Shown: positions 1 to 64,000 of the stretch, piece by piece
Layout: each line of letters opens with the position of its first letter
Position numbering within the stretch: position 1 is the stretch's first letter
NCBI RefSeq assembly: GCF_000016185.1
Contig: NC_011420.2
Coordinates: forward strand, 310,001 to 374,000
Direction of reading: 5' to 3'
Length of the DNA: 64,000 bases
Source: Rhodospirillum centenum SW
GTDB taxonomy: Bacteria > Pseudomonadota > Alphaproteobacteria > Azospirillales > Azospirillaceae
Program-made: the position numbers and the translations under genes
The notes under the pieces: generated by a model
Told to the model about the DNA's origin: nothing
The model's input: only the letters and a program-made list of their open reading frames with translations
Database searches by the model: none

Positions 1-843
1 TCCCGCTACATCGTCCGCATCCACCGTGCGGGCACGCTCTACGGCTTCATCTTCTTCAACTCCGGCCGGCCCGGCTTCTTCACCGAGGCGACGGTGGCGG
101 CGCTCACCCCCTACCGCCGTCTGATCGACGTGCTGGTGGTCGGCACGCTGACCAGCCAGCGCACCATGCTGGCCGCCGTCCGCTCGGCGCTCCAGGTCAG
201 CCACTACCGCAACGAGGAGACGGGCGCCCACCTGGACCGGATGAGCCGTTATGCCGAGCTGATCGCCCAGACCCTGGCTACCCGCTATCTGCTGTCCGAC
301 GAGTTCGTGGAGTACGTGCTCCAGTACGCGCCGCTGCACGATATCGGCAAGGTCGCCGTGCCCGACCACATCCTGCTGAAGCGGGGCAAGCTGCTGCCTG
401 ACGAATACGAGGTGATGAAGACCCATGTCGCCAAGGGCGTGGAGATCATCGACGCCATGATCCACGACCACGGGCTGGAAGCGCTGCCGTACCGCGACCT
501 GCTGCGCAACGTCGTGGCCCATCACCATGAATGCTATGACGGCAGCGGCTACCCGCACGGGCTGGCGGGTGAGGCCATCTCGCTGGAGGGCCGGATCGTC
601 GCCGTGGCCGACGTGTTCGACGCCCTGACCTCGCAGCGCCCCTACAAGGACGCCTGGAGCAACGACACGGCGGCCGCCTTCCTGCGGGCCCAGGCGGGCC
701 GCCGGTTCGACCCGGCCTGCGTGGAGGCGCTGCTGGCCGATCCGGGCGCGATCCGGGACATCCAGCAGCGCTTCCGCGAGACCCCCGGCGGCTTCGGGCT
801 GGCCGCGCTGCGGCAGCGGGCGGCGCAGGCCGCCGCCTGCTGA
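1..843 (+). CDS. HD-GYP domain c-di-GMP phosphodiesterase, 5' end outside the window
   Basis: The frame is open from the first base, so the N-terminus lies outside the window; the GTG at 94 is an internal codon, not a believable start. The visible C-terminal part is a complete HD-GYP domain: the HDIGK metal-binding motif, the downstream HHE, the diagnostic GYP inside DGSGYPHG, and the VADVFDALTSQRPYK segment. This family hydrolyses cyclic di-GMP using a bi- or tri-nuclear iron centre. The lost N-terminus probably carries a sensor or receiver domain. The gene converges on the ABC permease gene, 24 bases away. Family call is firm; the signal sensed is unknown. Confidence 0.93.
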   Translation, partial: SRYIVRIHRAGTLYGFIFFNSGRPGFFTEATVAALTPYRRLIDVLVVGTLTSQRTMLAAVRSALQVSHYRNEETGAHLDRMSRYAELIAQTLATRYLLSDEFVEYVLQYAPLHDIGKVAVPDHILLKRGKLLPDEYEVMKTHVAKGVEIIDAMIHDHGLEALPYRDLLRNVVAHHHECYDGSGYPHGLAGEAISLEGRIVAVADVFDALTSQRPYKDAWSNDTAAAFLRAQAGRRFDPACVEALLADPGAIRDIQQRFRETPGGFGLAALRQRAAQAAAC

Positions 844-867
844 GGCCCCCCGCCGCAGGTCGGCCCG

Positions 868-1989
868 TCACGCCATCTGGGCGATGGTGCTGCGGAAGCG
901 GCGGAGCGCGATGCCGAACAGGGTGGTCCCGATCCCGGCCAGGGTCAGGAACTGCGGCCACACCACGTCCAGCCCCGCACCGCGGAACAGCACCGCCTGC
1001 GCCAGCATGATGAAATGCGTGGTCGGCGCGGCCAGCATGATCGTCTGCACGGCTTCGGGCATGCTCTCCCGCGGGGTGTCGCCGCCCGAGAGCATCTGGA
1101 GCGGCAGCAGCACCAGGATCAGCAGCAGGCCGAACTGCGGCATCGAGCGGGCCACCGTTGCCAGCAGGATGCCCATGGAGGTGGTGGCGAAGAGGTGCAG
1201 CACCGCCCCGGCCAGGAACAGCGCGACGGAGCCCTGGACGGGCACCTCCAGCGCCCCCCGCACGACGAACAGCAAGGAGACGGTGCAGGCCAGCAGCACG
1301 ACCAGTCCCATGGACCAGACCTTGGCCGCCATGATCTCGAACGGGGTCACCGGCATGACCAGCAGATGTTCCACCGTGCCATGCTCGCGCTCGCGGATCA
1401 GGGCCGCCCCGGTGAGCACGATGGACAGCATGGTGATGTTGTTGATCACCTCCATGATCGAGCCGAACCAGGTCCGGTTCAGCTCCGGATTGAAACGCAG
1501 CCGCAGGGCCAGATCGACGGGCATCTCCGCCACCTCCCGGTAGCGCTTGGCGAAGGCCGTCACCTCGTCGCTGATGATGGTCTGGATGTAGCCGTTGCCG
1601 GTGAAGGCCTGGCTCATCCGGGTGGCATCCACGTTGAGCTGGATCGTCGGCCGGCGCCCGGCCAGCAGGTCGCTCTGGAAGTCGGGCGGAATGCCCAGCG
1701 CGAAGGTGTCCAGACCCGCATCCATGCGGGCATCCATCTCCGCCTGGGTGATCAGGGCGGGCGGCAGGAAGTAGGGCGGGAAGAAGGCGCTGGCGATGCG
1801 GCTGGACAGGGGCGAACGGTCCTCGTCCACGATGGCGATGGGAGCGAGGTTGAGCGTGTCCGGCAGCGCCTTCGCCGCCGTGTAGATGGAGAGGGTGAAG
1901 GCGTAGGCGATCAGGACCAGCATCACCGGATCGCGCAGCAGGCTGCGCAGTTCCTTGACGCCGAGCTGGAGCACGTTGCCGGGGCGCAT
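868..1989 (-). CDS. ABC-2 type efflux permease
   Basis: A 373-residue inner-membrane protein with one N-terminal membrane helix (about residues 20-40), a large periplasmic domain and a C-terminal block of about five helices. This is the ABC2_membrane_3 layout of E. coli YhhJ/YbhR. The FNPELNRTWFGSIMEVINN segment followed by a conserved ReREHGTVEHLLV motif is typical. It is the last gene of the tetR-hlyD-ATPase-permease operon, three bases after the ATPase/permease fusion, and should form the exporter with it. The substrate (drug, solvent or lipid-like compound) cannot be read from sequence. Confidence 0.9.
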   Translation of the reverse strand: MRPGNVLQLGVKELRSLLRDPVMLVLIAYAFTLSIYTAAKALPDTLNLAPIAIVDEDRSPLSSRIASAFFPPYFLPPALITQAEMDARMDAGLDTFALGIPPDFQSDLLAGRRPTIQLNVDATRMSQAFTGNGYIQTIISDEVTAFAKRYREVAEMPVDLALRLRFNPELNRTWFGSIMEVINNITMLSIVLTGAALIREREHGTVEHLLVMPVTPFEIMAAKVWSMGLVVLLACTVSLLFVVRGALEVPVQGSVALFLAGAVLHLFATTSMGILLATVARSMPQFGLLLILVLLPLQMLSGGDTPRESMPEAVQTIMLAAPTTHFIMLAQAVLFRGAGLDVVWPQFLTLAGIGTTLFGIALRRFRSTIAQMA

Positions 1990-1992
1990 GGC

Positions 1993-4755
1993 TCAGCCCT
2001 CCTGTTTCTTCAGCAGCAGGGCGGCCAGGGCCACCAGGACGATGTTCGCCACGATCAGCGGCAGGAAGGACGCCTGCAGGTCGGCGAAGCCCAGCGCCTT
2101 GGAGAAGGTGCCGCGGGCGATGGTGAGGAAATGCGTCGTCGGGAACACCTCGCCCACCAGCCGGCCCGCCCCCTCCAGCGAGGAGACCGGGTTGGTCAGG
2201 CCGGAGAAGCTGACGGCCGGCAGGATGGTCAGGATGGAGGTGGCGAAGACGGCGGCGATCTGGCTCCGGATGAAGCTGGAGACGAGCAGGCCGAGCGCCG
2301 TGGCTGTCCCGACATAGAGCAGCCCGCCGGCGAGGAACGCCCAGAAACTGCCGGTGAAGGGCACCCCGAACAGGGTCACGGCGAGCAGCGTCAGCAGCAG
2401 CAGGCTGACGGTGGACAGCGCGACGTAGGGCATCTGCTTGCCCAGCAGGAACTCCAGCCGCGTCGTCGGCGTGACGTAGAAATTGACGATGGAGCCCAGT
2501 TCCTTCTCCCGCACCACGGCCAGCGTGGCGAGCATGGCCGGGATCATGATGAGCAGAAGCGGGATGACCGCCGGCACCATGGCGACCAGACTGCGCACAT
2601 CGGGATTGTAGCGGTAGCGCGTCTCGATGTTCACGAGCCCCGCCGCCTCCGCTGCGCGGCCGGCCTCCGCCGCCTTGCCGGCCAGCCACTGGGCATGCAT
2701 GCCCTGGACGTAGCCGCGCACCGTCTCCGCCCGCATCGGCATGGAGCCGTCAACCCAGGCCCCGACGGCGACCGGGCGGCCGCGGGCGATGTCGCGGCCG
2801 AAGCCGGACGGGATCTCGATGGCCAGGGTGATCTGGCCGGCCCGCATGCGCCGGTCCAGGTCCTGGTAGTCCGTCAACGGCGGCTGTTCGATGAAGTAGC
2901 GGGAGCCGGAGAGGTTGAGGGCGTAGTTCTGGCTGATGGCGGTCTGGTCGCGGTCCAGCACGGCGAAGGTCAGGTCTTCCACATCCATGCTGATGCCGTA
3001 CCCCATCACCAGCATGAGGATGACGCTGCCCAGCAGCGCCAGGGTCAGCCGGATCGGATCGCGGCGCAGCTCCAGCGCCTCGCGCCGGGCGAAGCTGAGG
3101 GTGCGGCCCGGATCGAAGCCCTGCCGCACCACCGTGGCGCGGGCGGGCGCCGCGGCGTCGGCTTCCGCATCCTTTTCCACGCCGGCGGCGGGCGCGGCCT
3201 CCGGCCCGGCCGCCTCCTCCAGGTAGCCGATGAAGGTGTCCTCCAGGCTGGCGGCGCCGCGGGCGGCCACCAGTTCGGCCGGGGCGCCGGTGACGAGCAC
3301 CCGCCCGGCATGCATGAGCGAGATGCGGTCGCAGCGCTCCGCCTCGTTCATGAAGTGGGTGGAGATGAAGATCGTCACCCGGTCGCGCCGCGACAGCTCC
3401 ACCAGGATGCGCCAGAAGCCGTCGCGCGCCACCGGATCGACGCCGGAGGTCGGTTCGTCCAGGATCAGCATCTCCGGCTTGTGGATCATCGCCACCGCCA
3501 GCGACAGGCGCTGGCGCATGCCCAGCGGCAGCGCCTCGGGCAAGGCGTCGGCCACGTCGCGCAGACCGAACCGCTCCAGCATCTCCGCCACGCGGCCGGG
3601 CACCTCGGCCACGGGCACGCGGAACAGGCGGGCGTGCAGGTCCAGGTTCTGCCGCACCGTCAGTTCGGTGTAGAGCGAGAAGGCCTGGGACATGTAGCCG
3701 ACGCGGCTGCGGGTCGCCAGGTCGTCGGGGGCGACCGGCCTGCCGAACAGCCAGGCCCGCCCCCCGCTGGGCGCCAGCAGGCCGGTCAGCATCTTCATGG
3801 TGGTGGTCTTGCCGCAGCCGTTGGAGCCGAGGAACCCGAAGATCTCGCCCCGGCGGATGCGGAAGTTCACCCGGTCCACGGCCGTGAAGGCGCCGAAGCG
3901 CATGGTCAGGTCCTGCGCCTCGATGGCGATCCCGTCCTCGCCGTCCCCGTCGGTCCGCGGCGGGATCACGACCGCGGCATGGCCGCGCCGCTTCTCTTCC
4001 GGCAGCAGGTGGACGAAGGCGGCCTCCAGCGTCTCGCTGCCGGTGCGGGCCAAGAGCTCCGCCGGTGTCCCCGTCGCCAGCACGCGGCCGGCATCCATCG
4101 CCACCAGCCAGTCGAAGCGCGCCGCCTCCTCCATGTAGGCGGTGGCGACCAGCACGCTCATGCCCGGCCGGTCGCGCCGGATGCGGTCGATCAGGTCCCA
4201 GAACTGCCGCCGGGAGAGCGGATCGACGCCCGTGGTGGGTTCGTCCAGGATCAGCAGGTCGGGGTCGTGGATCAGCGCACCGCAGAGCCCCAGCTTCTGC
4301 TTCATGCCGCCCGAGAGCTTGCCGGCGGGCCGGTCCAGGAAGGGGGCAAGGCCGGTGCTGCGGGTCAGGTCCAGGATGCGCCGGCGGCATTCGGCGGCAT
4401 CGTGCCCGAACAGCCGGCCGAAGAACTCCAGGTTCTCGGCGACCGACAGGGTGGGATAGAGGTTCTTGCCCAGGCCCTGGGGCATGAAGGCGATGCGCGG
4501 ACAGACCAGCCGCCGGTGCCCGGCCGAGGCCATGTCCCCGCCCAGCACCTCCACCCGGCCGCCGCGGATGACGCGGGCGCCCGCGATCAGGGACAGCAGC
4601 GTGGACTTGCCCACGCCGTCCGGCCCGATCAGCCCGATCATGCACCCGGCCGGGATGTCGAGGTCGATCCCGTCCAGCGCCGCCACCCTGCCGAAGCGCT
4701 GGGTGACGCCGCGGAGCCGCACGACCGGCGCCTCCGGGTCGGGGCGGTCAGCCAT
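1993..4755 (-). CDS. RbbA-like ABC transporter: two ATPase domains fused to an ABC-2 permease
   Basis: A 920-residue protein with a first ATPase domain (about 10-235, Walker [10 protein letters not shown], signature LSGGMKQK), a second (about 275-505, Walker [19 protein letters not shown] signature, Walker [13 protein letters not shown]) and a C-terminal ABC-2 permease (about 550-915). The length and order match E. coli RbbA/YhiH (about 911 residues). In E. coli RbbA was described as a ribosome-associated ATPase, but the hlyD-rbbA-yhhJ arrangement is an exporter operon, and that is the likelier role here. It overlaps the upstream hlyD gene by 8 bases, suggesting translational coupling. Confidence 0.92.
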
Positions 4756-5824
4756 TGGGCAGCCTCACCTGAAGCTCGGCGGGCCAGTCGGCGCCAGGAT
4801 CCAGGCGGACATAGGTCATGCCCGGCAGGCCCGTCTTCACGCTGGTGATGTGGCGCTTCAGCAGGTCAGCGGGGATGCGGGCCTTGACGCGGAACATCAG
4901 CTTCTGCCGCTCCTCCGCCGTCTCCACCGTCTTCGGGGTGAACTGGGCGACATCGGCCACGAAGGAGATCGAGGCCGGGATGACGAGGTTCGGGGCCGCA
5001 TCCAGCACGATCCGCGCCTCCCCGCCCAGGGCCACCCGGCCGGCGTCGGCGGTGGGCAGGAAGAAGGTCATGTAGACATCGGCGAGATCGACCATGTTCA
5101 GCACGGCCCCGCCGGCCGACAGCACCTCGCCGGGCTGGGCCACGCGGTACTGCACCCGGCCGTCGCGCGGGGCGCGCAGGGTGCTGTCGTCAATGTCGGC
5201 CTGGATGCGCTGGAGGGTGGCGCGGGTCGCCTCCACCTGCGCTTCCGCCCCGACCACCTGGGAGGTGGCGGAGCCGATCGCCGCGTCGGCCGCCGCGAGG
5301 TTGGCCTTCGCCGCAGCGACGGCGGCCTTGGTGCTCTGGAACTCGGCGCGGTCGTCGTCGATCTGCTGCGGCGAGATGTTGCCGCGGGTGCCGAGGTCCT
5401 GGCTGCGGGCAAGACGCTTCTGCGCCGCCACCAGCTCGGCCTCGCGCTGCGCCACGACGGCGACCGCCGCCTCCCGCTCGGCCTGCCGCTGGGTGACCAG
5501 GGAGCGGGCCGTCTCCACGGCGATCTCAACCTGACGGAGCTGCGCCTGCGCCTCCTTGAGCTGGGCGTCGAGCACGGCCGTGTCCATCACCGCCAGCACC
5601 TGGCCCGCGGTGACGAAATCGCCCTCGTTCACCAGGATGTCCTTCACACGGCCGGCGATCTTGGCGGCGGCGTCGATCTCCACCGCCTCGATCCGGCCGT
5701 TGCCGGCGGCGAAGCCTTCCGGAAGCGCGTCGGGCTGCAAGGAGCGCCAGAGCGGCACGCCCACGGCGGCGACGATGGCCACCACCCCCAGGCGCAGCCC
5801 CCAGGACTTCAATGTAGCGTTCAT
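4748..5824 (-). CDS. HlyD/EmrA-family periplasmic adaptor protein
   Basis: A 358-residue membrane-fusion protein with an N-terminal signal anchor (about 8-27), a barrel-sandwich/lipoyl half ([18 protein letters not shown]), a long alpha-hairpin rich in Ala/Gln (about 85-215), the second lipoyl half ([12 protein letters not shown]) and a beta-barrel domain. It links the inner-membrane ABC exporter to an outer-membrane channel, as YhiI/YbhG do. Its start codon overlaps the tetR stop (ATGA), so regulator and adaptor are translated together. No TolC-type gene is in the window. Confidence 0.92.
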
Positions 5825-6480
5825 GGCAAAACCCCAGAGGTTGCGACCCCGCCGGGCGGGGCTTCCCCGCGCCGTGGCGCGAAGATGGTAAAGAAGTACC
5901 GGACCTGCGCCAGGGCATGGTCAGGTGTCGGGAAGTGGGCAGGAAAGCGCAGCACGTCGCTGAAGAGGCCCAGCATGAAGGCATGCAGGGCCGACGCCTG
6001 CACCTCCGGCACGCCGGGAGCGATGAGACCGCGGTCCTGAAGACGGGCGAAGAAACGGGCCAGGGACGTCAGGAACTTCTGCCGCTGGGCCTGCTCATGC
6101 TCCAGGATGGCCGCCATCTCCTCCGTCTGCTCGCATTTCAGCAGCACGATGGTCATGACCCGCCGGGTCCGGTCGTCCTGGTAGAGCCGGAGAATGACGT
6201 CGCTGGCCTGCGCCTCCACGCGCGCGAGCGCGTCTGGCGGATCGTCGTCGATCATGCGGTAGAGCAGGTCCGTCAGCGGCTGGCGGACGCGCTGGTGGAC
6301 GGCCTCCAGCAAGGTGGCCTTGCTGTCGAAATGCCAGTAGATGGCGCCCCGGGTAACGCCCGCGGCGTGCGCCACCTGCTCCAGCGTCGTGCGGGCGACG
6401 CCGCGGTCGTAGAACACGGTCTCGGCCGCATCGAGGATGCGTTCGCGTGTCCGTTCCGCGTCTTCCTTGGTGCGGCGCAT
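5821..6480 (-). CDS. TetR/AcrR-family repressor of the efflux operon
   Basis: About 219 residues with a TetR helix-turn-helix at the N-terminus ([40 protein letters not shown]), closest in style to AcrR/TtgR multidrug-efflux repressors. The open frame continues upstream to 6537, but the ATG at 6480 has a GGGGAG ribosome site and leaves the operator palindrome at 6507-6528 outside the gene, so I take 6480. It is the first gene of the efflux operon. The operator therefore should give autorepression and repression of the pump, relieved by a ligand. The ligand is unknown. Confidence 0.9.
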
Positions 6481-6506
6481 GGTGGCGCTCCCCGGCGGGC
6501 AACGCC

Positions 6507-6528
6507 ACAAACATACACGAATGTTTGT
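6507..6528. promoter_or_regulatory. AcrR-like operator palindrome upstream of tetR
   Basis: Perfect 8-base inverted repeat ACAAACAT-N6-ATGTTTGT, 26 bases upstream of the chosen tetR start. Spacing and sequence closely resemble the AcrR/TtgR operator type (TACATACA...TGTATGTA). The binding protein is inferred from position only. Confidence 0.75.
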
Positions 6529-6599
6529 ATAAGCCAAGCCCGAACCGGCCGCAGCCCGGCAGCGCCGGTCAGGCGGGGGCGGCAGGGACGCCCCGCCCC

Positions 6600-6618
6600 C
6601 CGGGTGACAGGCACCCGG
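6600..6618 (-). terminator. Hairpin downstream of the TonB receptor gene
   Basis: CCGGGTG-ACAGG-CACCCGG, a perfect 7-bp stem extended by flanking C4/G4 runs. It lies 40 bases past the receptor stop codon, between that gene and the tetR promoter. There is no clear U-tract, so this could be a Rho-assisted terminator or a 3'-end stabilising hairpin. Confidence 0.5.
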
Positions 6619-6626
6619 AGGGGCGG

Positions 6627-6668
6627 ATGGTCAGAAGCGCATGGTCAGAAGCGCACGCTCAGAAGCGG
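6627..6668 (-). repeat. Three 14-bp tandem copies spanning the receptor stop codon
   Basis: ATGGTCAGAAGCGC occurs twice in tandem (6627-6640, 6641-6654), followed by a diverged third copy ACGCTCAGAAGCGG (6655-6668). The third copy contains the receptor stop codon. Because 14 is not a multiple of three, the three copies place a TGA in each reading frame of the minus strand. Confidence 0.9.
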
Positions 6669-9163
6669 ACGGCGAAATCGACGCCGAGCATGCGCGGTTC
6701 GGACAGGGCCGAGAACACCGTGCCCAGCGTGTCGGCCGTCAGCCGGTTGAGCGAGGTGACATAGCGGTTGTCGAACACGTTGTTGGCGAAAGCCGCCACC
6801 GTGTAGGCGCCGCTGGCGCTGGTCCAGGCGACGCGCAGGTCGGTGCGGTGGTAAGGCCCGCCGACATCGAAGGGCAGGATGTCGCCGCAGGTGCCGACAG
6901 CCAGTGACTCCGTGTTGCAGCGCGGGGCGCCGCGGTAGGCGTGCTGCACGGCGACCTGCACCGTGGCCCCGTCGCCCAGCGGCTGCGTCCACGCCGCCCC
7001 GCCGGAGAGCGTCCAGCGCGGCTCCCCCGTCGGCTGGCCGGACAGGTCCAGCCCCTCCCGCGTCACCTTGCTGTCGATCTCCGCATCGATCCAGGAGACG
7101 GCCAGATTGATCTCCAGCGGGTCGATCGGGCGCCAGAGGGCGTCGAGGTCGATACCCACCGCCTTGTCGTCGCTGGTCTCCACGATGTACTGCGGCACGC
7201 TGGAGCCGGAGGTCTCCTGCACCAGCCGGACCCGCTGCTTGTCGTCGTAGAAGTATTTGTAGCCGGCGACGTTGACCTGAAGTCCGGTCTCCGGGAAGCT
7301 GGTCTTCACGCCGATCTCGTAGTTGCGGACCTTCTCGTTGTCGAAGCGGGACAGCGGTTCCACGCTGTTGAAGCCGCCGGCCTTGTAGCCCTGGGTGTAG
7401 GAGGCATAGGCCATGACGCTGTCCGTCAGGGCGTAGTCCAGCACGACGCGGGGGCTGAAGTCGGTCCAACTGTCCGACAGTTCCACCTTGCGCCCTTCCA
7501 GCGCGCCGACATCGAACACCACGTCGAAGCGCAGCGCCTCCGGCGGGACGCCGGCGAGGTCGAGCACGCCGAGGTCCGCCAGCGTCCGGATCGTCTCGTC
7601 CAGTTCCGGCGCCAGACGCGGGCCGTTGAACCAGGAGAAGGTCTTCTTGTCATAGGTCAGGCGGCCGCCGAGCGTCAGGTTCAGCCGGTCGGTGACGTGC
7701 CAGATGGCATCGCCATAGACGGCATAGGCCTTGAAGGTGCCCTCGTTCGCCATCGTCTCGTTCCAGCTGTTGCCGAGCAGCCGGAACGGGATGCCGAAGG
7801 GGATCAGGACGAAGTTGTCCAGGTCGGAGAAGGGCGTGCCGACACCGATATTGCCCAGCACGGCGTTGATGGAGTCGGTCGTGGCGCTGGTGCTGGCCTG
7901 CTGCTCCGCCTTCTCGTGCCAGAAACTGGCGCCGGCGACCCAGTCCACCGGCCCGGCCGCGCCCGACAGCTTGAATTCCTGGTAGAAGCTCGTGTTGTCC
8001 TCGATGTTGTTGGTGTCGAAATAGAGGTCGCGCCGGTTGGTGCCGTCCTCGTCCTCGCGGTTCTCCGTCTCGAAGTGGCGGAACGCCGTCAGCGAGGCCA
8101 GCTCGCCCCAGCTCAGCGGGTGGGTCAGGGTCAGGGTGACGCTGTCCAGCTCCCGCGTCTCATGGTTGTCGATGACGTCGTTCAGCACCGGCCCGTCGCG
8201 CGGGTCGATGAAGGTCGCGGGATTGTAGGGCAGCGACGGGCGCCCCGGGAACGGCGGCACGTCGATGACACTGATCGCCGGCCGCGCGTCCTGGTCCAGT
8301 TCCTCATGCTCCCAGGTCAGGATCGCGTTGGTCCCGGCCGTGGGCCCCCAGCGCAGGGCGGCGCGGGTGGCCCAGTTGTCCTCCCGCGACAGGCCCTCCC
8401 CGGTGGCGTCGTCCTTCAGCCAGCCGTCGCGCTGGTTGAACACGGCATTGACGCGCAGCGCCAGATCGTCGCCGGCCGGCAGGTTCATCATCGCCTCGGC
8501 CCGGCGCTTGTCGTAGCTGCCGACGCGGAAGAGGAAGCGCCCCTCCGCCTCGTCCGACGGCTTGCGGGTGATGATGGAGACGGCGCCGGCGGCGGAGTTG
8601 CGGCCGAACAGGGTGCCCTGCGGCCCCTTCAGCACCTCGATCCGCTCGACATCGTTGAAGGCCAGCAGCGAGGCGCCGGAGCGGGCCGAATAGAAGCCGT
8701 CCACATAGATGCCGACGGCCGGGTCCGTGCCGACGCCGAAATCGTCGGTGACGACGCCGCGGATCGTGTATTTCGGCTGGGTCGGGCTGTCCGCCTTGAC
8801 CTGGAGGCCGGGCACGAAAGCGGCGAGGTCGCCCATGTCCTGCGCGGCCACCCGCTCGATGCGGGCGGAGTCCACGACCTGGAGGCTGATCGGCACATCC
8901 TGCGCCGACTGCTGCCGGCGCTGCGCGGTGACGACGATTTCCTCCACGGCGGCCCGCCGCTGGGGACCCTCCACCGCGGCGCGGGGCTCCGGCGCCGTCT
9001 GCGCCAGGGCCGTTGCCATGCCCGCCGTCTGGATGAGCGCGACCGGCGCCACGAGGCCAGCCAGCCCGGCGCGCACCGCCGGATGACGCCGCGGCACGGC
9101 GGGCGCGGCGGTGGATGGACACGCAACCGACCCCGGCGCGCAGGTTTCCCGTCTCTTCTCCAT
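6659..9163 (-). CDS. TonB-dependent outer-membrane receptor
   Basis: About 834 residues. The ATG at 9163 follows a strong purine-rich ribosome site (AAAGGGGGGAG); the open frame upstream of it is low-complexity Arg/Pro coding and is rejected. There is a long signal region, then a TonB-box-like EEIVVTAQRR, a plug domain (DVPISLQVVDSARI ... RIEVLKGPQGTLFGRNSAAGAVSIIT) and a 22-strand barrel ending in the typical aromatic VRF. Plug wording resembles receptors for hydrophobic or carbohydrate ligands rather than classical siderophore receptors. It follows the cytochrome/beta-helix pair after a 178-base gap and may share its transcription. The ligand is unknown. Confidence 0.92.
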   Translation of the reverse strand: MEKRRETCAPGSVACPSTAAPAVPRRHPAVRAGLAGLVAPVALIQTAGMATALAQTAPEPRAAVEGPQRRAAVEEIVVTAQRRQQSAQDVPISLQVVDSARIERVAAQDMGDLAAFVPGLQVKADSPTQPKYTIRGVVTDDFGVGTDPAVGIYVDGFYSARSGASLLAFNDVERIEVLKGPQGTLFGRNSAAGAVSIITRKPSDEAEGRFLFRVGSYDKRRAEAMMNLPAGDDLALRVNAVFNQRDGWLKDDATGEGLSREDNWATRAALRWGPTAGTNAILTWEHEELDQDARPAISVIDVPPFPGRPSLPYNPATFIDPRDGPVLNDVIDNHETRELDSVTLTLTHPLSWGELASLTAFRHFETENREDEDGTNRRDLYFDTNNIEDNTSFYQEFKLSGAAGPVDWVAGASFWHEKAEQQASTSATTDSINAVLGNIGVGTPFSDLDNFVLIPFGIPFRLLGNSWNETMANEGTFKAYAVYGDAIWHVTDRLNLTLGGRLTYDKKTFSWFNGPRLAPELDETIRTLADLGVLDLAGVPPEALRFDVVFDVGALEGRKVELSDSWTDFSPRVVLDYALTDSVMAYASYTQGYKAGGFNSVEPLSRFDNEKVRNYEIGVKTSFPETGLQVNVAGYKYFYDDKQRVRLVQETSGSSVPQYIVETSDDKAVGIDLDALWRPIDPLEINLAVSWIDAEIDSKVTREGLDLSGQPTGEPRWTLSGGAAWTQPLGDGATVQVAVQHAYRGAPRCNTESLAVGTCGDILPFDVGGPYHRTDLRVAWTSASGAYTVAAFANNVFDNRYVTSLNRLTADTLGTVFSALSEPRMLGVDFAVRF

Positions 9164-9341
9164 GCTCCCCCCTTTTCCGGCCCGCGGTCCCCCCCGCGCC
9201 GGGAGGGCCGGCCGGAGGGGCAGCGGGCACCTTGTTGCTGTTGTGCTCGGCAGTGTTCTTGTCCTGTGAAGGCTCTTGTCCTGCGGGCGCCCCTTCGTCC
9301 TCTGCCCGCGTCTCCCCTCCGCCCTCTCCCGCGGGTATGCC

Positions 9342-10511
9342 TCAGTCGCAGCGGCCCGCCATGGCAGCAACCCAGTCGCGGATCAGGGCGACACCCTGGT
9401 CGTGCGCCAGCGTCCGCCCCAGCTCCGGCATCATGGCACCGGGCTTCACCGAGGCCAGACGGTAGACCAGAATGGACTCGTCCGGCCGGCCCGGCACGAT
9501 GTCGAAGCGGTGCCCGCCGGTGCCCTGCCCGGCCGCCACCGGCGGCTTGCAGAAGCCCAGTTCGCGCGCGTCCGTCACCTCCGGCCCGAGATGCAGGCCG
9601 GAGGTCTTCGCCGCCCCCGCCGGGTTGTGGCAGTGGCCGCAGTTGATGTCGAGATAGGCCCGCGCCCGCGCCTCCAGCGGCTGCGCCGGGTCGCGCCAGT
9701 CGGCGCTGCGCGGGGCGGCCGCCGGTTCCGGCGTGCCGGTCAGGTAGCCGGCCGCCGCCAGATGGCGGAGCTGGTTCTCCCGGCCGCCGGGATAGTCGAA
9801 CTCGATGTTCAGGTGGCGCGCCTTGGGACCGATCGGCTGGAAGGCCCGGCTGGCCAGATTGTCCACATGGCAGCCGGCGCACTGGTTGGCGTTCGGCATC
9901 ACGTAGGCGAAGCGTTCCCGGCCGCCGTCCTCCCGTGCCAGCGTGAGCGGGATGACGGCGCCCGTCCGGTGCAGGCGGGCGTCCTTCTGGTCGGCATCCC
10001 AGAGATAGGGCAGCGCCGCCCAGCCGCTCTCCCGCCGGACCAGGACCCGCGTCTCGATCAGCCGGACCCGCGACAGGTCCAGCCCAAACCCGCCCTGACT
10101 GGCCCCGCCCTGGCCGGCGGCCCGGTCGCCGGGCGCGACGAGTCCCTCCTCCGCCCCGGCCCGGGGATAGTAGAAGGTCTTGGTGATGACGGTGCCGACG
10201 GGGAAGTCGAAGGTTGCCGTCGCGTCGTAGCGGGCGGAGGTGCCGGCCGGCATCCAGATCGTGCGCAGCTTGCCGGCATGATCGGTGAAGAGCGGCGTCG
10301 CCAGATCGTAGGGCACGACGCCCCCCGCCAGGGTCAGCCGCCCGCCGGCAACCGGCAGCACGCCCCAGTCGCTCAGGCGTTCAGGGTTGTCCCCGGCATG
10401 GAAGACGACGGCGGACGGGCCGGCCGGCGCCGACGTTCCGTCCCCCCCGTCGCACCCGGTCGCCGCCAGCAGGGCGGCGGCGAGCGCGATCCCGCGGACC
10501 CGCGCGCGCAT
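9342..10511 (-). CDS. Diheme c-type cytochrome lipoprotein (SO2930-like family)
   Basis: About 389 residues. A signal peptide ends in a lipobox-like AATGC, so this is probably an envelope lipoprotein. Two haem c motifs, CAGCH (about 212-216) and CGHCH (about 292-296), lie in the C-terminal half. The layout matches the SO_2930-type family (TIGR03806, from memory), whose genes commonly sit next to a beta-helix gene as here. The start overlaps the upstream stop as TGATG; a GTG one codon earlier (10514) is the alternative. A periplasmic redox role is likely. Substrate and electron partner are unknown. Confidence 0.85.
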   Translation of the reverse strand: MRARVRGIALAAALLAATGCDGGDGTSAPAGPSAVVFHAGDNPERLSDWGVLPVAGGRLTLAGGVVPYDLATPLFTDHAGKLRTIWMPAGTSARYDATATFDFPVGTVITKTFYYPRAGAEEGLVAPGDRAAGQGGASQGGFGLDLSRVRLIETRVLVRRESGWAALPYLWDADQKDARLHRTGAVIPLTLAREDGGRERFAYVMPNANQCAGCHVDNLASRAFQPIGPKARHLNIEFDYPGGRENQLRHLAAAGYLTGTPEPAAAPRSADWRDPAQPLEARARAYLDINCGHCHNPAGAAKTSGLHLGPEVTDARELGFCKPPVAAGQGTGGHRFDIVPGRPDESILVYRLASVKPGAMMPELGRTLAHDQGVALIRDWVAAMAGRCD

Positions 10512-11824
10512 CACGCCCCCTTCTTCGTCAGCTGGTCCAGCGGGGGCGCCAGTTCCACCGGCGCGCGCCTGGGCAGGGTGCAGTCATGCGCGGCCATGTC
10601 CACGCCCGGGTTCCTGTTGCCGTCGGGTCCGTCCACGTTCAGCATCTGTGCCTCGCCGTTGGCGACGCAGATCGCCAGCTCCGGCGGCAGCTTTCCGTCC
10701 ACCAGCTTCTTCGGATCGACCCAGCCGTCCCAGAGGATGTCCGGAAACCGCCCGAACGGGCCGTAGAGCAGCGTCTTCAGGGTCTTCAGCTCGATCCCGT
10801 CAGGCGAGCCGCCGCCGCCGGAGAAGCGGTTGTCGTAGATGAAGATGCGTTCGGGATAGGGGTCGAAGTTCTCCGCCACGCCGTACTGGTTCATGTAGCC
10901 GGTGGAGAAGTAGCTGGAGATGATGATGTTCGCCGTATCGTTGTCGGCGACCTCGTTGGCGAAGATCTCCACCTCGTCGTTGGAGTTCACGATGATGCCC
11001 GTGCCGGCGGGCACCGAGGCGACGGCGGCGCCCTTGGCGGCGAAGTTGCCGGTGTTGTTGGCGAAGACCCGGTTGTTGAAGACCCGCGTGCCATGCCCGG
11101 CCACCGGCAGGTTCGGCATGTTGAAGACCAGGATGCCGCCGGTGTTGCGGGTCGCCACGTTCTCGTAGACGTCGGCGTTCACCGTGTTCTCGATCTCGAT
11201 GCCGGCGACGTTCAGTTCGGCCCGGTTGCGCCGCACCACCACGTCGCGCGACTGGCCGACATAGATGCCGGCATCCGACGCACCGATGGCGACGCTGTCC
11301 TCCACCAGCACGTTCGTCGTCTGCACCGGATAGATGCCGTAGGCGCCGTTCTCCGTATCGGGGCCGTTCGTCCATTCCGTGCGGATGCGGCGGATGACGA
11401 TGTTGCGCCCGTCATTGATCTTCAGCGCATCGCCCTTGGTATCCTCGATCGCCAGATCCTCGATGGTGAAGTCGCTGGCGTTGACCAGCAGCCCCTCCGC
11501 CCCGGCGATCTGGCCCTTGAAGCTGAGCACGCTCCGGTCCATGCCCTCGCCGCGCAGGGTCACCCCGTCCACCGTCAGGCTGAGGGAGCGGTCGAAGGCA
11601 TGCCGACCGGCGGGCACCAGGATCACATCGCCCGGCTTCGCATCCAGGAGCTTCTGCTGAAGCGTGTCCTGGAAGCCGGCGGCCCCGGCGCCCGGATCGC
11701 CCGAGGCCGTCGGACCGGGCGGCGCGGCCTGCGGCGCCTGGGCCTGTTTCTGATCGGACTGGTCGCAGGCCGCCAGTTGTGTGGCGGCCAGCATGGCGCA
11801 CAGCGCCAGCGTCATCCTGCGCAT
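10511..11824 (-). CDS. Parallel beta-helix repeat lipoprotein
   Basis: About 437 residues. Start chosen at the ATG at 11824, which has a GGGGGAGGG ribosome site and gives a clean lipoprotein signal (lipobox LAAC, Cys about 20). The rest is right-handed beta-helix (PbH1) repeats with stacked Asn (VRRNRAELNVAGIEIENT, VYENVATRNTGGILVFN). The family is the usual partner of the diheme cytochrome gene that follows, with overlapping stop and start. Beta-helices of this kind bind or cleave polysaccharides, but no catalytic residues can be assigned, so enzymatic activity is unproven. Confidence 0.85.
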   Translation of the reverse strand: MRRMTLALCAMLAATQLAACDQSDQKQAQAPQAAPPGPTASGDPGAGAAGFQDTLQQKLLDAKPGDVILVPAGRHAFDRSLSLTVDGVTLRGEGMDRSVLSFKGQIAGAEGLLVNASDFTIEDLAIEDTKGDALKINDGRNIVIRRIRTEWTNGPDTENGAYGIYPVQTTNVLVEDSVAIGASDAGIYVGQSRDVVVRRNRAELNVAGIEIENTVNADVYENVATRNTGGILVFNMPNLPVAGHGTRVFNNRVFANNTGNFAAKGAAVASVPAGTGIIVNSNDEVEIFANEVADNDTANIIISSYFSTGYMNQYGVAENFDPYPERIFIYDNRFSGGGGSPDGIELKTLKTLLYGPFGRFPDILWDGWVDPKKLVDGKLPPELAICVANGEAQMLNVDGPDGNRNPGVDMAAHDCTLPRRAPVELAPPLDQLTKKGA

Positions 11825-12013
11825 CACCCTCCCCCGTTCTTCGCGCCGGGTCGATGCCCGGTCGGACCTTTTGTCGCAGCGTGACACGCCTCCGGACGGC
11901 CCGCAACAGAGACTTGAATCGTTCTCAGTTTCGTCCTCAGGACGGACAGACCCGCTTGCAACGCCTGCGTGCCGGACCACCTAAGCGGGGGGATCGGGAG
12001 GGTGGAACGGAGC

Positions 12014-12733
12014 ATGGGAACGGGGCGGATCGGGACCTCCGGGAAGCGGGCGGGGCGGCCGGCTGCCGGGGAGCGGCCGGGAGGGAGGGAGGCGGCGGGC
12101 GCGGTCGATCTGGGCAGCCGCACCATCCCGCAGCAGCGCCGGGCCCTGATGCGGCGCGACGCCATCCTGGACGCCACGCTGGCGCTGCTGATGGAGCGCG
12201 AGGCGGGGGAGATCACGACCACCCTGATCGCCGCCCGGGCCGGCGTGCCCGTCGGGCTTGTCTACCGCTACTTTCCCAACAAGTTCGCCATCCTGTCGGA
12301 ACTGGCGCGGCGCTCCATGGACCGGGTTGACACCCGGCTGGAGGCCCTGATGGCCGGCGGCATGGAGCCGCAGGCCATCGTCCGCGCCGTGGACGAGGGC
12401 ATCGAGACCATCATCGAAACCTACCGGCGGGAGCCGGGGCCGCGGCGCCTGTTCCGGGCGGTGCGGACGGTGCCGGAACTGGCGGCCGTGCTCGCCACCT
12501 CCAACGCCCGCATGGTGGCGGCCCTGCGCCGGACGCTCGCGGCGCTGCGGCCCGACGCCTCCGCCCCGGAGGTGGAGGCGGTGGCCCGGACGACCGTGCA
12601 GGTCTACACCCACCTGGAAGCCCTGGCGATCGAGTGCGACGATCCCGAGCTGTTCCCGCTGCTGCTGGCGGAATGGAAGCGGCTGGCGGCCGGCTACCTG
12701 ACCCGTTTCGCCACCGGGCCTGGGGCGGAATGA
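12014..12733 (+). CDS. TetR-family transcriptional regulator, divergent from the beta-helix/cytochrome operon
   Basis: About 239 residues. After a poorly conserved Gly/Arg-rich N-terminus of about 40 residues comes a TetR DNA-binding domain (AILDATLALLMEREAGEITTTLIAARAGVPVGLVYRYFPNK), then an all-helical ligand domain. An upstream in-frame ATG at 11969 is less likely; the ATG at 12014 has a GGAG-containing leader. It is transcribed divergently from the beta-helix/cytochrome/receptor genes with 189 bases between, so regulation of that operon is the simplest inference. No convincing operator was found in the shared spacer. Confidence 0.87.
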   Translation: MGTGRIGTSGKRAGRPAAGERPGGREAAGAVDLGSRTIPQQRRALMRRDAILDATLALLMEREAGEITTTLIAARAGVPVGLVYRYFPNKFAILSELARRSMDRVDTRLEALMAGGMEPQAIVRAVDEGIETIIETYRREPGPRRLFRAVRTVPELAAVLATSNARMVAALRRTLAALRPDASAPEVEAVARTTVQVYTHLEALAIECDDPELFPLLLAEWKRLAAGYLTRFATGPGAE

Positions 12734-12787
12734 AGGTCGCTGCGCCGATCGGTCGCTGAAAGCATGGCACGCCCGCCGAAAATCCTG

Positions 12788-12800
12788 ATGTTTCAAACAT
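12788..12800. promoter_or_regulatory. Perfect 13-bp palindrome upstream of the CoA-transferase gene
   Basis: ATGTTT-C-AAACAT, the only clear symmetric element in the 217-base gap between the tetR stop (12733) and the CoA-transferase start. It is AT-rich against a very GC-rich background. It could be an operator for the CoA-transferase gene; the binding protein is unknown. Confidence 0.4.
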
Positions 12801-12950
12801 TCCAGTTGGCTAGGTTGGCTTACGCCATCGGCGCCCCGGTTCCGGCAACATCAGGGAAGTCCTGACCGCCGGACCGGACCGGCGATCCGTCCTAGCCGGG
12901 GGGACCACCCGCGGCAGCGGACCTGTGTGCCGACAACAACGAGGAAGGGA

Positions 12951-14459
12951 ATGCCCCGGGACCGCATCCGCCTGAAGTCGCTCTGGGACCGCATCACTGA
13001 CGCCGAGGAGGCAGCCCTGCATGTCCGCGACGGCATGACCGTCGGGATGAGCGGGTTCACCAGGGCCGGCGACGCCAAGGCCGTGCCTGCCGCCATCGCT
13101 GCCCGTGCCCTGCACGACCCGCTGAAGATCACGCTGATGACCGGCGCCTCGCTGGGCGGCAACGTGGACCGGGAGCTGACGGAGGCGAAGGCCCTGGCCC
13201 GCCGCCTGCCTTTCCAGGCGGACCCGACGCTGCGCAGCGCCATCAACCGCGGCGAGGTGATGTTCATCGACCAGCACCTGTCGGAGACGGTGGAACTGCT
13301 GCGCTCCCGCCAGATGGGGCCGGTTGATGTCGCCATCGTCGAAGCGGCGGCGATCACCGAGGAGGGCGGCATCATCCCGACCACCAGCGTCGGCAACACC
13401 GCCACCTTCGCCATCCTGGCGGAGAAGGTGATCGTGGAGCTGAACCTGTCGCAGCCGGCGGCGCTGGAGGGGCTGCACGACATCTACATCCCGACCCGGC
13501 GGCCGCACCGCGATCCGATCCCCGTGCTGCAACCCGAAAGCCGGCCGGGCGTGCCCTACATCCCGGTCGATCCGGCGAAGATCGCCGCCATCGTCGTCAC
13601 CGACCGCACCGACAGCGCCGCCAGCATCCTGCCCGGCGATGCGGACACGACCGCCATCGCCGGTCATCTGACGGAATTCCTCCAGTCGGAGGTGCGCAAG
13701 GGCCGGCTCGGCCCGTCGCTCTCCCCGCTCCAGGCCGGCATCGGCAGCATCGCCAACGCCGTGATGCAGGGGCTGGCGGACGGCCCGTTCTCGGGCCTCA
13801 CCATGTACAGCGAGGTCCTGCAGGACAGCACCTTCGACCTGTTCGACGCCGGCTGCCTGCGCTTCGCCTCGGGTTCCTCCATCACGCTGGGGCCGGAACG
13901 GCAGCGCGACGTGCTGAACCGGCTCGAACACTACAAGCCGAAGCTGGTGCTGCGCCCGCAGGAGGTCTCGAACCACCCCGAGGTGGTGCGGCGGCTGGGC
14001 GTCATCGCCGTCAACACGGCGCTGGAGTTCGACATCTACGGGAACGTCAACTCCACCCATGTCGGCGGCACCCACATGATGAACGGCGTCGGCGGCTCGG
14101 GCGACTTCGCCCGCAACGCCTACATGTCGATCTTCGTCACCAAGTCGCTGGCCAAGGGCGGCACCATCTCCAGCGTCGTGCCCATGGTCAGCCATGTGGA
14201 CCATTGCGAGCATGACGTGGACATCCTGGTGACGGAGGTCGGGCTGGCCGACCTGCGCGGGCTGGCGCCGCGGGAACGGGCGGCGACGATCATCCGCAAC
14301 TGCGTCCACCCCACCTACCGCGAGCTGGCCTCCGACTACTTCAAGGCGGCCTCGGCCCGGGGCGGCCACACCCCGCACCTGCTGGAGGAGGCGTTCTCCT
14401 GGCACCTGCGGCTGCGGGAGACGGGAAGCATGCTGCCGCGGCAGACGGTCCTGGCCTGA
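12951..14459 (+). CDS. Succinyl-CoA:acetate CoA-transferase / acetyl-CoA hydrolase family
   Basis: 502 residues, the usual length for AarC/Ach1/YgfH-type CoA-transferases. The catalytic glutamate is in MYSEVLQD (about E288; AarC uses E294), and the oxyanion loop GVGGSGDF is present, as is the C-terminal HxDHxEHDVDILVTE segment. The enzyme moves CoA between succinyl-CoA and acetate, or acts on propionyl-CoA, in the cytoplasm. I take the ATG at 12951: the GTG at 12927 would bury the AGGAAGGG ribosome site inside the gene. It appears to be a single-gene unit followed by an aldo/keto reductase gene 151 bases later. Confidence 0.92.
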   Translation: MPRDRIRLKSLWDRITDAEEAALHVRDGMTVGMSGFTRAGDAKAVPAAIAARALHDPLKITLMTGASLGGNVDRELTEAKALARRLPFQADPTLRSAINRGEVMFIDQHLSETVELLRSRQMGPVDVAIVEAAAITEEGGIIPTTSVGNTATFAILAEKVIVELNLSQPAALEGLHDIYIPTRRPHRDPIPVLQPESRPGVPYIPVDPAKIAAIVVTDRTDSAASILPGDADTTAIAGHLTEFLQSEVRKGRLGPSLSPLQAGIGSIANAVMQGLADGPFSGLTMYSEVLQDSTFDLFDAGCLRFASGSSITLGPERQRDVLNRLEHYKPKLVLRPQEVSNHPEVVRRLGVIAVNTALEFDIYGNVNSTHVGGTHMMNGVGGSGDFARNAYMSIFVTKSLAKGGTISSVVPMVSHVDHCEHDVDILVTEVGLADLRGLAPRERAATIIRNCVHPTYRELASDYFKAASARGGHTPHLLEEAFSWHLRLRETGSMLPRQTVLA

Positions 14460-14610
14460 GGCGGGCCGGCGGCGCCCCCCGGGACCGGGGAGCCGCATCC
14501 GGGGGATGGTACGGGCGGAACGGCGGACATATCTGTTCGCCAGGGGCAAGCGGAGGCGGGCGGCGGTGCCGTCTTCCTCCCGCCCGCCCGTCACCCATCA
14601 TGAGGGTCCC

Positions 14611-15642
14611 ATGGAACATCGCCAGCTCGGCCGCTCCGGCCTGAAGGTGCCCGTCCTCAGCCTCGGCACCGGCACCTTCGGCGGCGGCAACGCCTTCTTC
14701 GAGCGCTGGGGCAGGACCGACGTGGCGGAAGCCACCCGCCTCGTCGATATCTGCCTGGAGGCAGGCGTCAATTTCTTCGACACGGCGGACGTCTATTCCG
14801 GCGGCGCCTCGGAGGAGATCCTGGGCCAGGCCCTCAAGGGCCGGCGCGACAAGGTGCTGATCTCCAGCAAGGCGACCTTCGCCATGGGGGAGGGTCCGAA
14901 CCAGGTCGGCTCCTCCCGCCACCACCTGATCCGGTCCTGCGAGGACAGCCTGCGCCGGTTGGGCACGGACCATATCGACCTCTACTTCATGCACGCCTTC
15001 GACGCCCTGACCCCGGTGGAGGAGACGCTGCGGGCGCTGGACGACCTGATCCGGGCCGGCAAGATCGGCTATATCGGCGCTTCCAACTTCTCCGGCTGGC
15101 AGTTGATGAAGTCGCTGGCCGTGTCGGAGAAGTACGGGCTCGGCCGCTACGTCGTGTACCAGGCCTATTATTCGCTGATCGGCCGCGACTACGAATGGGA
15201 GCTGATGCCGCTCGGCCTGGACCAGGGCGTCGGCCTGATGATCTGGAGCCCCCTGGGCTGGGGCCGGCTGACCGGCAAGATCCGCCGCGGCCGGCCGGCG
15301 ACGGAGGGGCGCATCGCCATGGGCGGCGCCGTCGGCGGCCCGGAGGTGGAGGACGAGTACCTCTATACCGTCGTCGATGCCCTGGAGGCAGTGGCGGAAG
15401 AGGTCGGCAGGAGCATCCCGCAGGTCGCCCTGAACTGGCTGCTGACCCGGCCGACCGTGTGCAATGTCGTCATCGGCGCCCGCAACGAGGAGCAGCTCCG
15501 CCAGAACCTGGGGGCTGTGGGCTGGAGCCTGAGCCCGGAGCAGGTGGCCCGGCTGGAGGCGGCGAGCCAGCGCACGCCGGCCTATCCCTACTGGCACCAG
15601 CGCGGCTTCGACGACCGCAATCCCAAGCCTACACGCTGGTAG
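14611..15642 (+). CDS. Aldo/keto reductase
   Basis: 343 residues forming the (beta/alpha)8 NADPH-dependent AKR fold. Visible catalytic tetrad positions: Asp and Tyr in FFDTADVYSGG, Lys in LISSKATF and His in YFMHAFD. The C-terminal NVVIGARNEEQLRQNL segment is typical of the nucleotide-binding site. The start is the ATG after GAGGG; the open frame upstream (from 14506) lacks conservation. The type is close to YajO/YccK or voltage-gated K-channel-beta-like bacterial AKRs acting on aldehydes. The substrate cannot be stated. It converges with the btuF-like gene, 16 bases apart. Confidence 0.92.
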   Translation: MEHRQLGRSGLKVPVLSLGTGTFGGGNAFFERWGRTDVAEATRLVDICLEAGVNFFDTADVYSGGASEEILGQALKGRRDKVLISSKATFAMGEGPNQVGSSRHHLIRSCEDSLRRLGTDHIDLYFMHAFDALTPVEETLRALDDLIRAGKIGYIGASNFSGWQLMKSLAVSEKYGLGRYVVYQAYYSLIGRDYEWELMPLGLDQGVGLMIWSPLGWGRLTGKIRRGRPATEGRIAMGGAVGGPEVEDEYLYTVVDALEAVAEEVGRSIPQVALNWLLTRPTVCNVVIGARNEEQLRQNLGAVGWSLSPEQVARLEAASQRTPAYPYWHQRGFDDRNPKPTRW

Positions 15643-15658
15643 CGGCGTTCCTGACCCG

Positions 15659-16525
15659 TCAGGGGGTGGGCGCCGCCCGCCCCCGCCCGAGCTGGGCCAT
15701 CAGGCTGGCGACCGCCTCCGGATAGGCGGGGCCGCCGCACATGGCGACGGCTTCGGGCAGTTCCAGCCGCCGTTCCGGCCCGTAGAGCCCGGACAGCACC
15801 GGGTGCTCCAGCATGTCGCTGCCCAGGTCGGGGCTCTCGACCGGGGCGGTGGTCAGCAGCAGATACTCCGGCGCCGTCGTCACGATCCGTTCCAGCGGCA
15901 CGCGGACGACGAAGGCGCCGTCCAGGGACCGGGCCATGTTGACCAGCCCGGCCCGCCCCATGATCTCGTCCATCAGCGTCTCGCCGCCGCTGACGAAGCC
16001 GCGGCGCTGGTAGTGGACCGCGACCGGCCGCGTCTCCGCCGGCGCCGGCAGGGCATCGAGCACGGCCCGCATCCGGGCCACCAGCGCCTCCCCCCGCTCC
16101 GGATGGCCGACCGCCGCGGCGATGGTGCGCGCCTGCGCCACGATCTCCTCGAAGGTGCGCGCCGTCCCCAGTTCCAGCACCTTGATCTGGAACCCGGCCA
16201 GCAGCGCGCGCGTCTCCTGCCGGCGCAGGCGGCTGGCGATGATGAGGTCAGGCTTCAGGGCCAGCACCTCTTCCGCCGTGCCGCGGCCGACCGGCCAGGA
16301 GCGGGCACGCTCCGCGATGCTGGAGAGGATCGGATCGCGCGCATATTCCGACAGCGCCAGCACCTGGTCGCGGTCCGCCAGATCCACCAGGAACTGGTCG
16401 GCGCAGAGATTCATGGAGACGATCCGCCGCGGCGGCGCCTCCTGGGCCACGGCCGCGGGCGGGAACAGCAGGACCGGCAGCAGCAGAAGCGCAGCCGGCA
16501 GAAGTCGGGGCAGCAGTCGGAACAT
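15659..16525 (-). CDS. Periplasmic substrate-binding protein of a cobalamin/siderophore ABC transporter (BtuF-like)
   Basis: 288 residues with a Sec signal peptide (about 1-27) and a class III (helical-backbone) binding-protein fold: RIVSMNLCADQFLVDLADRDQVLALS, then GRGTAEEVLALKPDLIIAS. This matches BtuF/FhuD-type proteins. It is divergent from the BtuC-like permease gene, with which it should form one importer. Position in a B12 gene island favours cobalamin or cobinamide. However, I see no B12 box in its 226-base upstream spacer, so an iron-siderophore substrate cannot be excluded. Confidence 0.85.
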   Translation of the reverse strand: MFRLLPRLLPAALLLLPVLLFPPAAVAQEAPPRRIVSMNLCADQFLVDLADRDQVLALSEYARDPILSSIAERARSWPVGRGTAEEVLALKPDLIIASRLRRQETRALLAGFQIKVLELGTARTFEEIVAQARTIAAAVGHPERGEALVARMRAVLDALPAPAETRPVAVHYQRRGFVSGGETLMDEIMGRAGLVNMARSLDGAFVVRVPLERIVTTAPEYLLLTTAPVESPDLGSDMLEHPVLSGLYGPERRLELPEAVAMCGGPAYPEAVASLMAQLGRGRAAPTP

Positions 16526-16751
16526 GGTGGATCACCGTCGGGCCGGGCGGACGTCCCCGGCTTCTCTTCCCTACACATCCGGGATTCAGCCCGGCTTGTC
16601 CATCCCGGGCCGGCTTTCCGGCCACCGCGCGGACTGTGCGGCCCCCGACTTCTGGACGAAGGACTTGCACCCACGGCGGGCGGCGGCTATCGAGCGACGC
16701 GCCCGGACGCGATCCGGTCCGTCCCGACCGCTGAAGCCAGGGGCCCGCCCC

Positions 16752-17828
16752 ATGACGCCTGCTCCCGACCTGCACCGCGCCGGCGCCCCGCCCCGGACCG
16801 CGGCCCCCGCCGCCCCTCTGCCGGCGACCGTGCGCCCGCCGGCGGGCCGGCCCGGATTCGTGCCGCTGCTGGCAGTGGCCCTTCTGGCCGCGGCGCTCCT
16901 GTCGCTGCTGGCCGGGCCGGCGGACATCGCCGCCGGCGACGCGCTGGCCGGACTGGTCGGCCAGGGCGATCCGCTGGTCGTGGCGGTGATGCAGAAGCTG
17001 CGCCTGCCGCGCCTGCTGGTCGGGCTGGGCGCGGGCGCCATGCTGGGGCTGGCCGGGGCCTCGCTCCAGGGCTATCTGCGCAACCCGCTGGCCGAGCCGT
17101 CGGTGCTGGGCGTCTCCAACGCCGCCGCCCTGGGGGCCGTGGTCGCGCTCTACAACGGGTTCGCCGCCACCATGCCGCTGGCGCTGCCGCTGATGGCGAT
17201 CGGTGCGGCCATGGCGGCCATCGCCGGCGTCATGCTGCTGGCGGCGCGGGCGGAGAGCGCGCTCTCCGTCGTGCTGGCGGGGCTGGCCGTGGGCACGCTC
17301 TGCGGCGCCCTGATCTCCCTGACGCTGAACCTCGCCCCCTCCCCCTTCGCGGCGGCAGAGATCAGTTTCTGGCTGCTGGGCTCGCTGGAGGACCGCAGCA
17401 TGACCCATGTGGTCCTGGCCCTGCCGCTGATCGGGGTGGGGGCGGTGCTGCTGCTCTGGGACGGGCGCGCCCTGGACGCCCTGACCCTGGGGGAGGAGGC
17501 TGCGCGGTCGCTGGGCTGCAACCTTGCCCGCGTGCGGGTCCGGCTGATGCTGGGCGTCGCCATCGGCGTGGGCGCCGCGGTGGCGGTCAGCGGCGCCATC
17601 GGCTTCGTCGGGCTGGTGATCCCGCACATGGTCCGGGCCGTGGTCGGGCAGCGCCCGTCGCGCCTGCTGCTGCCCTCGGCCCTGGCCGGGGCGCTGCTGC
17701 TGGTGCTGGCGGACCTGCTGGTGCGGATGCTGCCGACGGCGAACGAGATCCGGCTGGGGGTGGTGACGGCGCTGCTGGGCGTGCCGATCTTCCTGAGCCA
17801 GCTTCTCAAGGCACGGCGCTCCTGGTAG
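16752..17828 (+). CDS. FecCD/BtuC-type ABC transporter permease
   Basis: 358 residues, about ten membrane helices. The family hallmark RLPRLLVGLGAGAMLGLAGA plus NPLAEPSVLGVSNAAALGA is present, with the coupling segment GFVGLVIPHMVR near residue 280. The ATG at 16752 gives the normal family length; the open frame continuing upstream to 16122 is antisense to the btuF-like gene and is rejected. The protein should pair with the divergent binding protein and the downstream ATPase. Confidence 0.9.
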   Translation: MTPAPDLHRAGAPPRTAAPAAPLPATVRPPAGRPGFVPLLAVALLAAALLSLLAGPADIAAGDALAGLVGQGDPLVVAVMQKLRLPRLLVGLGAGAMLGLAGASLQGYLRNPLAEPSVLGVSNAAALGAVVALYNGFAATMPLALPLMAIGAAMAAIAGVMLLAARAESALSVVLAGLAVGTLCGALISLTLNLAPSPFAAAEISFWLLGSLEDRSMTHVVLALPLIGVGAVLLLWDGRALDALTLGEEAARSLGCNLARVRVRLMLGVAIGVGAAVAVSGAIGFVGLVIPHMVRAVVGQRPSRLLLPSALAGALLLVLADLLVRMLPTANEIRLGVVTALLGVPIFLSQLLKARRSW

Positions 17829-17947
17829 GCCCCCCTGCCCCCCTCTGCCCTCTGTTGTCGCCTGCATCGCATGACCCGGCTGCGGCGATGGGAGGTGCAT
17901 GCCGGGGCCGTCCCGGCTACCCTCCCGTCCGCCGACGGAGACCTCTG

Positions 17948-18004
17948 ATGGACGCCTGTTCCACGCCGCCCCTTTCCCGCCCCGCCACGGACGCGATGCC
18001 ATGA
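17948..18004 (+). CDS. Possible 18-codon leader peptide coupled to the BtuD-like gene
   Basis: A short ORF (starts MDACSTPPLS) preceded by a GGAG site seven bases before its ATG. Its stop overlaps the start of the ATPase gene as ATGA. Such an arrangement can couple translation of the downstream gene. No homology is recognised; the spacer between permease and ATPase genes (17829-18000) holds nothing else clear. It could be chance. Confidence 0.3.
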   Translation: MDACSTPPLSRPATDAMP

Positions 18005-18792
18005 CGATCCTGCATGTCGAGGGGGCCGGCGTCCGCCTGGGCGGCCGGCCGATCCTGGAGGCGATCGGGCTGTCGGCCGGCGCCGGCGAGGTGGTCGGAC
18101 TGATCGGGCCGAACGGCGCCGGCAAGTCCACGCTGGTCCGCGCCATCGCCGGCCTGCTGCCGCTGGAGTCCGGGCAGGTGCGGATCGCCGGCCGGCCGCT
18201 TTCCGCCTATTCCCGGCGGGAGCTGGCGAACACCGTCGCCTATCTGCCGCAGGGCCACACGGTCCACTGGCCGCTGGACGCCTACCATGTCGTCGCCCTG
18301 GGGCGGCTGCCGCATCTTGGCCCCCTGGGGCGGCCGACGCCGGAGGACGAGGCCGCCATCGCCCGCGCGATGGAGACGGCGGACGCCGCCGCCTTCGCCC
18401 CCCGCACCATCACCTCGCTCTCCGGCGGGGAGCGGGCGCGGGTGATGCTGGCCCGTGCGCTGGCGGTGGAGGCGCCGATCCTGCTGGCGGACGAGCCGGT
18501 GGCGGCGCTGGACCCCTACCACCAGCTTCAGGTCATGGAGCTGCTGCGCGGCATCGCCGCCACGGGACGGCTGGTGGTCGCCGTGCTGCACGACCTGCCG
18601 CTGGCCGCGCGCTTCTGCGACCGGCTGGTGCTGCTGGGCAGCGGACGGGTGGTGGCGGACGGGGAGCCGGAGGCGGTGCTGGCCCGCCCGAACCTGGAAG
18701 CGGCCTACCGCGTCCAGGGCCTCTACGGCAGCGAGGGCGAGGAACGCTACGTGCTGCCCTGGCGCCGGCTGGCGGCCGATCCCGTCTCCTGA
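18001..18792 (+). CDS. ABC transporter ATP-binding protein (BtuD/FhuC-like)
   Basis: 263 residues: Walker A GPNGAGKST (about 39-47), Q-loop YLPQ, signature LSGGERARV, Walker B ILLADEPVAALDP and the H-loop VLHDLPLA. It is the ATPase of the BtuC-like permease encoded upstream. The start is the ATG inside an ATGA overlap with a tiny upstream ORF; the longer open frame from 17899 is not conserved in style. It converges with the thioesterase gene, 22 bases away. Confidence 0.92.
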   Translation: MTILHVEGAGVRLGGRPILEAIGLSAGAGEVVGLIGPNGAGKSTLVRAIAGLLPLESGQVRIAGRPLSAYSRRELANTVAYLPQGHTVHWPLDAYHVVALGRLPHLGPLGRPTPEDEAAIARAMETADAAAFAPRTITSLSGGERARVMLARALAVEAPILLADEPVAALDPYHQLQVMELLRGIAATGRLVVAVLHDLPLAARFCDRLVLLGSGRVVADGEPEAVLARPNLEAAYRVQGLYGSEGEERYVLPWRRLAADPVS

Positions 18793-18814
18793 CCGGGCGG
18801 CCGGCGGGTCCCGG

Positions 18815-19561
18815 TCAGAGCGGACGGACCGGCGTCGGCCGCTGGTCCGCGTCCAGGGCGACCATGACGAAGACGCCCTCGGCCGCCTTGCGACGCTCGC
18901 CGGTCTTCAGGTTCTCCCCCCAGAGATCGACCGTCACCTGCATGGAGCTGGTCCCGGTGCCGGTGACGGCGGCCTCGATCTCCATGATCTCCCCCACCTT
19001 CACGGGGCTGGTGAAGTCCAGCCGCTTCGAGGCGGCGAGCACGACGGCGCGGCGGCAGTGGCGGGTCGCGGCGACGAAGGCCGCCTTGCCCATCTGCGCC
19101 ATGGCATGGCCGCCGAACAGGATGTGGTTGTGGCTGGCCTGGTCGGGGAAGACCAGTTCCACCATGCGGACACCGACCGCCTGCGGTTCCTCCGCCGCTT
19201 CCTCCAGCGGCGGCACCGCCGCGTCCCGGTCCACCGAGACCATGTTGAAGCGGCCGCGGGTGCAGAGCCGCCGCTCCCCGGTCAGCAGCGCCTCGGCCAC
19301 GAGATCGACCTCCACCGTCAGGGAGCGCCGGCCGACGCGGGCGATGCGGCCCGTGACCTCCACGATCTCGCCCAGTTGCGCCGGGGCGGCGAAGTCGATC
19401 CGCTCGCAGGACGCCGTGACGAAATCGACATGCGCGTGCCGGGTGGCGGCGATGAAGGCCACCTTGTCCATGTGCGCCAGCGCGGCGCCGCCGAACAGGG
19501 TGCCGTGGTGGTTGGTATCGCCCGGGAAGATCAGGTCGATCAGGCTGGTCTCGCGGCGCAC
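18815..19561 (-). CDS. Double-hotdog acyl-CoA thioesterase
   Basis: 248 residues made of two hotdog (4HBT) domains, like the BACH/BFIT acyl-CoA hydrolases. Domain 1 has the full N-H-x-G-x-LFGG...HMDK signature (about 14-35). Domain 2 has N-H-I-LFGG but the usual Asp after Met is Gly (QMGK), so it may be a structural or regulatory partner. I chose the GTG start seven bases after an AGGAG site. An ATG seven bases upstream is in another frame. The gene overlaps the end of nrdG by 22 bases. It hydrolyses acyl-CoA; chain length is unknown. Confidence 0.88.
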   Translation of the reverse strand: MRRETSLIDLIFPGDTNHHGTLFGGAALAHMDKVAFIAATRHAHVDFVTASCERIDFAAPAQLGEIVEVTGRIARVGRRSLTVEVDLVAEALLTGERRLCTRGRFNMVSVDRDAAVPPLEEAAEEPQAVGVRMVELVFPDQASHNHILFGGHAMAQMGKAAFVAATRHCRRAVVLAASKRLDFTSPVKVGEIMEIEAAVTGTGTSSMQVTVDLWGENLKTGERRKAAEGVFVMVALDADQRPTPVRPL

Positions 19562-20193
19562 GGCGCATCTCCTGAGAGGCGGGCAAGCTGGTCGGGCCGG
19601 CAGCCCGTGGCCCGGAAGGGCTGCAGGCGGTGCTGCCGGACGCCCAGCGCGTCGAGATCGGCGCGCAGCCGCTCCAGCGCCGCCGCGTCCAGCAGGCGCG
19701 GATGCACGGTGGTGCGGACATCGCAGGCGATGCCGGCGTCCAGCAGCAGGCGCAGGCTCTCGCGCGCCCGCTCCCCGCTGCCGGAGGCGCCGGTGATCCG
19801 CTCGTACTCCGCAAAGGGGGCCTTCACGTCGAAGCCCACCCAGTCCAGGAGCGGCAGCAGGTCCGCCAGCCGCTCGGGATAGGGACCGCCCGTGTGCAGG
19901 CCGATGCGGAAGCCCATCCCCCGCACCGTCCGCATGGCATCGGGCAGCGCGGCCTGGAGCGTCGCCTCCCCGCCGGAGAAGACGACGCCGTCCAGCAGGC
20001 CGCGGCGCCCCTCCAGGAAGGCCAGCACCTGCTCCCACGCCAGTTCCCGCTGCCCGCGGGCGGGCAGCAGGTCCGGGTTGTGGCAGTAGGGGCAGGCCCA
20101 GGGGCAGCCCTGGCAGAAGACGGTGGCGACCAGTTCGCCCGGCCAGTCGCAGGTGGACAGTCGGGACAGGCCGCCGACGCGGAGGTCGGCCAC
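19540..20193 (-). CDS. nrdG: Anaerobic ribonucleotide reductase activating enzyme (radical SAM)
   Basis: 217 residues with the radical-SAM cluster motif CxxxCxxC in GCPWACPYCHN (Cys about 32, 36, 39) and the GGE motif (FSGGEATLQ). This is the NrdG2-like type (TIGR02495, from memory). It uses S-adenosylmethionine and a [4Fe-4S] cluster to form the glycyl radical on NrdD. Here the glycyl-radical loop is encoded by the small gene 14 bases upstream. It belongs to the nrdD operon and so falls under the B12 riboswitch. Confidence 0.92.
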   Translation of the reverse strand: MADLRVGGLSRLSTCDWPGELVATVFCQGCPWACPYCHNPDLLPARGQRELAWEQVLAFLEGRRGLLDGVVFSGGEATLQAALPDAMRTVRGMGFRIGLHTGGPYPERLADLLPLLDWVGFDVKAPFAEYERITGASGSGERARESLRLLLDAGIACDVRTTVHPRLLDAAALERLRADLDALGVRQHRLQPFRATGCRPDQLARLSGDAPCAARPA

Positions 20194-20207
20194 CGGATGC
20201 GCTTTCG

Positions 20208-20387
20208 TCAGGCCCCGAGGTCCGCCTTCGCCTCGGCGAAGTAGCGGCGTTCGGCGAACTCGCCCTTCTTGCCGAAATTGAAGGAGGAGACCGGGCGGTG
20301 ATAGCCCATCACGCGGGTCCAGATCTCGCAGGGCTGGCGCTCCTCGTCCTTCAGGACGATCTCGGCGGTCTCGGTCATGCAGCTCAT
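20208..20387 (-). CDS. Small separate glycyl-radical segment of anaerobic ribonucleotide reductase
   Basis: 59 residues. The core CEIWTRVMGYHRPVSSFN matches the C-terminal glycyl-radical loop of class III NrdD (R-V-x-G-Y; radical Gly about 28), followed by NFGKKGEF. The large NrdD ORF upstream stops just after its zinc-binding CPxC pair, exactly where this loop normally continues. The two ORFs are in different frames and 68 bases apart, and this one has its own AGAGGA ribosome site, so it looks like a real split rather than an assembly slip. I recall similar short stand-alone entries in other proteobacteria, so the arrangement may be widespread. Confidence 0.82.
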   Translation of the reverse strand: MSCMTETAEIVLKDEERQPCEIWTRVMGYHRPVSSFNFGKKGEFAERRYFAEAKADLGA

Positions 20388-20455
20388 GGGTCGGGTCCTC
20401 TTGTCCGGGGGTCGGGGGATCGGGCCGGTGTTCCGGCGATGCGGTGCCGCGGCGC

Positions 20456-22483
20456 TCACTCGGCCGCGGCGCAGGTCTGCCGCTTGCGGGCGATCAGCTC
20501 GGCGTCGCACTTGGGGCAGAAGGCGTGCTCGCCCTCGATATAGCCGTGCTTGGGGCAGATCGAGAAGGTGGGCGTCACGGTGATGTAGGGCAGGCGGAAA
20601 TTCTCCAGCGCGCGCCGCACCAGCTTGCGGCAGGCGTCGGCCGAGGACACCCGCTCGCCCATGTAGAGGTGCAGGACGGTGCCGCCGGTGTACTTGCGCT
20701 GCAACTCCTCCTGCCGCTCCAGCGCCTCGAACGGATCGTCCGTGAAGCCGACGGGAAGCTGGCTGGAATTGGTGTAGTAGGGCTGGTCCGCCGTGCCGGC
20801 CTGGAGGATGCCGGGGAAGCGCTTCTGGTCCTCCTTGGCGAAACGGTAGGTCGTGCCCTCCGCCGGGGTGGCCTCCAGGTTGTACATGTTGCCCGTCTCT
20901 TCCTGGAACTGCACGATGCGGGCGCGCACATGGTCCAGGAAGCGGACGGCGAAGGCGTAGCCCCGCTCGGTCGTCACGTCCTCGGCATCGTCCGTGAAGT
21001 TGCGGATCATCTCGTTGATGCCGTTCACGCCCAGCGTCGAGAAATGGTTCCGCAGCGTGCCCAGGTAGCGCTTGGTGTACGGGAACAGCCCGTTGTCCAT
21101 GTGGTGCTGGATCACCTTGCGCTTGATCTCCAGGCTGGTGCGGCTGACGTCCAGCATCTCGTCCAGGGCGCGGAACAGGGCCGCCTCGTCGCCCTTGTGC
21201 AGATAGCCCAGGCGCGCGCAGTTGACCGTCACCACGCCCAGCGAGCCGGTCTGCTCGGCGCTGCCGAACAGGCCGTTGCCGCGCTTCAGCAGCTCGCTGA
21301 GATCGAGCTGGAGCCGGCAGCACATGGAGCGGACCATGTTCGGCTTCAGCTCGGAATTGACGAAGTTCTGGAAATAGGGAAGCCCGTACTTGGCCGTCAT
21401 CTCGAACAGCCGGTCGGCGTTCTCGCTCTGCCAGGGGAAGTCGGGCGTGATGTTGTAGGTCGGGATCGGGAAGGTGAAGACCCGCCCCTTGCTGTCGCCC
21501 CGGGTCATCACCTCCATGTAGGCGCGGTTGATCAGGTCCATCTCGGCCTGAAGCTCGCCGTAGGTGAAGTCCATCTCCTCGCCGCCGATCACCGGCACCT
21601 GGTCGCGCAGGTCCTCCGGGCAGGTCCAGTCGAAGGTCAGGTTCGTGAAGGGGGTCTGCGTGCCCCAGCGGGAGGGCACGTTGAGATTGTAGACAAGCTC
21701 CTGGATGCACTGGAGCACCTGCTCGTAGGGCAGGTTGTCCTTGCGGATGAAGGGGGCGAGATAGGTGTCGAAGGAACTGAACGCCTGCGCGCCGGCCCAT
21801 TCGTTCTGCAAGGTGCCCAGGAAGTTGACGATCTGGCCGACGGCGCTGGACAGGTGCTTCGGCGGCGCCGCCTCGACCTTGCCGGGCACGCCGTTCAGCC
21901 CTTCCGTCAGCAGGGTGCGCAGGGACCAGCCGGCGCAGTAGCCTGCCAGCATGTCCAGGTCATGGATGTGGATGTCGCCCTCGCGGTGGGCGCGGCCCAC
22001 CTCCGCCGGGTAGACGTGCGACAGCCAGTAGTTCGCCACCACCTTGCCGGAGATGTTCAGGATCAGGCCACCCAGCGAATAGCCCTGGTTGGCATTGGCG
22101 TTGACGCGCCAGTCGGCCCGGTTCAGGTACTCGTTGATCGAGGTCTCGACATCCACCACCGTCTTGCGGTCGCGCCGCAGACGGGCGCGCTGCTCGCGGT
22201 AGACGATGTAGGCGCGGGCCGTGGCGAAATGGTTGGCGGAGATCAGGACCTGTTCGACCACGTCCTGGATCTGCTCGATGTGCGGCGCGTCGGTATGGAA
22301 GCGATGGCCGATCACCTTGATCGCCTGGATCGCCAGGAGATGCGCCTCGGCCCCGTCGAACTCGCCGGTCGCCTTGCCGGCGCGCTCGATGGCGGAGCGG
22401 ATCTTGTCGCCGTTGAAGGCGGACACTTCACCGCTACGCTTGATCACGGACTTCGGCAGCGTGGCAAGGGCATGAACGGGCAT
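20456..22483 (-). CDS. nrdD: Anaerobic (class III) ribonucleoside-triphosphate reductase, catalytic part
   Basis: 675 residues. There is an N-terminal ATP-cone (about 7-100, VIKRSGEVSAFNGDKI ... YIVYREQRA), then the ten-stranded NrdD barrel (SLRTLLTEGLNGVPG, EWAGAQAFSSFDTY, CCRLQLDLSEL, GSLGVVTVNCARLGY) and a C-terminal zinc site CPKHGY...CPKC. It reduces ribonucleotides to deoxyribonucleotides without oxygen. The glycyl-radical loop is missing and lies on the following small ORF. A cobalamin riboswitch occupies its leader, which fits a B12-independent enzyme repressed when B12 (and a B12-dependent class II reductase) is available. Confidence 0.95.
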   Translation of the reverse strand: MPVHALATLPKSVIKRSGEVSAFNGDKIRSAIERAGKATGEFDGAEAHLLAIQAIKVIGHRFHTDAPHIEQIQDVVEQVLISANHFATARAYIVYREQRARLRRDRKTVVDVETSINEYLNRADWRVNANANQGYSLGGLILNISGKVVANYWLSHVYPAEVGRAHREGDIHIHDLDMLAGYCAGWSLRTLLTEGLNGVPGKVEAAPPKHLSSAVGQIVNFLGTLQNEWAGAQAFSSFDTYLAPFIRKDNLPYEQVLQCIQELVYNLNVPSRWGTQTPFTNLTFDWTCPEDLRDQVPVIGGEEMDFTYGELQAEMDLINRAYMEVMTRGDSKGRVFTFPIPTYNITPDFPWQSENADRLFEMTAKYGLPYFQNFVNSELKPNMVRSMCCRLQLDLSELLKRGNGLFGSAEQTGSLGVVTVNCARLGYLHKGDEAALFRALDEMLDVSRTSLEIKRKVIQHHMDNGLFPYTKRYLGTLRNHFSTLGVNGINEMIRNFTDDAEDVTTERGYAFAVRFLDHVRARIVQFQEETGNMYNLEATPAEGTTYRFAKEDQKRFPGILQAGTADQPYYTNSSQLPVGFTDDPFEALERQEELQRKYTGGTVLHLYMGERVSSADACRKLVRRALENFRLPYITVTPTFSICPKHGYIEGEHAFCPKCDAELIARKRQTCAAAE

Positions 22484-22519
22484 GCGGGTCTTTCCCCTTC
22501 CGGCACGCGGACAGGGGTC

Positions 22520-22552
22520 GGGAACCGCCCGGCGCGGCGCCGGCGGGTTCCC
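22520..22552 (-). promoter_or_regulatory. Strong hairpin between the riboswitch and nrdD
   Basis: GGGAACC (22520-22526) pairs with GGTTCCC (22546-22552), with more GC pairing inside. It lies 37-69 bases before the nrdD start, in the expected expression-platform position. A smaller hairpin (CTTCGGA/TCCGAAG) spans 22552-22573. No U-run follows, so control by Rho or at translation is more likely than an intrinsic terminator. Confidence 0.5.
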
Positions 22553-22585
22553 TTCGGATCACCCCGTCCGAAGATGGTAGACTGG

Positions 22586-22770
22586 GTTACGGCAGGTCTC
22601 CTGGCTTGCGGGTCCGCGCCACCGTCCGGTCTTCCCGGTGCCGGTCGGCACCAGTGACATGAAAGGTCGGCAGCTCGCCGCTGACAGTTGCGGGGGCAGC
22701 GCCGGAATTGCACCGGCTTCCCTCTTAGCCCCCGGATAACTACATATTGTGTTGTCCGGAGGACCGTAAC
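22586..22770 (-). ncRNA. Cobalamin riboswitch in front of nrdD
   Basis: Read on the minus strand: closing stem P1 GTTACGG (22764-22770) with CCGTAAC (22586-22592); an AT-looped helix (CCTCCGGA with TCCGGGGG); the conserved core TAAGAGGGAAGCCGGTGC; GCCCCCGCAACTGT; and the B12 box AGCCAGGAGACCTGCC (22591-22609 region). All elements are in the order of class I adenosylcobalamin riboswitches. It controls nrdD, the glycyl-radical ORF and nrdG. The expected effect is lower expression when cobalamin is plentiful. Confidence 0.93.
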
Positions 22771-22781
22771 GCTAAATACCG
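22740..22781 (-). promoter_or_regulatory. Possible pair of NrdR boxes at the nrdD promoter
   Basis: Minus-strand core CAATATGTAG (22740-22749, flank ACA) fits the NrdR consensus CwAtATaTwG as I remember it. A weaker copy CGGTATTTAG (22772-22781, 7 of 10) begins 32 bases upstream, the three-turn spacing usual for NrdR pairs, and covers the -10 region. The strong copy also lies in the loop of a riboswitch helix, so the match could be incidental. Confidence 0.35.
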
Positions 22782-22806
22782 TAAATGCAGGTTCTGCTTA
22801 AGTCAA
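22778..22806 (-). promoter_or_regulatory. Predicted sigma-70-type promoter of nrdD
   Basis: Minus strand: -35 TTGACT (22801-22806), 17-base spacer, -10 TACGGT (22778-22783). The start point would be near 22770, the first base of riboswitch stem P1. This agreement supports the call although the -10 is weak. Confidence 0.5.
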
Positions 22807-22873
22807 GCTCCGGCGGCGCAGGAGGGGCATGACGGATCGCCATGCGGTCCGTCCACAGCCGTGCAGGCGGGCG

Positions 22874-22902
22874 TTGACAGGGGGATGGCCGTCTCCTAAA
22901 GC
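22874..22902 (+). promoter_or_regulatory. Predicted sigma-70-type promoter of the cobQ operon
   Basis: -35 TTGACA (22874-22879), 17-base spacer, -10 TAAAGC (22897-22902). The expected start near 22908 coincides with the first base of stem P1 of the cobQ riboswitch. Confidence 0.6.
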
Positions 22903-22907
22903 TCAGC

Positions 22908-23098
22908 CGTCACGGTTCTTCCGCTCCTCCCGGGTGCGGAAGCTAAGAGGGAATCCGGTGCGCCGTCCGCGGCAAGGCCGGAGCTGCCCCCGCAACTGTC
23001 GGCGGTGAGCCTCTCCCGTTCGCGCCACTGGACCCGCAAGGGTTCCGGGAAGGCCGGGCCGAGGCGACGACCCGCGAGCCAGGAGACCTGCCGCGACG
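22908..23098 (+). ncRNA. Cobalamin riboswitch in front of cobQ
   Basis: P1 CGTCACGG (22908-22915) pairs with CCGCGACG (23091-23098) with one mismatch. Between them are the core CTAAGAGGGAATCCGGTGCG, GCCCCCGCAACTGTCGGCGG and the B12 box GCGAGCCAGGAGACCTGCC (ending 23092). This is a complete class I cobalamin aptamer. It should repress cobQ and the following cobalamin genes when adenosylcobalamin is present. Confidence 0.95.
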
Positions 23099-23194
23099 CA
23101 TCATGGTCCACGGGCGGGGTGTCCCGGCGGAACGACCGCGATCCGGCCGCCCCGGTGGGGATGACGGGACGTCACGGTCTTCCCCATGCCCATG

Positions 23195-23212
23195 CCCTTC
23201 ACGTCTGAAGGG
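23195..23212 (+). promoter_or_regulatory. Hairpin that can hide the cobQ ribosome-binding site
   Basis: CCCTTCA-CGTC-TGAAGGG, a perfect 7-bp stem with a 4-base loop. Its 3' arm plus the next G forms the GAAGGGG Shine-Dalgarno sequence 11 bases before the cobQ ATG. This is the usual translational expression platform of proteobacterial B12 riboswitches. Confidence 0.7.
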
Positions 23213-23223
23213 GCTTCCAGTCC

Positions 23224-24810
23224 ATGTCCGATTCCGCGACGACGCCCGGCGACGGCCTCGCCCCGATCATCTACACGCCGCGCAGCACGGACGCTCCGCG
23301 CCGCGCCCGCGCGCTGATGATCCAGGGCACCAGTTCCGATGTCGGCAAGAGCATGCTGGTGGCCGGGCTCTGTCGCGCCTTCACCCGCCGCGGTCTGGTG
23401 GTGCGCCCGTTCAAGGCGCAGAACATGAGCAACAACGCCGCCGTGGTGCCCGACGCCGACGCCCCGCCGGAAGCGGACGGCACGCCGGCACGCGGCGAGA
23501 TCGGCCGCGCCCAGGCGCTCCAGGCCCGCGCCTGCAAGGTGGCGCCGTCCATCCACATGAACCCGGTACTGCTGAAGCCGCAGACGAACATCGGCTCGCA
23601 GGTGGTGCTGCGCGGCCGGGTGCTGGGCAACTGCCCGGCGCGCACCTATCACCGGATGCGCAAGGGCCTGATGCCGCCGATCATGGACAGCTTCGAGCGG
23701 CTGGCCGCGGAGGCGGATCTGGTGATCGTGGAAGGCGCCGGCAGCGGGGCGGAGATCTATCTCCGCGCCTCGGACATCACGAACATGCATCTGGCGGAGC
23801 GGCTGGGCCTGCCGGTCGTCGTGCTGGGCGATTTGGACCGTGGCGGCACCATGGCCGCCCTGGTCGGCACCCACGCCCTGCTGGACGAGGCCGACCGGGC
23901 CCGCGTCGTCGGCTACATCGTCAACAAGTTCCGCGGCGACTTCTCCCTGTTCGAGCCGGCCTGCGGCACGATCACGGCGATGACCAACTGGCCCTTCCTG
24001 GGCGTGGTCCGCTGGTTCGAGGAGGCCGACCGCCTGCCGGCGGAGGATTCGCTGGCGCTGGAGCGGCCGGCCACCGGCGTGGGCAGCGGCCTGAAGGTGG
24101 CGGTGCCGCGGCTGTCCCGCGTCGCCAACTTCGACGATCTGGACCCGCTGGCGGCCGAGCCGGGCGTGGACCTGCGCTGGGTATCCCCGGGTCATCCGAT
24201 CCCCGCCGATACGGACGTGGTGGTGCTGCCCGGCTCCAAGACCACCCGCGCCGACCTGGACGTGCTGCGGCAGCAGGGCTGGGACGTGGACATCCTGGCC
24301 CATGTCCGCCACGGCGGCCGGGTCGTCGGCCTGTGCGCCGGGTTCCAGATGCTGGGCCGGGTGGTGCGCGATCCCGCCGGGATCGAGGGACCGGCCGGCG
24401 AGACGCCGGGCCTGGGCCTGCTGGACATCGAGACGGAGATCGGCGGCGACAAGCGGCTGGTCGAGATCGACAGGCTGGACCGCAACAGCGGCCGCCGCGT
24501 CACCGGCTATGAGATGCACATGGGCCGCACGACCGGGCCGGGCCTGGAGCGGCCCTGGATGATGCTGGATGCGGGCGACGGCTCGGCCCCGCGGGCCGAA
24601 GGGGCGGTATCCGCCGACGGGCGGGTGACGGGCAGCTACATTCACGGCCTGTTCGGGTCGGACGGGTTCCGCTCCGCCTGGCTGGAGCGGGTGGGGGCGC
24701 AGGCCTCGGCGCTCGATTTCGAGGCACGGACCGAGGCGGCCCTGGAGGCCCTGGCCGACCATGTGGAGGCCAATCTGGACCTCGACGCGCTGCTGGCCCT
24801 GGCGCGGTGA
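23224..24810 (+). CDS. cobQ: Cobyric acid synthase
   Basis: 528 residues. The N-terminal half is a dethiobiotin-synthetase-like ATPase (P-loop [16 protein letters not shown], then [10 protein letters not shown]). The C-terminal half is a class I-like glutamine amidotransferase with nucleophile Cys in [10 protein letters not shown] and His in [13 protein letters not shown]. It amidates side chains b, d, e and g of adenosylcobyrinic acid a,c-diamide. The N-terminus (about 30 residues) is slightly longer than usual and contains a short inserted acidic/Pro stretch near residue 80. First gene of the riboswitch-controlled cobQ-cobD-cobP unit. Confidence 0.96.
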
Positions 24811-24858
24811 CGGCCCCCCGGTGACGCACGCCCTTCCCCTCCGCGGCAGCGCCCGGCC

Positions 24859-25770
24859 ATGACCATCCTGCTGGCCCTGCTGATCGACCGCTTCCTGGGC
24901 GAGCCGCCGGCGCGGCTGCATCCGGTGATCTGGATGGGCCAGTACCTGGAGCACGCTGGCCGCCGGCTGCCCGATCTGCCGCCCTGGCTGGCACTGCCGG
25001 CCGGCGCCGTCGCCTGGGCCGTCGGAGCGGCGGCCACGGTGGCGGGGGCGGGGGCAGCGACGTGGCTCGTCTCCGACCTGCCGGCCTGGCTGGAACTGGT
25101 GCTGCTGGCGTTCCTGCTGAAGCCGATGTTCGCCCTGACCCTGCTCCTGTCGGAGGTCGCCGCCACGGAGACGGCCCTGCGCGAGGGTCTGGCGGCCGGC
25201 CGCGCCCGTCTGGGCTCTCTGGTCAGCCGCGACACCGCGGAGCTGGAACCGGAGCAGGTGCGCGAGGCTGCCATCGAATCCCTGGCGGAGAACCTGTCGG
25301 ACTCCCTGGTGGCGCCGCTGTTCTGGTTCCTGGTGGCCGGTCTGCCCGGAGCCGCGCTCTACCGGTTCGCCAATACGGCGGATGCCATGTGGGGTTACCG
25401 CGGTCGCTGGGAATGGGCGGGCAAGGTCGCCGCCCGCGCCGACGACCTGCTGAACCTGATCCCGGCGCGGCTGACGGCGCTGGCGCTGCTGGGTGCGGAT
25501 GCGCTGCGCCGCGACCGGCGGACGGTCCTGGCGGCGGAGGCCCGGCGCACCGCTTCGCCCAACAGCGGCTGGCCGATGGCGGCCATGGCGATGGCCCTGG
25601 GGCTGCGCCTGGGCAAGCCGGGCCACTATGTCCTCAACGAAGGGGGGACCGCCCCCGGCCCGGAGGACCTGCCCCGCGCCCTGGAGCGCGCCCGGCGGGC
25701 GGGTCTGGGCCTCGCCCTGCTGGCCGCCGTGGTGCAGGTGGCCATGGCGGAGGTGATCATCCATGTCTGA
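24859..25770 (+). CDS. cobD: Adenosylcobinamide-phosphate synthase
   Basis: 303 residues, a multi-helix inner-membrane protein of the CobD/CbiB family: DRFLGEPPARLHPVIWMGQ at the N-terminus, AIESLAENLSDSLVAPLFWF, and the NTADAMWGYRG segment. It attaches (R)-1-amino-2-propanol (or its phosphate) to cobyric acid. It starts 48 bases after cobQ and 27 bases before cobP, consistent with one operon. Confidence 0.95.
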   Translation: MTILLALLIDRFLGEPPARLHPVIWMGQYLEHAGRRLPDLPPWLALPAGAVAWAVGAAATVAGAGAATWLVSDLPAWLELVLLAFLLKPMFALTLLLSEVAATETALREGLAAGRARLGSLVSRDTAELEPEQVREAAIESLAENLSDSLVAPLFWFLVAGLPGAALYRFANTADAMWGYRGRWEWAGKVAARADDLLNLIPARLTALALLGADALRRDRRTVLAAEARRTASPNSGWPMAAMAMALGLRLGKPGHYVLNEGGTAPGPEDLPRALERARRAGLGLALLAAVVQVAMAEVIIHV

Positions 25771-25797
25771 CGTGCAGACCGGAACGGAGGCGATGCC

Positions 25798-26316
25798 ATG
25801 GGAACGGTGACTTTCCTGACCGGCCCGGTGCGCAGCGGCAAGAGCGCCCGCGCCGTGGAGATCGCCCGCGGCTGGGGCGGGAACGTGGTCTTCGCCGCCA
25901 CCTACCGCGTCGATCCCGCCGATGCGGAGATGCTCGCGCGCGTGCGCCGGCACCAGGAGGAACGGCCGGAGGGCTGGCGCACGCTGGAGGCGCCGGACGA
26001 CCTGACGGCCGCGCTGGACGCGCTCGATCCGCCGCCGTCCGGACTGATCCTGGACAGCATCGTGATCTGGGCCGCCATGCGCTTCGACCGTGACGACAGC
26101 ACGATCCTGACCGAGTGGAGCGCGGTCCTGGAGCATCTGCGCGCCGCCCCGTGGCCCACGGTCATCGTCGGTGACGAGATCGGCTGGAGTCCGGTGCCGA
26201 TGGAAGCCGAGCTGCGCCGCTTCCGCGATCTGGTGGGCTGGCTGGGCCAGCGCACTGCCGCGGCGGCCGACGAGGCCTGGCTGATGGTGGCCGGATGCCC
26301 GGTGCGCCTTAAATGA
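25798..26316 (+). CDS. cobP: Bifunctional adenosylcobinamide kinase / guanylyltransferase
   Basis: 172 residues (family about 170-185). P-loop GPVRSGKS at residues 9-16; the guanylylated His lies in the RRHQEERPEGWRTLE motif. It phosphorylates adenosylcobinamide and transfers GMP to give adenosylcobinamide-GDP. Also known as CobU. It is preceded by GGAGG eight bases before the ATG. Third gene of the cobQ operon. Confidence 0.95.
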   Translation: MGTVTFLTGPVRSGKSARAVEIARGWGGNVVFAATYRVDPADAEMLARVRRHQEERPEGWRTLEAPDDLTAALDALDPPPSGLILDSIVIWAAMRFDRDDSTILTEWSAVLEHLRAAPWPTVIVGDEIGWSPVPMEAELRRFRDLVGWLGQRTAAAADEAWLMVAGCPVRLK

Positions 26317-26416
26317 GGGGGCGGACCGCCGCACCGTCCCCGCCGCTGCGCCCGCCGGGTGCCGCGGCCCGCCGTCCCGCGGCGACACCCGAGAGAGACC
26401 GGAAAGGGAGAGAACG

Positions 26417-26974
26417 ATGAGCAAGACCAAAGTGGTGACGCGCACCGGCGACGGCGGCGAAACTTCCCTCGGCCGCGGCGTGCGCGTGCCGAAATGCTCC
26501 GACCGCGTGGAGGCCTACGGCTCGGTGGACGAGGTCGGCGCCATGATCGGCGTGCTGCGCTCCATGCTGGAGGACAACGCCGCAGTGGATGCGCGGCTGC
26601 GCGCCATCCAGATCGACCTCTACAACATCTGCGCCGACCTGCACATGCCGGGCGAGGCCGGAGCCGCCCTGCGCATCGACGGCAGCGGTCTGGAGCGGAT
26701 CGAGGCGGAACTGGGGGAGATGAACGAGGGGCTGCCGCGTCTGGCGAACTTCGTCCTGGCCGGCGGCACCCGCGCCGCCGCCTTCGCCCATCTGACCCGC
26801 ACCGTGACCCGCCGGGCCGAGCGCCGGGTCGTGGCCCTGGCCCGCGCGGAAGAGGTCAATCCCGAGGTGCTGCGCTACATGAACCGGCTGTCCGACTACC
26901 TGTTCATCCTGGCCCGGACGCTGAACGAGAACGGCGCCAAGGACGATCTCTGGGCGCCGCGCGGGGTCCGCTGA
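26417..26974 (+). CDS. PduO-type ATP:cob(I)alamin adenosyltransferase
   Basis: 185 residues of the PduO/EutT-like trimeric fold, not the CobA/CobO P-loop type: N-terminal TRTGDGGETSLGRG (ATP-binding), SDRVEAYGSVDEVGAMIG, and C-terminal RMNRLSDYLFILAR (seen as NRLSDYLF). It adds the 5'-deoxyadenosyl group from ATP to reduced corrinoid. It lies 100 bases after cobP behind a GGGAGAG site and probably belongs to the same regulated group. No promoter is obvious in the spacer. Confidence 0.93.
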   Translation: MSKTKVVTRTGDGGETSLGRGVRVPKCSDRVEAYGSVDEVGAMIGVLRSMLEDNAAVDARLRAIQIDLYNICADLHMPGEAGAALRIDGSGLERIEAELGEMNEGLPRLANFVLAGGTRAAAFAHLTRTVTRRAERRVVALARAEEVNPEVLRYMNRLSDYLFILARTLNENGAKDDLWAPRGVR

Positions 26975-27029
26975 CCCCGCCCGCGCCGCCGGGCCCCCGC
27001 GCTTGCCCGCCCCGCGCTGCCCGCCGGCC

Positions 27030-28337
27030 TCAGCCGCCGGCGAGCAGCCGGAGCGCCGCCGTCAGTTTCCGGATGTCCTCCTCACGGGTGAAGAGGGCCG
27101 GCGTCACCCGCACGCAGGCCCCCTTCGCCACGCCCGTGCGGTGGACGGTGAAGATGCCGAAGCGCTCCAGCAACTGCCCAGCGACGGCCGCGTTCTCCTC
27201 GGCCGATGCCTTGCCCGCGAGACGGAACGAGGTGATGCCGGCCGTGAGCCGCGGGTCCTCCGGCGTCAGGATCTCGATGCCGGGATGGCCACGCAGCGTC
27301 TCCGCCCAGAGGTCGCGCAGATGGCGCAGCCGCGCGGCGATGGCAGGCGTGCCGATCCGCTGCTGGAAGTCGATCGCCGCCGGCACGGCCAGCAGCGTGG
27401 CGAAATCCGTGGTGCCGGTGTGGATGCGGGCGCGGATGCCCTGCGCCCCCTCCGGCTCGCCCATGTGGGGCTCGATGGCGTCCAGCCGGTCGCGCCGGAT
27501 GTACATGACCCCGACGCCGAGCGGGGCACCGATCCATTTGTGCAGGTTGTAGCCGACGAAGTCGGCGCCGAGCCCGGCCGCGTCGAACGGCACCTGACCC
27601 AGCGAGTGCGCGGCGTCCACGATCACGTCCACGCCGCGCGCCCGCGCCATGGCCACGATCTCCGCCACCGGCAGCACCAGCCCGGTGCGGTGGCTGAGAT
27701 GGGTCAGCAGCATCAGCCGGACCCGCGGATTGGCCGTCAGCGCCCGCTCATAGGCGTCGATCAGCCCCTGGTGGGTCGCCGGCTCCGGCAGGGCGATGCG
27801 GACGACCTCCACCCCGCGGCGCCGGCGCAGGGACTCCAGGCCCGCCTGCATGCTGTCATAGTCGAGATCGGCATGAAGGACGGCATCGCCCGGCCCGAGC
27901 CGGTGGTAGCCGGCGATCAGGGTGAGCAGCGCCTCCGTGGCGCCGCGGGTCAGGGCGATCTCGTCCTCCCCCGCCCCCAGCAGGGCGGCGACGCGGCGCA
28001 CCACCTCCCGCGCGTCGCGGCCGAACTCCCGCCGCGTGTAGTAGGAGGTCTCCCGGTTCACCCGGTCCTGGTGCCGGCGATAGGCCTGCAGCACGGGCCG
28101 GGCCATCATGCCCCAGTTGCCGTTCTCCAGATGGACCACGGCGCGGGTGGCGTCGTACTGGCCGGCCACCGCCTCCCAGAAGCCCGTGTCGCGCGCCAGC
28201 GCCGACGGCGCCAGGGCCGGCACCGGCGGCAGATCGGGCACCGCCGCTCCGGCGCCGTTCCAGGCAGCCGGAACCGTCATGCCGGCCGCCAGCCCGGCCC
28301 CGCCCGCCCGCAGCAGGTCCCGTCGCGTCACACCCAT
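27030..28337 (-). CDS. Tat-exported class V aminotransferase-fold enzyme (isopenicillin-N-epimerase-like)
   Basis: 435 residues. The N-terminus is a twin-arginine signal (TRRDLLRAGGAGLAAG). The body is a PLP-dependent class V fold with PLP-Lys in YNLHKWIGAP, Asp in DVIVDAAHSLG and the TRGATEALL phosphate-binding turn. Closest in pattern to isopenicillin-N epimerase-like or cysteine-desulfurase-like enzymes of unknown reaction. I chose the ATG at 28337 (GGGGAG site). An exported PLP enzyme folds in the cytoplasm before transport. It lies 86 bases after a TonB receptor gene, with a hairpin between them. Substrate unknown. Confidence 0.88.
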   Translation of the reverse strand: MGVTRRDLLRAGGAGLAAGMTVPAAWNGAGAAVPDLPPVPALAPSALARDTGFWEAVAGQYDATRAVVHLENGNWGMMARPVLQAYRRHQDRVNRETSYYTRREFGRDAREVVRRVAALLGAGEDEIALTRGATEALLTLIAGYHRLGPGDAVLHADLDYDSMQAGLESLRRRRGVEVVRIALPEPATHQGLIDAYERALTANPRVRLMLLTHLSHRTGLVLPVAEIVAMARARGVDVIVDAAHSLGQVPFDAAGLGADFVGYNLHKWIGAPLGVGVMYIRRDRLDAIEPHMGEPEGAQGIRARIHTGTTDFATLLAVPAAIDFQQRIGTPAIAARLRHLRDLWAETLRGHPGIEILTPEDPRLTAGITSFRLAGKASAEENAAVAGQLLERFGIFTVHRTGVAKGACVRVTPALFTREEDIRKLTAALRLLAGG

Positions 28338-28379
28338 GTCCGTTCTCCCCTCACAGTTCCGGGATGCCCGCGAACGGAA

Positions 28380-28403
28380 ACGGGGCGGCCGGAGCCGCCC
28401 CGT
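28380..28403 (-). terminator. Rho-independent-like hairpin after the TonB receptor gene
   Basis: Perfect 10-bp stem ACGGGGCGGC / GCCGCCCCGT with a 4-base loop, followed on the minus strand by TTCCGTT. It lies 20 bases past the receptor stop codon and 42 bases before the aminotransferase start, so it probably reduces rather than abolishes read-through. Confidence 0.7.
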
Positions 28404-28423
28404 CCCGTCCGGCCCTCCGCCGG

Positions 28424-30823
28424 TCAGTAGCGCACGTCCAGGCGGACATAGTACTGGCCGCCGTCGGTGTCGTAGGGCGCGTTGCGCGAGTAGATCAGGC
28501 CGCGGTTGGACTGGTAGGTCGCCTCTCCGGGGTAGTTGTCGAAGACGTTCTCCGCCCCCACCCGCAGCGAGAAGGCATCCGTGATGTCCCAGGTCACGGC
28601 CATGTCCACGAAGCTCTCCGCCCCGAAGGTCTGGAAGATGTCGCCCGTGGCGTTGCCCGAGCTGTCGGTCCACTCGCCGTAATAGCGCAGCCGCGCCATC
28701 AGGTTGACCGGGCCGAGACGGTAGTCGGCGCTGAGCGTGGCGTTGTGCTGCGGCAGTCCCTCCTCGAACAGCAGGGCCTGGGTCGGGTTGCTGGCGAGCG
28801 ACCCGCCGGTGACCTCGGTCTTGTTATAGTTGTAGGCCGCCGACAGGGTCAGGTGGCCGGGGCCGGCATCCGTCGCATAGCTGCCGACGATGTCGATGCC
28901 GCGGGTGCGGGTGTCGAAGTCGTTGGTGAAGAAGCTGACGCTGGTGAAGGTGTTGGCCCCGGGCACGCCCTGCGCGATGAGCTGCTGCCGGATCGTGTCG
29001 GTCACGGTGAAGCTGGAGGACTGGCTGAAGCGGTCCGTGACCTTGATCTGGTAGACGTCCACGGTGGCCGAGAAGCCGGTGTCGGTCTGGAAGGCGAGGC
29101 CGGCGCTGAGATTGACCGATTCCTCCGGCTTCAGCGGCTTGGCGCCGAAATACTGCGCGACCGGGTTGGACGGCTCCAGACGGCCGGAGGTGAAGGTGTT
29201 CAGCGTGACCGTATCCAGCCCCTGCGAGGTGCGGGTGCTGTAGGCCTGACCGGGCGTCGGCGCGCGGAAGCCGGTGGAAGCGGAGCCGCGCAGCGCGAGG
29301 TTCGGCAGCACCTCGACACGGGTGGAGATCTTGCCGTCGGTGGTGGAGCCGAACTCCGAGAAATCCTCGTAGCGGCCGGCAAGGCCGATCGTCCAGATGT
29401 CCGTCACCGGCACCTCGACGTCCACATAGCCTGCGTAGCTCTCCTGATCGAAGCTGCCGGCCTGGGCATCGCCATAGCCGGGGAAGCCGTTGGAGCCCGT
29501 GGCGAGGCCGGCCGACGCACCGGGGCCGACGACCCACGACGCCTCGTCCCCGGCGACGATCTTGTACGTCTCCTCGCGCCGCTCGCCGCCGAAGGCGACG
29601 TTGACCGGAGCCTCCAGCAGGCCGGTATGCAGGCTGTAGACGAAGTCCAGGTTGAGGTTGAACTCCTCCTGGATCAGCGAACCGTCGTCGAAGCTGGTCG
29701 GGCTGTCGGGGCCGAGCGAGGCGTTGATGGTCTCGCGCATCTTGTAGTCGATGCGGTTGCGGCCGTAGGAGCCGCTGAGATCCCAGGTCAGGTCGTCGGT
29801 CACGTCGCCGCGCACGCCGCCGACGATGGAATAGTCCTGGTCCTCCTGACCGAAGCGGGGCGTGAAGCCGGTGGGATAGAGCGAGCGGGCATCCCAGCCG
29901 GGGAAGATCGGCGTGGTCTTGTAGACGTTGCTGGTGCTGTCGGGATTGCGCCAGTTGAAGTCCGTCCAGCCGTCGCCCTCGCCATAGGTGCCGAACAGGT
30001 AGGCCTGCACGCTCTCGCCCAGCGGCAGCTCGCCGTTGACGGCGAGGCGGACGGTCTCCAGGTCCGGCTGGCCCCAGCGCTGCACCGGGTTCGGCACGCT
30101 GAGGTTCGGGTTCGCCGCCTGGAAGGCGATGGCGTCGGGACGCTGCCGGGTGCGGGAGGTGGCGTTCTGGTCCGACCACTCGGCCGTGGCGGTCAGGAAA
30201 CCACCGTTGCCGATCTCCCAGCCGCCCTGGGCGCCGAACTGGTAGTTCTCCCCGTCACCCTCGTAGTACTGCGAGGCCTGGGTGAAGAAGCGGTAGCCGG
30301 GCTGGTCGTCCAGAATGATGTTGATGACGCCGGCGATGGCGTCGGAACCGTACTGGGCCGCCGCACCGTCGCGCAGCACCTCGATCCGCTTGATGGCGAA
30401 GGACGGGATCTGCGCCAGATCCGGCCCCTGCGACCCGCGCGAGCCGAGCAGCGCCGAGCGGTGCCGCCGCTTGCCGTTGACCAGCACCAGCGTCTGGTCG
30501 GGCGAGAGGCCGCGCAGGCGCGCCGGCCGGACGAAGGCCAGACCGTCGTTGGCGGGCAGGCGCTGTACGTTGAAGGACGGGATCGTCTGCGCCAGCGAGT
30601 CCACCAGTTCGCTCGACACGGTGCTGTCGATGGTGTCGCCCGAGATGACATCGACCGGCGACAGCGTCTCGTAGAGCGTGCGCTGGGTGCCGCGGGTGCC
30701 GGTGACGATGATCTCCTCAAGGGCCTCCTGCCCGGCGGTGACGCCTCCCTGCTGCGCCCCGGCGGGCAGGGCGGCGGTGGTCAGCGCAAGCGCCACCAGG
30801 GCGGTGCTGGTACGGAATCGCAT
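28424..30823 (-). CDS. TonB-dependent outer-membrane receptor
   Basis: 799 residues with a signal peptide ending ALPAGAQQ, TonB-box-like EEIIVTGTR, plug domain (VDVISGDTIDSTVSSELVDSL, RIEVLRDGAAAQYGSDAIAGVINI) and a barrel ending in VRLDVRY. The plug wording (LVLVNGKRRHRSALL) is that of receptors often found in Caulobacter/Sphingomonas-like bacteria for non-siderophore ligands. Paired with a Tat-exported PLP enzyme gene downstream, which suggests uptake plus periplasmic processing of an amino-compound. That is inference; the ligand is unknown. Confidence 0.92.
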   Translation of the reverse strand: MRFRTSTALVALALTTAALPAGAQQGGVTAGQEALEEIIVTGTRGTQRTLYETLSPVDVISGDTIDSTVSSELVDSLAQTIPSFNVQRLPANDGLAFVRPARLRGLSPDQTLVLVNGKRRHRSALLGSRGSQGPDLAQIPSFAIKRIEVLRDGAAAQYGSDAIAGVINIILDDQPGYRFFTQASQYYEGDGENYQFGAQGGWEIGNGGFLTATAEWSDQNATSRTRQRPDAIAFQAANPNLSVPNPVQRWGQPDLETVRLAVNGELPLGESVQAYLFGTYGEGDGWTDFNWRNPDSTSNVYKTTPIFPGWDARSLYPTGFTPRFGQEDQDYSIVGGVRGDVTDDLTWDLSGSYGRNRIDYKMRETINASLGPDSPTSFDDGSLIQEEFNLNLDFVYSLHTGLLEAPVNVAFGGERREETYKIVAGDEASWVVGPGASAGLATGSNGFPGYGDAQAGSFDQESYAGYVDVEVPVTDIWTIGLAGRYEDFSEFGSTTDGKISTRVEVLPNLALRGSASTGFRAPTPGQAYSTRTSQGLDTVTLNTFTSGRLEPSNPVAQYFGAKPLKPEESVNLSAGLAFQTDTGFSATVDVYQIKVTDRFSQSSSFTVTDTIRQQLIAQGVPGANTFTSVSFFTNDFDTRTRGIDIVGSYATDAGPGHLTLSAAYNYNKTEVTGGSLASNPTQALLFEEGLPQHNATLSADYRLGPVNLMARLRYYGEWTDSSGNATGDIFQTFGAESFVDMAVTWDITDAFSLRVGAENVFDNYPGEATYQSNRGLIYSRNAPYDTDGGQYYVRLDVRY

Positions 30824-31299
30824 GTCGGTCTCGCTCGATCGGCTGCTGGCGGGTCTGCCGCCCGGAAAGGGGCGTGCCGACCGGCGCGCCCGCGCCGCTG
30901 CGATCTACGGACATCACATGTCGGTTTCGAGAAACATTGATTGCATATGGATGATTCTTTCTTTCGGGTCGGGTGCGCGACAGGACTGCATCAGAAAATC
31001 GCAGGAGCACGAAGAAAACCTTAAGACACACCCTGCAGCCCCGGACATCTCCCGGGTGAAGCCGCAGACCGACGCTGACGCCGCGGTTGTCAGCCTCCCG
31101 GTCCTGCCGCGGCCGACACGCAGACCCGGCCCGCGGAGTTCCGCCCAGGACGGACAACTCCTACGCATACATGGACAACCCCATATTGCGTAGGGCAGCC
31201 TTACAGAAATCCACCCTCAGAATGAGGGACTGGCAGCCTAATTGAGCAGCGCAGAGGAGATGCCCTCCGGCGCTCCCCCGTGTGACATGGAAGGCAAGA
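30824..31299. other. Intergenic region between divergent receptor and chemoreceptor genes
   Basis: 476 bases with no supported gene. It contains an AT-richer block (about 30920-31025) that may hold the receptor promoter, and a small hairpin CCCTCA-GAA-TGAGGG (31214-31228) in the chemoreceptor leader. I found no convincing Fur box or sigma-54 site. Short frames here are shadows. Confidence 0.5.
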
Positions 31300-32784
31300 A
31301 TGCTGGATCTTTTCCGGTCGAGGACCATCGGCGTCATGCAGGCACAGCTAGCGGCCCTGGACCGGTCGCTGGCCGTGATCGAGTTCACGATGGACGGCAA
31401 AGTCCTGACGGCCAACGCGAATTTCCTGAAACTGATGGGCTATTCGCTGGCCGAGATCCAGGGACGGGAGCACACCCTGTTCGTCGATCCGCGGGAGCGG
31501 AGCAGTGCTGCCTACCGGGACTTCTGGGCGAAGCTGGGGCGCGGCGAATACCATTCCGGCGAATTCAAGCGGATCGCCAAGGGCGGCCGCGAAGTCTGGA
31601 TCGAAGGCACCTACAACCCGGTCCTGGATCCGGACGGCAGGCCGGTGAAGGTGGTGAAGTACGCCGCCGACATCACGGCGCAGAAGATGGAGTTTGCCAA
31701 CCTTCTGGGGCAGGTGAACGCCATCACCCGCTCGCAGGCGGTGATCGAGTTCGGCCTTGACGGCACCGTGCTGACGGCCAACGAGAACTTCCTGAAGCTG
31801 ATGGGCTATACGCTGCAGGAGATCGTCGGCCGGCCGCATGCGCAGTTCGTGGAAGCGGCGGCACGCGACAGCGAGGAATACCGCACCTTCTGGCAGACGC
31901 TGCGCAGTGGCCGCTTTCTGAACGGCCAGTACAAGCGGATCGCCAAGGGCGGCCGCGAAGTCTGGATCGAGGGGTCCTACAACCCGGTTCTCGACCTCAA
32001 CGGCAAGCCCTGCAAGATCGTCAAGTTCGCCACCGACATCACCGCCCAGATGGAACTGCTGGGCAATCTCAAGACCCTGATCGACCGCAACTTCGGTGAG
32101 ATAGACTCGGCCCTGGACGTCTCGGAGCGGCAGGCCGGCCGGGCGTCGGAGGCCGCCGGCGACACCCTGGCGAACGTCCAGATGGTGGCGTCCAGCGCCG
32201 AGGAACTGGCCGCCTCCATCCGCGAGATCTCGCAGAACATGCAGCGGTCGCGCGACGCCACGGATCAGGCCGTGGAGCGGGCCGGCGCCGCCGACCAGGC
32301 GACGCAGCGGCTGACGGACGCCGCCACGGCGATGACCGGGATCGTCGATCTGATCCGGACCATCGCCGGGCAGATCAACCTGCTGGCGCTGAACGCCACC
32401 ATCGAAGCCGCCCGCGCCGGGGAGGCCGGGCGCGGCTTCGCCGTCGTGGCGACGGAGGTGAAGAACCTGGCGAACCAGGCGGCCCAGGCGACCAGCCAGA
32501 TCACCCGCGAGATCGAGGGCGTGCAGTCCGTCTCGGGCGAGGTGGTCGGCACCCTGCGCGAAATCCGCGAGGCCATCGGCATGGTGCGGGAGCATGTGGC
32601 CGGAACCGCCAGCGCCATCGAGGAACAGAGCGCCGTCACCCGCGACATGTCGCAGACCATGCAGACGACGGCGCAGGACGTGGGCAGCGCCACCCGCAGC
32701 CTGGGGGAGATCGGTGCGGCCCTGCAGCAGGTCGGTCAGGCCATTGCCCGGACCAAGGAGGCCGCCCAGGTCCTGGCGCGCTGA
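31300..32784 (+). CDS. Soluble methyl-accepting chemotaxis-type receptor with two PAS domains
   Basis: 494 residues without membrane helices. Two PAS domains in tandem (about 20-130 and 142-252) are near copies: both contain [14 protein letters not shown] followed by YNPVLD. The C-terminal signalling domain has the hairpin tip [29 protein letters not shown]. The layout resembles BdlA/Aer2-like cytoplasmic receptors that sense redox state or small ligands through haem or FAD; no cofactor can be assigned. Start at the ATG at 31300 (GGAAG site six bases before) rather than the GTG at 31282. It stands alone, not in the large chemosensory cluster. Confidence 0.93.
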
Positions 32785-32795
32785 TCCGAGCGGCT

Positions 32796-32827
32796 GCGGG
32801 AAGCGGCGCATCGCCGCCCCTTCCCGC
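32796..32827 (+). terminator. Hairpin downstream of the double-PAS receptor gene
   Basis: GCGGGAA-GCGGCG pairs with CGCCGC-(CCC bulge)-TTCCCGC around the loop CAT; begins 12 bases past the stop codon. No T-run follows. Confidence 0.55.
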
Positions 32828-33341
32828 GGCGGGCCGGACGCTCCCGCGGCCATCGTGACCGACCGGAGGGGGAAGCGTCCGGGCATATTCTACGGGATAA
32901 TTATGGTATATATGGAAAATAACCCACTGACTTTGATATTCCAATTGACAGGACGGTCGCCCACGGTGAAATGTTGAGGTGACCCTGGAGCCGGAAGACC
33001 GGACATCCCCGGGTCCGCGGGAATTTGACGGAGCAGCTTGCGCCGCGACACCAAACGCTAAAGCGCCACGAAGGCCCTTCGTGGTTCTCCGGACCTGACG
33101 CAAGGGTATAGCCATGACCGCCGCTCCCGTCCCTGCCCCGCTCGTCTCCCGCCGGCCCTCCCCCAGGGTGACCGGCCGGTCCTGCTGCTGTAGCGGCTGC
33201 CGGCACGCCTGACCCGCACAGGGCCGGGCCGTTCCGGAGCGTCCGTCCCGCGCCCTCCGGCGCCGGACCGACGCCGCATCCCGACATCACCAGCACAGAT
33301 GCGCCCGACCCGCAGGCATGCGGGCCGGCATGGGGGGTCTC
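32828..33341. other. Gene-poor stretch with an AT-rich island
   Basis: 514 bases without a supported gene. About 32880-32960 is strikingly AT-rich for this genome and ends in a TTGACA (32945-32950) that could be a -35 element. A perfect inverted repeat CCACGAAGG-C-CCTTCGTGG at 33066-33084 can form a strong hairpin. A small RNA or the promoter of the following small gene is possible; neither is proven. Confidence 0.45.
33066..33084. repeat. Perfect inverted repeat, hairpin-forming
   Basis: CCACGAA-GGCCC-TTCGTGG (longer pairing possible on paper). It is symmetric, so it could act on either strand: as a terminator for transcripts leaving the iron operon on the minus strand, or as a leader structure for the small gene at 33342. 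Confidence 0.5.
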
Positions 33342-33758
33342 ATGGCAGACGCCGTCGTCATCCAGTTCGACCACATCACGGTCGGCATCGCCGTCGCCGA
33401 GGGCGAGGGCTTCCGCTTCTTCGCTTCGGACGTGCGCTATTACGGTCTGGAGAACCGCTTCTTCCCGGACACCCAGGCCATCAGCCGGGCCTGCCGTGCG
33501 ATCCGGTCGCCGGCGGCGGCACGGTCCGCGGCAGCCCCGGCCGACCGCCCGGTCCGGTCCACGCCATCCCAGGGAAGGGCCCGGCAACCGGCGCCCGGTT
33601 CCGAAGAAGCGGCCCTGCCATCCCGCATCGGCCTCCGGCAGGAGACCGGTGGCCCGCTGCCGTCGCGGGGGCGGTCGCCCCTGCCCCGGCTGCCCGACGG
33701 GCGCTCCGGTCAGGCGAGCAGGGCCAGCAGCGCCACGGGCGCCAGCGCCGCCCCGTAG
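33342..33758 (+). CDS. Small uncharacterised protein
   Basis: 138 residues; start at an ATG after GGGGGG. The first 55 residues look like a real folded domain (VVIQFDHITVGIAVAEGEGFRF, then FFASDVRYYGLENRFFPDTQAIS). Similar small proteins ending in a F-x-S-L-x-A-like pattern occur as hypotheticals in related bacteria, from memory. The remaining 80 residues are Arg/Pro/Ala-rich low complexity and run 49 bases into the antisense end of the DUF3325 gene, so the true product may be shorter through a frameshift or the tail may be non-conserved. Function unknown. Confidence 0.5.
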   Translation: MADAVVIQFDHITVGIAVAEGEGFRFFASDVRYYGLENRFFPDTQAISRACRAIRSPAAARSAAAPADRPVRSTPSQGRARQPAPGSEEAALPSRIGLRQETGGPLPSRGRSPLPRLPDGRSGQASRASSATGASAAP

Positions 33759-34030
33759 AGGGCGAGCCGGGGCCGGTAGGCCAGGACTCCGGCCAGGACC
33801 GTGGCCGCGATGGCGGCGCTGCCCGACCAGAGGGTCAGACCCGTGCCCCAGCCCCAGCCCTCCACCCCGATGGCGGCGGAGAGGAGCAGCAGAGCCGATC
33901 CCGCGAGGGTCCCGGGGCGGTGCAGCCGGCGGGGCAGCGGCCGGGTCAGGAGCTGCGCCCCGTGGCGGTCCATGGTCAGGGCCAGCAGCACGAAGCCGGC
34001 GAAGGCGGTCAGCAGCAGGGCGATGAACAT
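33710..34030 (-). CDS. DUF3325 family inner-membrane protein of an iron-uptake operon
   Basis: 106 residues, three to four membrane helices. The family signature is visible: LTMDRHGAQLL near residue 20, GWGWGTGLTLW near 60, and LAYRPRLAL near 85. This family is repeatedly found at the end of PepSY/TonB-receptor iron loci. Biochemical role unknown. Last gene of the operon, nine bases after the PepSY gene. Confidence 0.85.
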   Translation of the reverse strand: MFIALLLTAFAGFVLLALTMDRHGAQLLTRPLPRRLHRPGTLAGSALLLLSAAIGVEGWGWGTGLTLWSGSAAIAATVLAGVLAYRPRLALYGAALAPVALLALLA

Positions 34031-34039
34031 GGGCTCCTC

Positions 34040-35632
34040 CTACTCCGCCGCCACCGGGGCGGGCTGGTCTTCCCGCCGCGCCGGCCCGGCCCGGCCAGCC
34101 TTCCGCGTCGGGTCGTGGCGGTGCATCTTCCAGGCGGCGACGGCGAACAGGGCCGCCAGTCCCAGCATGGTCAGGTCGAACCCGGCCAGGAGCCAGCGCC
34201 CGGCGGCCAGGGTGTCGATCAGGGTGAAGGGTGTGGTCAGGGCATTCAGCACCGGCAGCAGGGCCAGCAGCGCGGCGGCGGCGGCCAACTGCTCCACCCA
34301 GGCCCGCTTCAGCGGGCGCAGCAGCGGGTGCAGGAAGGTCAGCAGCCAGACCAGGAAGAAGACGTTGATCTCCCACCCGGCACGGTCGGGCAGATCCACC
34401 GGCAGCAGCCGGTTGGCCCAGAAATGCGCGGCGATCGCCACCGGCATGCCGGCCACGGCACCGACATTCAGATTTGCCACCAGCCGGTGACCGAACGGGG
34501 CGGGGGCGTCACGCCTCTGCGCCGCCCGCTTCACCGACCACAGGACCAGCCCCGTCGCCACCATCAGGGTGCCGCCGACCCCGGCCAGGAAATAGACCCA
34601 GCGCAGCAGCGGATCGGCGAAACGCCCGCGGTGCAGGCTGTTCAGCGAGGCGGCGACGGCGCGCGCGGCACTGCGCTCCGGCGTGCCCACCGATTCCAGC
34701 AGGGTCCCGCTGCGGGCATCGAAGCGCATCCGCGTGGCACCCCCGCCGCCGCCTTCCAGCAGGCTTGGATTGTAGCGTGGCGCCAGTTCCAGCACGGGCC
34801 GCGGCCCGGCCGGGTCGCTCACGACGAAACGGCCGACCGGCTGGCCCCAGGCCACTTCCGCCGCCGCCAGCATCGGCGCCAGCGGGGCGAAGCGGGAACC
34901 GGGTTCCACCTCCGGCGCGGGTCCGGCGGCCACCGTGGCGGGCTGACCGCCGCGCCCCTGCACCCCGGCCGCCAGATTGCCCCAGGGCATCAGCGTGCCG
35001 GCCAGCAGCACGAGACCCGAGAAGGTGATCATGACATGGAAGGGCAGCGACAGCACCGCCGTCACATTGTGGGCATCGAGCCAGGAACGCTGCCCCTTGC
35101 CGGGGCGGAAGGTGAAGAAGTCGGTGAAGATCTTCTTGTGCGTGATGACGCCGGAAACGATGGCGACGAACATCGCCATGGTGGCGATGCCGACGATCCA
35201 GCGTCCCCAGGTCCGGGGCATGGCGTACAGCTCGAAATGGAAATGGTAGAGGAATTCCCCGCCCGAGGTCTCACGCGGGGTCAGCAGCGCCCCCGTTCCG
35301 GCATCCATGTGGCGGCCGGACATGCGGCGGCCGCGCATCTCCCCCTGCCCGGCCTCCCGCCAGAGCAGGCGCACGGACTCCGTCCGGTCGGACGGCAGGA
35401 TCACGGACCAGAGGGCGGCGGTGGGGGCAAGCTCGGCGACCTTGGCCAGCGCCCGCTCGGGAGTCTCCGCATCCGGGATCGACCCGTGCAGCTCCGGCTG
35501 CATCCACCAGGTGATCTCGTCCCGGAAGAAGGAATAGGTGCCGGTCAGGAAGACGGCATAGAGCAGCCAGCCGAGGATCAGGCCGGACCAGCCATGCAGC
35601 CAGGAATTGACCTGGCGGAAACCCGGAACCAT
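34040..35632 (-). CDS. PepSY-associated transmembrane protein (PiuB-like)
   Basis: 530 residues. N-terminal FRQVNSWLHGWSGLILGWLLYAVFLTGT is the PepSY_TM hallmark. There are about four to six membrane helices with a large periplasmic portion containing PepSY-like segments (MRFDARSGTLLESVGTPERSAARA). Conserved His residues in the helices (LHGW, DAHNVTAVLSLPFHV, LHRGRF) suggest haem-dependent ferric-siderophore reduction, as proposed for FpvG/PiuB-type proteins. It lies between the DUF3649 and DUF3325 genes in the siderophore operon. Confidence 0.9.
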   Translation of the reverse strand: MVPGFRQVNSWLHGWSGLILGWLLYAVFLTGTYSFFRDEITWWMQPELHGSIPDAETPERALAKVAELAPTAALWSVILPSDRTESVRLLWREAGQGEMRGRRMSGRHMDAGTGALLTPRETSGGEFLYHFHFELYAMPRTWGRWIVGIATMAMFVAIVSGVITHKKIFTDFFTFRPGKGQRSWLDAHNVTAVLSLPFHVMITFSGLVLLAGTLMPWGNLAAGVQGRGGQPATVAAGPAPEVEPGSRFAPLAPMLAAAEVAWGQPVGRFVVSDPAGPRPVLELAPRYNPSLLEGGGGGATRMRFDARSGTLLESVGTPERSAARAVAASLNSLHRGRFADPLLRWVYFLAGVGGTLMVATGLVLWSVKRAAQRRDAPAPFGHRLVANLNVGAVAGMPVAIAAHFWANRLLPVDLPDRAGWEINVFFLVWLLTFLHPLLRPLKRAWVEQLAAAAALLALLPVLNALTTPFTLIDTLAAGRWLLAGFDLTMLGLAALFAVAAWKMHRHDPTRKAGRAGPARREDQPAPVAAE

Positions 35633-35638
35633 GGCGCC

Positions 35639-35965
35639 TCACCGCAGCAGGAGGAAAAGAGCCAGCAACAGGGCCGCCGGCAGCAGGATGCCCACCCAGG
35701 CCCGGCGCGGGCTGGCGGCGGCGAAGGCCCAGATGATGGCGGCCGTATAGACCAGGAAGGAGAGCATGGTGGCAGCCAGGGCCGCGTCCGCCTTCTCCCC
35801 CGGCAGCAGCACGGCGAGACAGGCCGCCGACGCGGCGGCCAGCCCGTAGCCGGCCAGGATGCCGGCCACGCTGCGCGACAGCACCTCAAGGCGCGAGCGC
35901 CCCCCGAAGCCGGGCTTCCGCCGACCCGGCGCCGGCGTTGACGTCGTCGTCGTCCGGGCCGTCAT
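35639..35965 (-). CDS. DUF3649 family small membrane protein
   Basis: 108 residues with three predicted helices; LEVLSRSVAGILAGYGLAAA and ATMLSFLVYTAAIIWAFAA match the family that accompanies PepSY and DUF3325 proteins. Its ATG overlaps the esterase stop codon (ATGA), so it is translationally coupled. The longer open frame upstream is antisense-like shadow inside the esterase gene. Function unknown. Confidence 0.85.
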   Translation of the reverse strand: MTARTTTTSTPAPGRRKPGFGGRSRLEVLSRSVAGILAGYGLAAASAACLAVLLPGEKADAALAATMLSFLVYTAAIIWAFAAASPRRAWVGILLPAALLLALFLLLR

Positions 35966-36942
35966 TTCACCCCTCCGGCAAAGCCGGCGGCGAAGCGCAG
36001 GGCCGGCGGCAGGGAGGCCGCGAGCGCCTCGCCATGCGACAGGCCGGGGAACTCGATGACATCCACCGACAGGTCCGGCAGGGCCCGCAGCCGCGCCGCC
36101 ATCTGCGGCAGCGCGTCGGCCGGGAAGCCCTCCCGTCCCGGTGGTGGCGCCTGCCGCACGGCATCGGCGCCCCCGTCGGGACGCGGTCCCTCCCTTCTGC
36201 GCCCCTCCCTTCTGAGCCCTTCTGCCCCGCCGCGGGTCAGCAGCAGGCGGGCGGGGGCGCCCGTGAAGCGCGCCTCTTCGGAGAGGATGAACCCGTCCTG
36301 CCACCAGAGCGACGGACTGGCGGCGATGTAGGTGGAGAACCGGTCGGGCCGGGTGAACAGGCAGTGCAGCGTGAAAAGACCCCCATAGGAATGGCCCCAG
36401 AGGGCCTGGCGCGCCGGATCGACGGCCGCGAGGGCGCCTACCCGGGGCTTGATCTCCGCCTCGATCAGGTCGAGGAAGGCGTCGGCCCCGCCGCCCCGGC
36501 GGCCGCGCTCGCGGTTCTCCCAGGTCTCCCCGGACAGCGAGGTCGGCGGGGTGTAGTCGAAGGCCCGCGCCACCACGTCGAAGCGCCGGTCGGTCTCGTA
36601 GCCGATGGCGACCAGCACGGGCGGGCCGCCACGGTCGAGGTCCTCCAGCAGCGGCTCCGTGAGCACCCCCAGGGCCGCGTTCCCGTCCAGCATGTGCAGC
36701 ACCGGATACCCAGCCGCCGGCGCGGGACGCCGGGGCACGCCCACGGTGACGCGGTAGCGCCGCCCGCCGTCGCGGGAGACGAGGCCGATCCTCTCGAAAC
36801 GGTAGAAGGTCGAGCCCCGGTCGGCGATCGTCGGGTCCATCGGCCGGCTGAGGTCGGGCTGGGCGATGGCGGGACCCGCGGCCAGCAGGGCGGCGAGGCC
36901 CCCCAGCACGCTCCGCCGGTCGGGAAGGGATGCGATGTCCAT
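35962..36942 (-). CDS. Exported alpha/beta hydrolase, probable ferric-siderophore esterase
   Basis: 326 residues. The N-terminus has a Tat-like signal (DRRSVLGGLAALLAAGPAIA). The catalytic nucleophile is in GHSYGG (about residue 165) and the likely catalytic His in GLSHGE near the end; the fold is the esterase D/IroE/Fes type. An Arg/Gly/Pro-rich stretch around residues 235-255 is made of 5-residue repeats (15-bp unit) not typical of the family. It lies directly after the FepA-like receptor gene, so it probably hydrolyses a tri-ester siderophore such as an enterobactin-type ligand. Start at the ATG at 36942. Confidence 0.86.
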   Translation of the reverse strand: MDIASLPDRRSVLGGLAALLAAGPAIAQPDLSRPMDPTIADRGSTFYRFERIGLVSRDGGRRYRVTVGVPRRPAPAAGYPVLHMLDGNAALGVLTEPLLEDLDRGGPPVLVAIGYETDRRFDVVARAFDYTPPTSLSGETWENRERGRRGGGADAFLDLIEAEIKPRVGALAAVDPARQALWGHSYGGLFTLHCLFTRPDRFSTYIAASPSLWWQDGFILSEEARFTGAPARLLLTRGGAEGLRREGRRREGPRPDGGADAVRQAPPPGREGFPADALPQMAARLRALPDLSVDVIEFPGLSHGEALAASLPPALRFAAGFAGGVK

Positions 36943-36969
36943 GAAGGGAAGCCTTCGGGAGAACAGGAA

Positions 36970-37002
36970 CCGCGGCCCCGGCCGGACGACCGGGGGCCGC
37001 GG
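36970..37002 (-). terminator. Strong hairpin between the receptor and esterase genes
   Basis: CCGCGGCCCC (36970-36979) pairs with GGGGCCGCGG (36993-37002). It sits right after the receptor stop codon and before the rest of the operon, so it is likely a partial terminator or mRNA stabiliser giving more receptor than downstream product. Confidence 0.6.
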
Positions 37003-37010
37003 CAGGCGGA

Positions 37011-39248
37011 TCAGAACGACGCGGTCAGGCTGAGCGTATAGGCCCGGCCCGGTTCGTTGTAGGTGTTGGCGCCGGCCGCCGACTGGGTGTCCTGACGGTA
37101 CAGCCGACGGTCGAACAGGTTGCTGATGCCGGCGGCCAGCCGGTAGCTGTCGTTGAACTCGTAGCTGGCATTGACCCCGAACAGGGTATAGGCGCCGCGC
37201 TCGTCCAGTTCCGCGCCGGTCGCGGCCCCGCCGAGGGAGTTGAGCCGCCGCGGCTCCTGCTTGCCGTAGTGGGTCATGGAGAGCAGCAGGGTGAGCTGGT
37301 CGGTGGCCTGCCAGTCCAGCGTGGAGTTGATGGTGTATTCCGGGATGATCGACAGCGGTTCCCCGGTATCCTTGTTCTTGCTCTCCGTCATGTAGGTGAA
37401 GTTCGTGTTGAAGGAGAGCGTCTCCAGCACCGGCACCAGGACGTTGCCTTCCCAGCCGGCGACGACGGCCTTGGGCACGTTCTCCCACTTGAAGATCCGC
37501 GCCCGCGTGGACGGGATCAGCCCGACCGGCACCATGCCGGCCTGGATGCGGTCCTCGTAGTCGTTGTGGAAGTAGGTGGCGCTCGCCGCCCAGCCATCCA
37601 TGTTGTAGACGAGCCCGATCTCCTTGTTCAGGCTGGTCTCCGCATCCAGGGCGTCGTTGCCCTGGATGTAGCAGCCGCCGCCCAGGCTCTGATAGGCCAG
37701 CGGGCAGCCGTTGCCACGGGTGTAGTAGAGATAGTTCGGATTGGACTGGTACAGGTTCGGCGCCTTGAAGGCGCGGGCGATGCCGCCCTTGACCTGCAAC
37801 CCGTCGAAGATGTCATAGGACGCATTCAGCGACGGGCTCCAGTTGTCGCCGAACTGCGTGTGGTGGTCGAAGCGCACACCCGGCGTCAGCATCAGCCTGT
37901 CGGTGACGGCGATGTTCGCCTCTGCGAAGACGGCGGAGGTGTCGGCATCGGCCTTGCCGCTGCGGCCCGTATTGTCGATGCCCGGAATGCTGCCCGAGCT
38001 GACAGCCTGGCTCATCGAGAAGGGATCGTTCAGCTCCTCCCGGCGCCATTCCACGCCCGTCGTCAGCATCATGTCCACAGGCACCGTCAGCGGAATGTTC
38101 AGCTCGCCGGTGGCGATGTAGTTCTTCAGCTTCGAGGTGACGAAGTTGGCCGTGGTGTTGATGTTGCCTTCACCACCACCGGCCAGCCCCTCCTGGAGGC
38201 GGGTGTTGTCGGTGTGCTCGTACTGGAACATCAGCCGCGAGGTTGCCCGCTCCCAGTCGCCCTTGTGGGTCAGGGAGGCGGTGGTGCGCTTCATGACATT
38301 GGTCTCGGCCCCTTTCTTCGCGAGGTCGGAGATGATGGGGGAGGTGGTCCCCCCCAGCGCGCGGTCGCCGGCATAGATGTTGCCCTGGCGCGAGTATCCG
38401 GCTTCGGCCTCCAGCACCTGGGCCGGCGTCATCTGCCAGCGCAGCAGCCCGTCGATGTCCTTGTTCTCCACGCCTTCGCGGCCGGCCGGGGGATTGGTCC
38501 CGGCGGCGGCGCCCGACGCATCCCGGTTGATGTCGGGATCGTCGCCGTCGGTCTTGTTGTAGTTGCCGTACAGGCGGAAGGAGAGCGCGTCCATCAGCGG
38601 CCCGCTGAGGCTGAAGCCGATTCGCCGGCTGTCCCCCTCGTCACCGCTCTCCGGCTGGTTGGTGAACAGCGTGACGGAGCCGGCCAGCGTGTCGGTGGGC
38701 GGGCGGGTGATGATGTTCACCACGCCGCCGCTGGCGCCGGAGCCGTAGCGCGCCGCGGCAGGGCCGCGGATCACCTCGATCCGCTCCACCTGCTCGGCCG
38801 GAACCCAGTTGCTGTCGCCGCGGGTGTTGCGCTCGCCGCTGCGCCCGAACCGGACGGAGTTGCGCGACGCGACGGGCTTGCCGTCGATCAGGATCAGGGT
38901 GTTCTCCGGCCCCATGCCGCGCAGGTCGATCTGGCGGTTGTTGCCGTACTGGCCCGACGAGCTGTTGCCGGTCAGGTTCACGCCCGGCATGCGCCGGATC
39001 ACCTCGGACAGGTCGTTGGCGGGCGGGCGCTTGGCGATGTCCTCGGCGGTGATGAGCGAGACACCGGGGGCCTGTTTCAGCTCCTGCTCGGCGGTATCGA
39101 CAACCTTCACGGTCGGCAGCACAAGGGCGGTTCCGTCGGTCTTCTCCGTCGCCGGCGCCGTTTCCTGCGCCAAGGCTGCATAAGGGGTGGCGGCCAGTAC
39201 CAGACCGATGGCCGTTGCGGTACGGCAGATCGTCAACCGGGCGTTCAT
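37011..39248 (-). CDS. FepA/PfeA-like TonB-dependent ferric-siderophore receptor
   Basis: 745 residues; start at the ATG after AAGGAAGG. Signal peptide to about residue 27 (YAALAQ). The plug contains ANDLSEVIRRMPGVNLTGN, RQIDLRGMGPENTLILIDGKPV and RIEVIRGPAAARYGSGASGGVVNIIT, which is the FepA/IroN/PfeA pattern for catecholate siderophores. The barrel ends in LTASF. First gene of the receptor-esterase-DUF3649-PepSY-DUF3325 operon. The Fur-box-like site at 39468-39489 suggests iron repression. Confidence 0.94.
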   Translation of the reverse strand: MNARLTICRTATAIGLVLAATPYAALAQETAPATEKTDGTALVLPTVKVVDTAEQELKQAPGVSLITAEDIAKRPPANDLSEVIRRMPGVNLTGNSSSGQYGNNRQIDLRGMGPENTLILIDGKPVASRNSVRFGRSGERNTRGDSNWVPAEQVERIEVIRGPAAARYGSGASGGVVNIITRPPTDTLAGSVTLFTNQPESGDEGDSRRIGFSLSGPLMDALSFRLYGNYNKTDGDDPDINRDASGAAAGTNPPAGREGVENKDIDGLLRWQMTPAQVLEAEAGYSRQGNIYAGDRALGGTTSPIISDLAKKGAETNVMKRTTASLTHKGDWERATSRLMFQYEHTDNTRLQEGLAGGGEGNINTTANFVTSKLKNYIATGELNIPLTVPVDMMLTTGVEWRREELNDPFSMSQAVSSGSIPGIDNTGRSGKADADTSAVFAEANIAVTDRLMLTPGVRFDHHTQFGDNWSPSLNASYDIFDGLQVKGGIARAFKAPNLYQSNPNYLYYTRGNGCPLAYQSLGGGCYIQGNDALDAETSLNKEIGLVYNMDGWAASATYFHNDYEDRIQAGMVPVGLIPSTRARIFKWENVPKAVVAGWEGNVLVPVLETLSFNTNFTYMTESKNKDTGEPLSIIPEYTINSTLDWQATDQLTLLLSMTHYGKQEPRRLNSLGGAATGAELDERGAYTLFGVNASYEFNDSYRLAAGISNLFDRRLYRQDTQSAAGANTYNEPGRAYTLSLTASF

Positions 39249-39467
39249 TATCGCCTTCCTTCGTCCTTCCAATTGCGATGTCCCACCGCGCCGGCGGGGA
39301 GCGGCATGCCGAACGGTCCCGTTGCGCCGGACCGACCGATCCGGCACGGGAAAAGATATGCGAATACGACGCAATCTCATTTCTGTATCCGGAACGACCC
39401 TCGGGCCGACCCGGCACATCCCCCTTCGGACATACCGCCAGCACTGCCATCTATCCGAACCGGGATC

Positions 39468-39489
39468 ATAATGCGAGTCATTCTTATTA
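39468..39489 (-). promoter_or_regulatory. Fur-box-like site upstream of the siderophore operon
   Basis: ATAATGCGAGTCATTCTTAT resembles the TGcgAaTcATTctcATT repeats found before TonB receptor genes. It lies in an AT-rich patch about 220 bases before the FepA-like start. A second, weaker candidate is around 39356-39384 (TGCGAATACGACGCA and following bases). The rest of the 328-base spacer (39249-39576) shows no gene. Confidence 0.6.
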
Positions 39490-39576
39490 CGACGCCGGCA
39501 TGATACGACACGGGTCCGCAGACCCTGCGGACCCGGCGGTGCGGCAGCCGGTCGCAGCCCGGCCCGGCGGATCGGA

Positions 39577-42570
39577 TCAGGAAGAGCGGCCCAGCAGACC
39601 GCCCACGGCGCGGACCAGCGCGTCCGCCTCCATGGGCTTTGGCAGCAGCGGCACGTCGCGCAGCGCCGTCGGCAGCCCGGCGAGGCTGGCATAGCCGCTG
39701 CACAGCAGGAACGGCACGCCCATGGCCCCCAGCACGGCCGCGACAGGCGTGACGAACGCTCCGAACAGGCGGGCGTCCAGCACCGCCGCGTCGATCCGGC
39801 GCTGCCCGACCAGGACCAGCGCGTCCGGCACCCGGGCGGCAGGCCCGATCACGGTATAGCCGGCGCCTTCCAGATGGCGGCGGATCATCATGGCTGTCAG
39901 CGGCTCATCCTCCACCACCAGGATGGCGGCCCGCCCCTGCGGGACCGGCACGGGGTCCGTCAGCGGGCTCCCCGGACGGGCATCGTCAACCCCCGCCGAT
40001 GCGCCGGACAGCCAGCAGTCCGCCGGCAGCCGGATGCGGCAGGTCAGGCCCTCGGCGTCCCAGAAGCGGTCCAGCCGGCCGCCGAGCTGTCCGGCGACGG
40101 TGCTGTCCAGCAGATCGGTGCCGAAGCCGCGGCGCGTCGGCGGACCCTGGACCGCGGGCCCACCGCGCTCCTGCCAACGCAGGTCGAGCCAGCCGTCACG
40201 CTCCTCCCAGGAGAGCCGGAGTCGCCCGGCCGGAACGGACAGGGCGCCGTACTTGGCGGCGTTGGTGGCCAGTTCGTGCAGGGCCAGCGACACCGGCTGC
40301 GCCGCTTCCGCCCGCAGCCGCACCGGCGTTCCGGTCACGGCGATGCGGTCACCGTCCTCCCAGGCGGCCAGTTCGTCGGCGACCAGCCGGCCCAGATCCA
40401 CCCCGCTCCAGCCCCCGACGGCAAGCAGGGAATGCGCGCGCGCCATGGCGCCGATCCGCCCCTCCACCGCCGCCGCGAACTCCTCCGGCGTGGCCGCCTC
40501 GGTCAGGCGGACGACGGCCTGGACCACCGCCAGCACGTTCTTCGCCCGGTGGTCCACCTCGCGCATCAGCAGGCGCAGCCGCGCCTCCGCCTCGCGCCGG
40601 GCCGTGAGGTCGGCCGCCATGCTGACGGCAAGCCGGCGGCCGCGGGCATCCACTCCGACCGGCGCCGACCGGAAGGACCAGAGGAGATGGCGCCCGTCGG
40701 CCGTGCGCACCTCCTGGTCGCCGTCGTCGCGCGGCCCGTCCAGGTCGTAGAGCGCGTCGAAGGCGGCGCACGGGCCCGGCGGCTCCGTGCCATGGGCAAG
40801 CCGGGTCCAGTCCGCCAGCGTTCCGATCTCCTCCGGCTCGTAGCCGGTGAGGGAGAGCCACGCCTGGCTGACATGGACGACGGTGCCGTCCTCGGCATGC
40901 ACCATGACCGGGAAGGGTGCCCCCTCCACCACCCGGCGCAGCACGGAGTCGGCGACCATGCGCTCGGTCACGTCCTGCTCGACGACGACGCCGGCGACGA
41001 TCTGCCCGGCGGCGTTGCGGACGGGGGCCGCGTTGTTCAGGTAGAAGCGCCGCCGCCCGCTGCCGAACTGGGCGCATTCCACCAGCTCGCCCCGCACCGT
41101 CTCGCCTGTGCGCAGGGCGCGCGCCATGCCCCATTCGTGCGCCTTGATCCGCTCCCCCGTCTGGGGCCACCAGCCGACCCAGTCGGCGTAGCCCTCCCAG
41201 GAGGCCGTCTCCGGCGGAAGACCCCAGATCTCCCGGTTGGCCGCGTTGTCGCGCACGATGCGGCCCTCCGCATCGGCGATGATGACGCCGACCGGCAGAG
41301 CATCGAGAACGGCGCTCAGCAGCGCCTCGCGCTCGGCCAGCTCCGTCCCCGTCGCCACCCGTTCGGTGATGTCCATGCCCGAACTGATGACGCCGGTGAT
41401 CCGCCCTGCCCCGTCCCGCAGGGTTGTGTTGCGCCAGGCGATCAGCCGTTCGCTGCCGTCCGGACGGCACACCGGGTTCTCGAACCGCTCCGGCAGGTCG
41501 ATGTCGCTCTGGATGCTGGCCTCGAACAGCCGCCGCAGTTCGGCACGGTGCGACGGCGGCACCGCGAGCGCCATCCAGTCCCGCCCGGCGAGGTCGGCAT
41601 CCGGCGGATGGCCCAGCAGCTCGCGGCCGGCCCGGTTGATCGTCTCGATCCGGCCCTGCCGGTCCAGCACCAGCAGGATGACCTGGGCGCTGTGCAGGTA
41701 GAGCCCCGCCCGGTCACGCTCGGCCCGGAGCCGGGCCTCCGTCCGGCTCAGGGCTCCCGCATGCCGGAAGATCGCCGTGGAGAGCACGGCGATGGAAGCG
41801 AACGCGATCAGGGCGAGCCCGAACTCGTTGCTGTAGAACCCGGCCCGGACACCGAGGCTCAGCACCCAGGTCGTGGCCAGCGGCGCCAGGATCGCCCAGG
41901 GCAGCAACGAGCGCGCCGTGCGCGCGCCCGCATCGTCCCCCGTCAGGGCACCGAGCCAGCCGCGCTCCGGCAGCAGCGCCAGCGTGCCCATGCCGAGCGC
42001 CAGCAGCGCCACCGCCGTGGTCGCCGCCATGCCGGCGACCACGCCCAGGCCTTCAAGCGGGTCCTGCCCGAACAGATAGCGGATCATCGCCAGTCCGGGG
42101 GCGAGCAGGCCCGCCGTGGCGAGCGCGGGAACCCAGGCCTGGAAACGCCCGCGGCCGGCCAGCAGCAAAGCCAGGGCCACCGGCAGCAGGCCGAGCGTCG
42201 TGCCGGGGGCCATCCGGCCGGACACGACCGTGTCGGTCTGCATCGCCACGGCGTCAGCGAAGAACAGGTGGTCGAGCGGCAGCGGCAGGTCGAAGGCGTA
42301 GGCAGCCGCCGTCCATGCGGTGACGGCGACGACCAGTCCAGCCGTCAGGTCCGCCGCGCGCCTGGCACCCCGCGGGCGGCAGAGCCTTAGCAGAAGCGCC
42401 GCTGCGCCGGCCATGATTCCGACGGCGGCGACCGGCTGCATCGCCGGTCCCCCCAGCAGGCGGGCGGGGGCCGTATCCCCCAGGCTCCAGCCGGTCAGGG
42501 CCAGGGCGGCCAGACCGAAGGCGAACAGTCCGCCGGACAGGGCGAGACGGAAAGGCATGTCCAGACGCAT
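39577..42570 (-). CDS. Membrane HWE hybrid histidine kinase with PAS domains and C-terminal receiver
   Basis: About 997 residues (a GTG at 42615 would add 15). Seven to eight membrane helices occupy about residues 10-270. Three PAS domains follow (one with INRAGRELLGHPPDADL, one with RIVRDNAANREIWGLP, one with VVHVSQAWLSLTGYEPEEIG). The HWE/HisKA_2 kinase core has phospho-His in REVDHRAKNVLAVVQ, an N-box in ALHELATNAAKYGAL and a glycine box. The last 120 residues are a receiver (ILVVEDEPLTAMM, Asp in AVLDARL). It follows the chemosensory cluster on the same strand, about 110 bases after the STAS gene, and may or may not belong to it. Confidence 0.9.
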   Translation of the reverse strand: MRLDMPFRLALSGGLFAFGLAALALTGWSLGDTAPARLLGGPAMQPVAAVGIMAGAAALLLRLCRPRGARRAADLTAGLVVAVTAWTAAAYAFDLPLPLDHLFFADAVAMQTDTVVSGRMAPGTTLGLLPVALALLLAGRGRFQAWVPALATAGLLAPGLAMIRYLFGQDPLEGLGVVAGMAATTAVALLALGMGTLALLPERGWLGALTGDDAGARTARSLLPWAILAPLATTWVLSLGVRAGFYSNEFGLALIAFASIAVLSTAIFRHAGALSRTEARLRAERDRAGLYLHSAQVILLVLDRQGRIETINRAGRELLGHPPDADLAGRDWMALAVPPSHRAELRRLFEASIQSDIDLPERFENPVCRPDGSERLIAWRNTTLRDGAGRITGVISSGMDITERVATGTELAEREALLSAVLDALPVGVIIADAEGRIVRDNAANREIWGLPPETASWEGYADWVGWWPQTGERIKAHEWGMARALRTGETVRGELVECAQFGSGRRRFYLNNAAPVRNAAGQIVAGVVVEQDVTERMVADSVLRRVVEGAPFPVMVHAEDGTVVHVSQAWLSLTGYEPEEIGTLADWTRLAHGTEPPGPCAAFDALYDLDGPRDDGDQEVRTADGRHLLWSFRSAPVGVDARGRRLAVSMAADLTARREAEARLRLLMREVDHRAKNVLAVVQAVVRLTEAATPEEFAAAVEGRIGAMARAHSLLAVGGWSGVDLGRLVADELAAWEDGDRIAVTGTPVRLRAEAAQPVSLALHELATNAAKYGALSVPAGRLRLSWEERDGWLDLRWQERGGPAVQGPPTRRGFGTDLLDSTVAGQLGGRLDRFWDAEGLTCRIRLPADCWLSGASAGVDDARPGSPLTDPVPVPQGRAAILVVEDEPLTAMMIRRHLEGAGYTVIGPAARVPDALVLVGQRRIDAAVLDARLFGAFVTPVAAVLGAMGVPFLLCSGYASLAGLPTALRDVPLLPKPMEADALVRAVGGLLGRSS

Positions 42571-42679
42571 CCGGCCGGTCCGTCGTTCCGGAGAGGGCTC
42601 AGGAATGAACAACACCCCTGAAAGCCGGACGTTTCATCCGCCGGGACAGGGATGCCCCCTTCAAACGGGCGGACTCCCG

Positions 42680-42880
42680 TCAAGGTGCGGAGAGCAGACC
42701 GGCCAGCAGCGCATCCGCCGGCAGCGCGACCACGGGCACGCCCGAGGCGCGGACGAGCTGCAGCACGGCCGTGTGCATGCCCTGGCAGCGGCCGAGGTCG
42801 AGCATGGTCACCGCCTCGTCCTGCATCGCCTCCAGAAGCGTCTCGGCCTCCTCCACGGCGCAGTGGCCCTCAAGGCGCAC
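42680..42880 (-). CDS. Small STAS-like protein at the end of the chemosensory cluster
   Basis: 66 residues from a GTG start with a GGGG site; ten bases after cheA. The pattern VRLEGHCAVEEAETLLEAM, then VTMLDLGRCQGMHTAVLQLVRASG, fits a compact STAS domain, but the usual phosphorylatable Ser/Thr is replaced by the QGMHT turn. A non-phosphorylated partner of CheA or of the stressosome proteins is possible. Weak similarity only; the start is uncertain because no ATG is in frame nearby. Confidence 0.55.
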   Translation of the reverse strand: MRLEGHCAVEEAETLLEAMQDEAVTMLDLGRCQGMHTAVLQLVRASGVPVVALPADALLAGLLSAP

Positions 42881-42890
42881 GACGGCCCCG

Positions 42891-45524
42891 TCATGAACGA
42901 CATCGCACGATCTCCTTCAGGTTCAGCACCAGCAGCACCCGCCCGTCGCCGAGCAGCGCCGTTCCCAGATAGTCGGGCGTATCCGCCAGCACGCCTTCCA
43001 GCGGACGCACGATCACCTCCATGCTCTCGCCGAAGGCGTCGATGGCGAGGCCGACGGTCTGCGCGTCCACCTGCACGACCAGCACGGCCACCTCCTCGGC
43101 CTGGGGCCGGGGCGGCAGGTCCAGCAGCCGGTCCAGGTGGACCAGGGGAATGATGCCGTTGCGCAGGACGAAGACCTCGCGGTCCTTGATGGAGGCGATG
43201 TCGGAGCGGCGGATGCGGACCGTCTCGTTGATCTGGTCCATGGGGATGCCGAACTGCCGCCCGGACACCCCGACCGTCATCACCCGCGTGACCGCCATGC
43301 TGAGCGGCAGGAAGAGGCTGATGGCCGTGCCCTGACCGACCCGGCTGGAAACGTCGATGCGGCCGCCGGATTTCTCCACCGTGGTCCGCACGGCGTCCAT
43401 CCCGACGCCGCGGCCGGACACGTCGGTGACCTCGGCGGCGGTGGAGAAGCCGGCGGCGAAGATCAGCCGCACCGCCTCGTCGTCGCCCATGCGCGCCGCG
43501 GCGTCGGCATCGATCAGGCCCTTCTCGACCGCCTTGCGCCGCATCAGCGCGGGGTCGATGCCGCGCCCGTCATCCTCGACCCGGATCACGACCTGGTCGT
43601 TGTCCTGCCGCGCGGCCAGAGTCAGCGTGGCCGTCCCGGGCTTGCCCGCGGCCGTGCGGTCGGCCTCGATGCCGTGGTCCAGCGCGTTGCGCACGAGATG
43701 CAGCAGCGGCTCGAACAGGTTCTCGATCACCGTCTTGTCGGCCTGGGTGTCCTCGCCCTCGATCACCAGCTCGACCTGTTTGCCGAGCTTGCGAGAAAGG
43801 TCCCGGACCAGCCGCGGGAAGCGCTGGAAGACCGTGGAGACCGGCAGCATCCGCACCTGCATGATCGCGTTGCGCAGGTCCAGGGCGATGCGGTCGATCA
43901 CCGCGTACTGTTCCTTCACCTCCCGCGCCAGCTCCCGCGAGCCGAACACGTCCTCGGCCCGGCGGGCCAGGAAAGGCAGGCCGTTCTTGGCCACCACCAG
44001 CTCGCCGATCAGGTTCATCATGGCGTCGATGCGGGTCTGATCGACCCGCAGGACGGTGGCGGCCCGATCGTGCCCTTCCTCCCCGGCGGGGCCGGCGCGC
44101 TCCGGACGGCGGGGCTTCTCCGGCCCGGCGGACAGCGGCGCGACCGACGCCCCGGCGGCTGTTCCGGCAGCGGTCAGGGGGGACGACGGTCCGTCAAGGA
44201 GCCGTTCCAGGGCGGCGCGCAGGGGCGCGGGATCGGCGGCGGCCAGGGCCTGCCGGCCGGCGGCGGCGACCGCCCCGGCGGGTTCGAAACGGCCGTCGTG
44301 GCGCAGGGCGCCGGCGGCGACCTTGGCGGCGGACCCGATGCGGCCGGCCCGCTCGGCCAGATCGCAGGGCTGCGCCAGCATGGCCGCCTGTTCGCGCAGG
44401 AGCAGGGCCACGGCGGGGGAGAAGGCCGCCGCCGCAGGCGCCCCCGGAACGGCATCCGTCCCCGCGGCCGGCATGATCGTGGCCGGATCGGGCGTGGTGC
44501 CGGTGGCAAGCGCCGTGACCAGCACCGCCGCCAGGGACGCCACCACCTCCCCGGCCGCACCGGGCACGTCGCACAGCCGGGCCAGCCAGCGGACCGGACC
44601 GGGGTCGCAGCCCCGGGCTTCCAGCGCCTCGGCGGCGGCGAGCGCCGCCTCGCGGACGCCGGTCACGTCGCCCAGGCGGAGCAGCGCCCCGGCCTCCCTG
44701 GCGAGATCGCGGACCAGCGGGTCGTCGGGCGGCGGCGGGGCGAAGCGCAGCAGGTCCGCGGCCTCGACCTCCGTCACCTCCGCCTGGTCGGCGACGTAGC
44801 GCAGCAGGTGCAGCAGTTCGGACCGCGGCGCGCCGGAGATCACCCGGAAGCCGATGCCGCAGGAGAAGGGATCGTAGTCGGCAAGGTCGGGCCAGCTCTC
44901 CGGCTCCTCCAGCCCCACCGACAGGGCCTCGGGCACCTGCCGCACCAGCGCCAGGGGATCGTCCCCCTTGAAGAAGCACTGCGGCTCCGGCCGGTAGCAC
45001 AGGACGGAGAGCGGGACTCCGTGCGACAGGCCATACAGGAACGCCGCCTGCAGGGCCGGCTCCGGCACCGTGGCGAGCCAGCCGGGCGGCGCCACCGCTT
45101 CGGCCGGGGCGGCGGCGGGAGCGGCGGCCGGCGTCGCGGGGCCACCCAGCCAGGAGCGCAGGGCCGCGACAGCCGGCGCGGCCTCGGCGGCGGCGGTGTC
45201 GGGCAGCCGGCCCGTGTCCTCGACCGCGTCCAGCCAGCCCGACACGAGGTCCAGCGCCCCGAGGATCTGGTCCATCATGGCCGGAACCAGGGTCAGCCGG
45301 CGGTCGCGCAGGGTGACCAGCAGATCCTCGGCCGCGTGCAGCGTGGCCGTCAGGGCCGGCAGGTCGAACAGGCCCGACGAGCCTTTCAGCGTGTGGACCG
45401 AGCGGAAGACCCCGTTCAGCAGATCGGCGTCGGCCGTATCGCGTTCCAGGGCGAGCAGCCCGTCGGTCGTCGCCGCGATCTGTTCGCGGCCTTCGACCAG
45501 GAACTGGGCAAGAAGCGGGTTCAT
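42891..45524 (-). CDS. cheA: Chemotaxis histidine kinase CheA
   Basis: 877 residues, longer than enteric CheA. P1 Hpt domain with phospho-His about 44 (VHTLKGSSGLF). A P2-like region about 145-260 contains CFFKGDDPLALVRQVP. A long Ala/Pro-rich linker follows to about 490. P3 dimerisation begins VLRVDQTRIDAMMNLIGELV, then the ATPase domain (LVRNALDHGIE, VEDDGRGIDP, SGRGVGMDAV) and the CheW-like P5 domain. It phosphorylates the CheY encoded upstream and CheB. The start overlaps the cheY stop by four bases. Confidence 0.95.
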   Translation of the reverse strand: MNPLLAQFLVEGREQIAATTDGLLALERDTADADLLNGVFRSVHTLKGSSGLFDLPALTATLHAAEDLLVTLRDRRLTLVPAMMDQILGALDLVSGWLDAVEDTGRLPDTAAAEAAPAVAALRSWLGGPATPAAAPAAAPAEAVAPPGWLATVPEPALQAAFLYGLSHGVPLSVLCYRPEPQCFFKGDDPLALVRQVPEALSVGLEEPESWPDLADYDPFSCGIGFRVISGAPRSELLHLLRYVADQAEVTEVEAADLLRFAPPPPDDPLVRDLAREAGALLRLGDVTGVREAALAAAEALEARGCDPGPVRWLARLCDVPGAAGEVVASLAAVLVTALATGTTPDPATIMPAAGTDAVPGAPAAAAFSPAVALLLREQAAMLAQPCDLAERAGRIGSAAKVAAGALRHDGRFEPAGAVAAAGRQALAAADPAPLRAALERLLDGPSSPLTAAGTAAGASVAPLSAGPEKPRRPERAGPAGEEGHDRAATVLRVDQTRIDAMMNLIGELVVAKNGLPFLARRAEDVFGSRELAREVKEQYAVIDRIALDLRNAIMQVRMLPVSTVFQRFPRLVRDLSRKLGKQVELVIEGEDTQADKTVIENLFEPLLHLVRNALDHGIEADRTAAGKPGTATLTLAARQDNDQVVIRVEDDGRGIDPALMRRKAVEKGLIDADAAARMGDDEAVRLIFAAGFSTAAEVTDVSGRGVGMDAVRTTVEKSGGRIDVSSRVGQGTAISLFLPLSMAVTRVMTVGVSGRQFGIPMDQINETVRIRRSDIASIKDREVFVLRNGIIPLVHLDRLLDLPPRPQAEEVAVLVVQVDAQTVGLAIDAFGESMEVIVRPLEGVLADTPDYLGTALLGDGRVLLVLNLKEIVRCRS

Positions 45525-45934
45525 GGGTTCTCGGCCCCCGTCATGATGCCGGCATAGAGGCGCAGGTCGGCGGTGGAGATCGGCTTGACGAGGTAGAGGT
45601 TCACCCCGGCCGCGCGGGCGGCGGCGAAATCGGCCTCCTGATCCCGCGTGCTGGTCATCATGACCGGCAGGCAGGCCCCCTCCTCCGTCGCGCGCAGCCT
45701 GCGCACGAAGGTCAGCCCGTCCATCTTCGGCATGTTCACGTCCACGATCGCCAGATCGAAGGGGGCGGTCAGCACCTTCTCCAGCGCCTCGATGCCGTTG
45801 AACGCCTCTTCGACACCATAACCCTCCGGCTCCAGCGCCTGGCGGTAGTAGGCGCGCACGATGGCGGCATCGTCGATGACGAGCAGGCGCCGGCCGGCCC
45901 CGGGCCGGAAGGGGGAAGCGGTCTCATCCATCAT
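45521..45934 (-). CDS. CheY-like single-domain response regulator
   Basis: 137 residues: acidic pocket in LLVIDDAAIVRAYYR, phospho-acceptor Asp in LAIVDVNMPKMDG, Thr/Ser in MMTSTRD and Lys in YLVKPIS. There is no output domain. It sits between cheR and cheA with four-base overlaps on both sides, so it is the likely direct target of this CheA. Confidence 0.92.
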   Translation of the reverse strand: MMDETASPFRPGAGRRLLVIDDAAIVRAYYRQALEPEGYGVEEAFNGIEALEKVLTAPFDLAIVDVNMPKMDGLTFVRRLRATEEGACLPVMMTSTRDQEADFAAARAAGVNLYLVKPISTADLRLYAGIMTGAENP

Positions 45935-46842
45935 CGGAAGGGCCTCTGGTAGACGATGGCGTCGTCGAAGCGGCGCACATCGAAGAGGGAGGAGATGCGG
46001 CTCATCGACTCCGAATGGCCCAGGCAGACATAGCCCCCCGGCGTCAGGCAGGAGAACATCGCCTCGGCTGCCTCGCGCCGCGAGACATCGTCGAAGTAGA
46101 TCAGCATGTTGCGGCAGAAGATGACGTCCACGTCGCGGAAGCCCGCCATCTGGTCGCGGTCGGAGACGTTGACGCGGGAGAACTCGATGGAGCCGCGCAG
46201 CGCGTCGAGGATCTGCCAGCGGTCGTCGGGCAGGCGCGTGAAGTAGCGACCCAGCACCGAATGGGACAGGCGCTGCACCGACCGGGCGTCGAAGATGCCG
46301 GCACGGGCCGCCTCCAGCACCCGGGTGTCGATGTCCGACGCCAGGATTTCCACGTCCCAGTGATCGACCTCCGGCCAGTTCTCCAGCAGCCAGAGGGCGA
46401 TGGAATAGGGTTCCTCCCCCGTCGAACAGGGCAGCGACCAGATGCGCAGCCGGTCCCCCCGCCGTTTGCGCGCCAGGATGTCGGGCAGGATGGAGCGGGT
46501 CAGGCAGGCGAACTGGTGCTCCTCCCGCCAGAAATAGGTCTCGTTGACCGTCAGGGCGTTGACGATCAGCTCCAGCTCCCGCCCCGTCGTGTCGAAGCGC
46601 AGCAGCGACAGGTAGGACTGCACGCTGGGGGACTCCGTCTGCGCCACGCGCTCCAGCAGCCGGTGGTCCACGAAGTAGCGCTTGGTTTCGCCATAGGACA
46701 TGCCGGTGCGGCGGTAGATCAGATCGCAGAACTTGCGGAACTCGTCGTCGCTGACCGTGGTCACGGCCGAGCGCGAACCGGGGCGGGTGGCGGTCTTCAG
46801 CATGGCCTTCGGGGCTTTTCCGGGGGGGCCGGGGGCCGGCAT
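45931..46842 (-). CDS. cheR: Chemotaxis protein methyltransferase CheR
   Basis: 303 residues; start at the ATG after GAGGAGGG. N-terminal helical domain (FRKFCDLIYRRTGMSYGETKRYFVDHRL), then the SAM-dependent methyltransferase domain with TYFWREEHQF, the glycine-poor SAM motif IWSLPCSTGEEPYSIAL and FCRNMLIYFD. It methylates glutamates of chemoreceptors. An alternative start at 46803 has a weaker ribosome site. Confidence 0.94.
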   Translation of the reverse strand: MPAPGPPGKAPKAMLKTATRPGSRSAVTTVSDDEFRKFCDLIYRRTGMSYGETKRYFVDHRLLERVAQTESPSVQSYLSLLRFDTTGRELELIVNALTVNETYFWREEHQFACLTRSILPDILARKRRGDRLRIWSLPCSTGEEPYSIALWLLENWPEVDHWDVEILASDIDTRVLEAARAGIFDARSVQRLSHSVLGRYFTRLPDDRWQILDALRGSIEFSRVNVSDRDQMAGFRDVDVIFCRNMLIYFDDVSRREAAEAMFSCLTPGGYVCLGHSESMSRISSLFDVRRFDDAIVYQRPFR

Positions 46843-46855
46843 GCGCGCGCCCTCC

Positions 46856-47470
46856 TCACTCGGTCGGCAGCAGGGCCAGGGCGGCATCCACCGTGAAGCG
46901 CACATAGGGCTTGCCGGGATGCCGGGCCGCGAAGTCGTGCAGCACCGCCGCCGTGGCCGCCGTGCCGATCTCCGACAGCACGTCGATGAAGGCACAGGCG
47001 ACGTTGATCTCCTCCTCCCCCGGCAGCAGGGCCTCCAGGGTCGCCGCCGCGGTGCGGCCGAGCGGACCGCGGGCGATCTCCGCCGCCATGATGCGGACCT
47101 GGGGATCATGGTCGCGGATCAGCGCCTCGAAGAAGGGCAGTGCCTCGTCCCCCGCATCGCGCAGCGCCTCGGCCGCGGCGAAGCGGCGGGTGGCGTCCTC
47201 CGAGCGCAGCAGCGGCGCCAGCGCCGCCGCCGCATCCTCCCCGCCGATCTCGACGAGGGCGAGGATCATGCCTTCAGCCACGCTGGGATCTTCCTCGACT
47301 GCCAGTGCGGCGGCGATCAGCGCGACAGCGTCGGCACAGGCATGGGCGGCGTGGGCCGCGGCCCGACGCCGGGCCGGGTCGCCCCCGGCCAGCGCCGCGA
47401 TGACCGACGCCCGGTCGGGAAAGGCGGGTGCTGCGGCACCGGCCGGGGTGTTGCCTTTGACGAGAGGCAT
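46856..47470 (-). CDS. HEAT-repeat protein in the chemosensory cluster
   Basis: 204 residues composed of alpha-helical HEAT-like repeats (for example DPSVAEGMILALVEIGGEDAA, RRFAAAEALRDAGDEAL, DPQVRIMAAEIARGPLG). Such proteins act as scaffolds; in some bacteria HEAT proteins sit in che operons, but no fixed function is established. Located one base after cheB and 13 bases before cheR, so co-expression with the adaptation enzymes is nearly certain. Confidence 0.85.
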   Translation of the reverse strand: MPLVKGNTPAGAAAPAFPDRASVIAALAGGDPARRRAAAHAAHACADAVALIAAALAVEEDPSVAEGMILALVEIGGEDAAAALAPLLRSEDATRRFAAAEALRDAGDEALPFFEALIRDHDPQVRIMAAEIARGPLGRTAAATLEALLPGEEEINVACAFIDVLSEIGTAATAAVLHDFAARHPGKPYVRFTVDAALALLPTE

Positions 47471-47471
47471 G

Positions 47472-48527
47472 TCAGCGTACCCATCTTTCGAGTTGATCGG
47501 CGACGCTCTGGACGGGAAGGACCATGTCCGCGCCGCCGCGCCGGATCAGGTCCTGCGGCATGCCCCAGACCACGGCGGTCTCTTCCGCCTCCGCGATGGT
47601 GCGGCCGCCCTTCTGGCGCAGGGCCGCCATCGCCTCCGCCCCGTCGTTGCCCATGCCGGTCATCAGCACCCCGATCAGGCGCGACGGCTCCATGTGCTCC
47701 ATGGCGCTGAAGACCATGCGGTCCACGCTGGGATGCCAGAGGTGGCGGGAGGAGGCCGGCGTGGGCAGCGCGATCAGCCCGGTGGGACGGGTCGCAATGA
47801 GCATGTCGGCATCACCCTTGGCGATGTAGGCACAGCCGGGCTGCAACGGCGTCGGTCCCGTCACCTCCACCACCCGGACGCGGCTGGCCGCATCCAGGCG
47901 GCGGGCCAGAACGCCCGTGAAGTTCGCCGGCATGTGCTGGCAGACCAGGACCGGCCAGCGGAAATCCTCCCGCAGCGGGGGCAGGACACAGTCCAGCGCC
48001 CCCGGCCCGCCGGTGGAGACGCCGATCAGGACCAGCCCGGCCACGGTCCCGCCCGCGGGTGCCGGCATCCGCTTCGGGGCCGGGGCCGCCTCCTCGGCGG
48101 CGCGGCCGCGCCGGGCCATGAGCCGGGTGCGCATCCGCACCTTCGCCGCCGCCCGGACCTTGGCGACCAGGTCCGCCTCGATCCGGTCGATGCTGAGCGA
48201 GACGGTGCCGTCGGGCTTCGGGATGAAGTCCACGGCCCCCAGCTCCAGCGCCTCCAGCGTCGCCATGGCGCCCTTGGTGGTGAGGGAGGAGACCATCACC
48301 ACCGGCCGCGGGCTTTCCGTCATGATGTGGCTGAGGCAGGTCAGCCCGTCCATCTCCGGCATGTTGATGTCGAGCGTCACCACGTCGGGCTGCTGGTCGC
48401 GCACGGCGGCCAGGGCCTCGGCCCCGTTGCGGGCGAAGCTGACCTGGAAGTCGGGCAGTTCCTGGAAGATCCGGCCCAGATGGCGTCGCATCAGGGCCGA
48501 ATCATCGACGACGAGGAGCTTGATCAT
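47472..48527 (-). CDS. cheB: Chemotaxis protein-glutamate methylesterase CheB
   Basis: 351 residues. N-terminal receiver with Asp in [13 protein letters not shown], then the methylesterase domain with the catalytic triad Ser in GVSTGGPGAL, His in CQHMPANF and Asp in MTGMGNDGAEAM. It removes methyl groups from receptors, or deamidates Gln, when phosphorylated by CheA. Lies between the triple CheW and the HEAT protein genes. Confidence 0.95.
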   Translation of the reverse strand: MIKLLVVDDSALMRRHLGRIFQELPDFQVSFARNGAEALAAVRDQQPDVVTLDINMPEMDGLTCLSHIMTESPRPVVMVSSLTTKGAMATLEALELGAVDFIPKPDGTVSLSIDRIEADLVAKVRAAAKVRMRTRLMARRGRAAEEAAPAPKRMPAPAGGTVAGLVLIGVSTGGPGALDCVLPPLREDFRWPVLVCQHMPANFTGVLARRLDAASRVRVVEVTGPTPLQPGCAYIAKGDADMLIATRPTGLIALPTPASSRHLWHPSVDRMVFSAMEHMEPSRLIGVLMTGMGNDGAEAMAALRQKGGRTIAEAEETAVVWGMPQDLIRRGGADMVLPVQSVADQLERWVR

Positions 48528-48552
48528 GGCGGCTTCCGGTGCAGGCGGTCCG

Positions 48553-50088
48553 TCAGTGGACCGCTTCGACGACGGCCGTCATCTCGGCGGCGTCGAGCAG
48601 GTTCCCGACATCCAGCAGCAGGATCATCCGCTTGCTGGATTCCAGGTTGGCCACCCGGCCGATCAGGCGGGCCTGCTCGTCCGAGAGAGACGGGGTGGGC
48701 CGGATCGTGCCGCGGGCGATCTTCAGCACCTCCAGCACGCTGTCCACGATGAAGCCGGTGCGCACGCCGTTGATGGTGAACACCATGATCCGCTGGCGGT
48801 CGTTGCGCTCCAGCTCCGGCAGGTCGAAGCGGCGGCGCTGGTCGATCACCGGCAGCACCGAGCCGCGCAGATTGACCACGCCTTCGATGAAGGCGGCGGT
48901 CTTGGGCACCCGCGTCAGCACCTCCGGCACCCGGACGATCTCGTTCACGCTCTCGATCGGGGCGCCGTACTCCTCGTTGCCCAGACGGAAGACGACGAAC
49001 TGCTCCTCCTCGTCCGCCACCGCGGCCGCACGGCCGCCCTCCGTGGCCTCGGCCATGCTCTCCTCCCTCCCGCTGGCGACAGCGACCGCGGAGCGGACCG
49101 CGTCGTGCCGGAACAACTGATCGGCCGACAGGATCGAAACCAGACGCCGGCCCCCGTTCAGACGGCAGATCGACCGGATCTCCCCCTGCCCGTCGCCCAG
49201 CATGCCCGGCAGCGGATCGACCGTGTCCTTGCGCACCCGCAGGACCTCGCGCACCGTGTCCATGACGATGCCGACCGAATTGGCCTCGTCCAGCGGGACG
49301 ACGACGATCTTGCTGCGTTCGTCGATCTCCCGGTCGGGCAGGTTGAACATGGCGCGCAGGCTGACCAGCGGCAGCAGCCGGTTGCGCAGGGTCATGACGC
49401 CCAGGACATGCGCGTCGGTGCAGGGGATCCGGCTGACATTGTCCGGCACCTGCACGATCTCCTGCACGCTCTCGATGCCCAGCGCGTACTCCTGCCCGGC
49501 GACCTCGAAGCTGACCAGTTGCAGCTCGTCCGAGAGGCGCTCCTCCTCCGTCCCGCGGCTGCCGGCCGAGCCGGCGGCCACGCGGGAGGTTCCCTTGCGC
49601 CGGCCCTTCGGCTTCTCCGTGGACAGCAGGCGCGCCGGGTCCAGGATCATGATCATGGCGTGCCCTTCGACACCCTTGATCATGCCGCGCAGCAGGTCGG
49701 TGTCGATGGTGGCGCCGATCGCCTCGGCCGGTTCGATCCGGTCGGCATCGACGGTGACCACTGCCGCCATCCGGTCCACGACGAAGCCCACCGGCGCCCC
49801 CTGGTCGATGACGACGACACGGGTGGAATCGTCGTGCGGCACGTCGGGGAAGTGGAAGATGCGGCGCAGGCTGGTGACCGACAGCACCGTGCCACGGAGA
49901 TTGGCGAGACCCTGCAGACTGGGCGGGCTCTTCGGGACGCCGACGATCTCCGGCATCCGGATGATCTCCTGCACCTCGGCCAGCGGTACGGCGAACATCT
50001 CGTTCTGCACGTAGAAGGTCACGTACTGCCGCGCATCGCCGGTTCCGGCGTCGCCACCGGGATCGGCGGCGGCGTTGGTCATGTTCAT
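48553..50088 (-). CDS. Triple-domain CheW coupling protein
   Basis: 511 residues consisting of three consecutive CheW domains (about 20-155, 188-327, 362-500) joined by short charged linkers. Each has the two-barrel CheW pattern (ALGIESVQEIVQVP, APIESVNEIVRVPEV, and NLRG... VLPVID). A normal CheW has one domain. One molecule could bridge several receptors and CheA units within an array. No kinase or receiver domain is present. It lies between the double-tip receptor and cheB. Confidence 0.93.
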   Translation of the reverse strand: MNMTNAAADPGGDAGTGDARQYVTFYVQNEMFAVPLAEVQEIIRMPEIVGVPKSPPSLQGLANLRGTVLSVTSLRRIFHFPDVPHDDSTRVVVIDQGAPVGFVVDRMAAVVTVDADRIEPAEAIGATIDTDLLRGMIKGVEGHAMIMILDPARLLSTEKPKGRRKGTSRVAAGSAGSRGTEEERLSDELQLVSFEVAGQEYALGIESVQEIVQVPDNVSRIPCTDAHVLGVMTLRNRLLPLVSLRAMFNLPDREIDERSKIVVVPLDEANSVGIVMDTVREVLRVRKDTVDPLPGMLGDGQGEIRSICRLNGGRRLVSILSADQLFRHDAVRSAVAVASGREESMAEATEGGRAAAVADEEEQFVVFRLGNEEYGAPIESVNEIVRVPEVLTRVPKTAAFIEGVVNLRGSVLPVIDQRRRFDLPELERNDRQRIMVFTINGVRTGFIVDSVLEVLKIARGTIRPTPSLSDEQARLIGRVANLESSKRMILLLDVGNLLDAAEMTAVVEAVH

Positions 50089-50116
50089 GGCTCAGCCCTC
50101 ACGTTGTCGGGCCCGG

Positions 50117-52045
50117 TCAGTCGGCCGAGTTCTGCAGCTCATCCGCCAGACTGGCGATCTCCTCCACGGCGGCCGCCAGCTCCTCGGCGCCGCGGGCCTG
50201 CTGCTTCGCTGCGGCGGACGCCTCGGCGGCGGCGCGCGACGCTTCCTCGGCGGCAGCGGCGATCTGCTGCACGCCCTGCTTGGCGTCCTCCAGCGCGGCG
50301 AGGATGCCGTCGGCGCCCTTCAGGATCACGTCGTTGCCCTCCACCACGATGGCCATGTCGCGGGTGGCGCTGGCGATGTTGACGGTGATGGCCTTGTTCT
50401 TCTCCACCTCCGAGGCGGAGGCCTGGGCGATGAACTCCAGGTCGCGGCGGACGGCCACGATCTGGTCCTGGGTCGCCTTGACCACGTCCTTGATGCGCTC
50501 GGCGTTCTCGGCGCTGTCTCGGGCGAGGTTGCGGATGTCGGTGGAGACCACGGCGAAGCCCTTGCCGAACTCGCCGGCGCGCGCCGCCTCGATGGAGCCG
50601 TTGACGGCCAGCATGTTGGTCTGGATGGCGACGGTGGAGATGGCGTCCACGATCTTGTCGATGCGCCGGCTGACCAGCTCCAGCGCGGTGATCTGCTCGT
50701 TGCTCCGGCGCGTCTCGTCCAGCGCCTGGACGACGCCCTTGATCAGCCCCTCGACCGAGGCGCGGCTGCTGTCCAGCAGCTCGGCCATGCCGCGGGCGCG
50801 TTCCAGCGCCTGGCCGGCATTGCCCTGGGAGAGGCGGGCGCCGCGCTCGATCTGGTTGATCGCGGCGGAGGACTGCGCCGTCGCCGCCGATGCCTGCTGC
50901 GAACCGCGGCTGATCTGTTCGATGGCGGCCATGATCTGGGTGGCGGCGCCGGAGATCTCCTGCACGGCGGCGGACAGCTCCTCGGCGGCGGAGGCCACCT
51001 CCTCGGCGCTCTTGGTGATGTCGGTGGAGTTGCGCAGCTCCTCCGCGATGGTCTGCAGCTCGCCCGACGCGGTCTGCGACTGGTTGAGGGCGGCCGTCTG
51101 CTGATCGACCGTGCGCAGAGCCTCGTCGCAGGCCGACGACTGTTCCTCGGCGGCGGCGGCGACGCTCTCGGACCCCTTCTGCGCCTCCCGCGCCGCCCGT
51201 TCCGATTCCACGGCGGCGCTGGCGATGTCCGCGGCGCCCTTGACCAGCCCGGTCATGTCCTGCCGGATCTGGTCGAGCTGGACGCCGACCGTGCGGCCCT
51301 TCTCCATCTCGGAGCGGGCGGCATCGGCGCCGCGGTTGATGCCGTCGGCGATGACCTTCACCTCGGACTGGATCTGGCCGACCAGGTCCTGGATCTCGCG
51401 CGCCGACTTCTCGGAGGTTTCGGCCAGCGTCCGCACCTCGTCGGCGACGACAGCAAAGCCCTTGCCGTGCTGGCCGGCGCGCGCCGCCTCGATGGCGGCG
51501 TTCAGGGCCAGCAGGTTGGTCTGGTCGGCGATGCGGGCGACGGCCTTGACGATCTCGCCGATGTTGGCGGCCTGCTGCTCCAGCTCGATGATCATGGTGA
51601 CAGAGGTCATCTGCCGCTCGGCATTGACACCGATGCTGCCGACCGAAGCAGTGATCTGGGCGCCGACCTCGGCCAGCAGGACCTGGAGCTGCTCGGACTT
51701 CTGGCGGCTGGCATCGGCCCGCCCGCGGGCTTCAAGGATGGCAGCGTTGATCCCGGTGATGGCGGTCAGGGACTGCTGTGCCGCACCGGCGGCCTGCTGC
51801 GCGCCAGCGGCGATCTGCTCCATGGACTTGCGGAGCTGTTCGGAAGCCGAGGCGGATTCGGAGATGCCGCTGGCCATCTGCGTGGTCGCCGACGCCACCC
51901 GTTCCGCCACCTTCTGCTGGCGGGCGAAGGTACGGGCCCGCTTGCGCTGGGCATCGGCGGCGGTGGAGGTGGCGCGCGTGCCGACCGGCGCGGCAGCGCT
52001 GGACGCCGACGCACGACCGACATCCATCTTCTTGACCAACGACAT
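50117..52045 (-). CDS. Soluble chemoreceptor with two signalling hairpin tips
   Basis: 642 residues, almost entirely heptad coiled coil, with no membrane helix and no recognisable sensor domain. Two separate MCP signalling tips occur: [19 protein letters not shown]...[11 protein letters not shown] (about 173-204) and [19 protein letters not shown]...[11 protein letters not shown] (about 473-504), exactly 300 residues apart. The second tip has AVNGS instead of ALNAT/A. This is probably an internal duplication that yields two CheA/CheW contact sites in one chain. How it senses input is unknown; a partner such as the stressosome could supply it. Confidence 0.9.
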
Positions 52046-52133
52046 CTGGGGGGCTCCGTCTGAAATCCGCCTCCTCGGGGGGCGGCCGGCACGGTGGCAC
52101 CGATGGACGGGCTCCGGAATCGGGGTGAACCCT

Positions 52134-52148
52134 ATTAGGGAAAACCCT
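52134..52148 (-). promoter_or_regulatory. Shared 15-base motif before the double-tip receptor gene (copy A)
   Basis: Minus strand AGGGTTTTCCCTAAT, containing the TAA stop of the preceding gene; a further half-site AGGG-N4-CCCC follows. It lies 89 bases before the receptor start, in one of the two widest gaps of the cluster. Copy B is at 60320. Function unknown; possible operator or RNA element. Confidence 0.45.
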
Positions 52149-53610
52149 TACCGGCAGGGACGGCCGCGGCGGCGAGAGCCCCGGCGACAGCCGAAGACAG
52201 GTCGTCCGGCGAGAACGGCAGGCGCAGTACCGGCGCTTCTTCCGGCAGCAGGACGGCCGGCGCCGCGACGGCGGCGTCGCCCCCGGCGACCAGCACGATG
52301 GCAAGGTCGGGGAACAGGGGCCTGACCTCCCGGGCCAGCAGCGCCCCCGAAAGGCCGCCGGGCAGACGCGCGTCGCTCAGCAGCAGGTCGAAAGGCATCG
52401 CCTCCAGGCACTCCAGCGCCTGATAGCCGTCCGCCGCCGGGGTGACGGCATGACCACCGCCGGCCAGGGCATCGTCCAGGGTGCGGCAGAGGTCGGTGTC
52501 GGCCGCCACCCGCAGGATGCGCAACGGCGGCAGCGGCTCCGGGCGGACGGGCCACGGCGGGGGCGACGGCGGCATCAGGGAGGGCCCCCCCCCGGGCGGG
52601 CGGCCTGTGCCGCCGGCAACGGAGAGGAGACGCCCGGTCAGGGTGGCGCCGCGCCCGGCAGCCTCCCCGATCTCGCGCACGGCGTCGGCGAGGTCCGTGT
52701 CCGCGACATGATCGGACAGCAGCCCGGCATTGGCCTGGATGACCATGAGAAGATTGTTGAACTCATGGACGATGCGGCCGACCTGCCACTCGAAGCCCGG
52801 CGTCTCCGCCGCACCGTCGGACGGAGGGCCATCGTCGCCGCCCGGACCGGCCCCGGCATCCCTGATGAACAGGGTGCGGTAACGGACGGTGCCGCCGACC
52901 CAGCAGCCGGTGGCGATCTCGGCCTCGAACGGCCGCCCCCCGGCCGCCAGCGCCCGGGTCCGGACGAGGCCGCCGGTGGGAAGCTGCCCGGTCGTGTCCG
53001 GCAGCAGCAGAGAGAGCGGGCGGCCCAGCGTCTCCGCCAGGGAGCGGCCGAACCTGCGCTCCGCCGCCGGATTGATCCAGGCGATCCGCCCGGCCGCGTC
53101 CAGCGTGACGAAGCTGTCCTGCGCTGTCTCCAGGGCGGCATGGTAGCGGGCGCCGCGTTGCCGGCCGCGTCCCGGCCCGCCGCCGCGGGGCATGGCGGCC
53201 GACCCGTCGAAAAGCTGGACAAGGCAGCAGCCGGCCCCTTCCACCCGCAGCGGACGCACGATGGCGAGGCTGGCCGGCGGGCGCCCGTCCGCAGCGGAAG
53301 CGGCGGGGGCCGCTGACCCGGCGGCACCGGGATCGGGCGACAGCAGCACGGACAGCCCTGTCGCAAGCGCATCCGCCAGGGCACCGGCGAGGCGCCCGGG
53401 GCGCAGCTCCGGCAGCAGCGGCTCCAGCCGGATGCCCCGCACGCTCCGCGTGCCCGCACCGAAACGCCGCCGCACCCAGGCGTTGTCGCGCAGGATGCGG
53501 CCCTCGCCATCCACGATGACGACGCCCAGGTCCAGTCCTTCCAGATGCCGCAGCACCAGGGGCACGGTCCCGGCTTCCGGAATGCCGGGATCAGGGGGAA
53601 ACGCGACCAC
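52135..53610 (-). CDS. PAS-PAS-DHp-receiver protein lacking the histidine-kinase ATPase domain
   Basis: 491 residues. Two PAS domains (about 15-140 with [20 protein letters not shown]; about 150-265 with [22 protein letters not shown]). Then a dimerisation/phosphoacceptor helix with the H-box [16 protein letters not shown] short Pro-rich linker leads straight into a receiver ([11 protein letters not shown], Asp in [11 protein letters not shown]). The N, G1 and G2 ATPase boxes of a kinase are absent, so it cannot autophosphorylate. It may be an Hpt-like relay or a scaffold. Encoded two bases after the RsbT-RsbX fusion. Confidence 0.82.
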
Positions 53611-53612
53611 GG

Positions 53613-54719
53613 TCAGGGGCCTCCCCCTTCCTGCCAGCCCTGCTGCCCGCGATCACCGTCCCGGACGGCACGGCGGTTGGCGAGAACGAGCACGCTCTGG
53701 TCGTCGATCCGACCGATGCCGTCGCGCAGCAGGATCGCCGCCGCCAGGACAGAATCGACATGCCGCAGCGGGCTGCCGGCGAACAGCGGCACCAGACCAC
53801 TGCATCCGTCGCTGTGCAGGACGACATGATCCCCCGGTCCCCAGGGCAGGCTGGCCGTCGGCGGCGGCGCCGCATTGTAGCCGATCACCCCCCAGCGGCT
53901 GTTCAGGGCAGCGCTGCCGGTGCGGGTGACCAGGGCGGCCGTGATGTTCCCCACCGCGGCATAGTCCACCGCATCGGGACGCAGGCGCACGACGGTGGCC
54001 GCCGCCCCGCGGGTGCCGCGCAGGGCCGCGTGCAGGTCGGCCAGGGCCGCCTGCGGATCGCAGCCGGGGGGCAGGGCGGCGAAGACAGTCTCGGCGCGGC
54101 GCGCCACCACGCCCGCCGGCTCGCCATGGCCCAGCCCGTCCACCAGCAGCGCCAGCCCGTCCTGACGGACCATCCAGCCGTCGCCGCAGTCGTCGCAGCC
54201 GGCCATCGGCAGCATCACGGCACCGTGCTCGAAGGCCCCGGGATCGGCGGGCGGCGGGGGCTGTCCGCGGTCGCGCACCCGCGCCAGGACCACGGTCCCC
54301 TCCCCCGGACGCGACTGGATGGCGAAACGGTCGGCCAGCCGGCGCACGGCGCCGAGGCCGTAGCCCAGGCTGCGCCCCGGCCCGGGTTCCGGGTCGTGAC
54401 GGTCGGCCAGGGCGCCGTCCAGGTCGGCGATGCCGGGGCCGCGGTCCAGCGACAGGCATTCGATGCCACACCCGCCAGCCGCCGCGCCGGGTCCCGATCC
54501 CGGCGACACCGGCGGAACCGTGCAGCGGAGCAGCAGGGTCCCGCCGCCGGCGTGGCGGATCAGGTTGCTGCCCAGCTCGGCGACGATCAGGTGCAGCCGC
54601 CCCGCCGCCTCTGCGTCCAGATCGCCGCGTGCCAGCAGCGCGGCGCAGACGCCCCGGGCCGCAGCGAGGTCGGCCGGTCCGTCGATGCGCACGCGGTGAT
54701 GGCAGTGCAGGGGCAGCAT
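53613..54719 (-). CDS. RsbT-like ATPase fused to a PP2C (RsbX-like) phosphatase
   Basis: 368 residues. The N-terminal half is a GHKL ATPase of the RsbT/RsbW type (VAELGSNLIRHAGG, DRGPGIADLDG, GYGLGAVRRLADRF). The C-terminal half is a SpoIIE/PP2C phosphatase (LALLVDGLGHGEPAG, VGNITAAL, LHSDGCSG). In Bacillus RsbX dephosphorylates RsbS and RsbR to reset the stressosome, which is the expected role here, with the ATPase half as a second RsbT-like partner. Its ATG overlaps the rsbT stop (ATGA). Confidence 0.9.
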   Translation of the reverse strand: MLPLHCHHRVRIDGPADLAAARGVCAALLARGDLDAEAAGRLHLIVAELGSNLIRHAGGGTLLLRCTVPPVSPGSGPGAAAGGCGIECLSLDRGPGIADLDGALADRHDPEPGPGRSLGYGLGAVRRLADRFAIQSRPGEGTVVLARVRDRGQPPPPADPGAFEHGAVMLPMAGCDDCGDGWMVRQDGLALLVDGLGHGEPAGVVARRAETVFAALPPGCDPQAALADLHAALRGTRGAAATVVRLRPDAVDYAAVGNITAALVTRTGSAALNSRWGVIGYNAAPPPTASLPWGPGDHVVLHSDGCSGLVPLFAGSPLRHVDSVLAAAILLRDGIGRIDDQSVLVLANRRAVRDGDRGQQGWQEGGGP

Positions 54720-55138
54720 CAGCGTTTCCAGAGGGTGAAGACCACCCGGGTGCCGGCCTCGGGGGTGGAGGTGATGGCGAATTCGTGGGCCAGCCGCTTG
54801 GTGCCGGGCAGCCCCAGCCCCATGCCGGCCCCGGTGCTGTAGCCGTCGCGCATGGCCCGTTCCAGGTCGGGGATCCCCGGTCCCCGGTCGTCGAACACCA
54901 GCCGCAGCCCGCTGCGGCCCAGACGCTCCAGCGGTTCCAGGGTGACGCTGCCGCCCTGGGCGTAGAGGACGATGTTGCGCGCCAGTTCGCTGGCCGCCGT
55001 CATCAGCTTGGTCTGGTCCACCAGCCCGAAGCCGACGCGGCGTCCCGCCTCCTCCACGGCGCGGCGGACGGCCGGCAGCGAGTCCTCACCGGCGATGGGC
55101 AGGATCAGGGGGGGCGGCGTGGCGCGGCCCTGGGTCAC
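54719..55138 (-). CDS. rsbT: Stressosome switch kinase RsbT
   Basis: 139 residues, the usual RsbT size. GHKL boxes: SELARNIVLYAQGG, DDRGPGIPDLE and GMGLGLPGTKRLAHEF. RsbT phosphorylates RsbS and RsbR and is then released to act on a downstream target. In Bacillus that target is RsbU, which is not present here. The GTG start overlaps the rsbS stop (GTGA). The longer open frame to 55654 is a shadow of rsbS and rsbR. Confidence 0.93.
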   Translation of the reverse strand: MTQGRATPPPLILPIAGEDSLPAVRRAVEEAGRRVGFGLVDQTKLMTAASELARNIVLYAQGGSVTLEPLERLGRSGLRLVFDDRGPGIPDLERAMRDGYSTGAGMGLGLPGTKRLAHEFAITSTPEAGTRVVFTLWKR

Positions 55139-55500
55139 GATCGGCCGCCCGCTCGCTCCCGCAGACGGGCGAGGCCGTGCTCCAGCGACAGGGCGGTGGC
55201 GATCCCGCCCAGGGTCATGCCCAGCTCGATCAGGGTGATCGCCACCTCCGGCCGCATGCCGGTGAGCATCGGCTCCACCCCCATGAGACGCGCGGTCCGC
55301 GCCATCTGCTCCAGCACCCGCCCCATGAAGCTGTCGATCAGGCGCGCGTTGCTGACGTCGATCACGACGGCGCGGGCGCGATGTTCCACCAGCCGGCCGG
55401 CCACCTCCTCGACCAGGCGCTCGGCCATGCGGTCGTCGGTCACGCCGGGCAGGGTGACGACGAGAACGCCCTCGACGGTGAGGATATGCACGCCCTCCAT
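55135..55500 (-). CDS. rsbS: Stressosome scaffold protein RsbS
   Basis: 121 residues, a single STAS domain. The segment LIDSFMGRVLEQM aligns with the Bacillus RsbS phosphorylation site (Ser57 here, Ser59 there), and the GMRPEVAITLIELGM block is strongly conserved. RsbS captures RsbT in the resting stressosome. Three bases after rsbR. Confidence 0.94.
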   Translation of the reverse strand: MEGVHILTVEGVLVVTLPGVTDDRMAERLVEEVAGRLVEHRARAVVIDVSNARLIDSFMGRVLEQMARTARLMGVEPMLTGMRPEVAITLIELGMTLGGIATALSLEHGLARLRERAGGRS

Positions 55501-55503
55501 GGA

Positions 55504-56331
55504 TCAGGCTCCTGGAACGACCGTCAGGCGCATCCTGGTGAAACAGTGACGCAACCCTTCCGCCAGGGAGAAGCGCGTCTCGATGTTGGAAAGGTCGATG
55601 CCGAGCGCCACCATGACCTGGGCGATGGCCGGCCGGATGCCGGTGATGATGCACTCCGCCCCCATCAGGCGCGCCGCGCCGGCCGTCTTCGCCAGATGCT
55701 GCGCCGTCTGGGTGTCCACGGTGGGCACGCCGCTGATGTCCAGAATGGCGTAGCGCGAGCCGGTGCGGGCGATCTCGAACAGCAGCTTCTCCGTGATCGC
55801 CTGCGCCCGCACGGAATCCAGGGTCCCGATGATGGGCAGCGACAGCACGCCTTCCCAGAGCGGCACCACCGGCACGGACAGTTCCAGCAGCTCCTGGCTC
55901 TGACGGCGGATGATCTGCTCCCGCCGGGTGATCAGGGCATCCATGGAATGCAGGCCCATGGCATCCACCAGCAGATGGACGGATGTCATGGCCGGGGTGC
56001 CGTCACCGTAGCGTTCCTGGAGGACATGCTTGAGGCTGAAGACGAAGGTGGCCGTCTGCGAGGGGGAGACGCCCCGTTCCGCGAACTCGATCGACAGCGC
56101 CGACAGCAGCTCCCGCAGATCCTCCGACAGGACGACCGGCTGCCGCCCCAGCGCCTCGACCATGCCGTCGTAGAGTCCGGCGGAGAATTCCCGCAGCAGG
56201 CGCGCCTCGATCCCGTGTGTCTGGATCTCGCGCGACAGGTACGAGGCCCAGCCGTCCAGCACGGACAGGCGGTCGCGGCGGAGGCTCTCCGGCGTCGGAC
56301 CGGCATCGGCAGCGGGGGCGGTGTCTTGCAT
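55504..56331 (-). CDS. rsbR: Stressosome sensor protein RsbR
   Basis: 275 residues. The N-terminal all-helical sensor (about 20-135, GIEARLLREFSAGLYDGMVEAL) resembles the RsbRD-type domain rather than a globin or PAS. The C-terminal STAS domain has YAILDISGVPTVDTQTAQHL (Ser200 at the first Bacillus Thr site; Thr204 and Thr207 nearby) and ITGIRPAIAQVMVALGIDL. It forms the mixed RsbR-RsbS shell. The input signal is unknown. It follows the single-domain regulator gene by 32 bases. Confidence 0.93.
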   Translation of the reverse strand: MQDTAPAADAGPTPESLRRDRLSVLDGWASYLSREIQTHGIEARLLREFSAGLYDGMVEALGRQPVVLSEDLRELLSALSIEFAERGVSPSQTATFVFSLKHVLQERYGDGTPAMTSVHLLVDAMGLHSMDALITRREQIIRRQSQELLELSVPVVPLWEGVLSLPIIGTLDSVRAQAITEKLLFEIARTGSRYAILDISGVPTVDTQTAQHLAKTAGAARLMGAECIITGIRPAIAQVMVALGIDLSNIETRFSLAEGLRHCFTRMRLTVVPGA

Positions 56332-56363
56332 CGGGGCTCTCCTTGTCGGTCGGAGCGGGCGGA

Positions 56364-56741
56364 TCAGGCCGGCAGCAGGTGGCTGACGGCCTGGATCAGC
56401 TCGGCCCGCTGGAAAGGCTTGTAGAGAACCTGATCGGCGCCGAAGTCCGTCCCCTCGCGGCGCAGATCCTCCGCCGTGAAACTGCCGTTCGGCGCCCCGC
56501 CGGTGATGGCAAGGAAGCGCGTGCCCGGCGCCAGCCGGCGGCCCTCGCTGATGACGGCGGTGCCGGGCTGGCCGGGCATCCAGATGTCGGTGACCACCAG
56601 ATCGATCCCCCCCTGCCGCAGCCGGCCCAGCCCTTCTTCGGCATTCGCCGCACCGACGACGGTATGCCCGCAGCCTTCGAGAACGATGCGCAAGGAGAGC
56701 ATGACGGAGGGAACATCTTCAACGACGAGAATCGTGGCCAT
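56364..56741 (-). CDS. Single-domain response regulator paired with the LOV kinase
   Basis: 125 residues: acidic residues in ILVVEDVPSVMLS, phospho-Asp in LVVTDIWMPGQPG, Thr in LAITGGAPNG and Lys in VLYKPFQ. There is no output domain. Its start lies 23 bases inside the end of the LOV histidine kinase gene, so it is probably the cognate acceptor and could pass the signal to the stressosome proteins encoded next. The open frame upstream of 56741 is a shadow. Confidence 0.92.
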   Translation of the reverse strand: MATILVVEDVPSVMLSLRIVLEGCGHTVVGAANAEEGLGRLRQGGIDLVVTDIWMPGQPGTAVISEGRRLAPGTRFLAITGGAPNGSFTAEDLRREGTDFGADQVLYKPFQRAELIQAVSHLLPA

Positions 56742-58227
56742 CTTCGAGTTTTCCTTGCACGGCGGGCAGCAGCACGATGGCGGTCGTGCCGCGGTCGGGC
56801 GTGCTCTCCAGAATGATCTCTCCCCCCATCTCCTTGACCAGACCGAAGGCGACGGACAGGCCGAGCCCGGTCCCCTGCCCCACGGGCTTGGTGGTGAAGA
56901 AGGGCTCGAAGGCGCGCTCCAGCAGCGCGCCGTCCATGCCGCAGCCGGTGTCGGCCACCGCGATGCGGACCTGTCCGCCGGCACCCCTGGGGGCCGGCCC
57001 GACGGAGAGCGTGACGTCGATCGTCCCCTCGCCGCCCATGGCTGCCGCCGCGTTGTTGGCGAGGTTCAGCAGGACCTGAATGAAGGCGGTGCGGTCGGCA
57101 TGGATGTCGGCGGTGCCTCCGCCATCGTCGAAGCGGATCAGGATGCCGGGGCCGACGGCCTTGCGCACCAGCACCAGGGCATCGCGCAGCAGGGCGGCGG
57201 CGTCCACCACCTCCGTCTCGCGGCCGCCGGGGCGGGAGAAGGCCAGCAGGTCCCCGATGATCCGCCGCGCCGACAGCGCACAGTCCAGGATGGTGTGCAG
57301 GCAGGCCGTGTCGGCAGTGCTCCGCTGACGGCGCATCAGCTCTTCGGTCAGCAGCGTGACCGGCTGCAGCAGGTTGTTGATCTCATGCGCCACGCCGCCC
57401 ATCATCCGCCCCAGCGCCTCGACGCGCTGACGCTGGCGGTCGATCTCCTCGCGGCGGGCTTCGTCGGTCACGTCCGACTGCAGCCCGATATAGGCCGACA
57501 GGGTTCCCGTCTCGTCGTGGATGGGCGCCAGGACCAGGTGGTTGAGGAAGGTCGAGCCGTCCTTGCGGTAGTTCAGCAGGCGGACATCGGCGCGGCTTCC
57601 CGTCCGGATCGCCTCGTGCAGGACCCCGACCGCGGCGTCATCCGTGCCCGGACCGTGCAGGAAGCGGCAGTTGCGCCCCATCACCTCGGCCCGGTCATAG
57701 CCGGTCAGGGTCTGGAAGATGCGGTTGACGTAGATCAGCGGCGTGTCCGGCCGTCGGGCGTCTGCCACGGCGATGCTGATGGGACAGGCATCGATGACGG
57801 CCAGCAGCATCTCCCGCTCCCGCATGGCATCGTTCAGCAGCGCCTCGAAGTGGCGCAGGTCTGTGACGTCGTGCAGGGTGCCGAAGACGTGCGACGGCCG
57901 GCCTTCCCCCTGACCGCCGCAACAGATGTCGAAATGGACGAAACCGATCCGGCCGTCGCCATGGGCGATGCGGAACTCGCCGGCCCGGGAGGACTCGCCC
58001 CCCGGCAGAAAGATGTCCAGAAAGGCGGCCCTGTCCTCCGCCACCACGGCATCGGCAAGCACCCGGAGACCGGACTCCTCCAGCCCGCGGACACCGAACC
58101 GGGTGCCGACCCAGCGCAGCTCGCCGGCAAGATCATCCGGCCCCCGCCCCGGATCGGGCAGAAAATCGAAGAAGGCCATGCGCGCACTTCTGAACGCACG
58201 GTCCATCAGGGGGGCGCTAGCCGGCAT
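56719..58227 (-). CDS. LOV-domain (blue-light) histidine kinase with an extra PAS domain
   Basis: 502 residues. PAS-like domain about 36-125. LOV domain about 145-255 with GRNCRFLHG (flavin-adduct Cys187), NYRKDG and the Gln250 of GLQSDVT. The classical motif is NCRFLQG; here Q is His. The kinase core has an H-box VAHEINNLLQ (His281), N-box LNLANNAAAAM, G1 DTGCGMDG and G2 GTGLGLSVAFG. The LOV family binds FMN and forms a cysteinyl adduct in blue light. A GGAG site precedes the ATG, which overlaps the upstream gene by 11 bases. Light sensing is strongly suggested but not shown. Confidence 0.9.
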   Translation of the reverse strand: MPASAPLMDRAFRSARMAFFDFLPDPGRGPDDLAGELRWVGTRFGVRGLEESGLRVLADAVVAEDRAAFLDIFLPGGESSRAGEFRIAHGDGRIGFVHFDICCGGQGEGRPSHVFGTLHDVTDLRHFEALLNDAMREREMLLAVIDACPISIAVADARRPDTPLIYVNRIFQTLTGYDRAEVMGRNCRFLHGPGTDDAAVGVLHEAIRTGSRADVRLLNYRKDGSTFLNHLVLAPIHDETGTLSAYIGLQSDVTDEARREEIDRQRQRVEALGRMMGGVAHEINNLLQPVTLLTEELMRRQRSTADTACLHTILDCALSARRIIGDLLAFSRPGGRETEVVDAAALLRDALVLVRKAVGPGILIRFDDGGGTADIHADRTAFIQVLLNLANNAAAAMGGEGTIDVTLSVGPAPRGAGGQVRIAVADTGCGMDGALLERAFEPFFTTKPVGQGTGLGLSVAFGLVKEMGGEIILESTPDRGTTAIVLLPAVQGKLEDGHDSRR

Positions 58228-58588
58228 CGCCCGTCTCCGACGGCGCCATCAGGGTCTGCCGGTGAACACGGTGCTGCGCCTCGGAGATGTAGAGGGCGGC
58301 GAGACCCTCGACATCGATGTCGTCGGGCAGCAGCGCCAGGGCCTGCGCCACCACCTCCATCATCTGCCGGATCAGATCGTGCTCCTGCGCCTGGGAGAAG
58401 AGGATGTCGTCGACCAGGTTCCGCAGCCGTCCCGCATCCTCCTTGCCCTCGCCAGTGACGACGGCGCCGTCCAGACGGTCGAGTGTGGCGATCAGCTCAC
58501 CGCTGGATTTCTCGAAGCGGGCCTGCACCTCGGCGAGCTGGGCGGCCAGCACGCGGCAGACCCGGACGCAGTCCTTGTGCGTCTGCAT
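58217..58588 (-). CDS. Helical protein of unknown function, possibly CheZ-like
   Basis: 123 residues, predicted all helical (LAAQLAEVQARFEKSSGELIATLDRL). The segment DDILFSQAQEHDLIRQMMEVV resembles the CheZ active-site helix (M-A-Q-D-F-Q-D-L-T-G-Q) in spacing of Q and D residues. It follows a cheY-like gene by nine bases, which would suit a phosphatase. Similarity is weak and judged by eye; it may instead be a simple adaptor. Confidence 0.6.
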   Translation of the reverse strand: MQTHKDCVRVCRVLAAQLAEVQARFEKSSGELIATLDRLDGAVVTGEGKEDAGRLRNLVDDILFSQAQEHDLIRQMMEVVAQALALLPDDIDVEGLAALYISEAQHRVHRQTLMAPSETGDAG

Positions 58589-58597
58589 CGAGCGGCC

Positions 58598-58966
58598 TCA
58601 CGCGGGCAGGAGTTGCCGGATCGTGGCGATCAGGTCGTCGGGCTGGGTCGGCTTGGTCAGCCAGCCCGAGGCACCGGCGGAGCGGGCCTCGCTCTGCTTG
58701 GTCGCCACCGATTCCGTGGTCAGCACGACAATGGGCGTGAACCGGGTGGGCGCGTGCTTGCGCGCCTCCTTGATGAAGGTGATGCCGTCCATCTCCGGCA
58801 TGTTGATGTCGGTCAGGATCAGGTTGGGCTTCATGCCCCCCTTCAGCCGCTTCAGCCCGTCCTGCCCGTTGGTCGCGGTTTCGACGGAGTAGCCGTACTT
58901 GGCCAGGATGCGGGAGAGGCTCATCACCATGGTGGGCGAGTCATCGATGACGAAGATCAGCGACAT
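58598..58966 (-). CDS. CheY-like single-domain response regulator
   Basis: 122 residues, a textbook chemotaxis-type receiver: [13 protein letters not shown], phospho-Asp in [13 protein letters not shown], Thr in VVLTTES, Lys in WLTKPTQ. Overlaps the end of the membrane chemoreceptor gene by ten bases. Probably receives phosphate from a CheA, perhaps the one at 42891. Confidence 0.93.
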
Positions 58967-60267
58967 TCGGTAACATCCTTCTGATGGGGCGCGACCTGCA
59001 CAGGCGCCGCGGCCAAGGGGCCGGCGTCGGGGTCGGCCTGTGCCGGAATCATGCCGGCGCCGACGGTGCGGAGCTGGTCGCGCAGGTTGATCATCAGGCC
59101 ATCGACCTGGTTGGCGGTGTCGAGGACCAGATCGGAGAGCATGCCGCTGTTGGCGGCGATCTGGGCGGCCTCGCGGATTTCCCGCGACAGGCCGAAGACG
59201 GATTCACGCATCTGGCCGAGGCTGCCCGACACTTCCGTCGCCAGCGTCTCCTGGTCGTGCAGGGCGGTGGCGATGCGGCCGCTGGCGGTGTCGGTCATGG
59301 CGATCGTATCGACCAGGACGCGCAGGGCCGCGACGGTGGACTGGGTCGTCTCCCGCATCGAGGCGATACGGGCGGAAATGGTGTCGGTGGCGACCGCCGT
59401 CTGGTGCGCGAGCTGCTTGATCTCGGAAGCGACGACGGCGAAGCCGCGCCCCGCGTCGCCGGCACGCACCGCCTCGATCGTGGCGTTCAGGGCCAGCATG
59501 CGGGTCTGGCGGGCGATGTCGTTGATCAGCCCGATGGTTTCGGCGACGTCCTCGGCCAGGGCGGCCATGGTGTCCACCCGCTCGCTGGTGGCTGCCGCCC
59601 GGCTGGTCGCCGTCTTGACGACATCCAGCGTGCTCTCGACCTCCTTGCCGATGACGCCGATGGCGGCGAACAGCCCTTCGCCCACGGTGCTCAGACGCTC
59701 GATGCAGGTCTCGGTGTCGCTGGCCCCGGTCATGGAGCGCCGGAACTGCTCGTTCGCCTGCTGGGCGGCGGTGGACATCTCTTCCGCCATCTCCCGCATC
59801 TGCAGGTTCTCCTTGACCACGGCGGTGACCGAGGTCTCGACCTGCTCCATGATGACGGAGCCGAACAGGCCCATGGCCGTCTGCAGGTCGTTGCTGGTGC
59901 CCCCGGCGGGACCGGGCTCGAACCGTGCCGCGGGCACCGGCCCCCCTGTCGGCCCCAGGACCGGAACCAGGGGCCGGCCGGGGAGGGACAGGTCGGGCAG
60001 GGACGGGGCGGAAGACGAAGGCGGCTGTATCCTGGCCGACGGAGCAGGGACCGCACCGTCCGGACGGCGGGCGCGCAAGGCCGGGACCAGCGCCGCGACA
60101 CAGAGCAGGGCAGAGACGATGCCGAGCGCCCGCACGACGGACGGATGCCCGGCCGCCAGCACCACGGCAAGCGACGCCACGGCAGCAGCGGCGACGAGAA
60201 CAGACAGGACAGGGCCGGCGGAAGCGAAGCGCCGCCCCGCCGTGCCGTGTCGTTCCATAGGCGTCAT
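58957..60267 (-). CDS. Membrane chemoreceptor with atypical signalling tip
   Basis: 436 residues. Two membrane helices near the N-terminus (about 16-40 and 46-64) with almost no periplasmic loop, then a Pro-rich linker and a short MCP signalling domain. The tip reads [31 protein letters not shown], differing from the usual QTNLLALNA...EAARAG at two positions. It has no clear ligand domain, so it may sense membrane state or a partner protein. Start at the ATG after TTTGGAG, 65 bases past the FixJ-like gene. Confidence 0.9.
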
Positions 60268-60319
60268 CAGAAGGCTCCAAAGACCGGGGCAACGGTGCCA
60301 AGGACCGTCCGCGGCGTAA

Positions 60320-60334
60320 ATCAGGGTAAACCCT
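60320..60334 (-). promoter_or_regulatory. Shared 15-base motif before the membrane receptor gene (copy B)
   Basis: Minus strand AGGGTTTACCCTGAT, differing from copy A at two positions, and preceded by CCCTGT to give another half-site. It overlaps the TAG stop of the FixJ-like gene and lies 53 bases before the receptor start. Confidence 0.45.
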
Positions 60335-60962
60335 ACAGGGCTGCGCAGGGGCCGGCCGTGTCCCAGAGGCGGGTCAGATCCACCAGAGAGAGGGCGCCGG
60401 TCTTCTCCATGATGCGGGCGCGGTGCGCCTCGACCGTCTTGATGCTGATGCCCAGCACGTCGCCGATGGCCCGGTTGGTCCGGCCCTCGATCACCTGGCC
60501 CAGCACCTCGACCTCCCGTTCCGACAGCGCGGCGAGCTTCTCCGCGGCGGCACGGCGGCGCGCCGTCTCGGACGCGCGCAGACGCGCGATGGCAAGGCAG
60601 GCCCGGACCTTGCCGACCAGTTCCGCCTTCTCGAACGGCTTGGTGAGGAAATCGGTGGCCCCCGCCTTCATCGCCTCCACCGCCACCTCGACGCTGGCAT
60701 AGCCGGTGATGACGAGGACGGGGTTGCGCTGGCCGCGGGCCCGGAGAGTGAGCAGCAGATCAATGCCGGTCATGTCATGGAGCTGCACATCGGCGATCAC
60801 GCAGTCGCGCTCCCCGACCCCGGCCGCGAGGAACGGCCCACCATCCTCATAGGTCCGGCAGGTGTACCCGTCGGCTTCGAGAAGCGTCCGCAGCGCCTTC
60901 AGGACCGTGGGCTCGTCGTCCACGATGTGGACGACCACACCGGCAGCGCCATCATACGGCAT
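60333..60962 (-). CDS. FixJ-family response regulator
   Basis: 209 residues. Receiver domain ([14 protein letters not shown], phospho-Asp in [29 protein letters not shown]) followed by a LuxR-type helix-turn-helix ([42 protein letters not shown]). First gene of the 19-gene cluster and its only DNA-binding protein, so it is the best candidate for transcriptional output or autoregulation. The cognate kinase is not fixed by position; the LOV kinase is a candidate. Confidence 0.93.
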
Positions 60963-61824
60963 CGCTCACACCCAGGTCGTTGGGACGCTGAAGGCATCCG
61001 GGAAAAGGCGGCGTCCGGCCGCGTGCGCCACACGGACCGGACGGGCAGGATTCCCCACCGGAGACGGCCAGCCCGGGCCGGTGGTCGGCAAGGGACAGAC
61101 ATCGCCCTGCTGACAATATCCGGGTGGGGAAGCCGGTTGGGTATCTAGACCGAGGAATAGGATTGGTCCCGAAGACAGCGGCCCATCAAGAAGAACCGCT
61201 CCGGGTTCGTCTTCCTGCGCCCGAAAGCCGCGCCTTTTTTACTGACATCTCGAAGCATGCTAATTTCATTCCACGGCATGGGGTTGATCCTGACTCCCGT
61301 TCAGCCGGCCGCGCCATATCCGGTTGAACGGTCCTGACGGGAAGTCCCGATGCGGGCGAAGACAGTTCCGTTCCGGTGAGTGGCCCTTCGGAGGATGCCC
61401 CCCGCGCTCATGCCGGCCAGACCGGCCCCGGCTGCCATGGATCCGGACCGGAATCGTCCTGGGCTGTATCGCGGTGCCCTTTCGCGGACACGATGGCTGC
61501 ACAGGACCGGAGCGTCTCCGCCGTCGGCGCGGGCGCTGGTCGGGTTCGTCCACGGCATCACGCAAGGGGCTGTGAAGGAATGCGGAGCTGGGAAAGCTGC
61601 CGGAACGTGCCGCTCTGTCGGGACGGGAGCATCGGAACCGGGGCCGTCCCTACGCTCTCCGGGGCATTGCAGCGGAGTGTTCCTTTGCCGGAGCGGCGCG
61701 ATATCATGGCGACAGGCCCGGCTTCCTGAGGTCATCCTTCATGCCCACCGCGTTCATGTCCGCCGCCCGGACAGCGCCAGTTCCCGAAAAACCCGCTCCC
61801 GGCAGAGCGGGAAAGTAACACCGC
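60963..61824. other. 862-base region without a supported gene
   Basis: Must contain the promoter of the stressosome/chemosensory cluster (minus) and that of the glycosyltransferase gene (plus). About 61120-61330 is AT-richer, with a T6 run at 61232. Several frames are open but have no domain, ribosome site or codon pattern typical of the neighbours. A small RNA is possible; nothing specific is recognised. Confidence 0.5.
61792..61811 (-). terminator. Hairpin with T-run on the minus strand, just before the glycosyltransferase gene
   Basis: CCCGCTC-CCGGCA-GAGCGGG, perfect 7-bp stem. On the minus strand it is followed by TTTTT, the form of an intrinsic terminator, yet no minus-strand gene ends here. 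On the plus strand it lies 13 bases before the glycosyltransferase start and overlaps its likely ribosome site. Confidence 0.45.
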
Positions 61825-62838
61825 ATGACGCATTCCTCCTCCCGTGCCGTGCGGCCGGATGACGGTTCCATGCTGCCTGGGAGCCGCACGGCCCCCACGA
61901 TCGATGTCATCATCGTCAATTTCCGTTCAGAGGCCCTGATCCGGGCGTGTGTCGGATCGCTTCGCCGGTATCCGCCGGCAACCTGCGCGGTGGGGCGGAT
62001 CCTTGTCGTGGACAACTCTTCCGACATGTCGGAAGCCAGCCTGGACGAGAAGGTCGAAATCCTGCGTCCGGGGCGGAATCTCGGCTTCGGAGCCGCCTGC
62101 AATCTCGCAGCGCAACGCTCGGCTGCCGACCTGCTGCTTTTCCTGAACCCGGATGCGGAAATCCTGGAGGGAACGCTCGACAGGGCGCTGGCCGCCCTGG
62201 GAGAGCCCATCCCAGGAGACACCGGCAGCGGCCCGTTCCCCGTCGGGATTGTCGGTGTACAGCTTGTCGACGGCTGCGGCAGGGTCCAGCGCACCTGCTC
62301 TCGCTTTCCCCGGCCCGTCACACTTCTGGGGCAGGCTCTTGGCCTGCATCTCCTCGCGCCCGGCCGGTTCGGTCCTTTCATGACCGACTGGGATCATTCG
62401 GAGACACGGGCCGTCGATCAGGTGATGGGAGCGGTGATGCTCATGCGTCGCTCCACTTTCCTTGACCTCGACGGCTTCGACCCCCGGTTCTTCCTTTACT
62501 ACGAAGATCTGGATCTCTGTCTCCGGGTCAAGGCAGCAGGACAGCAAGTTCTCTACATCGCCGATGCGCAGGCCCGTCATATCGGCCAAGGCAGCAGCCG
62601 GACGGCGGTGGCCTTGCGCCTGCATCAGTTCCTGCGCAGCCGGGTCCTCTATACGCGAAAACATTTTGGAGTCATTCCAGCGCTCGCCCTTGCCATCGCC
62701 AGTGCAACCGTGGAACCTGTGCTGCGACTGGCTCAGGCAGCCGCACGCCGCGAAAGCCCCGGCCCGGTGGTGCTTGGTTTCCTTGGATTCTGGCGTGATC
62801 TGCCGACGCTCTTCCGGAGCCGGGACACCGCGCCCTGA
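61825..62838 (+). CDS. Family 2 glycosyltransferase (rhamnosyltransferase-like)
   Basis: 337 residues. GT-A fold: VIIVNFRSEALIRACVGSL, VVDNSSDMS, RNLGFGAACN, LFLNPDAEIL (DxD-like), GAVMLMRRSTFLDLDGFDPRFFLYYEDLDLCLR, and ARHIGQGSS. This is the WbbL/rhamnosyltransferase type that extends surface polysaccharide. An internal ATG at 61870 is an alternative start. Codon use is a little less GC-extreme than the genes to the left. A type I secretion gene follows 158 bases later. Confidence 0.9.
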   Translation: MTHSSSRAVRPDDGSMLPGSRTAPTIDVIIVNFRSEALIRACVGSLRRYPPATCAVGRILVVDNSSDMSEASLDEKVEILRPGRNLGFGAACNLAAQRSAADLLLFLNPDAEILEGTLDRALAALGEPIPGDTGSGPFPVGIVGVQLVDGCGRVQRTCSRFPRPVTLLGQALGLHLLAPGRFGPFMTDWDHSETRAVDQVMGAVMLMRRSTFLDLDGFDPRFFLYYEDLDLCLRVKAAGQQVLYIADAQARHIGQGSSRTAVALRLHQFLRSRVLYTRKHFGVIPALALAIASATVEPVLRLAQAAARRESPGPVVLGFLGFWRDLPTLFRSRDTAP

Positions 62839-62996
62839 TGAGAAGAGGCAAGGCGGGTCGGTGGCCTGGAGCGGCCCCGGCGTGGGCCTTGTCATTGCAC
62901 AAACCCGTGGTTCAACCGGACACTCAGCCGTGATATGCAACGGGAGTTCGGGGCGCTCCGCTGGCGCGTTGGCGGCGGCGAAAAGGAAGACATGGA

Positions 62997-64000
62997 ATGA
63001 GGACTAAGCCTAAAACCGAGCTGACCCTCGCCTTGAAGGCTTGTGGTGGCGGTTTCGCCATGGCCGGCGTGTTCAGTTTCTTCATCAACATGCTGATGCT
63101 GGTGTCGCCGCTCTATATGCTCCAGGTCTATGACCGCGTCCTGGGCTCGCGCAGCGAAGCCACGCTGCTCATGCTGACGATTGTCATCATCGGGCTTCTC
63201 GGTGTCATGGGAGCCTTGGAGCTTCTCCGTTCCCGTGTCCTGGTCCGGATCAGCAACAGGATCGACACCCGTCTCGCCGAGCGTCTTTTCGAAATTGTCT
63301 ATGAGCGCGCGCTGCGCATGCCACAGGCCAGCCGCAGCCAGCCGCTCTCGGACCTGCTTACGCTGCGCCAGTTTCTTACGGGACAGGGGCTTTTTGCTTT
63401 TTTCGATGCCCCGTGGGCGCCCCTCTACATGCTCGTCGTATTCCTGCTGCATCCTTTGCTGGGGATCATCGCGGTATGCGGCGCCGTGATCCTGGTCGCC
63501 CTTGCCGTCGCCACGGAGATGCTGACCCGCAAACCCCTCGCCCAGGCCAACCAGGAACAGATGCTGGGCGGCCAGTTCGCCGAGACGAACCTGCGGAACG
63601 CCGAGGTGCTGGAGGCCATGGGCATGCTGCCGGGCATCCGGCGCCGCTGGTATGACCGGCACCGCAAGATGCTGACCTTGCAGGCGGTTGCGAGCGACAG
63701 GGCCGGCGCCATCTCATCCATCACGAAGTTCGTGCGCATATCGCTGCAGAGCCTGATCCTGGGCGCCGGCGCATGGCTCGCCATCCGTCACGAGATCACG
63801 CCCGGTGTGATGATCGCGGCGTCGATCATCGTCGGGCGGGCTCTCGCCCCTGTCGAGCAGGCGATCGGCACATGGAAGCTGCTGCTGCAGGCCCGCAGCT
63901 CCTACGAGCGCCTGACCGAGATGTTCCAGAAGGTTCCGCCGCGTCCGCAGCCCATGCCGCTGCCCGCCCCGACCGGCGCCCTGGCGGTCGAGGGGCTGGT
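62997..64000 (+). CDS. Type I secretion system ABC transporter (PrtD/AprD-like), 3' end outside the window
   Basis: The first 334 residues are visible; start at the ATG after AAGGAAG. A short cytoplasmic N-terminus without a C39-like peptidase domain, then the exporter membrane domain: FFINMLMLVSPLYMLQVYDRVLGSRSEATLL, QFLTGQGLFAFFDAPWAPLYML, and LGAGAWLAIRHEITPGVMIAASIIVGRALAPVEQAIGTWK. These are hallmarks of PrtD/HasD-type permease-ATPases that export RTX or similar proteins with C-terminal signals. The ATPase domain lies beyond the window. Membrane-fusion partner and substrate are not visible. Confidence 0.92.
   Translation, partial: MRTKPKTELTLALKACGGGFAMAGVFSFFINMLMLVSPLYMLQVYDRVLGSRSEATLLMLTIVIIGLLGVMGALELLRSRVLVRISNRIDTRLAERLFEIVYERALRMPQASRSQPLSDLLTLRQFLTGQGLFAFFDAPWAPLYMLVVFLLHPLLGIIAVCGAVILVALAVATEMLTRKPLAQANQEQMLGGQFAETNLRNAEVLEAMGMLPGIRRRWYDRHRKMLTLQAVASDRAGAISSITKFVRISLQSLILGAGAWLAIRHEITPGVMIAASIIVGRALAPVEQAIGTWKLLLQARSSYERLTEMFQKVPPRPQPMPLPAPTGALAVEGL

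Follow-up and report, generated by a model that had tools for sequence, protein, structure and literature searches.

Introduction

In Rhodospirillum centenum, the Che2 chemosensory system sets the number of lateral flagella, its mutants over-producing or lacking them (Berleman and Bauer 2005, as cited in PMC2890560), and che2 expression has been reported to drop during germination together with that of the lateral-flagellar genes. Cluster I of Vibrio cholerae, an F9 system, comprises a soluble receptor with two signalling domains, a concatenated triple CheW and a CheA (PMC7534058), all of which recur in the locus described here, a likeness of genes only. The literature that we found on the Vibrio system makes no link to RsbRST.

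Blue light and a stressosome belong to one pathway in Bacillus, where YtvA is a LOV-STAS protein of the stressosome. The same would hold in R. centenum, with the difference that the LOV domain is carried there by a separate histidine kinase and not by an RsbR-type STAS protein. Minimal rsbRSTX modules, as in Vibrio vulnificus and others, combine RsbR, RsbS, RsbT and a phosphatase without RsbUVW-SigB, as the R. centenum locus does, and some of their outputs are HisKA/REC relays (PMC9237108). The R. centenum locus departs from these modules in that its RsbR has an RsbRD_N domain in place of a globin, its phosphatase is fused to a HATPase, and its neighbouring putative output is a chemosensory array, which is not among the outputs listed for them (PMC9237108).

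The original prediction knew of no described system with exactly this composition. This needs revision: the che half of the locus is the published Che2 cluster with its mutant phenotype, matching it in gene content and locus-tag order (tripartite CheW, RC1_0341, CheA, CheB, CheR, CheY and MCP2, with the small HEAT and STAS proteins; PMC2890560), and the LOV kinase has also been deleted in published work. The locus joins two known systems as a new variant. Descriptions of Che2 in the literature consulted, in which the 2005 study enters through PMC2890560, contain neither the RsbRST genes and their tie to Che2 nor the shared palindromic operator-like element, which is new here.

Organization of the locus

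In the window, by which we mean the whole stretch of 64,000 nucleotides analysed, all 19 minus-strand ORFs of R. centenum SW between 42680 and 60962 are present in the predicted order, and Pfam agrees with their domain names (Table 1). Upstream of the genes for the membrane receptor and the double-tip receptor lie the two long gaps, of exactly 65 and 89 bases respectively, as predicted; the others, described in the prediction as overlaps or gaps of a few bases, range from -17 to +46 (25-46 upstream of CheB, CheW, RsbR and CheR). Conservation of the block does not extend to the 1012-aa HWE kinase encoded below it (39577-42615), consistent with the lower boundary drawn here.

Table 1. Genes and palindromic elements of the R. 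centenum locus, in order of transcription.
Feature	Position	Strand	Basis and remarks
FixJ/NarL-type response regulator (REC + LuxR/GerE HTH)	60333..60962	-	Pfam; RC1_0355 (PMC2890560)
Palindrome TAGGGTTTACCCTGAT, operator-like, upstream of membrane receptor	60320..60335	-	
Membrane chemoreceptor MCPa, RC1_0354	58957..60267	-	MCPsignal (Pfam); N-terminal hydrophobic segments
CheYa, CheY-like receiver, RC1_0353	58598..58966	-	Pfam
Small helical-hairpin protein, RC1_0352	58217..58588	-	conserved QAQEHD[LI]IRQMM motif
LOV histidine kinase (PAS-LOV-HisKA-HATPase), RC1_0351	56719..58227	-	Pfam; PMC8092318
Single-domain response regulator	56364..56735	-	Pfam; adjoins RsbR in both gene arrangements
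RsbR (RsbRD_N + STAS)	55504..56331	-	Pfam
RsbS	55135..55500	-	Pfam; conserved Ser57 in DSF
RsbT switch kinase	54719..55138	-	Pfam; frame starts with GTG at 55138
RsbT-RsbX fusion (HATPase + SpoIIE-type PP2C)	53613..54719	-	Pfam; DGLGHG motif
PAS-hybrid (PAS-PAS-HisKA-REC)	52135..53610	-	Pfam; lacks the HATPase domain seen in relatives
Operator-like palindrome, two in tandem with 15-base period, upstream of Che2 genes	52119..52149	-	
DosM-like soluble receptor with a double MCP signalling tip (Che2 receptor)	50117..52045	-	Pfam; PMC7534058
Triple CheW	48553..50088	-	Pfam
CheB	47472..48527	-	Pfam
HEAT-repeat protein, RC1_0341	46856..47470	-	Pfam; PMC2890560
CheR	45931..46809	-	Pfam
CheYb, CheY2-like receiver	45521..45934	-	Pfam
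CheA (Hpt, dimerisation, HATPase, CheW; without receiver)	42891..45524	-	Pfam
Mini-STAS protein	42680..42904	-	AlphaFold fold; conserved H[T/S]

On sequence grounds, RsbR, RsbS and RsbT would qualify as stressosome (RsbRST) proteins. RsbS matches a solved RsbS (E 4e-37) and its phosphorylatable Ser57 is invariant in 8 sequences; RsbR matches a solved RsbR, with a conserved Thr in VDT that corresponds to B. subtilis Thr205 and a Ser at the second site, as in V. vulnificus; and RsbT is recognised as HATPase_c (E 1e-11) with conserved N and G boxes. Across the whole R. centenum genome the RsbT-RsbX fusion is the sole SpoIIE-type phosphatase, and no RsbU was found, as predicted. The fusion itself was dismissed as a novelty, the same fusion lying 3' of RsbT in most RsbRST loci sampled. 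The output of RsbT may plausibly be two-component or chemotaxis signalling.

The LOV kinase retains the photoactive Cys in GRNCRFL (NCRFL or NCRVL in five relatives), and its top PDB matches are LOV proteins. Deleting RC1_0351 leaves light-induced cyst germination unaffected in an assay that did not extend to flagella (PMC8092318). Pfam detects no sensor domain in MCPa. The small protein RC1_0352 has no significant database match, and a fold search returned nonspecific helical hairpins only; taken as a CheZ, it was set aside, since no CheZ profile in Pfam matches it at E up to 10 despite a DxxxQ-like motif, and it is possibly a CheZ-like phosphatase.

The double-tip receptor and the concatenated triple CheW make Che2 F9-like by gene content. 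Its last gene, predicted to encode a STAS protein, has no Pfam match, yet AlphaFold models the product with confidence (pLDDT 93.8) as a small STAS protein, with SpoIIAA, RsbV and MlaB as PDB neighbours; the start of the gene probably lies near 42904, overlapping cheA.

Conservation and the shared palindrome

The predicted linkage of rsb, LOV and che genes is borne out by their neighbourhoods in relatives, where it occurs in two different arrangements. The full 19-gene order is kept in four genomes (G058, G056, G061 and G067) and, divided between two contigs, in G048 (type A), whereas two more distant genomes, G005 and G350, have the reversed order, che first and then rsb (type B). Linkage thus extends to eight genomes including R. 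centenum, in one of them (G048) by inference across contigs. Because the order recurs in relatives and is reversed in two distant genomes, these gene neighbourhoods argue that the association is not due to chance, although the type A genomes all come from one family and their conserved order partly reflects shared descent. The type B kinases related to the LOV kinase have a core that groups with LOV kinases (support 0.835) and a weak RsbU_N-like, RsbT-docking segment scoring 15.9 and 17.5 bits, below the Pfam cut-off of 25.5 bits; Pfam found no RsbU_N in the proteins of the R. centenum window.

A 16-bp palindrome occurs in both long gaps and at the corresponding positions in every close relative. 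All three of its exact copies in the 4.36 Mb R. centenum genome fall in the locus, as do all seven exact copies of AGGGTNNNCCCTAAY in five close relatives, no exact copy being present in G005 or G350. By chance, 0.32 occurrences would be expected in 64 kb and 0.00065 in 154 bases of gap sequence, figures that speak of rarity and not of function, since the search pattern was derived in part from the sites themselves. The second long gap widens to 576-787 bases in three relatives. Thus, what had been proposed as one 19-gene block holds as a conserved linkage but is unlikely to be a single operon: the palindrome in both gaps, together with the widened second gap, makes it probable that each half is a transcription unit of its own, co-regulated with the other. 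The likely binder of the palindrome is predicted to be the FixJ-like regulator, whose gene is present in type A loci; none was detected in those of type B (G005 and G350). A candidate sigma-54 promoter before the membrane receptor (TTGGCAC...TTGC) was dropped on reading the sequence, its spacing being wrong.

Discussion

We give a probability of about 0.5 to the reading that the locus is one functional module of two adjacent, co-regulated units, stressosome/LOV and Che2, which would set the lateral flagella by stress and light. The former would start at the membrane receptor and take in CheYa, RC1_0352, the LOV kinase with its receiver, and RsbR, RsbS, RsbT and RsbT-RsbX, and the latter would be the F9-type Che2 system. 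From what is known of the family, stress would cause RsbT to phosphorylate RsbR and RsbS and to leave the stressosome, which the PP2C part of the fusion would reset, and the freed RsbT may then act on the histidine kinase adjoining the lone receiver. In type B this kinase has the weakly RsbU_N-like N-terminus, and its R. centenum relative carries a LOV domain, so that blue light and stress would there converge on the same kinase and receiver. By binding the palindrome, the FixJ-like regulator would make the level of Che2 array depend on the first unit's state, and the net effect would be lateral flagella and surface behaviour set by stress and light. A doubtful extension is that stressosome and blue-light kinase together govern how active or how abundant a cytoplasmic double-layer chemosensory array is, with stress and light choosing between swimming and surface swarming; if true, such series wiring would mean two supramolecular sensory assemblies, one feeding the other.

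Alternatively, the two units might have a promoter element in common and do separate jobs, RsbRST and the LOV kinase driving their own kinase-receiver output and Che2 working independently of them. Most RsbRST loci lie with histidine kinases and without che genes (the block is missing from 78 of 80 named loci), HisKA/REC relays are among the published stressosome outputs, and rsb genes are absent from F9-type clusters in many genomes, the majority of clusters sampled; G005 even has two Che2-type clusters, one of them without rsb, which marks rsb as dispensable for such a system. We nevertheless regard separate jobs as rather unlikely, because rsb and che are kept together in two independent gene arrangements and have a private operator-like element in common.

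Coupling at the protein level, in which RsbT or the kinase domain of RsbT-RsbX would phosphorylate the mini-STAS or another Che2 array protein so that stress gates the array directly, draws on the confident STAS-like fold and on the H[T/S] that 12 of 12 sequences keep where SpoIIAA has its phosphoserine. The same mini-STAS, motif included, is also found in F9-type clusters without rsb genes, which weakens it as a dedicated RsbT partner; we regard this mechanism as improbable. Decay of the stressosome arm in R. centenum, leaving Che2 alone functional, is less probable still. It would explain why the kinase served, the PAS-hybrid, has lost the HATPase domain found in relatives and the conserved Lys of its receiver, and why the REC and CheC genes that relatives have between RsbT-RsbX and the hybrid are missing. 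However, the residues for catalysis and phosphorylation are intact in RsbR, RsbS, RsbT, RsbT-RsbX and the LOV kinase, which show about 55-75% identity to close relatives, and F9-type clusters without rsb also come with the REC-CheC-hybrid trio, so that its loss concerns the Che side. The PAS-hybrid as a designed split kinase partnering RsbT was rejected, given that relatives encode a complete kinase and that the R. centenum receiver is also eroded.

The locus brings two questions together in one genetically tractable bacterium: how Gram-negative stressosomes free of RsbU and sigma-B relay their signal, and what feeds F9-type chemosensory arrays, for which we know of no input. Deletions of Che2 and of the LOV kinase are published, and lateral flagella offer an easy read-out. 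If the link is true, the output of stressosomes would extend to controlling a chemosensory array and flagellar number.

Gene content of the locus

Re-derivation of the reading frames from the sequence recovered the 19 minus-strand genes of the original prediction, with their order and both gap lengths. The domain names also hold, with Pfam backing the FixJ-type regulator, MCP, CheY, LOV/PAS kinase, receiver, RsbRD_N-STAS, STAS, HATPase, and HATPase-SpoIIE proteins, followed by PAS-PAS-HisKA-REC, double MCP, triple CheW, CheB, HEAT, CheR, CheY, and CheA. The last gene, called a STAS protein, has no Pfam match, and a small STAS fold is confidently predicted for it from a 12-sequence alignment. 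The genome paper claims a receiver domain for the Che2 CheA (PMC2890560), while Pfam finds none.

On the R. centenum SW chromosome (4,355,548 bases, 70.5% G+C), RC1_0352-RC1_0355 were named a potential operon encoding a small hypothetical protein, CheY, an MCP, and FixJ, RC1_0351 was identified as the LOV kinase, and Che2 was described as including a tripartite CheW along with two small uncharacterized proteins, RC1_0341 among them (PMC2890560). Counting from these neighboring tags, the rsb genes are probably about RC1_0346-RC1_0349. Among RC1_0346-RC1_0351, open-access full texts mention RC1_0351 alone, in two papers, and in the open-access literature on stressosomes together with Azospirillum or R. 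centenum no description of the R. centenum rsb genes was found.

Features of the stressosome-Che2 locus and related stretches
Feature	Sequence	Coordinates	Strand	Remark
19-gene block	window	42680-60962	-	
Gap before membrane receptor	window			65 bases
Helical protein	window	58217-58588	-	keeps QAQEHD[LI]IRQMM
PAS-hybrid	window	52135-53610	-	
Gap before double-tip receptor	window	52046-52134		89 bases
CheA	window	42891-45524	-	
Mini-STAS (last gene)	window	42680-42904	-	
Membrane PAS-HWE kinase, C-terminal receiver	window	39577-42615	-	64 bases past block; not conserved with it
Type B membrane receptor	L072	7221-8450		ends in QFQDVTRQRL-like segment
Type B membrane receptor	L046	11702-13036		ends in QFQDVTRQRL-like segment
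Two palindrome near-copies	L039, Azospirillum soli (G056)	14326-14364		~3 kb beyond block
Second RsbRST-RsbTX locus	L049 (G061)	C3:1056001-1076000		without che

A minimal stressosome set linked to Che2

Judged by sequence, the rsb genes make up a minimal stressosome set: RsbS and RsbR each match stressosome proteins of known structure, and alignment shows the phosphorylation residues kept, Ser in RsbS and Thr in RsbR. Most of the 80 named RsbS relatives, which span many phyla, have RsbT followed by a HATPase-PP2C fusion, and histidine kinases usually lie downstream; the che block is present in only two of them, Azospirillum soli (G056) and ‘Roseomonas genomospecies 6’ ATCC 49961 (G067). The R. 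centenum genome encodes no SpoIIE-type phosphatase other than the RsbT-X fusion; the RsbU route is therefore absent, as originally claimed. In the second rsb locus of G061, a third RsbT-like HATPase forms one protein with a histidine kinase; a single frame there matches Pfam HATPase_c_2, HisKA, and HATPase_c. Another RsbRST-RsbTX locus (L140) lies on a contig labeled Klebsiella pneumoniae MAG, possibly mis-binned.

The che half is the published Che2. Mutants in it show hyper-flagellation or loss of lateral flagella yet retain chemotaxis (PMC2890560), and published data show the operon down-regulated along with lateral-flagellar genes during germination. Che2 shares its double-tip receptor and triple CheW with Vibrio cholerae cluster I (class F9), where this pair builds cytoplasmic double-layer arrays (PMC7534058). 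Several other proteobacterial genomes carry Che2-like clusters in the same gene order with no rsb nearby.

RsbS occurs in 13 of 119 relatives and, across the class, in 13 of 385 genomes, and the predicted rsb-che linkage is found in two arrangements, so the halves stay together. The complete 19-gene order with rsb first (type A) is present in G058, G056, G061, and G067, and spans two contig ends in G048. In G005 and G350 (type B), che genes, STAS, and CheYa precede a receiver, RsbR, RsbS, RsbT, a second HATPase, PP2C, and a kinase, the membrane receptor preceding the receiver in G350 but following the kinase in G005. RsbRST without che inside the flanking sequence examined occurs in G006, G014, G016, G025, G030, G034, and others. 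In a Methylobacterium MAG (L149), CheW, CheA, and MCP fragments near RsbRST, on the opposite strand, look unrelated to Che2.

A shared palindrome and two probable transcription units

Gap alignment revealed a palindrome, (A/T)AGGGTTNNCCCYRAT, common to both receptor gaps: the membrane-receptor gap holds one copy, and the double-tip gap a tandem pair spaced by 15 bases. By chance, 0.32 matches would be expected per 64 kb and 0.00065 in 154 bases. All five close relatives have the palindrome at the equivalent positions, the double-tip gap holding two or three copies in a row; none was found in G005 or G350. The three exact copies in the R. centenum genome are all at the locus, the one single-mismatch site elsewhere lying inside a long open frame; all seven exact AGGGTNNNCCCTAAY sites in the five relatives are likewise at the locus, the reversed-pattern control also giving seven matches in these genomes. 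We read the palindrome as a locus-private, putative operator. The natural candidate to bind it is the FixJ-like regulator, whose gene was seen at type A loci but not at type B loci. In Azospirillum soli, the near-copies follow another FixJ-like gene and immediately precede one for a 4Fe-4S protein.

An GGTGCCAC or TTGGCACC element follows the palindrome by ~17-19 bases in both gaps. The adjacency and order of the predicted single block stand, but the second gap measures 576-787 bases in three relatives, which favors two transcription units over one operon.

Possible outputs of RsbT

Type B kinases show a sub-threshold N-terminal Pfam match to RsbU_N, the published docking domain for RsbT in B. 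subtilis, and their core groups with LOV kinases (support 0.835). Together these suggest that the ancestral RsbT output at the locus was this kinase, paired with a lone receiver; in the R. centenum type, it would then have acquired a LOV sensor. All six type A kinases retain the LOV cysteine, and deletion of the LOV kinase left light-induced germination, the read-out used, unaffected (PMC8092318). The similarity between the helical-protein motif and the type B receptor ends raises the possibility that a phosphatase-like module is separate in R. centenum and fused to the receptor in G350 and G005.

The PAS-hybrid has eroded in R. centenum: its HATPase is lost internally, its receiver lacks the conserved Lys, and the neighboring REC and CheC genes of relatives are missing. 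The HATPase region is intact in four type A relatives, and in all three type A relatives examined the interval from the RsbT-X fusion to the hybrid kinase contains a CheX/CheC-type gene that neighbors a receiver gene. This erosion makes the PAS-hybrid a poor first choice as an RsbT pull-down partner. The REC, CheC-like, and PAS-hybrid trio, whole or in part, also accompanies four rsb-free clusters (G084, G006, G012, and a second copy in G058).

The stressosome-Che2 locus is real and conserved, and we infer a signaling link between the stressosome and Che2. Half of what had been considered an undescribed system was already known as Che2; what is new is that stressosome and Che2 genes are linked in two arrangements and that the two receptor genes share a private operator-like element.
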